Assembly: GCF_001904725.1 (NCBI RefSeq)
Contig: NZ_MRCE01000057.1
Coordinates: 1 to 37,675, forward strand
Length of the DNA stretch: 37,675 nt
Source of the DNA: Phormidium ambiguum IAM M-71
GTDB taxonomy: Bacteria > Cyanobacteriota > Cyanobacteriia > Cyanobacteriales > Aerosakkonemataceae
Direction of reading: 5' to 3'
The notes beneath the pieces are model-generated. The model saw nothing but the letters and a program-made list of their open reading frames with translations. It was not told the origin of the DNA and searched no databases. Of the stretch, positions 1-37,675 are shown one piece after another. The stretch's first letter is position 1, and each line of letters starts with the position of its first letter. A program made the position numbers and the translations under genes.

Positions 1-378
1 AAAATCCTCCGAGAATTTGGAGAAAATTATGTAATTAATTTTGTCTGAGTACTTAGATATACTCGCAAACTGCGAAAAAATGTGCGAGAGCGGCTGGAGA
101 AGACGTTTGGACGGTTGAAACAAGATGTGCTAAATGCCTATCGATTGCTATGCGAAGCGTCTGTGTATCGTTGTGCAGTCCCAGAGGAGTTTTGGCTTTC
201 GCATTTGGAAGATTGGGATTGCGATGAAGATCAGCAAGAGGTGGCACTTTTAGCTTTGCGCGATCGCTATTTGGTTGAGGAAGTAGTTGAGAACGACCAA
301 TTCCTGTTAAGACAGCATAATTTAATCCGCAGTGTGGCACTAGAACATCATAAACAACTGGATGAGGAAGATGAGTAA
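1..378 (+). pseudogene. C-terminal remnant of an NB-ARC (STAND) ATPase
   Basis: The readable part resembles the winged-helix region after the NB-ARC domain of cyanobacterial STAND ATPases: a RERLEKTFGRLKQDV-like helix, then AYRLLCEASVYRC, and near the end the motif LRQHNLIRSVALEHHKQL. The same frame is open upstream of the GTG at 82 but is cut by a TGA at 46-48. The 15 codons before that stop (starting KILREFGENY) also look like protein of this kind, so a nonsense change or internal deletion is likely. The gene enters from outside the window, so its ATPase part is not visible. It overlaps the start of the next TPR gene by 8 bases, suggesting a former NB-ARC plus TPR unit. Such proteins are signalling or defence ATPases; no activity can be expected from this fragment. 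Confidence 0.6.
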
Positions 379-1849
379 CATTACGCCGCCTGGTGAATTG
401 ATTTTAGCGAAACTTGGTATCGACCCATCTGCTATAAAGTCGATTAAACCACGTTGGAAACGCACTCATTATAGAGCGGTTATCAATTGGCTGACGAAGT
501 ACGAACCTCAACCAAATACTTCTAATTTAGAGAAGGTGCGTGGTTATTTAGAAGCGTTTCATCATCTCTGCGAAGTGGAAGCATGGGAAGAGGCATCCAA
601 TATTATTTTTGCCTTTCTTAATGTTTCCAATAATCTACAATTACACAATCAACTTAGGTTTTGGGGATACTATCAAGAACTGGCTGACCTTTGCTTAATA
701 ATCTTAGGGAAGTTAGCTCCGAATTTGAATTGTGTTCTTTTGAATAATCTGGGCAGTTCTTATGCTGGGATGGGAGACTATGGTAAAGCAGCCAAATATT
801 ACGAGCAGAGTTTGGCAATTGCACGAGAAATCAAAGACCGCCAGCTAGAAAGCAGTAACTTAAATGATTTAGGACTAACTTACAATGCTTTAGGTGATAA
901 TGACCAAGCAATAGATTACTGTCAGCAGAGTCTAGATATCGCACAGCAAATCAGCGATCGCCTTGGGGAGACCAATGCTCTACTAGGTCTAGGAATAATT
1001 TACTATTCTTTAGGTAAATACCACCAAGCGATTAATTACTATAAGCAGGGGTTGTTTATATCGACAGAAATTCAAAACAAAGCTGGAGAGGAGAAAGCTC
1101 TGGGAAATTTAGGAATAATTTGCTATTCTCTGGGACATTATGCTCAAGCCATCTCTTACTTTGAGCAAACTTTAATGATTGTAAAGGAAACTCAAGACCG
1201 TCAAGGTAAGGAAGCTACTCTAACAAATTTAGGGCTTGCTTATGCAGAACTAGGAGAGTATGACAAAGCTATTGAGTACCACCAGCAGAGTTTATATATC
1301 GCAGGAGAAATTAAAAATCGTAGAGGAGAGGGGCGGGCATTTGGAAATCTGGGCATAACTTATCATAACCAAGGCAACCATGCTGAAGCACTTAAGCATT
1401 ATCACCAGAGTTTGGTAATTGCACAAGAAGTTTGTGACCGCCAACAAGAAGGAAATGTTTTAGGAAATATAAGGGCTACTCTAATTGAACTTCAGCGGTA
1501 TTCAGGAGCCTTAGAATCCTTACAAAAAGCTTTAGAGATTTTTAGAGAAATTCAAGAACCATTAGGGGAGTATAAGACTTTGGCAAATTTGGGAGATACT
1601 TACTGTGCCATTGGAGATTATTCCAAAGCAATCAAGTGCTATGAAGATAGTAGGATAATCCTACACGAAATGCAAGCTTTCAAAGTAGAGGAGAGCGTTA
1701 TAAGCAAACTGGTGTCTGCTTACTGTGTTTTAGGAGACTATGCTAAAGCGATCGCCTACAATCATCAGCATATAGCAATTGTGCAAGCAACTTTACATAG
1801 ACTGTGGCTTCGTAAAAAGGAACAAATAATTAATCAAGACTATGACTAA
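371..1849 (+). CDS. TPR-repeat protein, paralog 1 of 3
   Basis: A protein of about 492 residues. ATG 371 is chosen over the in-frame ATG at 362 because the product then begins like its paralogs. Residues about 5-75 form a conserved N-terminal module (PSAIKSIKP, WKRTHYRAVINWLTKYEPQ, GYLEAFHHLCEVEAWEEA) that recurs in the next two genes. The rest is about nine TPR units of roughly 40 residues with the NLG..Y..LG.Y..AI.YY.QSL.IA pattern of the Rapsyn/LGN-like class. TPR arrays bind peptides or partner proteins; no enzymatic domain is present. It overlaps the NB-ARC remnant upstream and the next paralog downstream (8 bases each), so the genes are probably co-transcribed. It may be the sensor part of a split STAND system. 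Confidence 0.85.
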   Translation: MSNITPPGELILAKLGIDPSAIKSIKPRWKRTHYRAVINWLTKYEPQPNTSNLEKVRGYLEAFHHLCEVEAWEEASNIIFAFLNVSNNLQLHNQLRFWGYYQELADLCLIILGKLAPNLNCVLLNNLGSSYAGMGDYGKAAKYYEQSLAIAREIKDRQLESSNLNDLGLTYNALGDNDQAIDYCQQSLDIAQQISDRLGETNALLGLGIIYYSLGKYHQAINYYKQGLFISTEIQNKAGEEKALGNLGIICYSLGHYAQAISYFEQTLMIVKETQDRQGKEATLTNLGLAYAELGEYDKAIEYHQQSLYIAGEIKNRRGEGRAFGNLGITYHNQGNHAEALKHYHQSLVIAQEVCDRQQEGNVLGNIRATLIELQRYSGALESLQKALEIFREIQEPLGEYKTLANLGDTYCAIGDYSKAIKCYEDSRIILHEMQAFKVEESVISKLVSAYCVLGDYAKAIAYNHQHIAIVQATLHRLWLRKKEQIINQDYD

Positions 1850-3308
1850 ATTGGCTAATTCAGGCTTTGAATATCAACAGAATCAAGAGATAATTAATAT
1901 CACATCTTTTACTGAGCCAGTTATTGTAAAAATTGGGATTGAGGCATCTGCTATAAAATCCATTAAACCTCAGTGGAAACGCACTCATTATCGAGCTATC
2001 ATCAACTGGTTGACAAAGTACGAACCTCAGCCAAATGCTCCTAATTTAGAAAAAATACGTGGCTACTTGGAAGCGTTTCATCATCTTTGTGAAGTAGAAG
2101 ACTGGGAGAAAGCTTGGATAATTCTCACTCTTCACCTCACTTCTCAAAATCTTATAAAGTTATATGAGCAACTGGCAATTTGGAGCTACTATCAGTATGA
2201 AGTTGACCTGTATAGCAAAATTTTGGGAAAGCTAGATTCAAAAAGAGAAGCAATTTTATTGAACAATTTAGGTAATGCTTATCGTTTTCAAGGAAGCTAT
2301 ATAGTTGCTATTGAATATCACGAACAAGCTTTAGCTATTGCACAAAGCATTGGAGAGAAGCACCAAATTGGCAGAGCTTTGGCAGGGTTGGCGAATGCCT
2401 ACTGTTGTAGGGCAGAGTATTTCTGTGGAATTGATTACTACAAGCAGGGCCTAGAAAATTTACAAGATATAGAAGATAAAACGGCAAAAGGAGCAGTTTT
2501 GGGAAATATAGGTTTTGCTTACTCTTGTATAGGAGATTATCCCACAGCCTTTGATTACCTTCAGCAGTCTTTGACCGTTGCACGGACTATTGGAGATATA
2601 GGAGGAGTTGGAACAGCTTTGGCAAGTCTGAGTAGTATTTATAATGATCTAAAAGATTATGATAATGCTATTAATTGTTCCCAAGAATATTTAATAATTG
2701 CACAAACAAGAGGAGATAAATGGGGAATTAGTAAAGCTCTTGCTAATTTTGGTGATGCCTTTTTTCATCAAACAAACTATCACAAGGCTATCGATTATTA
2801 TCAACAGTCTTTAGTAATAGTACAGGAAATTGGCGACAAGCAGGGAGTTGGTACGATTTTGGGAAGTCTGGGCAATGCTTACAAAGCTTTGGAAAATTAC
2901 CTCTACGCCATTGATTACTATCAGCAAGCTTTGGTGATTTCAGCAGAAATAGAAGATAGGCGTGGAGAGGCGACTGCCTGGTTCAATTTAGGCTATACTC
3001 TGGCAACAGTAGACCGCAAGTGGGAGGCAGTTAAAGCATTTGAAAAGGCTCATAACCTCTATCAAGCGATAGGACTCAAAGACAAAGTTGAAAAATGCGA
3101 TTCCTTCATCCAACAAGTGGGGATGATAGTTGTCGCTATACCCATGAAGACACCAGAGATTACTGTTACACCCTGCCTTAGAAAATACTCCCAATCTGTG
3201 TCAAGAAGAAATAGGCTAAAAGCAGTGTTGGTCAGGTTTGGTCAAAAACTTATCCATTGGGTAAGGTGTTTGTCTCGGCAATTGTGGCAATTGTTTCGCG
3301 TTAAGTGA
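1842..3308 (+). CDS. TPR-repeat protein, paralog 2 of 3
   Basis: A 488-residue protein with the same N-terminal module as its neighbours (SAIKSIKPQWKRTHYRA at about residues 37-53), then about seven TPR units (A.IYY.Q.L.IA.. pattern). Unlike the other two it ends in a basic tail (residues about 440-488) rich in Arg, Lys and Trp. This could bind nucleic acid or membrane, which is inference. The ATG overlaps the stop of the previous gene, so translation is probably coupled. Function unknown beyond protein-protein interaction. Confidence 0.85.
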   Translation: MTKLANSGFEYQQNQEIINITSFTEPVIVKIGIEASAIKSIKPQWKRTHYRAIINWLTKYEPQPNAPNLEKIRGYLEAFHHLCEVEDWEKAWIILTLHLTSQNLIKLYEQLAIWSYYQYEVDLYSKILGKLDSKREAILLNNLGNAYRFQGSYIVAIEYHEQALAIAQSIGEKHQIGRALAGLANAYCCRAEYFCGIDYYKQGLENLQDIEDKTAKGAVLGNIGFAYSCIGDYPTAFDYLQQSLTVARTIGDIGGVGTALASLSSIYNDLKDYDNAINCSQEYLIIAQTRGDKWGISKALANFGDAFFHQTNYHKAIDYYQQSLVIVQEIGDKQGVGTILGSLGNAYKALENYLYAIDYYQQALVISAEIEDRRGEATAWFNLGYTLATVDRKWEAVKAFEKAHNLYQAIGLKDKVEKCDSFIQQVGMIVVAIPMKTPEITVTPCLRKYSQSVSRRNRLKAVLVRFGQKLIHWVRCLSRQLWQLFRVK

Positions 3309-3322
3309 GATGCTAAAATTGC

Positions 3323-4945
3323 ATGAATAACAGTTTGATAGAACAACTTGGAGCGAATATTATTAACAGTATCACTCCTCCTGCTGAATTGATTCTAGCA
3401 GCACTAAGAATCGAGCCATCTGCCCTTAAATCTATTAAGCCATCTTGGAAACGTACTCATCATCGAGCAGTTATCAACTGGCTGACGAAGTACAAACCCC
3501 AATCAAATGCTTCCAATTTAGAAAAAGTCCAGGGATATCTAGAAGCTTTTCACCATCTTTGTGAAGTGGAAGCATGGGAACAAGCTGCCGTAATACTTGA
3601 TACTACTCTTAATACGTCTACAAATGAAAAATTACATAATCAACTGAGTACTTGGGGTTACTATCGCGAACAAATTCAAGTTTACCAGCGAATTTTAGGT
3701 AAGTTAACTCCAATAGGAAATACTATTTTTTTGAATGCGTTGGGAAACTCCTATCAGTTTTTAGGAAACTATCACAAAGCAATTGAATATCATCAGCAGC
3801 ATTTAGCAATCTCTCAGGAATTTCAAGACCGCCGACATGAGGGAATAGCTTTAGGAAATCTGGGAAACGCTTACTTATTTCTGAACGAGTATAACAAGGC
3901 ACTCGGCTATTATCAAGATAGTTTGGTTATAGCGCTCCAAATCCAAGACCCAAGTGGGGAAGCAGCATCTTTGGCAAACTTGGGGCATTTTTACCATATC
4001 CAGAGAGACTATCCTAAAGCCATTGAATTTCTAGAGCAGAGTTTGATTATTGTACGGAAACTCCAAGAGCATCGAAAGGAAGCAGAGGTTTTAGGAAATC
4101 TGGGAAATGTTTACCGTGCAATGAGAGACTACATCAAAGCAATAGAATACCACCAGCAAAGCTTGAAAATATCACGGGAAATCGAATATTGCTTGGGTCA
4201 GGAACAAGAGCTAATAAATCTGGGAATGATTCACCGCCTCATGCAGGATTATACTAGTGCAATTGAATTTCAAAAGCAGTCTTTAGCTATGGCGCAAGAA
4301 TTTAAAAATCATCTGACGGAGGAGAAAGCATTAGCAAATTTGGGAAAGATTTACTATAGCCTGGAAAACTATGAAACAGCGATTGATTACTATCAGCAGA
4401 GTTTACAAATAGCACGAGAAATTAATAACCGTAAAGGAGAGATGGGAACGCTCTTTGAGTTGGGAAGGGCTTATGTAGCACTAAAGAACTATGCTAAAGG
4501 AATAGAATTTTATGAACAAATGTTGCCAATTACGTGGGAAATATTTGAGCATCAAGGGGAAATAGTTGCACTATTGGCTCTAGGAGACACTTATTCTGCA
4601 CTAAAAAACTATGTCAAAGCAACAGAAATTTATAGTCAGATGTTATCAAATACACGAAAAATTAAAACCCGATATATGGAGATAATTGCACTTTTTCACC
4701 TGGCTTCTGTTAGCTTTAAACAAAAAGATTATGCTAAAGCTACTGAATTATATCAACAGAGTTGGTTAATTGTCCAAAAAATTGATAAACCTGAATGGGA
4801 GATATCAGTGCTGGCTCGTTTGGGGTATATTTACGCCAGACAAAAAAATTATGTAAAAGCGATTGAGTGTTTTGGACGACTGATTCTTAAACATATTGCT
4901 TTTTCAAGATTATCCCGATCGAGAATTATACATCAATTTCTCTAA
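3323..4945 (+). CDS. TPR-repeat protein, paralog 3 of 3
   Basis: A 540-residue protein. The shared N-terminal module is present (PSALKSIKPSWKRTHHRAV near residues 33-51), followed by about ten TPR units, more than in the two upstream paralogs. Fourteen bases separate it from the previous stop, so it is probably the last gene of the same operon. The last 25 residues no longer fit the TPR pattern. The tandem triplication points to local duplication with divergence of the repeat part, as in families under pressure to change binding specificity. No catalytic motif is visible. Confidence 0.85.
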   Translation: MNNSLIEQLGANIINSITPPAELILAALRIEPSALKSIKPSWKRTHHRAVINWLTKYKPQSNASNLEKVQGYLEAFHHLCEVEAWEQAAVILDTTLNTSTNEKLHNQLSTWGYYREQIQVYQRILGKLTPIGNTIFLNALGNSYQFLGNYHKAIEYHQQHLAISQEFQDRRHEGIALGNLGNAYLFLNEYNKALGYYQDSLVIALQIQDPSGEAASLANLGHFYHIQRDYPKAIEFLEQSLIIVRKLQEHRKEAEVLGNLGNVYRAMRDYIKAIEYHQQSLKISREIEYCLGQEQELINLGMIHRLMQDYTSAIEFQKQSLAMAQEFKNHLTEEKALANLGKIYYSLENYETAIDYYQQSLQIAREINNRKGEMGTLFELGRAYVALKNYAKGIEFYEQMLPITWEIFEHQGEIVALLALGDTYSALKNYVKATEIYSQMLSNTRKIKTRYMEIIALFHLASVSFKQKDYAKATELYQQSWLIVQKIDKPEWEISVLARLGYIYARQKNYVKAIECFGRLILKHIAFSRLSRSRIIHQFL

Positions 4946-5041
4946 AACTATTAATTTTTTTTAGGTACATCAATCATTATAATAAACTATTATTTAAGGT
5001 TTTTAATGCTATAAAATTCAAATATTTAACAACATTTTTTC

Positions 5042-5061
5042 TAATGCGCTGACGCGCATTA
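5042..5061 (+). repeat. GCGC-TGAC-GCGC leader hairpin, site 1
   Basis: The longest-stemmed copy of the dispersed element: arms TAATGCGC and GCGCATTA pair over 8 bp around the loop TGAC. It lies about 50 bases upstream of the primase-polymerase start codon, at the head of that operon. Confidence 0.75.
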
Positions 5062-5110
5062 CTCATAAGGGATAAATAAGAAATTTATACTTAAACTCTC
5101 CCTGTTTCAG

Positions 5111-6043
5111 ATGAATGCTAACCCATCAATTTCTCTAAACCTAATTAACACTTTAAAAATTCTCCCTTCTCATTGGCGCATAGTTCCTGTCAATCACAAC
5201 AAACAACCTCTAGGATATTCATGGCAACAACACCCTTTTTCACCGCTTCAAATGCTTGAGTATCTGACTCACAGAGGCTCTGTTGCAGTGCTAGGAAAAG
5301 CTCGCCAACTTTACTATATAACTCCCCCTGGCATAGGACTGTTGTGCGGTCAAACAGAAACAGAATTCTTACTAGCACTTGATATTGATGGTAACAGTGC
5401 AATGGCTTTGGTTGACCAACTATCTCGCGGTCAGGGTTTACCTTCTACTGTCGCCTTTACTTCTGGAAGAGAGGGGAGAGCACAATATTTATTTACACTT
5501 CCTTCTTTTCCAAAGATGTTTAAATCGCGCCGCATTATTACAGCCCCAGGTGAAGCCCTGGAACTTCGTGGCGAGGGACATCAATCAGTTCTCCCTCCAT
5601 CGCCCCATCCCCTGACTGGTCATTACCAATGGATTCATAGACCCGATACCACGAAAGTAGCGCCAGCACCCGATTGGGTCATAGAACTGCTTACTGTACC
5701 CCAAACAGAACCCCAAAAATCAAAAGGATTCAAAACGATTGTCCCAGTTTGCGATCGCAAATCCATAATTCTTACCCCATCAAAAAGAACTTGTGCAACC
5801 AACATTACACTCGCCCAACTTCTGCTAGAGGTAACCCATCCCAACTATGCAGACAACTATCAATCTTGGATTTTTATCGGCATGGCACTCAAATACATCA
5901 GCAATGCTCTCTTACCAGACTGGGATGCGTGGAGTCAACTAAGCAGCAAATACCATCCAGGCGAATGCCAATATAAATGGGAAAGTTTTAGAGGCTTTGG
6001 AATCACAGACCGTACCCTACATTACTACGCTAACCACTCATAA
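5111..6043 (+). CDS. Primase-polymerase (AEP/prim-pol) with PriCT-2-like C-terminus
   Basis: A 310-residue protein. Residues about 15-200 match the bifunctional DNA primase/polymerase N-terminal domain: the acidic motif LALDIDG (around residue 90) supplies the metal-binding DxD, followed by PSTVAFTSGREGRAQYLF and the GEALELRGEGHQSVLPPS strand-turn typical of archaeo-eukaryotic primases of plasmids and phages. Residues about 225-310 resemble the PriCT-2 domain (W.FIGMALKY, DAWSQLSSKYHPGECQYKWESF). The enzyme would make primers or short DNA for replication of the element. No helicase domain is fused, so a helicase must come from elsewhere. It is the best candidate in the window for a replication-start protein. 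The next gene starts 3 bases after its stop. Confidence 0.85.
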   Translation: MNANPSISLNLINTLKILPSHWRIVPVNHNKQPLGYSWQQHPFSPLQMLEYLTHRGSVAVLGKARQLYYITPPGIGLLCGQTETEFLLALDIDGNSAMALVDQLSRGQGLPSTVAFTSGREGRAQYLFTLPSFPKMFKSRRIITAPGEALELRGEGHQSVLPPSPHPLTGHYQWIHRPDTTKVAPAPDWVIELLTVPQTEPQKSKGFKTIVPVCDRKSIILTPSKRTCATNITLAQLLLEVTHPNYADNYQSWIFIGMALKYISNALLPDWDAWSQLSSKYHPGECQYKWESFRGFGITDRTLHYYANHS

Positions 6044-6046
6044 TTC

Positions 6047-6505
6047 ATGACCCAAAATTACCAACCATACTACTTAAATAACGACCAAAATCGCCTGCAT
6101 TTTCTCACTTTAAACTATGAATTACTCGCCGCCGTTAGCTGGCAAGGCTATCTAGAAGAAGGTCGAGGATGCGTAGCAATTGATAATAGTTCCCACAACC
6201 AACTATCATCCAAAAATCCTGACAAACAACCCCAATGGAACTTAGATACTCTACTCGGCTTTTACATAGGGGAAAACGGGAGTAACTTCCAAGATTTATT
6301 AGGAGGAAAATGGCCTGACAGAGAAACAGCACGCCGCGTAGCTCAGTACGACCCTAATTGGAAAGTATTAGTCTTAGTTTGGTTCGGAGAAAACAACGGA
6401 AATTTCTTAATCCAAGGCATTTCAATTCCCCAACTACCACCACCGCTTTGTTACCAACGGCTACTTCCACGTCTAAAAGAATTTATTGTTTCCCCAGGTA
6501 TTTAA
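6047..6505 (+). CDS. Unknown protein next to the primase
   Basis: A 152-residue soluble protein with no motif I recognise. It is rich in aromatic residues and Asn, with strands such as WKVLVLVWFGENNGNFLIQG that suggest a small alpha/beta fold. It starts 3 bases after the primase-polymerase stop and is followed by a leader hairpin and a stem-loop before the next operon, so it is probably a two-gene unit with the primase. A role in replication start is guessed from position only. Confidence 0.75.
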   Translation: MTQNYQPYYLNNDQNRLHFLTLNYELLAAVSWQGYLEEGRGCVAIDNSSHNQLSSKNPDKQPQWNLDTLLGFYIGENGSNFQDLLGGKWPDRETARRVAQYDPNWKVLVLVWFGENNGNFLIQGISIPQLPPPLCYQRLLPRLKEFIVSPGI

Positions 6506-6515
6506 AGAGAGTATA

Positions 6516-6527
6516 GCGCTGACGCGC
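6516..6527 (+). repeat. GCGC-TGAC-GCGC leader hairpin, site 2
   Basis: Core GCGCTGACGCGC flanked by A and T that extend the stem to 5 bp. It lies 59 bases upstream of the start codon of the ubiquitin-like operon's first gene. Confidence 0.7.
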
Positions 6528-6529
6528 TT

Positions 6530-6583
6530 GGCATCAATGGTGTTTCCTAACTTCTTCCATTCTGCCATTGATGCCAGTTTCTC
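6530..6583 (+). terminator. Stem-loop before the ubiquitin-like operon
   Basis: Perfect 11-bp arms, GGCATCAATGG (6530-6540) and CCATTGATGCC (6565-6575), around a 24-base loop, followed by AGTTTCTCATT. It lies between leader hairpin site 2 and the ATG at 6587. It may end the primase transcript or act as an attenuator for the operon that follows. The U-tract is weak. Confidence 0.45.
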
Positions 6584-6586
6584 ATT

Positions 6587-7927
6587 ATGTCTGTTATTCA
6601 TCAAAACGGAAATCAGCTGATTCATATTCCCCCCGATTTATCAAACCTTTTCTCATCCGCTGGAGCCAGTTATTTTCAAGGAAATTCAAACACAGTTACA
6701 AAGAAGGTAATTAAGGTCTTAGCTCCCATAAAGCCCGCATCTTCCACAACACCTTTCGATCAGGAAACTTTAGTAACTAATGGTAATAACTTTGGCATAG
6801 TTAACAAAATCATGCCAGATTCGCCTACTCCTGTCCAAATTTATTGGTGGTCGAACGGGAGTGAGGAAATCGAGCTAAAATTTTGGTATTCCTTAAATGA
6901 TTTAAGGGTGCTAAAAATCGAGCCATTACCTCTATTTGTGACGCAAAAAACCTTTCTGATTATCCCAGCAGGTACTTTAGTACTTACAGAAAATGGGGAA
7001 CTACTCCAATGGACAGAAACTCTCTTCTGGCTAAAAGAAATCAACAATGATGGCTATTACCTACTCAATCAATCCCAAGAGTGGCTTTTCCCCCTGGAAA
7101 ATTTTCCTGGTATTCCCTTTGCTTGTGTGAATGAACTACCGTCAAAAGCAGTTCTATCAGCAACTAAGCGCCTCAATTTCCCTCAACTCAAAATCCTGAT
7201 TTCTCTATGGCTATCTCTCAACTCTCCAGTAGATATTCTCGAACTAATTTATCACAATGGGGAAACAGAAATTGATTTGAAATATCAGTTTATTCGTAGC
7301 GAATATTTGGCAGGAGAAAACTATTTACAAACAGATTTAGAAGCTGCTTGGAAAACAGGCTTTTCGTTACATTTAAAGGAAAGAAAAAGCTCAATTGGAA
7401 TGTTTGGTTTTAAAGCAGACTGGCGCATAGTTCAATGTACTCCCAAAACTGTTACTGTTAGCCGCTCGCACAATAACCATCATTGTACCTACGATTATCA
7501 ATTTGGCACTGTAATAGACTTAGAGCCTCGATCGGACAAACCAGTATCAATCCAGTGGGAACATAATGAAAGCACAGGTAACTACACTTTACCAGAAATT
7601 AGAGCAAATTTTATCAGCCAGATAGTGCTGGTAAAAATATCTGACCAAGTTGGCTATATTCTGAGTGCCGATCGCAAATTCTACCAGGCTATCGTAGGCT
7701 TTGCATCAAAATCTGTAGCACATTCTTGGTGGCGAAGAATCAAAAAAGAACTGGGACATTTAAGCGACCTAAAATCCAACTATCATCCCTCTGTTAAACA
7801 CCTAAAAAATCAGATGAAAGCTAAATATTTTTATTTAGCTCAGTTTCCCCATCAAAAAACCTTGAATGCGCGATTAAGACATCTGCAAATTGTAGCCAAC
7901 TGGGACTTAACTAAACATTCGCATTGA
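6587..7927 (+). CDS. Unknown protein with two possible SH3-like segments
   Basis: A 446-residue protein heading the 6.6-12.7 kb operon. I do not recognise a family. Two stretches share a pattern that could be small beta-barrels: residues about 69-100 (FGIVNKI, PTPVQIYWW) and about 303-340 (FGTVIDLEP, KPVSIQWEHN), each a turn, a strand with P-V-x-I-x-W, then a Leu-rich strand. The C-terminal 80 residues are basic (WWRRIKKEL, HLKNQMKAKYFY) and could bind nucleic acid. No signal peptide or membrane helix is seen. The GIY-YIG nuclease follows 10 bases later, so it is co-transcribed with the PRTRC genes and may be an operon-specific partner. Confidence 0.75.
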   Translation: MSVIHQNGNQLIHIPPDLSNLFSSAGASYFQGNSNTVTKKVIKVLAPIKPASSTTPFDQETLVTNGNNFGIVNKIMPDSPTPVQIYWWSNGSEEIELKFWYSLNDLRVLKIEPLPLFVTQKTFLIIPAGTLVLTENGELLQWTETLFWLKEINNDGYYLLNQSQEWLFPLENFPGIPFACVNELPSKAVLSATKRLNFPQLKILISLWLSLNSPVDILELIYHNGETEIDLKYQFIRSEYLAGENYLQTDLEAAWKTGFSLHLKERKSSIGMFGFKADWRIVQCTPKTVTVSRSHNNHHCTYDYQFGTVIDLEPRSDKPVSIQWEHNESTGNYTLPEIRANFISQIVLVKISDQVGYILSADRKFYQAIVGFASKSVAHSWWRRIKKELGHLSDLKSNYHPSVKHLKNQMKAKYFYLAQFPHQKTLNARLRHLQIVANWDLTKHSH

Positions 7928-7937
7928 TAGAGCAAAA

Positions 7938-8555
7938 ATGAATGTAAATCCTCCTCTACATTCGTGGTACGCTAGTATCATTACCAACAATTCATCTGAA
8001 GTATACTGCGACCATCTAGCTGTATGTCTCTTGCTAGAATTAATCCCAAATGTGACTCAAGAACAAAGGTTTATTACTCCAATACTTACCAGTATAAACG
8101 CCTTGGCTACAGTAGTCAAAGCGCCAGATATTGAGGTAAAACACTCCCTTGAACTTTTGCAGGAATTAAGCTTCATCCAGATTAACTATCCCCATGAACC
8201 AGAACTGTTACTAGCTGGTTTAATTCAAATCGCATTAAATCGATCCAGAATTTCTCAATTATCTGAAACCACAGCAAAAAATGAGCGTAGTGGATATTTA
8301 TATATAGTGCGTTCAGGATTGAGCAATCAATACAAAATTGGTCGCACTAATAACTTCCAAAAACGCTTAAAAACTTTACAGACATCCTGTACCGTTCAAT
8401 TGACTGTTGTAAAAACTTTCTTCTCCCTTGATGCAGTATCTTTAGAGAAAACAGCACATGATAAATTTGCACATTTCCGACAAAAAGGGGAATGGTTTGA
8501 ATTGAATTCCTCACAATTAACCCAACTATTATCCTGGCTGGAACGTTGCCATTAA
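7938..8555 (+). CDS. GIY-YIG nuclease, T5orf172/MUG113-like
   Basis: A 205-residue protein. Residues about 118-200 form a GIY-YIG domain of the T5orf172/MUG113 class: SGYLYIVRSG (the GIY strand), YKIGRTNNFQKRL (the YIG strand plus catalytic Arg) and later LEKTAHDKFAHFRQKGEWFEL, which carries the conserved Glu-His helix and the GEWF finish of this class. Residues 1-115 are a helical N-terminal region with no known match that might bind DNA or a partner. Such nucleases nick or cut DNA in mobile elements and phages. Its place just before the ubiquitin-like genes suggests either regulation by that system or action on plasmid DNA; this is inference. Confidence 0.8.
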   Translation: MNVNPPLHSWYASIITNNSSEVYCDHLAVCLLLELIPNVTQEQRFITPILTSINALATVVKAPDIEVKHSLELLQELSFIQINYPHEPELLLAGLIQIALNRSRISQLSETTAKNERSGYLYIVRSGLSNQYKIGRTNNFQKRLKTLQTSCTVQLTVVKTFFSLDAVSLEKTAHDKFAHFRQKGEWFELNSSQLTQLLSWLERCH

Positions 8556-8559
8556 AACT

Positions 8560-8946
8560 ATGCCAAAAGTTTTCCTCAAAGCCGAAAGCAAAAGCTTTCT
8601 TAAGCAATGCGAACATTTATTTCCTAATGGTTTTCCTGTTACAGCAGCTACTCCTGAACGGGAAATGGACTGGTATTGGAAAACTAGTTTATTGGGGAAA
8701 TTTAAGTTTACCTTAATTAACTTCATTCGTCACCAAAAATGGATTTGGCTTAATCCAAATGCTGACCCTCCGTTCTTTATTTTGGACAGTTATGCTCTCT
8801 TATTTCCGCAAAATCAAGCACTGTTAAAGCTACTCAAAACCCATTACTGGAACGGGATAATTCCTAAGTGGATTGACCCAACTAACCCATTGAAAAACAG
8901 CATCAAAATTCTGGCTAGCGAAGTAGAAAGCCTAATAGCAGATTGA
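8560..8946 (+). CDS. Unknown small protein in the PRTRC-like operon
   Basis: A 128-residue protein with no recognised family. It is rich in Trp, Phe, Lys and Pro (MDWYWKTSLLGKFKF, KWIWLNPNADPPFF), which suggests a compact mixed fold; no Cys cluster, membrane segment or signal peptide is seen. It starts 4 bases after the nuclease stop and ends 22 bases before the E-like gene, so it is translated from the same message. Function cannot be given. Confidence 0.7.
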   Translation: MPKVFLKAESKSFLKQCEHLFPNGFPVTAATPEREMDWYWKTSLLGKFKFTLINFIRHQKWIWLNPNADPPFFILDSYALLFPQNQALLKLLKTHYWNGIIPKWIDPTNPLKNSIKILASEVESLIAD

Positions 8947-8968
8947 ACACTAATAAGAATCTACAAAA

Positions 8969-9340
8969 ATGTCAGACCTGGAAACACAGTACAATTTTGA
9001 CCAAAATACCATCGTTATCCACATTCAGTTGTTACCCAAAACTGATGCAAATCAACCTCGAACTGCGGTAGTAGGCGTAGGTATCAAAAATTCTCCACCT
9101 ATCATCACTAATACTAATGTAGAACAGTTAGAGTTACCTGCTCAAATTAATTCAATGCTGTCTCAGTTATCAGAAGAACTTCCGCAAAGGAAAGCGGCGG
9201 CATTAGAGTTAATGGAGAAACAACAAACTGAGGAATTACAACAGAATTATCAACAGCGAAAAGTGGCACCACCGCCAACAACTTCATCCAGTCAAACCAA
9301 TACTAATACTAGTCAAAAGCACCAACTAACTTTGTTTTAA
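8969..9340 (+). CDS. PRTRC system protein E-like, with C-terminal QLTLF
   Basis: A 123-residue protein. Residues about 14-80 follow the pattern of PRTRC protein E: a strand of hydrophobic residues ending in LLPK, then a second strand (RTAVVGVGIKNSPP), then LELPAQINSMLSQL and a basic helix (ELPQRKAAALELMEKQQ). The last 30 residues are a Ser/Thr/Gln/Pro-rich linker ending exactly in QLTLF (residues 119-123), which fits the bacterial beta-clamp binding consensus QL[S/D]LF. The element encodes its own clamp at 22.6 kb. E may thus tie the ubiquitin-like cassette to the replication fork; this is inference from the motif. It is followed 3 bases later by the ubiquitin-like gene. Confidence 0.65.
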   Translation: MSDLETQYNFDQNTIVIHIQLLPKTDANQPRTAVVGVGIKNSPPIITNTNVEQLELPAQINSMLSQLSEELPQRKAAALELMEKQQTEELQQNYQQRKVAPPPTTSSSQTNTNTSQKHQLTLF

Positions 9341-9343
9341 ACT

Positions 9344-9775
9344 ATGCCACTCATCATTCTTGAAGGTCAAAGAATTTCCTTGATTCCCGAACAATGTGCC
9401 ACAGATGAAAGCATCGTCAATACCTTATTACCTTTCTATCCAGATGTGGCGAATGCAACTATTTCTAGAAAAGTTGTAGACGGTGAAGAACATATCGAAA
9501 TCGTCAAAAAGGTGGGAACTAAAGGGAACTTTGCTCTTATCAAATCCCTGCAAACTGCACCAGAGTCAATTAATCCTGCACTTTCTCTTAGTTATCAACT
9601 CAAAGAGCTGGAAATTCAAGGTAAATTAAGTTTAGAAACTCTCTTGAGTATCTCGGAAGAAATTGAAGTAGCAATAGCACAAGGAGAACAAGCAAGCAAA
9701 GCTACCAACAGTGCTCTAGCAAATTTAATCGCCTCTCCCCCCATCCCTTCTAAACATCCAATTCCTAACTTATAA
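9344..9775 (+). CDS. PRTRC system protein C-like ubiquitin-fold protein with extension
   Basis: A 143-residue protein. Residues 1-61 match PRTRC protein C, a ubiquitin-like modifier candidate: strand ILEGQRISL, a helix with IVNTLLPFYPDVANATI, then DGEEHIEIVKKVGTKG. Family members usually end near the GTKG motif (here 58-61). This one continues for about 82 residues: a helical segment (LSYQLKELEIQGKLSLETLLSISEEIEVAI) and a Pro-rich tail. That layout would suit a precursor cut by the JAMM peptidase encoded two genes downstream, or a fusion to a helical adaptor. Neither is shown. The next gene starts 1 base after the stop, so translation is tightly coupled. Confidence 0.75.
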   Translation: MPLIILEGQRISLIPEQCATDESIVNTLLPFYPDVANATISRKVVDGEEHIEIVKKVGTKGNFALIKSLQTAPESINPALSLSYQLKELEIQGKLSLETLLSISEEIEVAIAQGEQASKATNSALANLIASPPIPSKHPIPNL

Positions 9776-9776
9776 A

Positions 9777-10523
9777 ATGTCAGTTACCACTGCTGCCATT
9801 ACACATTTGCGCTCTTGTCAATTCCCTGTTTCTGTTGCACAGGGACTTGATTATTTGACTCAATTAAAGGAAAGTGTTGTTTTACTTTCTCTTTACAAAG
9901 CAAACTTTCCTTGTGAATGGGAAAAATCAATCGCACCTTTCTTTCCCCTGGCTTCTAATTCTCCCTATTCTCCCAGAGAAATCCAATTTTTAGAATTAGT
10001 GGATTCCCAACTATTTCCACTTGGCTTAGACTGTTTTGAATGGGATGAAAGATTGGATTTTATCCCATTTTGGTCTCACGAACTGGATTTTTATCAAAGG
10101 GATATCGAAGAATTTGAGCCAAGTACACAATTTCTCATTTGTTTGTATGATTCAACTTATTTACAAGGTGATTGGTATACTCATTTTAGCATTAAGCCGG
10201 GTCGAGTAGTTACCGCCGACCAAGTTGATTTCGACCAACTCAAGCAGCTATGTAACCAAGCTTCCGAACCAATATGTTATCTCTATGAAGCTATCAGTAT
10301 TATCGACCACAGTACAGGTAGTATTTGGCTTGATGAAACTGGGGAATCTGCTTTCTATTTTGAGTGGTCGCAATCCAATCTTTCTATCTTAGCTGCTGAT
10401 TGGTTAATCGCACAAAACTTTAACCAAAAAGCTGAACTACTTTGTTTGTGGTTGCAAGAAAGTAACCAGAATAAAATTTCCCTGATCCAACTTTGGAATG
10501 ATGCTAAAAAAAGTAAATTATGA
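9777..10523 (+). CDS. PRTRC system protein F-like
   Basis: A 248-residue acidic protein. Its position between C and B matches the order in PRTRC cassettes. The C-terminal part fits what I know of protein F: a segment SIWLDETGESAFYFEW followed by a helix LAADWLIAQNFNQKAELLCLWLQ. The N-terminal 100 residues hold many aromatic and acidic residues, with no metal or nucleotide motif. Its biochemical role in PRTRC systems is unknown. It overlaps the E2-like gene by 4 bases (ATGA). The assignment is weaker than for C, B, A and ThiF and rests on position plus a loose C-terminal pattern. Confidence 0.55.
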   Translation: MSVTTAAITHLRSCQFPVSVAQGLDYLTQLKESVVLLSLYKANFPCEWEKSIAPFFPLASNSPYSPREIQFLELVDSQLFPLGLDCFEWDERLDFIPFWSHELDFYQRDIEEFEPSTQFLICLYDSTYLQGDWYTHFSIKPGRVVTADQVDFDQLKQLCNQASEPICYLYEAISIIDHSTGSIWLDETGESAFYFEWSQSNLSILAADWLIAQNFNQKAELLCLWLQESNQNKISLIQLWNDAKKSKL

Positions 10524-11245
10524 CTTTAGCTAACTTAGAAAGTCGATTGTTAATAAATGCGATCGCACCCAAAGACATCCTCGCTTCTCTCTACATCTTT
10601 GAAGGCCAATATTTACTAAAATACCAAGAAAATGACCAGATTTTTAGTAAATTTATTTCCTCAGAAGCAGTGCGAAATGCGTTCTGTCAACTACCAGTTG
10701 ATTCTGGGTTTTTACCACCTGGTATTGTTAGGTGGGGAAGCACTACCAAGGGAACTTTCATTGTCAAATTTATTCCGGCAACAAGCAACAATCAATTTAC
10801 CTTTGTTGAAGATAGTCAAAACCAAATTCTTTCTTTACCATTGCCTGGATTAGTGTTAATAGGTATAGGTCGCCAATATTTCTTTTGGGCAGTAAAAACT
10901 AAGCAATTTGACCCAAATGCTAAAGTATTCCACGCTCCCTTACCTAATATTAACTCTTGGGGAGCTATTTGTTTTGGTAACAACTTTGTCCCTGATGCTA
11001 GCACTGAGACTATTGAATTTGTTTGTCAACTATTTGGTAGCAGTCCCTTCAATGGTGATAGCGTTACTGGCAAATCAAAAGCATTTCCATCAGATATTAG
11101 AAAGCAACTACATTACCTACACAAACATCAAAAACGGAGTTATCCATTGCGGGATTTAGTTGATTACCCAAGTCGCTATAAAACCATTGGAGAACTTATC
11201 GATTTCATGGTGAAACAAAGTTATGAATCAACCACCTTTAATTAA
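10520..11245 (+). CDS. PRTRC system protein B, E2-like fold
   Basis: A 241-residue protein that fits PRTRC protein B, the divergent E2 family (Prok-E2 type D). Landmarks in order: FLPPGIVRWG (residues about 64-73), the hydrophobic SLPLPGLVLIGIG, then VFHAPLPNINSWGAICFGNN (residues about 136-155), where H138-A-P resembles the HPN turn of E2 enzymes and C151 sits where a thioester cysteine could be. The C-terminal third has SPFNGDSVTGK and SRYKTIGELIDF. By family knowledge it would carry an activated ubiquitin-like protein between the E1 and a target; catalysis by C151 is inference. It overlaps both neighbours (4 and 23 bases). Confidence 0.8.
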   Translation: MTLANLESRLLINAIAPKDILASLYIFEGQYLLKYQENDQIFSKFISSEAVRNAFCQLPVDSGFLPPGIVRWGSTTKGTFIVKFIPATSNNQFTFVEDSQNQILSLPLPGLVLIGIGRQYFFWAVKTKQFDPNAKVFHAPLPNINSWGAICFGNNFVPDASTETIEFVCQLFGSSPFNGDSVTGKSKAFPSDIRKQLHYLHKHQKRSYPLRDLVDYPSRYKTIGELIDFMVKQSYESTTFN

Positions 11246-11837
11246 TTACTTAGTTGCTCAGAAAAACCCCCTACCTCCCTGTAATGCCTCTTTGTACGAA
11301 TTCATTTTAGCAAACAATGGAGTCTTGATTCGAGGCGAGAGAGATGGATTAAGTGTGATTGCGCCACTGGTTGAATGTAACATCCCTGGATTAGTGGACA
11401 TTGAACCACAATTTCACTTCAAATATCCTCTAGTTCCTCGGAAATTGCTAGAAGAAATATTGCGCCTTTCTCAACAAGCAGCACCTCATGAAATACTCTT
11501 CCATTTGTCCTACGAACAAACATGGAAACTTAGTATTCCTCCACAAACAAGGCAGGAATTAACTGTTACTCGGTTGGATAGTTCTCCTCATATCTTGATA
11601 GAAATCCACAGTCACCACATTTTACCTGCTAACTTTTCTGATCGAGATAATTCTGAGGAGTCAGGCTTCAAAATATATGGAGTTATTGGCACAATTTTTA
11701 GTCAACCAACTTTGCGATTGAGAGTGGGGATTTATCATCAAGTATTTTGGGAAATTCCCGCTCATTTTGTTTTCGAGATGCCCAAAGAAATTTATGATGC
11801 TACCTTAGTCGATTATGTCAGATTCCTCATACCCTAA
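11223..11837 (+). CDS. PRTRC system protein A, JAMM/JAB metalloprotease
   Basis: A 204-residue protein. The metal-binding JAMM motif HxHx7Sx2D is complete: H129-S-H131, S139 and D142, in IEIHSHHILPANFSDRD. E90 in APHEILFHLSY is in the place of the upstream catalytic Glu. The N-terminal 70 residues are the PRTRC-A-specific lead. JAMM peptidases remove or process ubiquitin-like proteins; here the likely substrate is the C-like protein two genes upstream, possibly cut near its GTKG. It overlaps E2-like B and the ThiF gene by 23 bases each, so the three are probably made in step. The catalytic set looks intact. Confidence 0.85.
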   Translation: MNQPPLINYLVAQKNPLPPCNASLYEFILANNGVLIRGERDGLSVIAPLVECNIPGLVDIEPQFHFKYPLVPRKLLEEILRLSQQAAPHEILFHLSYEQTWKLSIPPQTRQELTVTRLDSSPHILIEIHSHHILPANFSDRDNSEESGFKIYGVIGTIFSQPTLRLRVGIYHQVFWEIPAHFVFEMPKEIYDATLVDYVRFLIP

Positions 11838-12663
11838 TGCACTTCCTATTCTCTTAACTCCTCACAAACAAATCCAATTCTTCCTGGTTGGATGTGGCGG
11901 AACCGGAGGATTTTTAGCACCAATGTTAGCGAGGTTGATTGTAGCTTTAGAAAAGGGTGGTATGCCAGCCCAAGGAACTTTTGTTGATTTTGATGTAGTG
12001 GATCATCTTAACGTACCGCGTCAAAACTTTTGTGCTGTGGATATTGGCTTTAATAAAGCCGAAGTTTTGGCAACTCGATATAGCCTCGCTTATGGAATCA
12101 AACTGGGTGCTTACACTAATCCCTTCTCTGGAGAAATGGTCAATTTACAATGGCAGAAACTGATTATTTTGATTGGTTGTGTTGACAATAGTGCAGCTAG
12201 GATTGAACTTAGCAAAGTTTTGGATTTAACAGACTATTATTATGCCAATCGGGAACTACCCAGAGTTTGGTGGATGGATTGTGGTAACTTTGGTCAAGGT
12301 GTTCCGGCTGGACAAGTTTTGCTGGGTTCGACTAACGATTTTGAGCCAAAGAAAGCCTTTAACGACCTGAATAATCCTAACTTTTGTGTTAATCTTCCAT
12401 CTCCTAGTTTTCAACATCCTGATTTGCTTGTTCCACAACCAGAGGAATTAACAAATCAACAGCTTTCTTGTGCCCAAATAACTGCTATGAATGCTCAGAG
12501 TCTCTTTATTAATCAACGAGTTGCTGCGGAGGCTATTGAGATGTTGTCACAGTTGGTGTTGACCAAAAGTTTACGACGATTTGCTACTTATTTCCATTGC
12601 AGTAGCGGAAGTAGTCGTTCTCTATATACTTCCCAAGAAACTTTGATGAGTCTCTGTAATTAG
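11815..12663 (+). CDS. PRTRC ThiF-family E1-like adenylating enzyme
   Basis: A 282-residue protein with the ThiF/E1 Rossmann core: GCGGTGG at residues 27-33, the acidic strand end VDFDVVDHLNVPRQNF (D60, N66, R69), then DIGFNKAEVLA with the conserved Lys. LIGCVDNSAAR is the later ATP-site turn. Cysteines that might take a thioester are C156 (WMDCGN) and C219 (QLSCAQ); the latter lies in a segment usual for PRTRC ThiF proteins. The enzyme would activate the C-terminus of the ubiquitin-like C protein with ATP. It is the last gene of the tightly packed run, and the next unit starts after a leader hairpin. Confidence 0.88.
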   Translation: MSDSSYPNALPILLTPHKQIQFFLVGCGGTGGFLAPMLARLIVALEKGGMPAQGTFVDFDVVDHLNVPRQNFCAVDIGFNKAEVLATRYSLAYGIKLGAYTNPFSGEMVNLQWQKLIILIGCVDNSAARIELSKVLDLTDYYYANRELPRVWWMDCGNFGQGVPAGQVLLGSTNDFEPKKAFNDLNNPNFCVNLPSPSFQHPDLLVPQPEELTNQQLSCAQITAMNAQSLFINQRVAAEAIEMLSQLVLTKSLRRFATYFHCSSGSSRSLYTSQETLMSLCN

Positions 12664-12687
12664 TTTATCTACGTTGTACAGAAGAGG

Positions 12688-12741
12688 ATTTTTTAGAGAG
12701 CGCTGATGCGCTTGTGCGGATGAAAAGAACTTCTAAAAAAT
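12688..12741 (+). promoter_or_regulatory. Nested inverted repeats in the radical SAM leader
   Basis: Outer arms ATTTTTTAGA (12688-12697) and TCTAAAAAAT (12732-12741) pair perfectly over 10 bp and enclose the GCGC-TGAT-GCGC hairpin (12700-12711). The right outer arm ends at the base just before the ATG at 12742, so folding would hide the ribosome binding region. It looks like an RNA switch or an operator pair; no regulator is known. Confidence 0.5.
12700..12711 (+). repeat. GCGC-TGAT-GCGC leader hairpin, site 3
   Basis: Loop variant TGAT with stem AGCGC/GCGCT. It lies 30 bases upstream of the radical SAM start codon and is nested inside a longer inverted repeat. Confidence 0.7.
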
Positions 12742-13506
12742 ATGGAAAGACTTCTGACAACTACAGGTAGGTTTTGCCCTTTTGGATGCCGCTATTGCTT
12801 TGCAGCGTCTCCCAGCTATCAACCCTTTTTAAACTTAGTTGAAGTTACCAAACTTCAAGAGATTATAGCAGGGTATGAATACATTCAACTAGCTTGTGAT
12901 ACAGAACTTTTTCTCAATCCTCCCGAAGCTTTAAGACTGCTAAGAGAAGTTGTAGAAGCTAATCAAAATGTGAGTTTCATTACCAAGATGGCTCTTTCGG
13001 ACCGCTTAATTGAGAAAATAGCTCTTGTTGGTCAAGAAGCTAAGTTGAAAGGATTGATTGTTAGTGGCAGTATTTCCTTAACTAGCTTGGATTCTGTGGC
13101 ACAATATGAACCATATTGTGCTACACCAGAGCAACGAATTAATACCTTAAAGAACCTCTACCACTCAGGAATTCATACAAGAGTGGCTTTGCGACCTTTA
13201 ATTCCATCAGTTAGTTTGGATGAATTGCTCGAATTGGTGGATCTAACATTGCCTTATACTTATGGGTATTATTCCGGCCCTCTTTGGTTAGAACGTCTCA
13301 ATCAAGAAATGGTTTCTCCTGGTACAGTGATATCAAAACGACCAGTTTCTTGGATGGCTGGAAATCCGCGTTGGTATTGTTTGGAACATCCACAGAAGCA
13401 GCAAGCTCTGGCTGAGTATATTCAACAACGGGGCAGCAAACTATACCAAAGCAGCGTTGAAGCTATAGCCGCCACTCAGTTTCAATATTTAGCTAAGGTT
13501 AGTTAA
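12742..13506 (+). CDS. Radical SAM protein linked to the PRTRC cassette
   Basis: A 254-residue protein with the canonical iron-sulfur motif CxxxCxxC at C12, C16 and C19 (CPFGCRYC, followed by FAA). The remainder fits a short TIM-barrel: IQLACDTELFLNPPEALRLL (near the usual SAM-binding strand), SFITKMALSDRLIE, LIVSGSISL, TRVALRPLIPSVSLDELLELVD. There is no SPASM or second cluster domain, so it is a minimal radical SAM enzyme, somewhat like the spore photoproduct lyase or anaerobic-activator classes in its start. Substrate unknown. It follows ThiF by 78 bases and overlaps its partner gene by 1 base. Its position suggests modification of a component of the ubiquitin-like system; this is inference. 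Confidence 0.8.
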   Translation: MERLLTTTGRFCPFGCRYCFAASPSYQPFLNLVEVTKLQEIIAGYEYIQLACDTELFLNPPEALRLLREVVEANQNVSFITKMALSDRLIEKIALVGQEAKLKGLIVSGSISLTSLDSVAQYEPYCATPEQRINTLKNLYHSGIHTRVALRPLIPSVSLDELLELVDLTLPYTYGYYSGPLWLERLNQEMVSPGTVISKRPVSWMAGNPRWYCLEHPQKQQALAEYIQQRGSKLYQSSVEAIAATQFQYLAKVS

Positions 13507-13919
13507 TGAAAACTGCATCTATCGCGATTACTTTAATCGACCCAGACTTTAACTTTTCGTTGCCTGCACGGTGGGGAACTGATTATCAAATCGATGCAAT
13601 TGATGTTGTTTACTTGAACGGAGAAACGGCTCTTTGCTTGCATCTTTCTCCTTTACAAAACCCCAATATCAATACCTTTGTACAAGGATGCCAAAAGATT
13701 AATTGTTCCACCGACTATCCCTACTTTTATCTGTCCTGTTCGCAAAACTCGATTCCTCCAGCAATAGGTAGTGCATGGGGAACTTTGTGGAGGGTATCGG
13801 AATGCCGCACTGTTTTGAAGGAAAGTTATGTGCCAACAGAAGGTTATTGTTTAGTTTGGCACTGGCGGCTGACTTTTAGTAAAAGAAGAGAACCAATCAA
13901 ATTTCTTCCGACTGCTTAA
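13506..13919 (+). CDS. Unknown partner of the radical SAM protein
   Basis: A 137-residue protein whose ATG overlaps the stop of the radical SAM gene by one base, so the two are translationally coupled. It has six cysteines (CLHL, GCQKINCS, LSCSQ, SECRT, YCLVW), many for its size, and WHWRLTFSKRREP near the end. It could be a substrate, a chaperone or a metal-binding partner of the radical SAM enzyme. No family is recognised. A strong terminator follows. Confidence 0.75.
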   Translation: MKTASIAITLIDPDFNFSLPARWGTDYQIDAIDVVYLNGETALCLHLSPLQNPNINTFVQGCQKINCSTDYPYFYLSCSQNSIPPAIGSAWGTLWRVSECRTVLKESYVPTEGYCLVWHWRLTFSKRREPIKFLPTA

Positions 13920-13927
13920 GTAAGACT

Positions 13928-13966
13928 AAACAAACCAATGCACATCGATGGCATTGGTTTGTTTTC
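13928..13966 (+). terminator. Rho-independent terminator after the radical SAM operon
   Basis: Perfect 14-bp arms, AAACAAACCAATGC and GCATTGGTTTGTTT, with a 9-base loop, followed by TTC. Together with the A-rich left arm it could also serve in the reverse direction. Confidence 0.8.
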
Positions 13967-13969
13967 GTG

Positions 13970-13987
13970 TTGGTGCTGACGCACCAA
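13970..13987 (+). repeat. Leader hairpin with changed stem, site 4
   Basis: TTGGTGC-TGAC-GCACCAA: the loop TGAC is kept while both arms differ from the GCGC form and still pair over 7 bp. This compensatory change supports a role for the fold itself. It lies 26 bases upstream of the Ycf35-like start codon and just after a terminator. Confidence 0.7.
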
Positions 13988-14013
13988 ATTTTTAGTAGTG
14001 TTAATTTAATCAA

Positions 14014-14469
14014 ATGAGTCACTTTTCCACCATAAAAACTACTCTCTCTAATGGACAAGCACTTCAAGAAGGACTCAAAACTCTTTTGGAGAAAATAGGA
14101 ATTACTCCAGAGATTGAAAGTCACGAGAATCCTGTTGCTTTGATTAATGGGTACGATCGCACAGATTCGCAAGAAGCCAACATTATTATCCGACGCACGC
14201 AACTACAAGGCTTAATTGATATTGGCTTTCGCTGGAATCCTTCTCAAAACTGCTACGATGCTGCGATCGATCCTTGGGATTTTGGCAGAAATCTTCTGTC
14301 CAACCATTTTGAAAATGTTGAAGATTTCCTAGAAGAAGTGCAAATGGCACATAACGCTGCTTTCATTAATATCCATTATCCCGCACATCTTTGGTCAAGA
14401 GAAACCATCACGGCATCCGATGGAACTTTGACAACTACTCTCACTAAAAACGTTGACCTTTACGCCTAA
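14014..14469 (+). CDS. ycf35: DUF1257 (Ycf35-like) protein
   Basis: A 151-residue protein that opens with MSHFSTIKT, the signature start of DUF1257/Ycf35, and contains LLEKIGITPEIE, a polar strand region (EANIIIRRTQLQGLIDIGFRWN) and YDAAIDPWDFG. Ycf35 is conserved in cyanobacteria and some plastid genomes; its biochemical role is not settled. Here it is the first of the typical trio with DUF2997 (9 bases downstream) and a Ycf46-type AAA ATPase, and is more likely a plasmid-borne paralog than the housekeeping copy. Confidence 0.85.
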   Translation: MSHFSTIKTTLSNGQALQEGLKTLLEKIGITPEIESHENPVALINGYDRTDSQEANIIIRRTQLQGLIDIGFRWNPSQNCYDAAIDPWDFGRNLLSNHFENVEDFLEEVQMAHNAAFINIHYPAHLWSRETITASDGTLTTTLTKNVDLYA

Positions 14470-14478
14470 AAGGAACTC

Positions 14479-14676
14479 ATGTCAGAACCAACCAAAATCA
14501 AAATTACTCAACGCAAAGGACAACCATTAGAAGTGGAAGTTCTCAACGTAACTGGCGATTCTTGCACGGAAATAACAGCGCCTTTCAATCAACTTGGTGT
14601 TTCGCAACCCCAGCTAAAAGAGGAATATTTCGAGCCATCGATTTCTGTAGATACAACCACAGAAATTCATCTGTAA
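14479..14676 (+). CDS. DUF2997 small protein
   Basis: A 65-residue protein. IKITQRKGQPLEVEVLNVTGDSC and the later FNQLGV followed by an acidic end match DUF2997, the small cyanobacterial family found beside DUF1257. It starts with ATG after an AAAAGGAACTC ribosome-binding region 9 bases from the previous stop. Function unknown; probably a subunit of the same assembly as Ycf35 and the AAA ATPase. Confidence 0.8.
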   Translation: MSEPTKIKITQRKGQPLEVEVLNVTGDSCTEITAPFNQLGVSQPQLKEEYFEPSISVDTTTEIHL

Positions 14677-14693
14677 ATCTCAGTTTCTGCTAT

Positions 14694-14727
14694 GGGATTG
14701 GGCAATTTCCTAATCCCTTTTTCTTTA
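14694..14727 (+). terminator. Terminator between DUF2997 and the AAA gene
   Basis: Arms GGGATTGGG and CCTAATCCC (one G-U pair) around CAATTT, followed by TTTTTCTTT. It could lower expression of the AAA gene that follows. Confidence 0.7.
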
Positions 14728-14740
14728 GGGACTTTCTAAT

Positions 14741-16390
14741 ATGTTTGATACCGACCAATTGTGTACTTGGCTGAGAGCGGGAATTGCTACGGTTACTGTC
14801 GATACTCCAGCGGCTTCTGAACCCGCCTTAGTGGATCAAATTGTAGTGGATTTGCACAAACGTTACAGAACTATTCTGCAATGGGACTGCGGACATCAAT
14901 TTCTCACAGTGACTCCCGTAATCCAGAGAAATGTTATCACTAAAATTGACAAAACTATTACTAATGGAGTCAAAGTCGAAGCTCATCCTATTGTGACTTT
15001 CATCAAGCACCTAGAAAGTCTCATTCAAGAAAGTTTAAGCGATGAAGAAACTAATCCAACTTTGATTATCGCTAAAGATTTTCTGGAATTTATTGGTAAA
15101 CTCGATTCCCGGAGAGATTGGATTAGATTAGCTCAAGATTTGTTCTTTGATCTGAAACGTTCTCCCCATCGCTTAATTCTGATTCACCAGGGATTAAACA
15201 TTCCTCATTACTTCAAAGATTTAGTTTGGGAAATGTCTAACCAATTACCCAATTCTTCCGAAGTCGAACAGATTAAACAACATAAACTTACTACTCTTGG
15301 TGCTAATGCTAGAGAGAATAATGTTAGCTTTGAGATGAGTTTATGTGACCAACAACTAGGACATCTCACTCGTGCTTTGCAAGGAATGACACCAGAAGGA
15401 ATTGAGGATATTTTGCAAGTAGCCGCTATTTCACATAGAGGCATTAATCAAAGAGCGATCGACCAAATACTCGAAATCAAAAAGCAGCATTTAGCAGCTA
15501 AAGGAGTCACCTTTGCACCACCACCCGACGTACCAGTTCAAGGACTTCCAGCAATAACAACTTGGGCTTCTCTACAACTGCCATTGTTAGACAGTAATGC
15601 TCGCGCCGCTCATAATCTAGAAAAACCCGCAAATATCCTCTGTGTGGGCGTTTCAGGTACGGGAAAATCTCTGTCTGTCAAAGCTCTAGCCGCTAGTTGG
15701 GCTATACCTTGTTTGGCATTGGATATGGGGAAATTAATGTCCAAAGAACTTGGAAGCAGCGAGGCTAACCTCAGAAACATTTTGCAACAAGCCGAAGCAC
15801 TTGCACCATGTCTACTTTGGATAGATGAAATGGATAAGCAGCTTACTCAACGTTCCTCTGATACCGATGGGGGTACTACTGCTCGCATGGTAGGAACATT
15901 ACTCACTTGGTTAGAAGAAAATAAAGCAGATGTGATAGTCGCCGCAACCGCAAATCGTCCTTGGGGATTTTCTCAAGAAATGTTGCGCCGATTTAAGGTA
16001 TTTTATGTTGATTTACCTGACTACCAAACCAGAGCAGAAATTTGGAAAGTGCAGATGGAACATTATCTGATTGAAGCAGAAAGTGAATTGATCGAGCTAT
16101 TAGCAGAAAACTCGGTTAGCTATACTGGTGCAGAGATTCGCAACATTGTTAAAGAAGCTGCGACTGAGGCATTTGCTAACGGGAGTCCTAGAATGGTAAG
16201 TTGCGATCGCTTGTTAGCTCTCTTGAATCGCAAACCTGCACAGTGGAGCAGTGACACCGAAGAACTCGCCGCCCTGCGTCAATGGGCGACATCAGGTGGA
16301 GCCGAACTCGCCGCACCTATTGAACAGCAAAGTAGAGTCATTTCTTCTAATAATAACGGTTATCTTGAGCGGGAAGTATCTTGGCAATAA
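14741..16390 (+). CDS. ycf46: Ycf46-like AAA+ ATPase
   Basis: A 549-residue protein. Residues about 1-280 match the Ycf46 N-terminal region (VTFIKHLESLI, SRRDWIRLAQDLFFDLK, LILIHQGLNIP). The AAA module follows: Walker A GVSGTGKS (303-310), Walker B LLWIDEMD (about 359-366), sensor ATAN (402-405), arginine finger in LRRFKV, then the lid LAENSVSYTGAEIRNIVKEA. All catalytic residues look intact. Ycf46 proteins are cyanobacterial and plastid AAA ATPases with poorly known remodelling roles. It follows Ycf35 and DUF2997, separated by a terminator, and is followed by another. Confidence 0.85.
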   Translation: MFDTDQLCTWLRAGIATVTVDTPAASEPALVDQIVVDLHKRYRTILQWDCGHQFLTVTPVIQRNVITKIDKTITNGVKVEAHPIVTFIKHLESLIQESLSDEETNPTLIIAKDFLEFIGKLDSRRDWIRLAQDLFFDLKRSPHRLILIHQGLNIPHYFKDLVWEMSNQLPNSSEVEQIKQHKLTTLGANARENNVSFEMSLCDQQLGHLTRALQGMTPEGIEDILQVAAISHRGINQRAIDQILEIKKQHLAAKGVTFAPPPDVPVQGLPAITTWASLQLPLLDSNARAAHNLEKPANILCVGVSGTGKSLSVKALAASWAIPCLALDMGKLMSKELGSSEANLRNILQQAEALAPCLLWIDEMDKQLTQRSSDTDGGTTARMVGTLLTWLEENKADVIVAATANRPWGFSQEMLRRFKVFYVDLPDYQTRAEIWKVQMEHYLIEAESELIELLAENSVSYTGAEIRNIVKEAATEAFANGSPRMVSCDRLLALLNRKPAQWSSDTEELAALRQWATSGGAELAAPIEQQSRVISSNNNGYLEREVSWQ

Positions 16391-16433
16391 ACGCCAAAAT
16401 TACTTGTTCTGATTAGTTTATCCAACTCTCATC

Positions 16434-16473
16434 AAAAAACTCTCAGCTTTCCACAAAAGTTGGGAGTTTTTAT
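16434..16473 (+). terminator. Terminator after the AAA gene
   Basis: A-rich arm AAAAAACTCTCAGCTTT pairs with AAAAGTTGGGAGTTTTT (with G-U pairs) around a short loop CCAC, ending in a T-run. It looks usable in both directions. Confidence 0.75.
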
Positions 16474-16485
16474 CGGGTAAAAATC

Positions 16486-17034
16486 ATGAAAATTCGTCGT
16501 TACCGATTCAACCGAGCCACTGGCAAAATTTACCGAGTAAGCTATAGCAGTCTGATAGAAGTTCCCGACTATTTGGATGCAATTATTCTCCATGCTACTC
16601 CTTCAGTTTACGGCACGCCATATCAAAATCAGCCCGCTCAGGATTGGATTAGTTTGTGCTTCCTCGATCGCGAACTTTTTTGGAGTTTTGCTTTACTCAA
16701 CAGTGGGCAATCTGATGCTTTACGACCTTTTCTTAATTACCAAAGACAGTACAATGATTTACTCAATTATTTCACTCGCATTACTTTAGTTCCACAACAT
16801 TCCAGAAGTGGAAGACATTGGTTTGCTTATGAGTTTGAAGCATTTCCTTTACCTGATAAAGTGAATCCCACAGAATTTCTCATCAATCATTCAGAATTAC
16901 CTTTGATTGACCCAAATAGCGAGCTTAATTTTCCTGAGCCAGAGATCGATCGACAGCTACTAAAAACCCTTAATTCTCCGCAAGTTGAAATCAGACTGTC
17001 CGACACCAGAAGCACTTTTCTTAATTGGTATTAG
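16486..17034 (+). CDS. Unknown protein, 182 residues
   Basis: No family recognised. It starts with a basic strand (MKIRRYRFNRATGKIYRVSY), contains several aromatic strands (WISLCFLDRELFWSFALLN) and ends in an acidic, Pro-rich stretch followed by SDTRSTFLNWY. No membrane segment or signal peptide. It stands alone between two terminators (about 16.45 and 17.06 kb), so it is probably monocistronic; no leader hairpin of the GCGC type precedes it. Confidence 0.7.
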   Translation: MKIRRYRFNRATGKIYRVSYSSLIEVPDYLDAIILHATPSVYGTPYQNQPAQDWISLCFLDRELFWSFALLNSGQSDALRPFLNYQRQYNDLLNYFTRITLVPQHSRSGRHWFAYEFEAFPLPDKVNPTEFLINHSELPLIDPNSELNFPEPEIDRQLLKTLNSPQVEIRLSDTRSTFLNWY

Positions 17035-17044
17035 CCAAGTAATA

Positions 17045-17077
17045 CTATGCCTTTTACTGCGGCATAGCAGTTTTTTT
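17045..17077 (+). terminator. Terminator after the 182-residue gene
   Basis: CTATGCC (17045-17051) pairs with GGCATAG (17061-17067) around TTTTACTGC, followed by CAG and seven T. Confidence 0.8.
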
Positions 17078-17089
17078 CAGGTTTTAATT

Positions 17090-17101
17090 GCGCTGACGCG
17101 C
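17090..17101 (+). repeat. GCGC-TGAC-GCGC leader hairpin, site 5
   Basis: Core GCGCTGACGCGC with a 4-bp stem, placed 13 bases after the T-run of the preceding terminator and only 7 bases before the ATG at 17109. The real start of the gene may be the in-frame ATG at 17139. Confidence 0.7.
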
Positions 17102-17108
17102 CAGAAAA

Positions 17109-17510
17109 ATGGTTCACAGCGCATTACTAAAATTTCCCATGTATCTCACTAATTCTCCTGAATTCTTTAACTCAAAAACTTTGCCCAAAAAACGGCTAAC
17201 TGCCCAAGCACTTTCCAATTTAATCAAAAGACCTGTGTGGGATGGCAGTTACCCGCATTTTCCTTTAAAACGAACTGGCGAACTATGGCTGCAACAGTTA
17301 TTTGATGGCAATTTTCCGACTATTTTATTTCTGGATTTTTCGGAAAATGTTAATTATCTGACACTTTTAAAATTGCTGGAAAAATTCCACAACAAGCAAT
17401 TGAAAATAACTGTCTTAGTCTACATACCCAAAATCAATCACAGCAAAATTATACCCGCCACAATCTTTAATTTTTGTCAATTACCCTCGCGCCGTCTTAA
17501 AACAGTTTAG
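17109..17510 (+). CDS. Unknown protein, 133 residues
   Basis: A basic, Leu/Phe/Lys-rich protein without recognised motif. It has a hydrophobic strand pattern in its middle (FPTILFLDFSENVNYLTLLKLL) and an alternating strand LKITVLVYIPKIN, which suggests a small alpha/beta domain, perhaps a nucleotide-handling fold. The start is uncertain: ATG 17109 lies right after a leader hairpin, and ATG 17139 is an in-frame alternative. It opens an operon with the nuclease-fold protein 28 bases downstream. Confidence 0.65.
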   Translation: MVHSALLKFPMYLTNSPEFFNSKTLPKKRLTAQALSNLIKRPVWDGSYPHFPLKRTGELWLQQLFDGNFPTILFLDFSENVNYLTLLKLLEKFHNKQLKITVLVYIPKINHSKIIPATIFNFCQLPSRRLKTV

Positions 17511-17538
17511 CTCTAAACATAGCAACCGCCAAGTCCTT

Positions 17539-18363
17539 ATGAACTATCTGCGTCTCAATGCAGAAGATTTATTCTACCTAGAAAATTCCGGGTGTCTTTA
17601 CTCTTCTGAAATCATTAGCCCAGCATCCGCTTCTGCTAGATGCTTGGGCGAACAATTTCATTTAATTATGCAGCAATCATTAATGGGTATGCCCATTGAT
17701 TCATTGCTTAATAATCATTCTCAACTAAAGCAATGGTTTTCTGGGTTGCAGTTGTTAGCTCCCGAAATATGGTGTGAAGAAGCAAATACTGGGAAAAGCT
17801 ATTCTCATCAGGTTGATTATTTCTATGACGATGTAATCCTCACATCTACTTTTGATCTGCTTATCTCTAAGTCTGAGCAACTTGAAATTGTCAATTGGAC
17901 AACAGATACCCTTAATTTAACAGATATCCAATGGCAATGGAGAACTGGGTTGGACTTATTTCTCCTGGCACAAACTGATACTTATTTACCCGAACAAATT
18001 CAACTGACTTACTGGCTTCTTAACCATTCAACGCTTCCCATGAAATTTTCTATCCACTACTCTAATCAAGCTTTGTTAGCTTTCAAAACCAAATTAGAGC
18101 GAACTTTATCCAAACTTCCAGAGCTTTTTCCAAAAGCAGTTGTCACTAGTGGAAACAACGAGAATAACCAGCATTCCCAAAAGTCTTTATTTCCATCTAC
18201 ATTTGCCGATCGCTCTAGAGTCCCATCATCTCCTAAAGAATTCACATTTTCACAACCTGTTCCAGAAACCAATGAGACTATTGAAGATTCTTTGAGCCAA
18301 TTTCTTTCGGGGAGATTAACAATCAAAGAATATATAGACTCCGTTCCCGAAGTAGAACTTTAG
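17539..18363 (+). CDS. PD-(D/E)XK nuclease-fold protein, catalytic residues lost
   Basis: A 274-residue protein resembling the RecB/Cas4-type PD-(D/E)XK fold: a helix with LGEQFHLIMQ (H41), acidic E80/E81, STFDLLI (D106) and then LEIVNWTTD at about 115-123, followed by the QWQWRTGLDLFLLAQ helix. In active members the last motif reads IVDWKT; here Asp is Asn119 and Lys is Thr121, so metal-dependent cleavage is doubtful. Residues about 200-274 are a low-complexity linker and an acidic tail. It may bind DNA ends or act as a structural partner. Assignment by motif pattern only. Confidence 0.6.
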   Translation: MNYLRLNAEDLFYLENSGCLYSSEIISPASASARCLGEQFHLIMQQSLMGMPIDSLLNNHSQLKQWFSGLQLLAPEIWCEEANTGKSYSHQVDYFYDDVILTSTFDLLISKSEQLEIVNWTTDTLNLTDIQWQWRTGLDLFLLAQTDTYLPEQIQLTYWLLNHSTLPMKFSIHYSNQALLAFKTKLERTLSKLPELFPKAVVTSGNNENNQHSQKSLFPSTFADRSRVPSSPKEFTFSQPVPETNETIEDSLSQFLSGRLTIKEYIDSVPEVEL

Positions 18364-18377
18364 ATGGCAGATAAACC

Positions 18378-18674
18378 ATGATTTCTTTTACTCCAATTAA
18401 CTACCAAAAAATTCCTTTGGGAGATGGCTGGAATTTAAATGTTCTCTCCAAATCTATCGCCACCATCACCGATCCAAAAGGTAAGAGGAAAACATCATAT
18501 TTCGGTTTTGATACTAAAGAAAAAGCCTTGGAATTTATGGCACAACATCGCTCGCAAGTATCAGCAGCGATCGTTAGAGAAAGCCAACGTCTTTCCCAAT
18601 ATGCTTGGGAATGCAAAATTTGGCAATGTCCCACTGAACTAATTTTGTCTCAATTGAACCAACAATCACCATAA
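18378..18674 (+). CDS. Unknown small protein, 98 residues
   Basis: No family recognised. Residues about 10-45 look like a three-stranded sheet (YQKIPLGDGWNLNVL, KSIATITDP, KRKTSYFGFDTK), followed by a helix (KEKALEFMAQHRSQV) and a Cys-containing end (WECKIWQCPTELILSQL). It follows the nuclease-fold gene by 14 bases and is the last gene before a terminator. Confidence 0.65.
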   Translation: MISFTPINYQKIPLGDGWNLNVLSKSIATITDPKGKRKTSYFGFDTKEKALEFMAQHRSQVSAAIVRESQRLSQYAWECKIWQCPTELILSQLNQQSP

Positions 18675-18705
18675 TTCACTTGCTGATTTTACCATTTTTC
18701 GAGTT

Positions 18706-18748
18706 AACAAGGCTGTCTATAAAACAGCTTTGTTTGCTCTAATTTTTT
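18706..18748 (+). terminator. Terminator after the 17.1-18.7 kb operon
   Basis: AACAAGGCTGT (18706-18716) pairs with ACAGCTTTGTT (18724-18734), one G-U pair, 7-base loop, followed by TGCTCTAA and a run of six T. Confidence 0.75.
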
Positions 18749-18757
18749 CTCAATCCA

Positions 18758-18769
18758 GCGCTGACGCGC
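18758..18769 (+). repeat. GCGC-TGAC-GCGC leader hairpin, site 6
   Basis: Core GCGCTGACGCGC, 32 bases upstream of the ATG at 18802 and just after the preceding terminator. Confidence 0.7.
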
Positions 18770-18801
18770 ACTATAAAAGTGAATGAAAATACATTTGTAC
18801 T

Positions 18802-19128
18802 ATGAGTTCTACCGATAACGAAACTAAACTGCGTCGTGCTACCGAAAAACTAATTCGCTCAATTCGATTAGCAATCCAACAAGCTACTCCTAGTGAAGCA
18901 TTAGCTATCTGGAAATTGATGAAATCTCTAGAGATTCGGCGTAATACTCCCAATCTCACTGATGCACAAGTAGAAGCTTTATTGACTATGCTTGCCAAAG
19001 AATCTGGTGCTGATATTATCGAGGCTACCCTCAATTCTAACTCTTCAATTGCCCTAACTTCTACTCCTAATCAGCTTGAAGAACCAGCACTAGCTACCTC
19101 TAACAATCGAAAGGGAAATAATCGATAA
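18802..19128 (+). CDS. Unknown small helical protein before the Gp157-like gene
   Basis: A 108-residue protein that is predicted from its composition to be mostly helical (KLRRATEKLIRSIRLAIQQA, ALAIWKLMKSLEI, DAQVEALLTMLAKES), with a disordered Ser/Asn-rich end. No known family. It lies 2 bases before the Gp157-like gene and probably works with it; early phage-type operons often pair such proteins. Function unknown. Confidence 0.65.
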   Translation: MSSTDNETKLRRATEKLIRSIRLAIQQATPSEALAIWKLMKSLEIRRNTPNLTDAQVEALLTMLAKESGADIIEATLNSNSSIALTSTPNQLEEPALATSNNRKGNNR

Positions 19129-19130
19129 TT

Positions 19131-19706
19131 ATGACTACTACGCCCATTAAACCTGTTAAAGAAACCCTAGACGATCTAGAACAACAGTTGGAACTACTCA
19201 CAGAATATCTAGAGTCGGATAACCCAGAAGAAAGAGCCATAGCATCAGCCATTTTTGAAGAGTTAGAACCTGTTCTTGAACATAAAATTGATAGCTATGT
19301 CGCTCAGATTAATTGTCTCAAAGCTAATCGAGAATTTCGACAGTCAGAATCTCAACGTATTGCTGGTTTAGCTAAACAAGATTCAACAGCGATATCATGG
19401 CTGACAGAGAAACTTTTGGGATTCATGGAACGCCGCGTCGAACAGTTAGGTGAACGCGGACGCAAGCTAGAGGGAAAACTGAGCAAAGTATCTCTTTGTC
19501 AGAATGGTGGAAAACCTCAAGTTTGGATTAACCCAGAACTAAAACCTGAAGAATTTCCTCATACATATCTCAAACTTGTTCCTACTTTGGATACGGAACT
19601 TATAAGGGAAGATGCGATCGCTTCTGTTACGGGAGAAATCCATGATAATAACGGTCGTTTGATTGCCAAATTAATGCCTAGAGGTAAGCATCTTCGCCTT
19701 AGTTAA
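19131..19706 (+). CDS. Siphovirus Gp157-like protein
   Basis: A 191-residue protein that follows the Gp157 pattern: an N-terminal coiled region (LDDLEQQLELLTEYL), then IDSYVAQINCLKANREFRQSESQRIAGLAK, WLTEKLLGFMERR, KLEGKLSKVSLCQNGGKPQVWI, and a late PEEFPHTYLKLVPTLD-type segment with KLMPRGKHL at the end. Gp157 proteins come from phage early regions linked to recombination or replication; their activity is not well defined. It suggests phage ancestry of this part. A terminator follows within 60 bases. Confidence 0.65.
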   Translation: MTTTPIKPVKETLDDLEQQLELLTEYLESDNPEERAIASAIFEELEPVLEHKIDSYVAQINCLKANREFRQSESQRIAGLAKQDSTAISWLTEKLLGFMERRVEQLGERGRKLEGKLSKVSLCQNGGKPQVWINPELKPEEFPHTYLKLVPTLDTELIREDAIASVTGEIHDNNGRLIAKLMPRGKHLRLS

Positions 19707-19738
19707 GTTTTACCAACCTTGCTCTTAATTCACTTTGT

Positions 19739-19768
19739 CCAGGCTTACAATAAGTCTGGGCATTTTCT
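19739..19768 (+). terminator. Terminator after the Gp157-like gene
   Basis: CCAGGCTTA (19739-19747) pairs with TAAGTCTGG (19751-19759), one G-U pair, loop CAA, then GCATTTTCT. The T-run is short. Confidence 0.6.
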
Positions 19769-19774
19769 ATATCT

Positions 19775-20695
19775 ATGTCTCCGAAATTCTTTCCGGTATT
19801 AGGAAAGTCAGATACTTTATCCATTGCGGGAAACAAACAAGGAATTTGGGAATTTCTTGAGCCTCAAAATCAACCTGGTGGCTGGTTAATTTCTTTATCC
19901 AATAAGCCAACTCTTTTTCCCAATTCAGTACCAATTTTTTGGGATTGTAGCGCGATTCGTTATAGTCACCTTAATTTCCCGCAAATTAGAAATTCCTTAA
20001 TAACTCCTTTGTTCTGTATCAACCAATATCTCAGCCTCAAAGCTAAATCTGGAGATTTTATCACCTGTCCTGACCACATACTACTACCAAATAGCAATTT
20101 AGAATTTCGCCGCCAATTTAACTTCAACTCTGCTAAACAATTCCTACTTTTAGCTAAAATACATTTACCTTGGTGCCTACCTTTGGCTACAATTCATGGT
20201 CTAACCATTGAGGAAAAAGTTAAGAATGCAGTGAGGCTATACGAACTAGGATATCGTATGTTTGCTATTGGTTCGTTGGCTATTAATGCTAGCCAAAAAC
20301 AGCCAAATATTACAGCTATTCAAGCTATCCGAGCCACCTTACCTCCTAGTTGTTATCTCCATATTTTTGGGTTATCTTCTCCTGATTATGTCCAAGCTTT
20401 TACTCAAATTGGTATCAATTCTTTCGACGGAAGTTCTTGGCTGCGACAAAGTTTTTTAGGTTTCTTCTATGAAGCTAAAAACAATAAGTTAATCAAGCAC
20501 CGGGTTCCGCAAATTCTTTCAAGGAATTTGGCAATTCCGTTATGTCATTGTCGCATCTGCGAAACTCTCAGAAACTTTGGCATAGAAACTAGAGCGATGG
20601 GAAACCGAGTCGCTAATTTGGGAAGAGCAATCCATAATTTAGGAGAATTAATTAAAATCCATCAACAAATCATTTCTAACCAAATGTTTTCTTAA
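19775..20695 (+). CDS. dpdA: DpdA/TGT-like 7-deazaguanine DNA transglycosylase candidate
   Basis: A 306-residue protein of the tRNA-guanine transglycosylase superfamily, closest in features to the DpdA branch. The zinc site is complete: C257-x-C259-xx-C262 (CHCRIC) and H287 about 25 residues later, as in TGT enzymes. GLSSPDYVQAFTQIGINSFDGSSW contains D218, which is in the place of the nucleophilic Asp; CPDH (D100) may be the second catalytic Asp. DpdA enzymes exchange guanine in DNA for preQ0-type bases, which protects phage or element DNA from restriction. No preQ0 genes are in the window, so the precursor would come from the host. DNA rather than tRNA as substrate is inferred from the shape and context. 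Confidence 0.7.
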   Translation: MSPKFFPVLGKSDTLSIAGNKQGIWEFLEPQNQPGGWLISLSNKPTLFPNSVPIFWDCSAIRYSHLNFPQIRNSLITPLFCINQYLSLKAKSGDFITCPDHILLPNSNLEFRRQFNFNSAKQFLLLAKIHLPWCLPLATIHGLTIEEKVKNAVRLYELGYRMFAIGSLAINASQKQPNITAIQAIRATLPPSCYLHIFGLSSPDYVQAFTQIGINSFDGSSWLRQSFLGFFYEAKNNKLIKHRVPQILSRNLAIPLCHCRICETLRNFGIETRAMGNRVANLGRAIHNLGELIKIHQQIISNQMFS

Positions 20696-20712
20696 GTTTT
20701 CTGGTGTTAATC

Positions 20713-20937
20713 ATGCGCGTGTTTAAACAAGTTAGCTACGTACAAATATCACAAGGATGGCAAACCTATGTGTTTCCGGTTAGAGGCGGTTTTGTGCGTT
20801 ACAAATTGCTGCCAACACTCAGGGATTTTGAACAAGCAAAAGAAAACTGTATCAGACAAGGATGGAAAATGACTAATGCTACTTCTTTAGTGAAGAAGAT
20901 GAACTCTTCTTCTACCCAAATAGAGTCAATTTTTTGA
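20713..20937 (+). CDS. Unknown small protein after the dpdA-like gene
   Basis: A 74-residue protein when started at ATG 20713; a GTG at 20704 would add three residues. It has a two-strand start (MRVFKQVSYVQISQGWQTYVFPVRGG) and a helix (FEQAKENCIRQGWKM). No family recognised. It is 17 bases downstream of the dpdA-like gene, so it may be a partner; nothing in the sequence tells its role. Confidence 0.6.
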   Translation: MRVFKQVSYVQISQGWQTYVFPVRGGFVRYKLLPTLRDFEQAKENCIRQGWKMTNATSLVKKMNSSSTQIESIF

Positions 20938-20969
20938 ATGAAAGCATTTTACCTTTTGAATTGTTAAAG

Positions 20970-20981
20970 GCGCTGACGCGC
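20970..20981 (+). repeat. GCGC-TGAC-GCGC leader hairpin, site 7
   Basis: Core GCGCTGACGCGC, 38 bases upstream of the ATG at 21020. Confidence 0.7.
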
Positions 20982-21019
20982 TATGAATTGTGATGTATTG
21001 CTATGAGAAATTTACCATT

Positions 21020-21217
21020 ATGTCACAAAAAACCTCATCTCCTCCATCCACTTCTATTCCCTTATTTTTGTCAAAAACAATAACCTCCACACCGCCGTCC
21101 GACGAATGTGGTCACACATCAAACGCCGCCGCAGAAATGGATGAACGAGAAAAGGAATGGTACGAGATGTGGGATTACTCTCATATCGGTGATACTGACA
21201 TCGATTTACATTATTAA
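21020..21217 (+). CDS. Unknown small acidic protein
   Basis: A 65-residue protein; an in-frame ATG at 20990 is possible but lies only 8 bases after the leader hairpin. The first half is Ser/Thr/Pro-rich and probably disordered; the second is acidic with MDEREKEWYEMWDYSHIGDTDIDLHY. Highly acidic small proteins on plasmids and phages sometimes mimic DNA; here that is only a thought. It lies 11 bases before the gene ending in DEEIPF. Confidence 0.5.
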   Translation: MSQKTSSPPSTSIPLFLSKTITSTPPSDECGHTSNAAAEMDEREKEWYEMWDYSHIGDTDIDLHY

Positions 21218-21228
21218 CTAATCTGAAT

Positions 21229-21543
21229 ATGATTCGTCAACAACTCATCTGCGATGTTTCGCCAAATAGTCTGGTAAATTCCTTTGATAATTCAGCTTTC
21301 AAAAGTTTGGTTATCTTCGATAATCAGGAATACCTAGAAATCAAGTTTACTCAACATTCTCTGAAACAATTGTCAGAAATTATCGCTCATTTAACTCGAC
21401 TCCAACAGCTTTTAGTTGAGTCGAAAAAACAAGATATCATCACTCAGTTGCACTCCCTAAATGTACCTGTGGTTATTCCCAATAACTCAGAGAAAACTAC
21501 ATCAATTATTGCAGCTAACTCCGACGAAGAAATTCCCTTTTAG
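21229..21543 (+). CDS. Small protein with an SSB-like acidic tip
   Basis: A 104-residue protein with no known family. The body has a strand pair (FKSLVIFDNQEYLEIKFT) and a long helix (LKQLSEIIAHLTRLQQLLVESKKQDII). The last residues are NSDEEIPF, which is the form of the SSB C-terminal tip (acidic residues then IPF) used by SSB to recruit partner proteins. No OB-fold is evident. It may mimic SSB or compete for its partners, or be a diverged SSB-associated protein; this is inference from the tip alone. Confidence 0.65.
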   Translation: MIRQQLICDVSPNSLVNSFDNSAFKSLVIFDNQEYLEIKFTQHSLKQLSEIIAHLTRLQQLLVESKKQDIITQLHSLNVPVVIPNNSEKTTSIIAANSDEEIPF

Positions 21544-21570
21544 TCCAATAAGGCAGAAGATAAAAATTTT

Positions 21571-21642
21571 CCTTATCCCCCTGTCCCCTTATCCCCCTGT
21601 CCCCTTGTCTCCTAATCCCTAGTCCCCAGTCCCCAGTCCCCA
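21571..21642 (+). repeat. Short tandem repeats of 7-16 bases
   Basis: Two copies of a CCTTATCCCCCTGTCC unit run into AGTCCCC heptamers (AGTCCCCAGTCCCCAGTCCCC). Such heptameric short tandem repeats are common between genes in filamentous cyanobacteria. They abut leader hairpin site 8. Confidence 0.7.
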
Positions 21643-21654
21643 GCGCTGACGCGC
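21643..21654 (+). repeat. GCGC-TGAC-GCGC leader hairpin, site 8
   Basis: Core GCGCTGACGCGC, directly after the heptamer repeats and 32 bases upstream of the GTG at 21687. Confidence 0.7.
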
Positions 21655-21686
21655 CTTTTCAGGATTAACAATTTACCTCTAAATCA

Positions 21687-22556
21687 GTGAAAGACAAAGC
21701 ATCTCAATCAAACCAGCCTGCCACTTCAACATCCAGCACTACTCCGACTGCATTGGAAACTCCAGAAATCGAGTTAGAACGGGACGAGTTTGCTGACCCA
21801 ATGTACCTTGACCCCAATGCCAGACTACCGCGCATCCAGGCATTGCGGGGTACAACTCCCAAACAGTGCGGCTACTTTGTGCCAGCCGACCAAATGGCGA
21901 AAGCTGGATGGTTCAATTTTGATGAAAAGTTACTTACTACTTATACTTTCGAGATTACTGGAGTTGAGGAACAAGGGTTTCTCACTCCTTCTGTGCGAAT
22001 GTTAGTTTGTCCTAGAACTCCTACTTTAGCTTACGATCGCAAAGCTACCAAAGAATCCAAGCAATTAGTAATTGTGGGACGCTATTTACCAGAATATAAG
22101 GATGAGGAGAATATCGGCAATACTCAATATTTTGAGGTTATCTTGCTTGATGAGAAGAATCAACCTTTACACCAAGTCCCACTGTCTTACCGAGCTAGCG
22201 GTGCTAACCAAGCGACTTTCGCTACCCATTGGCAGGCTTTCATCGATGAAATGACCGCTTGCCATGCTATTAGTAACCGCATCGCCGCTAGGGGTAAGAA
22301 CAATCTTTTCAAGTGCCTGTGCGTATTTTGTTTCACTACTGTCCGAGAACTCGCTGGGACAACTCAGAAAAGCCCTGCCTGCAAAGTAGCTAACCACGAA
22401 GTTCCTAGCTTGGAAACTTGGAAGCAGTATTTTCTGGGATTCAACCTAGAACGCAAACAGCAAATCTGGGAAGCTCTGCAACCTGCTCAACCTCTGATTG
22501 TACCTGGTCTTTCGGGTAGCACTACCCCAATGGCTCAACTGCCACCTGCTCAGTAA
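21687..22556 (+). CDS. DUF5895-like protein
   Basis: A 289-residue protein read from a GTG start. After a disordered Ser/Thr/Pro lead (about 1-30) it has PMYLDPNARLPRIQALRG, CGYFVPADQMAKAGWF, YTFEITGVEEQGF, RMLVCPRTPTLAYDR, ESKQLVIVGRY and NNLFKCLCVFCFTTVRELAG, which match my memory of DUF5895, a cyanobacterial family of unknown function often on plasmids. It is likely cytoplasmic. It lies alone, just before dnaN, and may be a DNA-metabolism partner. Database confirmation of the family name is needed for full certainty. Confidence 0.6.
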   Translation: MKDKASQSNQPATSTSSTTPTALETPEIELERDEFADPMYLDPNARLPRIQALRGTTPKQCGYFVPADQMAKAGWFNFDEKLLTTYTFEITGVEEQGFLTPSVRMLVCPRTPTLAYDRKATKESKQLVIVGRYLPEYKDEENIGNTQYFEVILLDEKNQPLHQVPLSYRASGANQATFATHWQAFIDEMTACHAISNRIAARGKNNLFKCLCVFCFTTVRELAGTTQKSPACKVANHEVPSLETWKQYFLGFNLERKQQIWEALQPAQPLIVPGLSGSTTPMAQLPPAQ

Positions 22557-22567
22557 TCAACTAATTT

Positions 22568-22608
22568 CCTTTATCCATTTCGAGTTTTTGGAGTGGATAA
22601 AGGCTTTC
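22568..22608 (+). terminator. Stem-loop after the DUF5895-like gene
   Basis: Perfect 10-bp arms CCTTTATCCA (22568-22577) and TGGATAAAGG (22594-22603) with a 16-base loop, followed by CTTTC. The T-run is weak, so termination may be partial. Confidence 0.6.
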
Positions 22609-22637
22609 ATTATTTGCACTAGATTCAATCAACTACT

Positions 22638-24059
22638 ATGAAATTCTCTTGTACTGCCAAGCAATTCGATGCCGCACTCGATACAGTCATGGGTGCAATA
22701 CCGAGTAAACCAAATCATCCCATTCTTGCTAATGTTCTCCTCAAAGCATCTAACAAAAAATTAGAAATAGGCGCTTTCGACCTCAGTTTGGGTATCACCG
22801 CACATTTGGAGGTATCTGTTGAGATTGAAGGTAGTTTTACAATCCCAGCTAAACATTTATCAAACATTATTTCTACTTTGCCTAAAGAGGAAGAGCTTTC
22901 ATTTACAATTCAATCTGACAAACAGGAAGCTACATTAACCTGTTCTGGCAAACGCTACAATTTTCGAGGTATGGCGGCATCTGATTTTCCTCAATTACCT
23001 ACCATAGAACCATCTACAGGTAGTTCGGCTATACTAACTGCCAGTGTCCTAGCGCGGGGATTAAAAACTACTTTGTTTGCCACTGCGTCGGATGAAACTA
23101 AGTTAATTCTTACTGGTGTTCGGTTAACTGTGTCAGCCCAGCGTGTGGAATTCGCTGCTACTAATAGTAAATCTCTGGCTGTCGTTAAAGATTCTCTTCA
23201 TAGTCATGGCGAGCAACCAGAATCATCGAATGAAAAGAAACCCAAAAGTAAAAGGAAATTCTCTACTTCTTCTTCAACTAGTTTAGCTATCACTGTTCCC
23301 AAAACTGCTTTAAAAGAGTTACAAAAGCTTTTGGGTAATCCTACAGAAACCAAGGATGATTTCCCGATTCAACTGCTTTGTAATGATAGCCAAATTATCT
23401 TTAGTGGCGCTAACTTTACTCTGGTTTGTCGCGCCTTGGCTGGAAGTTATCCTGATTATCAACAATTGATACCTTCTTCTTGGAGTCGAGAAGTTTCTGT
23501 CAGTTCTCAACAAATTTTAGCTGCCGTGACTCGCCTTGCTACTTTCGACAAACACAAAATTATTCGTTTAGTTCTCAATCCATCTGAGCAAGTTCTTTCT
23601 CTATATGTGGAAGGCAAAGATATTGGTTCTGGTGCTGAATCTTTACCTGCGTTAATCAAAAGTGATGATTTCCAAATTGGCTTTGATGCTGATGTACTTA
23701 TCCCAGCTATTAAAGCTATTCCTTCTTCTGAATTGTGTTTTTCTTTTAACGAATCTCATCATCCTGCTACTATCAATTTACCGGATAGTACTCTGTCTTC
23801 TGCTACAGTTTTAGTCATGCCAGTGGAACTTGGTGGTGAATCTCCAAAACATCAGCCTTCCCGACGTAAATTATCTTCCCAAACTGCATCAACAACTATT
23901 GAAGAATCAGAAACTATTGAAGATGAATCATTGTCAGATGAAGCATCAAAAGCATCTGTTAGGGAAATAGAACCCACAGAAATCGAGGAAATCGAAACAG
24001 AATCAATATCAACAGATGTAGATGAGGCTAACTTAGAACTCGCTGCACTGCCAATGTAA
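22638..24059 (+). CDS. dnaN: DNA polymerase III beta subunit (sliding clamp)
   Basis: A 473-residue protein. It opens with MKFSCTAKQFDAALDTVMGAIPSK and has the repeated clamp domain features: PILANVLLKASNKKLEIGAFDLS, GSFTIPAKHLSNIISTLP, YNFRGMAASDFPQLP, a second domain with ILTGVRLTVSAQRVEFAATNSKS, and a third with SREVSVSSQQILAAVTRL. Typical clamps have about 370-390 residues. The extra length is a basic Ser/Lys-rich insert between about 190 and 215 and a tail of about 65 residues rich in Glu, Ser and Thr after VMPVELGG. It would form the ring that holds polymerases on DNA. It ends right before the palindrome array. Confidence 0.92.
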   Translation: MKFSCTAKQFDAALDTVMGAIPSKPNHPILANVLLKASNKKLEIGAFDLSLGITAHLEVSVEIEGSFTIPAKHLSNIISTLPKEEELSFTIQSDKQEATLTCSGKRYNFRGMAASDFPQLPTIEPSTGSSAILTASVLARGLKTTLFATASDETKLILTGVRLTVSAQRVEFAATNSKSLAVVKDSLHSHGEQPESSNEKKPKSKRKFSTSSSTSLAITVPKTALKELQKLLGNPTETKDDFPIQLLCNDSQIIFSGANFTLVCRALAGSYPDYQQLIPSSWSREVSVSSQQILAAVTRLATFDKHKIIRLVLNPSEQVLSLYVEGKDIGSGAESLPALIKSDDFQIGFDADVLIPAIKAIPSSELCFSFNESHHPATINLPDSTLSSATVLVMPVELGGESPKHQPSRRKLSSQTASTTIEESETIEDESLSDEASKASVREIEPTEIEEIETESISTDVDEANLELAALPM

Positions 24060-24096
24060 AGCAAAGGTTTTTTACTCAAAACAGCTGGTTGTTAGG

Positions 24097-24945
24097 TTTT
24101 TTAGGGTATGTTTTCCAGCAAATATACCCTAAAAAATTATGTGCGATAAGCTAAAACTATTGCTCCATAAGGTATGTAGCAGATTTTTCCAGGCTGTCAG
24201 GAGTTTTTAGGGTACGTTTTGGGCAAAACATACCCTAAATGGTTAAACGCGATGTACTCAAACCATTGCTGTATAAGGTATATAGTGGGTTTTCGTTGAC
24301 TGCCTCAAGCTTTTTAGGGTACAACAATCGGATTGTGTACCCTAAATTTAGGGTATATTTTCTGCTAAATATACCCTAAAAGCTTAGATGCGATGCGCTC
24401 AAACCATTGTTGTATAGAGTGTATAGCAGGTTTTCACTGACTGCTATAAGTTTTTTAGGGTACAAAACTGGATTGTGTACCATAAATTTAGGGTATATTT
24501 TTCCCAAAACATACCCTAAAAGCTCAAGCGCGATGGGTTCAAACCCTTGTCCTATAAGGTTTACAGCAGCTTTTCGCCGATTGCCATAAGTTTTTTAGGG
24601 TACAAAAACTGGATTATGTACCCTAAATTTAGGGTATATTTACCACAAAATATACCCTAAAAACTCAGGCGCGATGCGCTCAAACCATCGCTGTATAAGG
24701 TATACATCAAGTTTTCGCTGATTGTCACAAGTTTTTTAGGGTACAAAAACTGGATTGTGTACCCTAAATTTAGGGTATGTTTTGCCCAAAACATACCCTA
24801 AAAGCTCAGGTGCGATGCGCTCAAACCATTGTCATAAAAGGTATACAGCAGGTTTTCGTTGATTGCCATAAGTTTTTTAGGGTACAAAAACTGGATTATG
24901 TACCCTAAATTTAGGGTATGTTTTGGGCAAAATATACCCTAAAAA
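24097..24945. repeat. Palindrome array of about 141-bp units between dnaN and dnaX
   Basis: This 850-bp gene-free stretch holds five full units of about 141 bp (starts near 24310, 24451, 24591, 24732, 24873) and two shorter leading ones. A full unit has palindrome A (TTTAGGGTAC...GTACCCTAAA), then at once palindrome B (TTTAGGGTAT...ATACCCTAAA), then a linker with GCGATGCGCTCAAACCATTG and TATAAGGTATACAGCAGGTTTTCG. There are 5 A and 7 B palindromes, so about 24 TAGGGTA half-sites. One A copy has a changed right half (GTACCATAAA). Loops differ more than arms. It resembles an iteron-type origin, a partition site or a replication control region; no initiator that binds it is known. Confidence 0.85.
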
Positions 24946-24948
24946 GCT

Positions 24949-25227
24949 ATGGACAGTGGCTTAGAAAGACTGCTGGATGCGGCTTTACAATTATCTCGCC
25001 CGGATTTGGAGAAGTTGCACGCTATCATTGGTGGGTTGTTGGAAGCAACTGAGCGGTCAAATCAGCCAATCCCAGGCGAGAGGCGGGGGAGGATTGAGTG
25101 GAAGATGATACCCAACCAGAAGCAGGGTAAAGAATATGGCCCTTATCCTTATTTACGATATTGGAAAGATGGAAAGCTCAAATCTAAGTATTTGAAGAAT
25201 TTACCAACCCACTTCAACGAACCTTAA
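24949..25227 (+). CDS. Small DNA-binding-type protein beside the array
   Basis: A 92-residue protein whose ATG comes 3 bases after the last palindrome of the array. Residues 1-35 are helical (MDSGLERLLDAALQLSRPDLEKLHAIIGGLLEA), and the second half is a basic strand region (GRIEWKMIP, KEYGPYPYLRYWKDGKLKSKYL) similar to a short motif seen in many cyanobacterial and archaeal small proteins (DUF6788-like, by memory). It could bind the array and control replication or its own message, since a stem-loop lies where the ribosome would bind. That is inference. Confidence 0.6.
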   Translation: MDSGLERLLDAALQLSRPDLEKLHAIIGGLLEATERSNQPIPGERRGRIEWKMIPNQKQGKEYGPYPYLRYWKDGKLKSKYLKNLPTHFNEP

Positions 25228-25283
25228 TTAGGCCACCAACCGTTCTTAATTTTGAATTTTGAATGAGAGAATTTTGAATTGTT

Positions 25284-26675
25284 ATGTATCAACCATTTCA
25301 TCAAAAGTATCGCCCACAAATTTTAGCCGATTTAGTGGGACAAAATCCGATCGCAACTGCCCTTACCAATGCTATCAACTCAAGTCGCATTGCCAGTGCT
25401 TATCTGTTTACTGGGCCAAGAGGGACTGGTAAAACTTCATCTGCCCGTATTTTAGCTAAATCCCTCAATTGTTTGGAAACTGATAGCCCCACAGCTTCTC
25501 CTTGCGGTTGTTGTTCCTCTTGTCGAGATATTGCTAATGGGGTTGCCATTGATGTGTTAGAACTTGATGCAGCCAGTAATAATGGGGTTGACCAGATTCG
25601 TGAAATTTGTACCGGGGCGCACTTGACTCCCGTGCAGGGTCGCTATAAAGTTTATGCGATCGATGAAGCTCATGGATTAAGTAATGCAGCGACTCAGGCT
25701 CTTCTGAAAACTCTTGAGGAACCACCGCCCAACGTGGTTTTTATCCTCTGTACTACGGAACCTCAAAAGTTACCTAATACTATCATTTCTCGCTGTCAAC
25801 GCTACAATTTTCAACGCATTAGTTTGGCTGCAATGGTGGAACATTTGAAAACCGTTGCTAAAGTTGAGGGAATAATAATTGATGAAGTTGCTATTGGTTT
25901 AGTCGCACAATTAGCGACAGGTGGATTGCGAGATGCACTTTCTTTGTTGTCACAACTTAGTTTGTTAGACAAGTTCATTACAACCCAAGAGGTTTGGGAG
26001 TTGGTGGGTGCTGTACCAGAGCAAGAATTAGTGGAGTTGGTTAGAGCGATCGCATCCGATCAAGAATGGGATACTATTAATATAATTCGTTCCCTTCTCA
26101 ATTCTGGTAAAGAACCATTGGTGGTACTTCAGAATTTAATTGAATTCTACACCAAAATGCTGATTGACCTGACGGTTTCCGATAACCAACTCAATTCTTT
26201 GTTATTAGAAGTCAGTGCAGAACAATGTAAAGAATTGGCTATTTCTTTGGGTCGTCATGCCATTTTAGCTGCTCAACAACATTTGCGAACTTGTGAAGCC
26301 CAAATTAAATTTTCTAACCAATCTTGGCTCTGGTTAGAAGTTGCTATTTTGGGATTACTTCCTAGTGCTATGCCGAGTCATAACCATGACAATCTTCATA
26401 ATACATCTACATCTGCAACATCATCCATAGCATTACCAACTTCTGCTGTTGTTCCTCATAATAATATTTGGCAAACTGTGTTAGCTAAAGTTCCTCCGTC
26501 ACTCAAAGTGTTACTTTCTCAACATGGCTCATTGACAAATTTCTCTGAGGACACTGCTACTGTATTTGTCAAAAGTGCTGCTTTGAAACAAAGAGTTGAT
26601 AGCCAAATTACTGCTTTAGAATCAGCCTTTAGTTCTGTTACTTCTAGACCCATTAAAGTTTCTGTGTCGAACTAA
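25284..26675 (+). CDS. dnaX: DNA polymerase III gamma/tau clamp-loader subunit
   Basis: A 463-residue protein. AAA module: Walker A GPRGTGKT (44-51), zinc cysteines (C63, C74, C77, C80), LELDAASNNGVDQIREI, Walker B YAIDEAH (124-130), LLKTLEEPP and SRCQRYNF. Domain III is present to about residue 360, followed by a Ser/Thr/His linker and a shorter C-terminal domain ending RVDSQITALESAFSSVTSRPIKV. The length is that of gamma or of a short tau. It works with HolA and HolB (33.0-35.0 kb) to load DnaN (22.6 kb). The upstream gap carries TTTTGAATT repeats. Confidence 0.93.
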   Translation: MYQPFHQKYRPQILADLVGQNPIATALTNAINSSRIASAYLFTGPRGTGKTSSARILAKSLNCLETDSPTASPCGCCSSCRDIANGVAIDVLELDAASNNGVDQIREICTGAHLTPVQGRYKVYAIDEAHGLSNAATQALLKTLEEPPPNVVFILCTTEPQKLPNTIISRCQRYNFQRISLAAMVEHLKTVAKVEGIIIDEVAIGLVAQLATGGLRDALSLLSQLSLLDKFITTQEVWELVGAVPEQELVELVRAIASDQEWDTINIIRSLLNSGKEPLVVLQNLIEFYTKMLIDLTVSDNQLNSLLLEVSAEQCKELAISLGRHAILAAQQHLRTCEAQIKFSNQSWLWLEVAILGLLPSAMPSHNHDNLHNTSTSATSSIALPTSAVVPHNNIWQTVLAKVPPSLKVLLSQHGSLTNFSEDTATVFVKSAALKQRVDSQITALESAFSSVTSRPIKVSVSN

Positions 26676-26687
26676 ATAATTTTTTGA

Positions 26688-26718
26688 TTGAGGAAATATT
26701 TATTTGATATTTCCTCAA
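26688..26718 (+). terminator. Stem-loop after dnaX
   Basis: Perfect 12-bp arms TTGAGGAAATAT and ATATTTCCTCAA around TTATTTG, with no T-run after it. Preceded by TTTTTT, so it might end transcripts from the other strand. Confidence 0.55.
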
Positions 26719-26821
26719 TATCCCTGTTCCATACCAATCTCAATTACTTTGAGAAATCAGCTAAGATAATAACTGGGAGTTTGGTTTGGTCATTTCTTGC
26801 CGAAATTAACTAGGTGTTCCC

Positions 26822-28894
26822 ATGCCACAATACTTTCAATATACTCTATTTTTGCAACAGGAAGAGTCCCTAAAATCCAACATAGTTCTGCTGGATAATC
26901 CCCTTTTTCCTGAGCTTTTTCGAGAGTGGAAACAAGCTAAAAGGTTTGGGTTTGATTTAGAAACTTTTGGTAATTCTGGAGAATCTGATAGCGCACTTGA
27001 CCCCAATACTGGAGAAATTCGCCTGATTTCTTTAGCTTTTACTATAGATAGTAAGGTATGGGTGCTATTGATTGATAATGGTTTCTCTAATGAGCAAAGA
27101 ATTCAAATTGAGCAACAGCTTCATCATCTAGGATTTTGGGAAACTTTGGCAGAACGATTAGCCAATCCAACTGTGGAAGTTGTGGGTCATTCTTTGGATT
27201 TTGAACAACAATGGATGTTGGCGAAGTATGGATATAAAATTCGCTGCATCCGCGATACTAAGTTGATGAGTCAGGTATACTGGGCTGGTTTAGATCCTTG
27301 GCTGGATAAAGTTAACAATAAGGCGCATTCTTTGGCTTCTGTTTGTCTGCGTCTTGGCATTGAAATAGACAAAAGCGAACAGAAATCTGAGTGGGGATGG
27401 GGAGATAAGGGGGGTGGAGAGCTAAGTAATAATCAGCTTAATTATGCAGGGTTAGATGCTGAAGTAGTTCTGCAAATACATGACCGACTTGAGCCATTGT
27501 TGAAGGAAATTGGTGTTTGGAATTCCTATATGGCTGAGTGTAGTGCGTCACCTGCTTTTGCACAGATGGCTTATTATGGAATGCCTGTAAATGAGGCGGC
27601 GTTGTCGAGTGTTACTTTGCAGTATGAAACGGCTTATCAGGATTTGGTGAATAAGTTGGGTTCTACTTTTCCTGAAGCGGTTCCTTATCTCTACTCAACT
27701 AAGGAATTACCTAAGTTAATTAATCAAAGATTTAAGTTGAAGTTAACGCAAGTGAATGCTGATTCTTTGAGTAAGTATTGGGATATTCCAGAACTTAGGT
27801 TGATTTCGGTGATTAAGACTACTAAGACTTATCTGGATTATTTGATTAATCTCAAGGAATCGTTGCGCGATGGGTATGTACGTTCTCATTATACTCAAAT
27901 CAATCGGGCGGCTTTTGGACGCAGTAGCAGCCAACATCCTAATTTGCAAAATCCTCCTAATCCTAGTAATTTTCCTGATGAATTACAAGCTTATAATTTG
28001 CCTGCGATTAGAACGGTTTTTGTGGCACATCCTGGTACTAGCTTAATTGTTTCTGACCTTTCTAAAGCGCATACTCGCATTGCTTGTGAAGCATCTAGTG
28101 ATGCTCAATTAATTGGGCGGTTAAATTCAGAGAGTCAGGAAATATTTTGTTCGATTGCTTCTGCGATCGCATTTATTCAAGGGCTTGGTGATGATTGGAC
28201 TGAGGATAATATTCGTATTTGGGTTAAGGATAAATCTCATGCTAATCATCAGACGGCTGCGATGTTGCGGGCTGTTAGTAAAAATGTCCATTATGGGTCG
28301 ATGAATTTGCAGGGTTTTAAGACGCTTCAGAGAACAATTAGGACTGGTAGTGGGATTAGTTTAACTGATAAGGAGGCGCAGTCGAGTCAATCTGGGTGGA
28401 AGAAAACTTATGCTGGTGTGGCTGCTTTTTGTCAGAAAATTATTAGAGAGGCTAATTGCACTTTGCCGTCGGTGTTGGGGATTGAGGAGATTAAGAGGCG
28501 GACTAAGTTTGGATTGGGTTATGTGCGTTGTCTGACAGGACGTGGGGTGTTTCTTCCTTTGTATCCGCAAGAGTTTGGGGAAAACAAATGTGTTTCTGTC
28601 AAAGGCCCTGATGCGACGGCGGCTTTCTGGACGATGGCTGAGGCTGATATTATGAAGTTGGCTTTGGGTGAGATTATCGCTCGCTTAGATTCTCATCCTG
28701 AATATGGGGCGCATCTTGGCAATATGGCTCATGATGAGGTGGATGCGATCGCCAATTCCGATTATAGTCTTGAGGTCGCTACTATTATCCAAAGTTCGAT
28801 GCGCTATACGATGAGGCAATTTATCCATTGTATTCCTGTGGATGAGGGGGAGAGCGCAGAAAGTTTGATTTGTGATTCTTGGGCGCAGAAATGA
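26822..28894 (+). CDS. Family A DNA polymerase with proofreading domain
   Basis: A 690-residue protein. The 3'-5' exonuclease domain is intact in motif: FGFDLETFG (D45, E47), GHSLDFEQQW and YAGLDAEVV. No 5' nuclease domain is present, as in many phage and plasmid polymerases. The polymerase domain shows QINRAAFGRSSSQHPNLQNPP, motif A as VSDLSKAHTRIACEAS (Asp kept, but the usual Tyr-Ser-Gln-Ile-Glu is changed to Leu-Ser-Lys-Ala-His), motif B as RAVSKNVHYGSMN and motif C AHDEVD near residue 638. It may be a replicative or gap-filling enzyme of the element. The changed motif A, where Glu normally limits ribonucleotide use, is unusual. Confidence 0.88.
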   Translation: MPQYFQYTLFLQQEESLKSNIVLLDNPLFPELFREWKQAKRFGFDLETFGNSGESDSALDPNTGEIRLISLAFTIDSKVWVLLIDNGFSNEQRIQIEQQLHHLGFWETLAERLANPTVEVVGHSLDFEQQWMLAKYGYKIRCIRDTKLMSQVYWAGLDPWLDKVNNKAHSLASVCLRLGIEIDKSEQKSEWGWGDKGGGELSNNQLNYAGLDAEVVLQIHDRLEPLLKEIGVWNSYMAECSASPAFAQMAYYGMPVNEAALSSVTLQYETAYQDLVNKLGSTFPEAVPYLYSTKELPKLINQRFKLKLTQVNADSLSKYWDIPELRLISVIKTTKTYLDYLINLKESLRDGYVRSHYTQINRAAFGRSSSQHPNLQNPPNPSNFPDELQAYNLPAIRTVFVAHPGTSLIVSDLSKAHTRIACEASSDAQLIGRLNSESQEIFCSIASAIAFIQGLGDDWTEDNIRIWVKDKSHANHQTAAMLRAVSKNVHYGSMNLQGFKTLQRTIRTGSGISLTDKEAQSSQSGWKKTYAGVAAFCQKIIREANCTLPSVLGIEEIKRRTKFGLGYVRCLTGRGVFLPLYPQEFGENKCVSVKGPDATAAFWTMAEADIMKLALGEIIARLDSHPEYGAHLGNMAHDEVDAIANSDYSLEVATIIQSSMRYTMRQFIHCIPVDEGESAESLICDSWAQK

Positions 28895-28994
28895 TTGGTG
28901 AGTGGTAAAAGCGATCGGATTAATTTGGTGAATCTCGATCGCCCCCTCATTTTGGGAGTTTATTTCTGTGCGATCGCGTCCCTGTGTTTCCCAA

Positions 28995-29390
28995 TTAGCT
29001 AAACAGTGACACTTCTGCCAAAGAAGAACTTAATTCAATTCTTTTATTCGACTCTACGGGTTCTATCAATCCTGCTATTTGTAATAAACGGTCTGATTGA
29101 TTACGGGCAGACAACGATAGAATATTTCTTGCTTGTTCAATCGGAAATACTTTCTTCCAAGCCAACAATTCTCTTTGTATTCCTGCTAATTCTAATAAAC
29201 ACTCTTTAGGAACATTAGCAGCGCACCACTCAATCATTAAAGCTGCTTCCCGTAGGAGATGATTAGTTAGTAAATCATGTTTTTCCACCATTGCTTGGCT
29301 GGATATTGTAGCCAAGGTTGAAGCTAAATTACCTAATTGCCGCTGCCAATCTAAACTGATGAATGTTTCATATAATTTTTGCCGTTCCAT
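28995..29390 (-). CDS. Unknown partner of the DUF5674 gene
   Basis: A 131-residue protein that is mainly helical by pattern (ERQKLYETFISLDWQRQLGNLASTLATISSQ, REAALMIEWCAANV, LAGIQRELLAWKKVF). No family recognised. It is the second gene of a minus-strand pair whose stop and start overlap at base 29390. It converges on the family A polymerase gene with a 100-base gap containing GCGATCG-type sites. A toxin-antitoxin type pair is possible by size and layout, but no toxin motif is seen. Confidence 0.7.
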   Translation of the reverse strand: MERQKLYETFISLDWQRQLGNLASTLATISSQAMVEKHDLLTNHLLREAALMIEWCAANVPKECLLELAGIQRELLAWKKVFPIEQARNILSLSARNQSDRLLQIAGLIEPVESNKRIELSSSLAEVSLFS

Positions 29391-29728
29391 TAACTGACCT
29401 CCAATAAATTACGCACAATTGTTTCTATTCTCTGTCTTAGATCGGGATTTTGGATTTCCATTGACCGATTTTGCTGCCGAGGTCGGATATTTATTAGGGA
29501 TTCAAAACCGACCTCTTTAGTTTCTGGATACCAGTCAGCACCCCAAATATTTACTTGTTGACTGCCATCTTCTAACAAAGCTTGTTCGCAGTCTGCATGA
29601 AGTTCCCCTCCTCCAGCCACAATTTCCCTTACTACATCTACTGCTAGTTTAATTCTCAGTCCAAAATAAGTCTCTGCCATCTGATTGATTTGTTCTGGGG
29701 TAGTGGGTTCGCGGATAATCAGTACCAT
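29390..29728 (-). CDS. DUF5674 protein
   Basis: A 112-residue protein with MVLIIREPTTPEQINQM, LRIKLAVDVVREIVAGGGELHADCEQALLEDGS, NIWGADWYPET and FESLINIRP followed by RSMEIQNPDLRQRIETIV, which match the DUF5674 pattern, a family common in cyanobacteria and of unknown role. It is the first gene of the only minus-strand unit in the window, divergent from the region of the IS element. Conserved His-Ala-Asp-Cys and Trp residues suggest a small enzyme or binding fold. Its partner starts at its stop codon. Confidence 0.8.
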   Translation of the reverse strand: MVLIIREPTTPEQINQMAETYFGLRIKLAVDVVREIVAGGGELHADCEQALLEDGSQQVNIWGADWYPETKEVGFESLINIRPRQQNRSMEIQNPDLRQRIETIVRNLLEVS

Positions 29729-29984
29729 AGTTTAAAGTAGTACAAAAAATTGTGCGGTAAGCGACCATAAAATACTATAAGCAGCAAGTAGCAGAAGATA
29801 ATAAGTTATATACAAAAAGGGCGCTGACGCAGCCAAAAGGAATGATGAATTCCTTAGTTGCTCATGTACCCTAAAAGTTTTTCTCTTAACCAAAAGCAGA
29901 CTGACTCTTTGAAGAAATATGGATTTTGCATTGCTACTGTAGCTGGCATAAAATCCATCAGATTTAATAATTTTATCTCAATGG
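29729..29984. other. Intergenic stretch before the IS element
   Basis: No gene is seen. It holds a degenerate leader hairpin (29821-29832), a short inverted repeat AAGGAAT/ATTCCTT (about 29837-29854), and an orphan GTACCCTAAAAG (29866-29877) identical to a half-site of the 24-kb array. The upstream part of a gene cut by the IS could lie here, but no frame is convincing. Confidence 0.5.
29821..29832 (+). repeat. Degenerate leader hairpin, site 9
   Basis: GCGCTGACGCAG preceded by GG: left half and loop kept, right arm changed. It is the only site not directly before a gene start, perhaps because the IS element at 29.98 kb split the leader from its gene. Confidence 0.5.
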
Positions 29985-31347
29985 AGCAAGTCATCTCCCG
30001 TCAAACTGCGTTGTGACGGGAGATGACTTGCGACCAAAAACTCAGACTGAGGGCAGCGAATCAATATAGTTTGACAGTGGTATTTTCCCAAGCTATACTA
30101 TTAGCAATTCCCGAATTAATAGAGTATGTTAACAGCTTTGAAGGTAAGACTATATCCAAACAAAGAACAACAAACAGCCCTAGCACAAAACTTTGGCTGT
30201 TGTCGCTTTGTTTGGAACTATTACCTAAATAAAAGCAATACTCAATACCAGGAAACGGGAAAAGGATTAAGCTATTGCGACATGGCGAAAGATTTAACGC
30301 AACTAAAGAAACAAGAAGAGTTCTTGTGGTTAAAAGATGCGTCATCTTCTGCGTTACAGCAATCGCTGAAGAATCTAGAGGCAGCATTCAAGAACTTCTT
30401 TGAACATCGGGCTAAATTCCCGAAGTTTAAAAGTAGACACAAGAAGCAATCGCTGAGATACCCAGCAGGTTGCTCAATAAAAGGTAGTGGTATCCAACTC
30501 CCTAAATTGGGAATTGTTAAAGCAGTGATCTCTAAAAAGATAAGCGGCAAAATAAAATCTGTGACTGTCTCAAAGGACAGCACAGATAAATATTTTGCCG
30601 CTATTTTATTGGAAGTTGAGGATCTTCCAACCAATAAAGAGGGAAAGATTTCAGGAATCGACTTAGGTCTTGGCTCCCTTGTCACAGTGTTTGATGGGGA
30701 AATAACCTATAAGGTTGACCCCATTAAACCTACTAGGAAATACGCCAAGAGATTGAGAAGAAGACAAAAATCTTTATCCCGGAAAAAGCTTGGCTCTAGT
30801 AACCGGAAGAAACAGGTTAAGAGGGTAGCCAAAGTTCATCAGAAAATCACAAATACTAGACAAGATTTCCTCCATAAACTCTCCCATCAGTTAGTGAGTG
30901 AAAACCAAACTCTTGTAGTAGAAAACCTTTGTATTAAGGGACTAGCTCGAACTAAATTAGCTAAATCTGTATTAGATGCTGGATTTGGGACACTAGTTAA
31001 TTTCTTGGACTACAAACTGAAAAGAGTTGGCGGAATTCTTGTGGAAGTTGACAGATTCTTCCCCAGCACTAAACTTTGTAATTGTTGCAAACATAAAAAT
31101 GATTCTCTCACCCTAAAAGATAGAGAATGGGTTTGTCCAAAATGCCAAACCCATCACGATAGAGATGATAATGCAGCCAAAAATTTGCGGGAAGAAGGTA
31201 TTAGGATTCTGTCAACAAATACGGTAGGGCATACCGAATTTGAAGCTTGTGGAGAAACAGTAAGACTCGTTAGCACTAGTGCTAAAAAGCGTGTTTCTAA
31301 GAAACAAGAATCTCCCGTCACAGCGTAGCTTGACGGGGGAGTGTCAA
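29985..31347 (+). mobile_element. TnpB-only IS200/IS605-type insertion sequence
   Basis: The left end has a perfect 18-bp stem, GCAAGTCATCTCCCGTCA (29986-30003) with TGACGGGAGATGACTTGC (30014-30031) and a 10-base loop. The right end has a related stem, TCTCCCGTCA (31311-31320) with TGACGGGGGA (31331-31340), just after tnpB. These subterminal hairpins are typical of single-strand IS200/IS605 transposition. No tnpA is present, so the copy needs a transposase from elsewhere. Exact ends and target cannot be fixed from one copy. The right end carries GGGGGAG 7 bases before the ATG at 31349. Confidence 0.8.
30126..31328 (+). CDS. tnpB: TnpB RNA-guided nuclease of IS200/IS605 type
   Basis: A 400-residue protein with all parts of TnpB: N-terminal helix-turn-helix region (LYPNKEQQTALAQNFGCCRFVWN), RuvC I GIDLGLG (D179), RuvC II VVENLCIKGLA (E266), a zinc ribbon (CNCC ... 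CPKC) and RuvC III DRDDNAAKNL (345-354). All three acidic residues are present and the frame is intact. TnpB proteins use a guide RNA made from the right end of the element to cut at the transposon target, which helps keep the element. The guide RNA would cover the 3' end of this gene and the hairpin at 31311-31340. Confidence 0.92.
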   Translation: MLTALKVRLYPNKEQQTALAQNFGCCRFVWNYYLNKSNTQYQETGKGLSYCDMAKDLTQLKKQEEFLWLKDASSSALQQSLKNLEAAFKNFFEHRAKFPKFKSRHKKQSLRYPAGCSIKGSGIQLPKLGIVKAVISKKISGKIKSVTVSKDSTDKYFAAILLEVEDLPTNKEGKISGIDLGLGSLVTVFDGEITYKVDPIKPTRKYAKRLRRRQKSLSRKKLGSSNRKKQVKRVAKVHQKITNTRQDFLHKLSHQLVSENQTLVVENLCIKGLARTKLAKSVLDAGFGTLVNFLDYKLKRVGGILVEVDRFFPSTKLCNCCKHKNDSLTLKDREWVCPKCQTHHDRDDNAAKNLREEGIRILSTNTVGHTEFEACGETVRLVSTSAKKRVSKKQESPVTA

Positions 31348-31348
31348 C

Positions 31349-31777
31349 ATGCTCGATTGGGATACACCACATCGAGGCGAAGTTTACCAAAATCTCGCAC
31401 AACATTGCCACGAAAACCCACAAGAACTCTGGGCTATTTACGATACATTTGCTGGCGTTCATGCTTTCCGGTTAAATTGTACTGAGCCACCTACTTCTGC
31501 CCATAGCATTGCTTTAGCATATAAGCTGGATGCAGACATTCGCTATGTGGAACTTTGCATAGCTAGAAATCTTTGGTCAGCACGCATTGCTCCTAAACCT
31601 CATAGAAGCAGAGATTTCATCTGTTTCAAAGGATTTCTTGGCAGTGGAATTGCTTTACCAAAAGCTCAATGGCTCTTGCAAATTCACCATAATTTGTTAA
31701 TTAAGCATAGACTAACTACAGCTACTAAAAATAGTCCCTGTTCCTCACTACTTCGACAAATTCAATTAGTCGCTTGA
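31349..31777 (+). CDS. Unknown protein, probably 5'-truncated by the IS
   Basis: A 142-residue reading frame that begins at the right edge of the IS. It has WDTPHRGEVYQNLAQHC, LWAIYDTFAGVHAFRLNC, DADIRYVELCIARNLWSARI and ALPKAQWLLQIHHNLLIKH, which look like genuine coding sequence with no recognised family. The frame is open only 5 codons upstream of the ATG, within the IS end, so the original start may have been lost. The IS end offers GGGGGAG as a new ribosome binding site. A strong terminator follows. Confidence 0.6.
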   Translation: MLDWDTPHRGEVYQNLAQHCHENPQELWAIYDTFAGVHAFRLNCTEPPTSAHSIALAYKLDADIRYVELCIARNLWSARIAPKPHRSRDFICFKGFLGSGIALPKAQWLLQIHHNLLIKHRLTTATKNSPCSSLLRQIQLVA

Positions 31778-31789
31778 GTTGTCACTATT

Positions 31790-31818
31790 AGACCCGGAAT
31801 AACCGGGTCTTTTTTTTA
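31790..31818 (+). terminator. Strong Rho-independent terminator
   Basis: AGACCCGG (31790-31797) pairs with CCGGGTCT (31803-31810) around AATAA, followed by a run of T. Confidence 0.9.
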
Positions 31819-31886
31819 CTAAATGCTGGCAGTCGTTGAATATAATAACCCATTCACTTTCCCTAAATTTTGGTTGATTTATGGCG

Positions 31887-31898
31887 GCGCTGACGCGC
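31887..31898 (+). repeat. GCGC-TGAC-GCGC leader hairpin, site 10
   Basis: Core GCGCTGACGCGC with outer G and C that lengthen the stem to 5 bp; 28 bases upstream of the ATG at 31927. Confidence 0.7.
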
Positions 31899-31926
31899 CA
31901 AATATTAGCAACATAAGGCATAAATA

Positions 31927-32565
31927 ATGTCAAATCCGCATCCCTCACTATTTGAATTAGCTCTCCAAATCCAACCAGTTTCCGATTCTTTTAAAATCAT
32001 GACGAATCTGCTGCTGGAAAATGGAGCTAGCAAAGAAGTGATTGCTGCTATGTTAGAAATAGCTCAATTTTCTATCCATCACGTTCGCTGGTTAGCTGGG
32101 CCAGTAATTGTGCATCAATCTCTCTGGATGGAAACGTTACCCAAATGGCTGATAGAAGCCATTTATTTAGATAGATTGGAGCGAATTTTCCAAGAACATG
32201 AAATAGGTGAAATTGGTATGTTAGCAACACCAGCAGAAGTCCTAGCTTGTATGTATCCCGCCACGATGGAAGCACCTTTACATTCTGATTGGGTAAACGT
32301 TTATTTATGGGTGGGGAATGAAGTTTTCTCTAAACATCAGCGACTTCAAGAAACTTCTTTATGGCAACTGCTTGGAGAAGATAGACCAGTTAAATTTGAG
32401 TCGATTAAATCGGATTTTGAACAGTTAGCAAAAGATATCCGACGAAAGGTGGTAGAAGCTGCCAAACAACGAGGATGGGGTAAGAAACCTCTTCCCTCAA
32501 CCACAGCCTCTCAAAAATCACCTCCTGACCCAGAAAATCGACCACTACAATATACGCTTTTTTAA
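31927..32565 (+). CDS. Unknown protein ending in a clamp-binding-type QYTLF
   Basis: A 212-residue protein that is mainly helical by pattern (LFELALQIQPVSDSFKIM, ASKEVIAAMLEIAQFSI, WLIEAIYLDRLERIFQEH), with a basic helix (LAKDIRRKVVEAAKQRGWGKKP) and a Pro/Ser-rich linker. The last five residues, QYTLF, fit the pentapeptide by which proteins dock on the beta clamp. It heads the operon with HolA and HolB. That context supports a role with the clamp or clamp loader; it may occupy the place of a small replisome subunit. No family is recognised. Confidence 0.7.
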   Translation: MSNPHPSLFELALQIQPVSDSFKIMTNLLLENGASKEVIAAMLEIAQFSIHHVRWLAGPVIVHQSLWMETLPKWLIEAIYLDRLERIFQEHEIGEIGMLATPAEVLACMYPATMEAPLHSDWVNVYLWVGNEVFSKHQRLQETSLWQLLGEDRPVKFESIKSDFEQLAKDIRRKVVEAAKQRGWGKKPLPSTTASQKSPPDPENRPLQYTLF

Positions 32566-32571
32566 TTGAGA

Positions 32572-33027
32572 ATGAACCATAATTCAATTCTACATTTGAC
32601 TAATTGGGAAATTAATAAATTAGCCAAAGAGCCTGGTTTCTTAATTCGTCCTGTCGAACCACAACCTCTGGGAATATCCAAAGATTCTCCTTTGGATAGA
32701 AAGTGGTTAGCCAAAAATTTTCAGGTCAATGAGATTCCATTACTCCTGCCAACTATTGGCGACCTTCCAATAGAATTTCCTTGGGGAAGAGTGGGAGAAA
32801 TCTTACCAATTTCTGACAACTCATTACAGCTAGTTATTGCCAGCATAGATGTAGAAAAGCTCAATCAAATATCGCCAGAACTTGTTCAATTGACTGGTAT
32901 TAACTTCCAGAACAGTACAATTCCATATTGGTCTATGCTGCACATGGAAATCCAAAAAACTTATCCAGAAATTACCCCTGATTCTTGGGTCTGGATTATC
33001 AAAACTGTACCAAAACCATTTAACTGA
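32572..33027 (+). CDS. Unknown protein next to holA
   Basis: A 151-residue protein when started at ATG 32572 (a TTG at 32566 is in frame but less likely). It has LHLTNWEINKLAKEPGFLIRPVEPQPLG, GDLPIEFPWGRVGEILPI and SWVWIIKTVP; the start and the wording of the strands recall PUA- or ASCH-like beta-barrels that bind RNA or modified bases, but this is only an impression. It lies 6 bases after the QYTLF gene and 8 before holA, so it is in the same operon. Confidence 0.65.
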   Translation: MNHNSILHLTNWEINKLAKEPGFLIRPVEPQPLGISKDSPLDRKWLAKNFQVNEIPLLLPTIGDLPIEFPWGRVGEILPISDNSLQLVIASIDVEKLNQISPELVQLTGINFQNSTIPYWSMLHMEIQKTYPEITPDSWVWIIKTVPKPFN

Positions 33028-33035
33028 GAATTCCC

Positions 33036-33998
33036 ATGCCTACTTACATCTATTGGGGTGATGACGACTATTTAATCGAACGTAATATTAACAAATTACG
33101 CGACCTAGTTGTTCACCCCAACTGGCAAGTATTCAATTTCTCCAGTTATCAGTTTGGAGCCAACAATTTTAACGCTGCTTTCAACGAGCTTCTCACTCCT
33201 CCAATTGGTTCTGGTGGACGCTTAGTGCTTCTATCTAACTGTGGAGAATGGAAAGCCATTGATGATACTAAAATTGAGCAATTGGAACGTACTTTGCTCA
33301 ATCTACCAGATACTAATCATCTATTGCTAACCAGCCAATCAAAGTTAGATAATCGATTGAAGTTTACTAAGCTCATTTCCCGATATGCTCAAGTCAAAGA
33401 GTTCTCCCTCATCCCAGCTTGGGATACCCAAAAGCTAACTAACAGAGTTAAAGAGGCTGCCTATTTCTTGTCTCTGTCGATATCTAATGAAGCAGTTCAC
33501 CTCTTAGCAGCTTCTGTGGGTAATAACACTAGGTTGTTGTTTAATGAATTGGAGAAACTAAGCTTAGTATCGGTAAGCTCTGAGATTGATGTGTCTCATG
33601 TCCAAAGTTTGGTTAGTATTACTACCGCAAATACTCTCCAACTTGCTCAAGCTATTTGTGTGAAAGATACCACTAAAGCTACCCAAGTGTTGACTAATCT
33701 TTTCTCACAAAATGAGCCTGTTCTCAAGATTGTTGCTACTCTCACTACTTTGTTTCGTACTTGGTTGATTGTCAAAGCTATGGTGGATGAAGGGGTGTTA
33801 GATAATCATATAATCGCCACAGCCGCAGGAGTGGGAAATCCCAACCGTGTCTACTACTTGAAACAAGAGGTTAGCACAATTTCCATTAACAGATTCAAGC
33901 AACTTCTGTATCAATTGTTAGAGTTGGAAATACTAGCAAAACTTGGTGGTACTGAATCACTCTTCACTAGCCACATTATTTCTCTTTGTACTCTATGA
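33036..33998 (+). CDS. holA: DNA polymerase III delta subunit
   Basis: A 320-residue protein with YIYWGDDDYLIERNINKLRD at the start, the usual delta opening, then GGRLVLLSNCGEW, LLLTSQSKLDNRLKFTKLI, LAASVGNNTRLLFNELEKL and, in the last third, PVLKIVATLTTLFRTWL. Length is close to the family norm (about 320-340). Delta opens the clamp ring during loading. It overlaps holB by 4 bases (ATGA), so both are made together and pair with DnaX at 25.3 kb. Confidence 0.88.
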   Translation: MPTYIYWGDDDYLIERNINKLRDLVVHPNWQVFNFSSYQFGANNFNAAFNELLTPPIGSGGRLVLLSNCGEWKAIDDTKIEQLERTLLNLPDTNHLLLTSQSKLDNRLKFTKLISRYAQVKEFSLIPAWDTQKLTNRVKEAAYFLSLSISNEAVHLLAASVGNNTRLLFNELEKLSLVSVSSEIDVSHVQSLVSITTANTLQLAQAICVKDTTKATQVLTNLFSQNEPVLKIVATLTTLFRTWLIVKAMVDEGVLDNHIIATAAGVGNPNRVYYLKQEVSTISINRFKQLLYQLLELEILAKLGGTESLFTSHIISLCTL

Positions 33999-35032
33999 GC
34001 ATTTTACAATTCTTTCCCGACCCAGGCGACCCTACAGACACTACTGGGATTGCAGAGAAAGCTACTTTTGAACCATTTTTTGATGAGATTGTTGGTCAAT
34101 CAACAGCTATTAAGCTGCTGCAAAGAGCCATAGCTACTAATAGAATACCCAATGCTTTTCTCTTTGCAGGCCCTGATGGTGTGGGTAAACGCCTTACTGC
34201 TAAGTGTTTTATTCAAGCACTGTTTTGTCACGTTCTTCCGGTTACAAATTTGTCTGATTATATCCAACAGATTCAACAAAATAACCACCCAGATGTTCTC
34301 TGGATAGAACCAACTTTTGTGCATTCTGGGGAATTTATCAACGCCTCAACTGCTGTATCTCAAGAACTTACATTCAAGCAGCCACCAGTTATTCGCATCT
34401 CTCAAGTTAGAGAGATTGCTAATTTCTTGGCTCATCCTCCTCTATTAGCATCACGACAAATTGTGGTAATAGAGGGTGTACATTTGATGGCATCGGCGGC
34501 GGCTCATGCGTTGTTGAAGACTTTGGAGGAACCGGGAACTGCTACACTGATTTTGATTGCTCCCCATTCTGAGTCTCTTCTACCTACCATCCGTTCCCGT
34601 TGTTCTCTAATTCCTTTTAGAAGTTTGGGTCAACACCAGATGTGTCAGGTATTAGAGAATGCTGGATTTTCTCAGATTTTGACATATCCTGAGATTATTG
34701 AGATGGCGCAGGGATGTCCGGGAAATGCAATCGCGGCTTGGAATCATTTAACTCTCATTGAACAGATTGACCCAACATTACTATCAGTTTTCTTTTCCAA
34801 TCAAAGTACTTCCCAGCTTCTCCAAGTTGCTAAAAATATTAGCCAAAAGCTTGACATTTCTAGCCAATTATGGTTAGTAGATTATTGGCAATATCAACTT
34901 GGAAAAATTCACAGAAACAGGAGAATTACAGAGTTTTTCTCTAGGATTAAAGATTCGCTTCACCTGGCACAATCTCAATTGGTTTTTGAAGTTTGTTTGT
35001 TGAAATTAGCAGAAATTATCAGCACGAGTTAA
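33995..35032 (+). CDS. holB: DNA polymerase III delta' subunit
   Basis: A 345-residue protein read from the ATG that overlaps the holA stop. It has FDEIVGQSTAIKLLQRAI, a P-loop AGPDGVGKRLTAKCF, VIRISQVREIANFLAHPP, IVVIEGVHLMASAAAHALLKTLEEPG and LPTIRSRCSLIPF. The Walker A (GPDGVGKR) keeps Lys but has Arg for Thr/Ser, and Walker B lacks the usual Asp-Glu, as expected for a non-hydrolysing delta'. With DnaX and HolA it forms a full three-gene clamp loader on this element. Confidence 0.9.
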   Translation: MSILQFFPDPGDPTDTTGIAEKATFEPFFDEIVGQSTAIKLLQRAIATNRIPNAFLFAGPDGVGKRLTAKCFIQALFCHVLPVTNLSDYIQQIQQNNHPDVLWIEPTFVHSGEFINASTAVSQELTFKQPPVIRISQVREIANFLAHPPLLASRQIVVIEGVHLMASAAAHALLKTLEEPGTATLILIAPHSESLLPTIRSRCSLIPFRSLGQHQMCQVLENAGFSQILTYPEIIEMAQGCPGNAIAAWNHLTLIEQIDPTLLSVFFSNQSTSQLLQVAKNISQKLDISSQLWLVDYWQYQLGKIHRNRRITEFFSRIKDSLHLAQSQLVFEVCLLKLAEIISTS

Positions 35033-35046
35033 TCAATAATAGGTGT

Positions 35047-35058
35047 TCGCTGACGCGC
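35047..35058 (+). repeat. Leader hairpin, site 11
   Basis: TCGCTGACGCGC, with an outer TAGG/CCTA pairing interrupted by extra bases on the left. It lies 15 bases after the holB stop and 42 bases before the ATG at 35101. Confidence 0.6.
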
Positions 35059-35100
35059 CTACTGTTTTAAGTTATTCCTTTTTTGAATTTGGAATTGTTT

Positions 35101-35757
35101 ATGAGTCGTTCTACTCTTTTGACTACCCATAAAGTGCCAATCAGTAATTTCAATTATTTGGCATCTCAATTAAGACAAGCTGGAGCTAAGTTTCGCTCCT
35201 CTATCCAAAAGCAAGAAGCAACTATTGTCTTCTCCCAGTTGCCTTTTAATGCTTTGTCAATCCTCGAATCTTCTGTACCAAATCAGCAGTTTGAACCAAC
35301 TGATTTGGATGTAGAATCATCTATGGAATCTAGTCATTCTACACTCACTGGTTCAAACAAGGTTGCACAATTTATTCCTAAATCTCCATCAAACATGGAA
35401 ACATCAGCGCATCAGGAGAAAGTTCCCCAAGAAGCAGAGGAAGCACTCGGACAAATTCAACCAATAGAGGTGGATAAAACCACTGGTTTTGAAGATTTAA
35501 TCGAAGGAAGCTCGATGGATACTCTAGTGGAGACCACTACAGATGAATCTGTTGAATCTGGAGAAATTGTTGAGCCAATCGGGGAATTTTCTGGTGATGA
35601 TGGCTCAAAGATAGCTACAGAACAACAGCTTTTGGAATTGAGTAAAACTAAGCTCAAGAAGTTAGCCAACAAATACGACATTGCAGGTCGAACTAAATTG
35701 TCGCATCACGAGTTAGCTGCGGCTTTAGCTAATAAAGTTCCTCTCGATAATTTGTAA
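35101..35757 (+). CDS. Protein with a SAP/Rho-N-like C-terminal domain
   Basis: A 218-residue protein (a TTG at 35083 is in frame; ATG 35101 is preferred). Residues about 1-65 are a small folded region (PISNFNYLASQLRQAGAKFRSS, EATIVFSQLPFN). The middle, about 70-170, is acidic, Ser/Thr/Glu-rich and probably disordered. The last 40 residues (LLELSKTKLKKLANKYDI, GRTKLSHHELAAALA) fit the helix-turn-helix of SAP or Rho N-terminal domains, which bind nucleic acid. It may be a DNA-binding accessory or nucleoid-type factor of the replicon. Not a known replication protein. Confidence 0.7.
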   Translation: MSRSTLLTTHKVPISNFNYLASQLRQAGAKFRSSIQKQEATIVFSQLPFNALSILESSVPNQQFEPTDLDVESSMESSHSTLTGSNKVAQFIPKSPSNMETSAHQEKVPQEAEEALGQIQPIEVDKTTGFEDLIEGSSMDTLVETTTDESVESGEIVEPIGEFSGDDGSKIATEQQLLELSKTKLKKLANKYDIAGRTKLSHHELAAALANKVPLDNL

Positions 35758-35844
35758 TTGTTGGTCAATTTTAGGGGATTTACCTAACTTCTGGGTATGG
35801 GTTTGCTGACACATTTTAAAGCTAGCAAAATTTGGAGGCTTATT

Positions 35845-36135
35845 ATGGCTATTTCTCTTGGTTCTCTAGGAATTAGGATTAACCGGAAAAAACTTTTGTC
35901 TCAAGTTGTTGAATTAGCAGAAAATCGCCGCTATTGGCAAGCTGTTGCTGATGGAACTACTGAAGCTCACGATGCTAAGTTGGTGAGGACTCAACTTTAT
36001 CAAACTTTGGTTGAAGCTGATAATCAGGAGCTTTTAGAATTGGCTTGTCAACTACTTACTCTCAATGAAGTTGGTCGGCGAGCTAATGATACTTTTGAAC
36101 GGATTAAAGAACATAAATCTAAGCTGGCTGCTTAA
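35845..36135 (+). CDS. Unknown small protein, 96 residues
   Basis: Started at ATG 35845 because GGAGG lies 7 bases before it; the ATG at 35797 would add 16 residues and has no such site. The protein is mostly helical (RKKLLSQVVELAENRRYW, AKLVRTQLYQTLVEADNQELLELACQLL, GRRANDTFERIKEH). No family is recognised. It ends right at a terminator that separates it from ssb. Confidence 0.65.
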   Translation: MAISLGSLGIRINRKKLLSQVVELAENRRYWQAVADGTTEAHDAKLVRTQLYQTLVEADNQELLELACQLLTLNEVGRRANDTFERIKEHKSKLAA

Positions 36136-36180
36136 GATAAATTACCATCAATTCTCTTGGGATTGGTGGTAATTTATCTT
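36134..36180 (+). terminator. Stem-loop after the 96-residue gene
   Basis: Perfect 14-bp arms AAGATAAATTACCA (36134-36147) and TGGTAATTTATCTT (36167-36180); the left arm overlaps the stop codon. T-run weak. Confidence 0.65.
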
Positions 36181-36199
36181 GACGCTTTCATTTAATAGT

Positions 36200-36211
36200 G
36201 CGCTGTCACGC
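36200..36211 (+). repeat. Leader hairpin variant, site 12
   Basis: GCGCTGTCACGC followed by TGTTAT, an imperfect copy of site 13 located 61 bases before it. The loop is TGTC instead of TGAC. Confidence 0.55.
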
Positions 36212-36260
36212 TGTTATTTAAGTGTCATGTTCAAGGTATTGAGCGGAGTCCTTGAATATA

Positions 36261-36272
36261 GCGCTGTCGCGC
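36261..36272 (+). repeat. Leader hairpin variant, site 13
   Basis: AGCGC-TGTC-GCGCT with a 5-bp stem, followed by GTTATAA; 35 bases upstream of the ssb start codon. Sites 12 and 13 share flanks (AATA before, TGTTAT after), so they look duplicated. Confidence 0.65.
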
Positions 36273-36307
36273 TGTTATAAAGAGTTTGAAACAGGGGAAG
36301 CAACGTT

Positions 36308-36703
36308 ATGTCTGAACATCTCAATGTGGTTAATCTTGTGGGTCGTGTTGGTCAAAAGCCAGAAACTCAATATTTTGAAAGTGGCGCTGTTTTGACTAAG
36401 CTTTCTTTAGCTGTTAATCGCCGCACTAGTAAGAAAGATTCAGACCCTGATTGGTTCGCGCTGGAAATTTGGGGTAATATCGCTGAAGTGGCTGCCAATT
36501 ATACAGATAAAGGTAGCTTAATTGGTATTCAGGGTGAATTGAAGTTGGATGAGTGGGTCGAGCAAGCTACTGGTCAACAGCGAGTTAAGCCTGTTATTCG
36601 AGTTAATAATTTGGAATTACTTGGCTCTAATCCTCATTCTAATTCCCACTCTAGTTCGACTAATTCGGCTTCAACAGTCAATTCTGAATCTAGCGATTTT
36701 TAG
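36308..36703 (+). CDS. ssb: Single-stranded DNA-binding protein
   Basis: A 131-residue SSB with one OB-fold: NVVNLVGRVGQKPETQYFESG, VLTKLSLAVNRR, DWFALEIWGNIAEVAANYTDKGSLIGIQGELKLDEW, then VIRVNNLELLG. The tail is Ser/Asn-rich and ends SSDF rather than the usual DDDIPF, so partner recruitment through the tip may be weak. It coats single strands during replication. It stands alone between leader hairpins and a terminator; a second OB-fold protein follows. Confidence 0.9.
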   Translation: MSEHLNVVNLVGRVGQKPETQYFESGAVLTKLSLAVNRRTSKKDSDPDWFALEIWGNIAEVAANYTDKGSLIGIQGELKLDEWVEQATGQQRVKPVIRVNNLELLGSNPHSNSHSSSTNSASTVNSESSDF

Positions 36704-36720
36704 GTGATTATTTCTCTCAA

Positions 36721-36757
36721 ATATTCCGGCACTTTTCTGGGTGTCGGGATATCTTTT
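36721..36757 (+). terminator. Terminator after ssb
   Basis: ATATTCCGGCAC (36721-36732) pairs with GTGTCGGGATAT (36741-36752), with G-U pairs, around TTTTCTGG, then CTTTT. Confidence 0.75.
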
Positions 36758-36805
36758 ATGGCTAGTTTGTCGTTTGATTTTTGGCACCATTAGTGATAAT
36801 TTATC

Positions 36806-37240
36806 ATGAACAATACACAATTAAGAGTTCGCCTCAATTCTCTACAAGCTTCTCACACTCAAGATGGTACTCTGAATGTTTCTGGGGAATGTTCGTTTAA
36901 ATATTACGAGCGCTCTGGATACAAGGTTCGCCCACTACGGTTTCAGGCTTATGGTGAGGCTGCTGTTGCTCTTAATCATGCGGGAGTTGGTTCTATCCAT
37001 GTGGTTTCTGGGCGACTCAATATCTTCAAGCCTAACGATACTAATCCCAATCATCAAATGTTGTTGACTGTGGAACGAACTGTTGTTGTTGGTTCCCAGT
37101 CTACTTCTGGGGCTACTCCTGTTACTCCTGTCGTTCCTGTTGCTCCTGTGGAAGCTGCTGTGGGAATCAGTTCTGTTGTACCTATCCCAGTTGCTAGCAA
37201 TGGTAAGGCTACCGCAGATTACAGCGATATTCCATTCTAA
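36806..37240 (+). CDS. Second SSB-like OB-fold protein with SDIPF tip
   Basis: A 144-residue protein. Residues about 1-100 look like a diverged OB-fold (LRVRLNSLQASHTQDGTLNVSGECSFKYYE, LRFQAYGEAAVALNHAG, IHVVSGRLNIF, HQMLLTVERTVVV). The linker is Val/Pro/Thr-rich, and the end ADYSDIPF is a good SSB-type tip. The first SSB lacks that tip, so the two may divide tasks: one coats DNA, the other recruits partners. A separate role, such as RNA or gene-control binding, is possible. Confidence 0.75.
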   Translation: MNNTQLRVRLNSLQASHTQDGTLNVSGECSFKYYERSGYKVRPLRFQAYGEAAVALNHAGVGSIHVVSGRLNIFKPNDTNPNHQMLLTVERTVVVGSQSTSGATPVTPVVPVAPVEAAVGISSVVPIPVASNGKATADYSDIPF

Positions 37241-37264
37241 GGCTTTGATTGAATTGATTGAAAC

Positions 37265-37316
37265 AGGGAACTTCTTCAGGCTTTAAATACTCTGTTGCTC
37301 GTTCCCTATTTCTTTT
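37265..37316 (+). terminator. Possible terminator after the second SSB-like gene
   Basis: AGGGAAC (37265-37271) pairs with GTTCCCT (37301-37307) over a long 29-base loop, followed by ATTTCTTTT. Confidence 0.5.
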
Positions 37317-37368
37317 GATATTTTTGCCACTCCGTATCTTCAGCGAGGTTCTCGCTTGTTTTTAACTC

Positions 37369-37383
37369 TTGTGCGTTTCACGC
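37369..37383 (+). repeat. Short hairpin before the last gene
   Basis: GTGCGT-TTC-ACGCAC, 6-bp stem, 21 bases upstream of the ATG at 37405. It sits where the GCGC-TGAC-GCGC elements sit before other genes but has another loop, so kinship is uncertain. Confidence 0.45.
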
Positions 37384-37404
37384 ACAGCCGTTTCGAGATT
37401 GAGT

Positions 37405-37647
37405 ATGTCTGACTATAATTTTGTTCCTCCGATTTGGATTATTTGTCCAGAGGAGGGTTTAAGGTTGAGAATTGCGCTCGCACCCGAATTGTCGGATACT
37501 ATTTCTGATGGAGAACAACTTCAAACAATCATTCGCTTTCAACGATTTGGTAGCACTCCTGCAAATGGTGATTTTGTTGAGGGAATTGCTGCGGTTGCTA
37601 CTTTAGCTGGTTTGGTGATTGGAATTCATGTGCGATTCGTTGGGTAG
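37405..37647 (+). CDS. Unknown small protein, 80 residues
   Basis: Started at ATG 37405; a GTG at 37369 falls in a hairpin and is not preferred. It begins MSDYNFVPPIWIICPEEGLRLRIAL and ends with a hydrophobic stretch (GIAAVATLAGLVIGIHVRFVG), which may be a membrane segment or a buried helix. No family is recognised. It lies at the end of the window, after a terminator-like stem, and is probably the first gene of the next unit. Confidence 0.6.
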   Translation: MSDYNFVPPIWIICPEEGLRLRIALAPELSDTISDGEQLQTIIRFQRFGSTPANGDFVEGIAAVATLAGLVIGIHVRFVG

Positions 37648-37675
37648 AAACTAACCCTGAAATGGGTGGAGGATT

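Follow-up and report, generated by a model that had tools for sequence, protein, structure and literature searches.

A directional hairpin before genes of cyanobacterial PRTRC-type plasmids: a candidate signal read by shape

Short hairpins of one orientation, set by the loop pattern C(TNNC)G and by their spacing from the start codon, precede genes of cyanobacterial PRTRC-type plasmids. They were traced from a window comprising positions 1 to 37,675 (37,675 nucleotides) of the forward strand of contig NZ_MRCE01000057.1 from Phormidium ambiguum IAM M-71 (GCF_001904725.1). The GCGC/TGAC element of this window is one case of the wider class. The sequence comparisons point to a previously undescribed control signal, read by shape, before plasmid replication genes. 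It would give a family of large cyanobacterial plasmids a precise start-of-gene signal; the family's own genes include those for a clamp, a clamp loader, a polymerase, a primase-like protein and SSB. Since loop ends, pairing and spacing are conserved while stem sequence is free, ordinary motif searches would miss such an element. It may represent a new leader-RNA regulon or a hairpin promoter, and the chances that it acts as a leader-RNA hairpin are put at about even.

Hairpins in the Phormidium window

A scan of the whole window with the pattern GCGCTGACGCGC, allowing up to two mismatches, gave 13 matches, every one on the forward strand, whereas 100 dinucleotide shuffles of the window gave a mean of 0.39 matches and a maximum of 2. 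All 13 sites reported in a first-pass annotation were found in their places, and the set is real rather than a chance product. On the forward strand, all nine 4-bp, all-G/C stems with a 4-nt loop have the loop TGAC (7), TGAT (1) or TGTC (1). The sites are as follows.

5042..5061, + strand (site 5046): hairpin TAATGCGC-TGAC-GCGCATTA, 53 nt before PrimPol-like ORF 5111
6515..6528, + strand (site 6516): hairpin AGCGC-TGAC-GCGCT, 59 nt before ORF 6587, with which the PRTRC run begins
12700..12711, + strand: hairpin GCGC-TGAT-GCGC (loop variant TGAT), 30 nt before radical-SAM ORF 12742
13970..13987, + strand: hairpin TTGGTGC-TGAC-GCACCAA, 29 nt (inner 4 bp) before DUF1257 ORF 14014
17090..17101, + strand: hairpin GCGC-TGAC-GCGC, 37 nt before the conserved start 17139
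18758..18769, + strand: hairpin GCGC-TGAC-GCGC, 32 nt before ORF 18802
20969..20982, + strand (site 20970): hairpin GGCGC-TGAC-GCGCT, 38 nt before small 65-aa ORF 21020
21643..21654, + strand: hairpin GCGC-TGAC-GCGC, 32 nt before DUF5895 ORF 21687
29821..29833, + strand: imperfect copy GCGC-TGAC-GCAGC, no clear adjoining gene; TnpB-family ORF 30126 nearby
31886..31899, + strand (site 31887): hairpin GGCGC-TGAC-GCGCC, 28 nt before ORF 31927, in a run with holA and holB
35047..35058, + strand: imperfect hairpin TCGC-TGAC-GCGC, 42 nt before the likely start 35101
36200..36211, + strand: second ssb copy GCGC-TGTC-ACGC with a closing mismatch, 96 nt before the ssb start
36258..36275, + strand (site 36261): hairpin ATAGCGC-TGTC-GCGCTGT, 35 nt before ssb 36308

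The short stem attributed to all 13 sites holds for most of them, but three stems are imperfect: there is an outer T-C at 35047, a bulge at 29821 and a C-A closing pair at 36200. The first-pass annotation had placed twelve sites 7–100 bases before the first gene of a unit. The 7 bases given for 17090 come from a wrongly assigned start: in the G005 orthologue that upstream ATG does not share the reading frame, and the conserved start near 17139 gives a distance of 37. With the likely starts used, 11 of the 13 sites lie 28–59 nt upstream of an ORF (20970 being counted with its 65-aa ORF), where starts are those of mechanical longest ORFs corrected only at named sites. The claim that the hairpins share the orientation of the genes is true of all 13, but it is weak evidence within the window because 43 of the 45 called ORFs are also on the forward strand. 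A second, longer hairpin stands between 6515..6528 and the start of ORF 6587, and the 13970 hairpin lies immediately 3′ of a terminator-like hairpin, a kind of structure barely more frequent in the window than in shuffles. ORFs 14741, 19775, 22638 and 36806 are without the GCGC/TGAC-type element, though each follows a terminator-like hairpin. The 60 nt upstream of 21643 consist of a GTCCCC-type repeat.

Orthologous sites in related plasmids

The hairpin also precedes orthologous genes in related plasmids, with flanks that have diverged at several sites. Site 5046 has counterparts before the orthologue of ORF 5111 in L036 (there at 179 nt), L040, L044, L050 and L137; the Anabaena homologue of this ORF is annotated as primase/polymerase. 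Hairpins occupy equivalent places for 6516 (L036, L040, L044), 17090 (L037, L045, L049), 18758 (L037, L045), 20970 (L038) and 31887 (L039, L054). In L039, site 35047 has an equal form and the ssb orthologue is preceded by the 36261 hairpin with an identical loop, while a paired relative of 36200, GTGC-TGTC-GCAC, follows the 35083 homologue of L041, where no ssb was matched. No counterpart of 12700 was found after ThiF in L036, with only TGAC and TGTC loops sought. At 13970, the arms are GTGC/GCAC in the window and GCGC/GCGC in three orthologues (L037, L040, L044), which confirms the compensatory change proposed for this stem. Judged by eye, the downstream flank is better kept than the upstream one at 18758, at 36261 and at 21643, where in L038 the upstream flank differs and the hairpin and downstream bases agree; 20970 and 31887 retain both flanks, 5046 neither.

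A class defined by loop and spacing

Of 134 tetraloop hairpins that stand 24–60 nt before ORFs of cyanobacterial PRTRC-type plasmids, 63 belong to the form C(TNNC)G, where the frequency in gene interiors predicts 2.3; the class was picked after inspection of the loop counts. Related plasmids are counted more than once in this figure, as they are in the 56-site loop tallies and in the hexamer, strand and non-cyanobacterial counts below, whereas similar entries were removed from the lists of unique sites, which shrank from 78 to 67 and from 145 to 135. The loop ends and the closing C-G pair are fixed and the middle loop bases vary, with 22 of the 56 unique sites not being UNAC. Stems span 4–9 bp. 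At about 52 of the 56, both pairs next to the loop are G-C, in scans that required two or more G/C among the four arm bases. The arms vary yet pair, 19 different 5′ arms occurring among these sites, which bears out the paired changes expected of a fold. The window and G120 have GCGC in almost every arm; within the single plasmid C351 they differ from site to site (CCCC, TGCC, GTGC, TCAC, TAGC and more). Pairing is thus kept while stem sequence varies, as would be expected of structured leader RNA as a kind.

Hexamers unselected for pairing give the same picture. The sense zone 26–45 nt before starts holds 96 CTNNCG hexamers, of which 50 are flanked by three further Watson-Crick pairs; none of the 96 pairs when the partner is slid by 1 or by 2. 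None of the 16 CTNNCG hexamers in the antisense zone pairs, and these are the valid antisense control, as hairpin-based antisense tallies mirror the same palindromes. Paired CTNNCG hexamers number 85 of 4293 in gene interiors, and other hexamers in the zone are seldom paired (GCNNTC 1/66, CANNCG 2/20, CTNNAG 2/35, GTNNCC 0/15). Some starts having been corrected, 55 of 67 unique sites lie 26–45 nt before the start, with a mode of 31 and, for the sites inside that interval only, a mean of 34 (sd 4). Other loops show no peak at this distance. At 46–110 nt upstream, 12 of 62 CTNNCG hexamers also pair, so the spacing has exceptions.

A 400-kb sample of other host contigs (L155–L174, long contigs not proven chromosomal) showed the class at background level only, with three TNNC hairpins that are one repeated sequence, all on C20, which carries a relaxase further along. 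Seven non-cyanobacterial PRTRC loci had none among 17 zone hairpins, and 50 such loci from IMG/VR had 5 among 106, equal to background. Not all cyanobacterial PRTRC plasmids bear the hairpin: stretches of about 40 kb from Trichormus (L177) and Gloeothece (L058) had no paired site in the zone. Three further cyanobacterial plasmid stretches (L208–L210), chosen as absent among the ThiF rows listed (40 of 300) and not proven PRTRC-free, had none at 24–60 nt and one hairpin at 72 nt. As the first-pass annotation had proposed, a shared, directional, paired element stands at the gene heads of this replicon, and the same holds for its relatives. That annotation drew on a single lineage; what defines the wider class is the loop pattern and the spacing rather than GCGC or TGAC.

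Strand use and relaxase orientation

In nine contigs, class sites within 110 nt of an ORF are distributed 52 to 1 between the two strands, and sites at any distance 71 to 2. Nine of 24 sequences have at least three hairpin heads, and in these all 48 hairpin heads lie on one strand (the majority strand being chosen afterwards), whereas 39 of 177 gene heads within the same span are on the opposite strand. ThiF and the relaxase share a strand in all 18 plasmid records listed. In conjugative transfer, a rule links relaxase orientation to the transferred strand; by this rule and the ThiF/relaxase co-orientation in the records listed, transcription would use the transferred strand as its template.

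Promoter, ribosome-binding and folding signals

No enrichment of a −10-like TANNNT box was seen near the hairpin at 67 unique sites or at 55 start-aligned sites, the one peak in the counts being produced by the start codon's own T. Sigma-70 boxes at a fixed distance upstream or downstream were rejected, there being no box in these counts. A sigma-70 box scan of the window's lineage, in which two 'ssb2' rows (L140 and L145) were out of register, gave its top z values at +25 (3.75) and +28 (3.15), near start codons. Gene heads without a hairpin are also without sigma-70 signal, and because of this its lack at hairpins is uninformative. Shine-Dalgarno sequences occur at 9 of 60 hairpin heads and at 121 of 567 heads, without clear difference, and the hairpin was rejected as their substitute. 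A purine-rich box 7–12 nt 3′ of the stem (65–78% A/G, against 49–61% just around it) was likewise rejected as a displaced Shine-Dalgarno, since reversed 4-mers are raised there as well as Shine-Dalgarno 4-mers.

G-T versus A-C wobbles, used as a strand test, matched shuffles and did not indicate the folding strand. The template-strand form is calculated to be slightly more stable both as DNA (0.4 kcal/mol, 5/5 pairs) and as RNA (0.9 kcal/mol, 3/3 pairs), and these modelled energies do not choose between strands. Of 60 zone hairpins with three-base loops, one was C(TNC)G; the lack of enrichment of this GNA form counts against a pure DNA-stability reading. Rfam 15 covariance models had no match on either strand of the window at E up to 1, and PF00940, the phage-type RNAP family, was matched in none of six genomes, with control genomes also lacking a match.

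Interpretation

As a leader-RNA element, the hairpin would be transcribed and active within the leader in its coding-strand form, N(3-8)C-UNNC-GN(3-8), about 31 nt upstream of the first gene's start codon. The units served include the replication, PRTRC and ssb genes of these plasmids. One factor, of plasmid or host origin, may recognise loop and helix shape just outside the ribosome footprint and set the translation or stability of these mRNAs jointly, so that plasmid-maintenance genes would form one regulon addressed by shape rather than by stem sequence. An RNA function is suggested by the tight start-codon spacing without a promoter box at a fixed distance, and the leader-RNA reading is favoured by the abundance of C(TNNC)G among zone hairpins, by the pairing of unselected hexamers and by the spacing mode. 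The purine-rich box after the stem and the better-kept downstream flanks at three sites count for it, and flanks kept on both sides or on neither count against it. Only 2 of 16 zone hairpins inside an upstream ORF are of the class, which also counts against it because a pure translation signal should serve genes of tight operons too, as do the looser spacing at 46–110 nt and the small Shine-Dalgarno difference. To our knowledge, UNNC with free middle bases belongs to no known RNA tetraloop family.

One-strand use and relaxase co-orientation are left unexplained by the leader-RNA reading and favour a different one, possible though doubtful, in which the hairpin folds on the template strand of single-stranded or supercoiled plasmid DNA, with the loop C(GNNA)G, and marks transcription start in the manner of an N4 virion-RNAP promoter or of the entry (T-strand) promoters that conjugative plasmids have. 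Read on the template strand, the element has the make-up of the 'extraordinarily stable' DNA mini-hairpin, a GNNA loop with at least two G-C pairs (PMC4686876), as the loop-proximal pairs at nearly all unique sites illustrate. N4 promoters depend on a hairpin of the template strand that contains a sheared G:A pair, and they leave non-conserved stem bases free provided pairing stays (PMC4496689), a freedom seen in the plasmid stems. The lack of TANNNT enrichment and the repeat upstream of 21643 point the same way. However, the three-base loops of the N4 form are not enriched, PF00940 was unmatched (in control genomes likewise), the stems are unlike the box-holding Frpo structure, and the tight start-codon distance is odd for a promoter, while the missing sigma-70 signal, shared by hairpin-less heads, favours nothing. 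The broader proposal, that GNNA mini-hairpins are transcription start signals for replication genes of cyanobacterial conjugative plasmids, an N4-like system outside phages, seems unlikely. If it were true, genes for primase, SSB and the clamp loader could be expressed from the entering single strand while it is not yet double-stranded. A hairpin promoter may explain why replication blocks run with the relaxase.

Strand bias and the primase/polymerase gene within the block would also suit single-strand priming sites for a plasmid primase (ssi-like hairpins) scattered on one strand, an improbable explanation that leaves the peak about 28–42 nt before start codons without a reason. The first-pass annotation had offered a directional operator beside leader RNA; the shared directional element stood, and its double-strand form, a dyad-symmetric binding site of a plasmid regulator, is very improbable. 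The nearly constant GCGC arms of the window and G120 agree with an operator, but that constancy is confined to the window's lineage, arms differ between sites of one replicon elsewhere (C351), and the asymmetric loop holds one orientation relative to the gene. A host-wide short repeat or mobile palindrome, also raised earlier, is scarcely credible: a scan of the 7.4-Mb genome, as the earlier note had suggested, found the perfect 12-mer concentrated in the window (7 of 9 copies, those 7 all on the forward strand), with no match to a reversed-pattern control, and 400 kb of other contigs had no TGAC loop even at three or more G/C pairs. The 12-mer does occur somewhere, on either strand, in 45 of 120 relatives, but gene-head position and spacing speak against a repeat, and its distribution refutes, for this genome, a REP/HIP1-type repeat with many copies on both strands.

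Comparison with known systems

Like N4 virion RNAP promoters, the plasmid element is a small one-direction hairpin close before genes, with paired but free stem bases and a template-strand loop that begins with G, ends with A and is closed by C-G. It differs in its loop of four bases rather than three, in its location on plasmids, in its many copies, and in that no matching polymerase was found in six genomes, or in control genomes. With Frpo/ssi single-strand promoters it shares secondary structure upstream of ssb and establishment genes, and its genes may likewise have the transferred strand as template. In Frpo, −10/−35 boxes are embedded in a fold that imitates double-stranded DNA (PMC11541004), whereas the plasmid hairpins have 4–9 bp, showed no −35/−10 boxes in the scans and are spread over tens of kilobases. 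GNNA DNA mini-hairpins, whose motif the template-strand sequence fits, are described in the literature examined from oligonucleotide studies and not as a repeated genomic signal. Leader RNA hairpins of the Rfam type likewise have a covarying stem and a set distance before start codons, but the plasmid element has no Rfam match in the window, is defined by loop ends and spacing, and is common to unrelated genes of one replicon. Finally, the abundant TAACTGA repeats of Beggiatoaceae (PMC4679880) are also short dispersed intergenic motifs with a proposed post-transcriptional role; they are direct repeats, whereas the plasmid element consists of covarying hairpins.

Hairpins in the Plasmid Block

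The window corresponds to C57, one of the 90 contigs that make up a 7.4-Mb genome, and its gene set is a plasmid maintenance block. It carries a PRTRC-type run, with matches to protein B, protein A and the ThiF-like protein that score below the curated cut-offs, as well as an AAA ATPase, Gp157-family and DUF5895-family proteins, an SSB, and replication genes for DNA polymerase III beta, gamma/tau, delta and delta' and a family-A polymerase with exonuclease. Related blocks are carried by named cyanobacterial plasmids, and Microseira wollei NIES-4236 appears to belong to the window's family, its locus L061 (NZ_BLAY01000033, 66,146 bases) having sites at the positions seen in contig G002:C33.

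The thirteen hairpin sites in one orientation described by the first-pass annotation were recovered in full: GCGCTGACGCGC at up to two mismatches gives 13 matches, all on the + strand, against a shuffle expectation of 0.39 and a maximum of 2 in 100 shuffles. On the window's + strand, the loop is TGAC, TGAT or TGTC in all nine tetraloop stems of four all-G/C base pairs. The idea of a host-wide repeat did not hold up, with seven of the nine perfect 12-mer copies in the genome lying within the window, and the 7 bases reported between the 17090 site and its gene become 37 nt once the start is corrected. No match to the exact 12-mer was found in the literature searched, and nothing on such an element was found in the literature on PRTRC and cyanobacterial plasmids; it was likewise absent among the best 12 of 107 matches on stem-loops in cyanobacteria and the best 8 of 134 on hairpins and cyanobacterial plasmids.

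Other repeats and a further hairpin are present in the window. A run of GTCCCC-type short repeats (about 21583-21642) abuts the 21643 hairpin and is missing at the matching place in the related locus L038. A second, longer hairpin, TTGGCATCAATGG...CCATTGATGCCA (6528-6576), stands immediately 3' of the 6516 site and is kept in the related locus L036 (from 13266), where an A->G change still pairs (G-U). The palindrome CCCTAAATTTAGGG recurs every 140-141 bases at 24340-24916, giving five copies of which one has a single mismatch (expectation in the window, 0.18 matches); the array fills part of the 890-base gap from dnaN to ORF 24949 and resembles that of an origin or a partition site.

Conservation Before Orthologous Genes

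The hairpin precedes the same genes in the related contig G005:C7 (genes matched in order, 52-93% identity) and in the more distant genomes G002, G006 and G008 (about 43-82%), and in a still more distant UBA11370 plasmid (ThiF 58% identical) it is kept before the orthologue of the PrimPol-like ORF 5111. The compensatory change claimed at 13970 was confirmed, GTGC...GCAC in the window standing against GCGC...GCGC in three orthologues. At 21643, the hairpin and downstream bases agree between relatives and the upstream flanks have no visible likeness; both flanks are conserved at 20970 and 31887, and neither at 5046. The loop before ssb is TGTC in both the window and G005, and G002 has GTGC-TGTC-GCAC and GCGC-TGTC-GCGC after its homologue of 35083, where no ssb was matched.

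In six Anabaena-type plasmid loci (L056, L057, L064, L065, L068 and L070; L057 and L067 are one plasmid), TCGCTGACGCGC occurs once just 3' of ThiF with a near-identical flank. In the L056 example (20910-20921), a longer hairpin follows and the next annotated gene is about 120 nt on. Copies of GCGCTGACGCGC at L047:3852 and L055:657 (genomes G000 and G001) lie in a different conserved context, GGCGCTGACGCGCCGCCGCGAG..., and are apparently unrelated to the plasmid element.

A Wider Class of Hairpins

Searching the same hosts' other plasmids for TGAC loops yielded hairpins with different arms, among them GCC-TGAC-GGC about 30 nt upstream of a likely ssb start in two plasmids. An open tally of all loops identified the enriched class as C(TNNC)G, a TNNC loop closed by C-G, which accounts for 50 of the 76 tetraloop hairpins found 26-45 nt upstream of ORFs (52 loci; runner-up class, 4) and, in an enlarged set, for 63 of the 134 found 24-60 nt upstream (expected 2.3). 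Loops of 3 and 5 bases had no comparable enrichment in the enlarged set; among 6-base loops, C(N4)G closed by G-C reached 27 of 97, and it appears to be C(TNNC)G read without its closing pair. When CTNNCG hexamers were taken without selecting for pairing, 50 of 96 in the zone upstream of ORF starts carried three further pairs, as against 85 of 4293 inside genes, 0 of 16 antisense and 0 of 96 with a slid partner.

The 56 unique sites have 19 distinct 5' arms, and the stem sequence is free provided pairing is kept. Their loops are TGAC (15), TAAC (14), TATC (9), TAGC (6), TGTC (4), TCAC (3), TTTC (2), TTAC (2) and TGGC (1), the fixed first and last bases and closing pair following from the definition of the class. 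The middle bases can vary, the one restriction being that C is rare at the third loop position (0 of 56; TACC and TGCC were seen in a separate plasmid-contig survey).

Strand Use and Distribution

Across nine plasmid contigs, some read only in part, sites no more than 110 nt from an ORF are divided 52 to 1 by strand (the exception is in G002:C33), and sites at any distance 71 to 2. Nine of the 24 sequences have three or more hairpin heads, and in these nine 48 of 48 lie on the majority strand; the opposite strand holds 39 of the 177 gene heads with room in the same spans. As a rule, the relaxase gene enters last in transfer. ThiF and a MOBP relaxase share a strand in all 18 cyanobacterial PLSDB records common to the matches listed by both searches (ThiF, 40 of 300; relaxase, 60 of 354), in some across more than 100 kb; many of these plasmids are related and the records are not independent. 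Annotation places both genes on the same strand in loci L179 and L181, the relaxase and hairpin sites of G001:C214 are all +, and the lone zone site outside the core of pANACY.02 is also on that strand.

In a 400-kb sample of other host contigs, the zone held two CTNNCG hexamers, of which one was paired; the sample's only TNNC hairpins were a single repeat, present three times on one contig that may itself be mobile. Zone hairpins fell in the class at background level in seven non-cyanobacterial loci (0 of 17) and 50 IMG/VR loci (5 of 106), and the element was not found in the stretches read of the cyanobacterial PRTRC plasmids L177 and L058. Loop GCAA caps 63 all-G/C stems in 400 kb of host contigs (L155-L174), a separate repeat family.

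RNA or DNA Hairpin

A double-strand operator, one form of the directional operator suggested by the first-pass annotation, would require shared arm sequences, yet the arms vary within a single plasmid; therefore, the element is most simply a single-strand structure. The spacing to the start codon is tight, with 55 of 67 unique sites 26-45 nt before it (mean 34, sd 4, mode 31; some start codons corrected), a few sites nearer or farther, and no peak for other loops at this distance. Because of this spacing, an RNA hairpin is favoured, which would lie in the leader just beyond the ribosome footprint; we put this reading at about an even chance. A purine-rich box of six bases follows the stem 3' after a gap of six, and Shine-Dalgarno use has no clear difference between hairpin heads and other heads. 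No TANNNT peak was found upstream or downstream of the hairpin. UNAC loops are known to mimic GNRA loops, and single-strand priming sites of the RSF1010 ssi type are likewise known.

The hairpin could instead be read as DNA on the template strand, which gives a C(GNNA)G loop on top of G-C pairs, although we consider this rather unlikely. That sequence matches a mini-hairpin described as extraordinarily stable in DNA (PMC4686876), and the one-strand use and relaxase co-orientation also fit. The start-codon spacing speaks against it, as does the absence of the 3-base loop form; a known polymerase was also not found, in a search whose control was uninformative. Should the hairpin be read as DNA, its position on the template strand, its one-strand use and the relaxase co-orientation would suggest expression from the transferred strand.

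The DNA reading has likenesses in known systems. Expression from the transferred strand is described for Frpo (PMC11541004). N4 virion RNAP uses promoters that fold as hairpins on the template strand, where a sheared G:A pair forms in the loop and the stem bases can vary (PMC4496689), and the plasmid class, if read as DNA, would likewise place its hairpin on the template strand with stem bases that are free.
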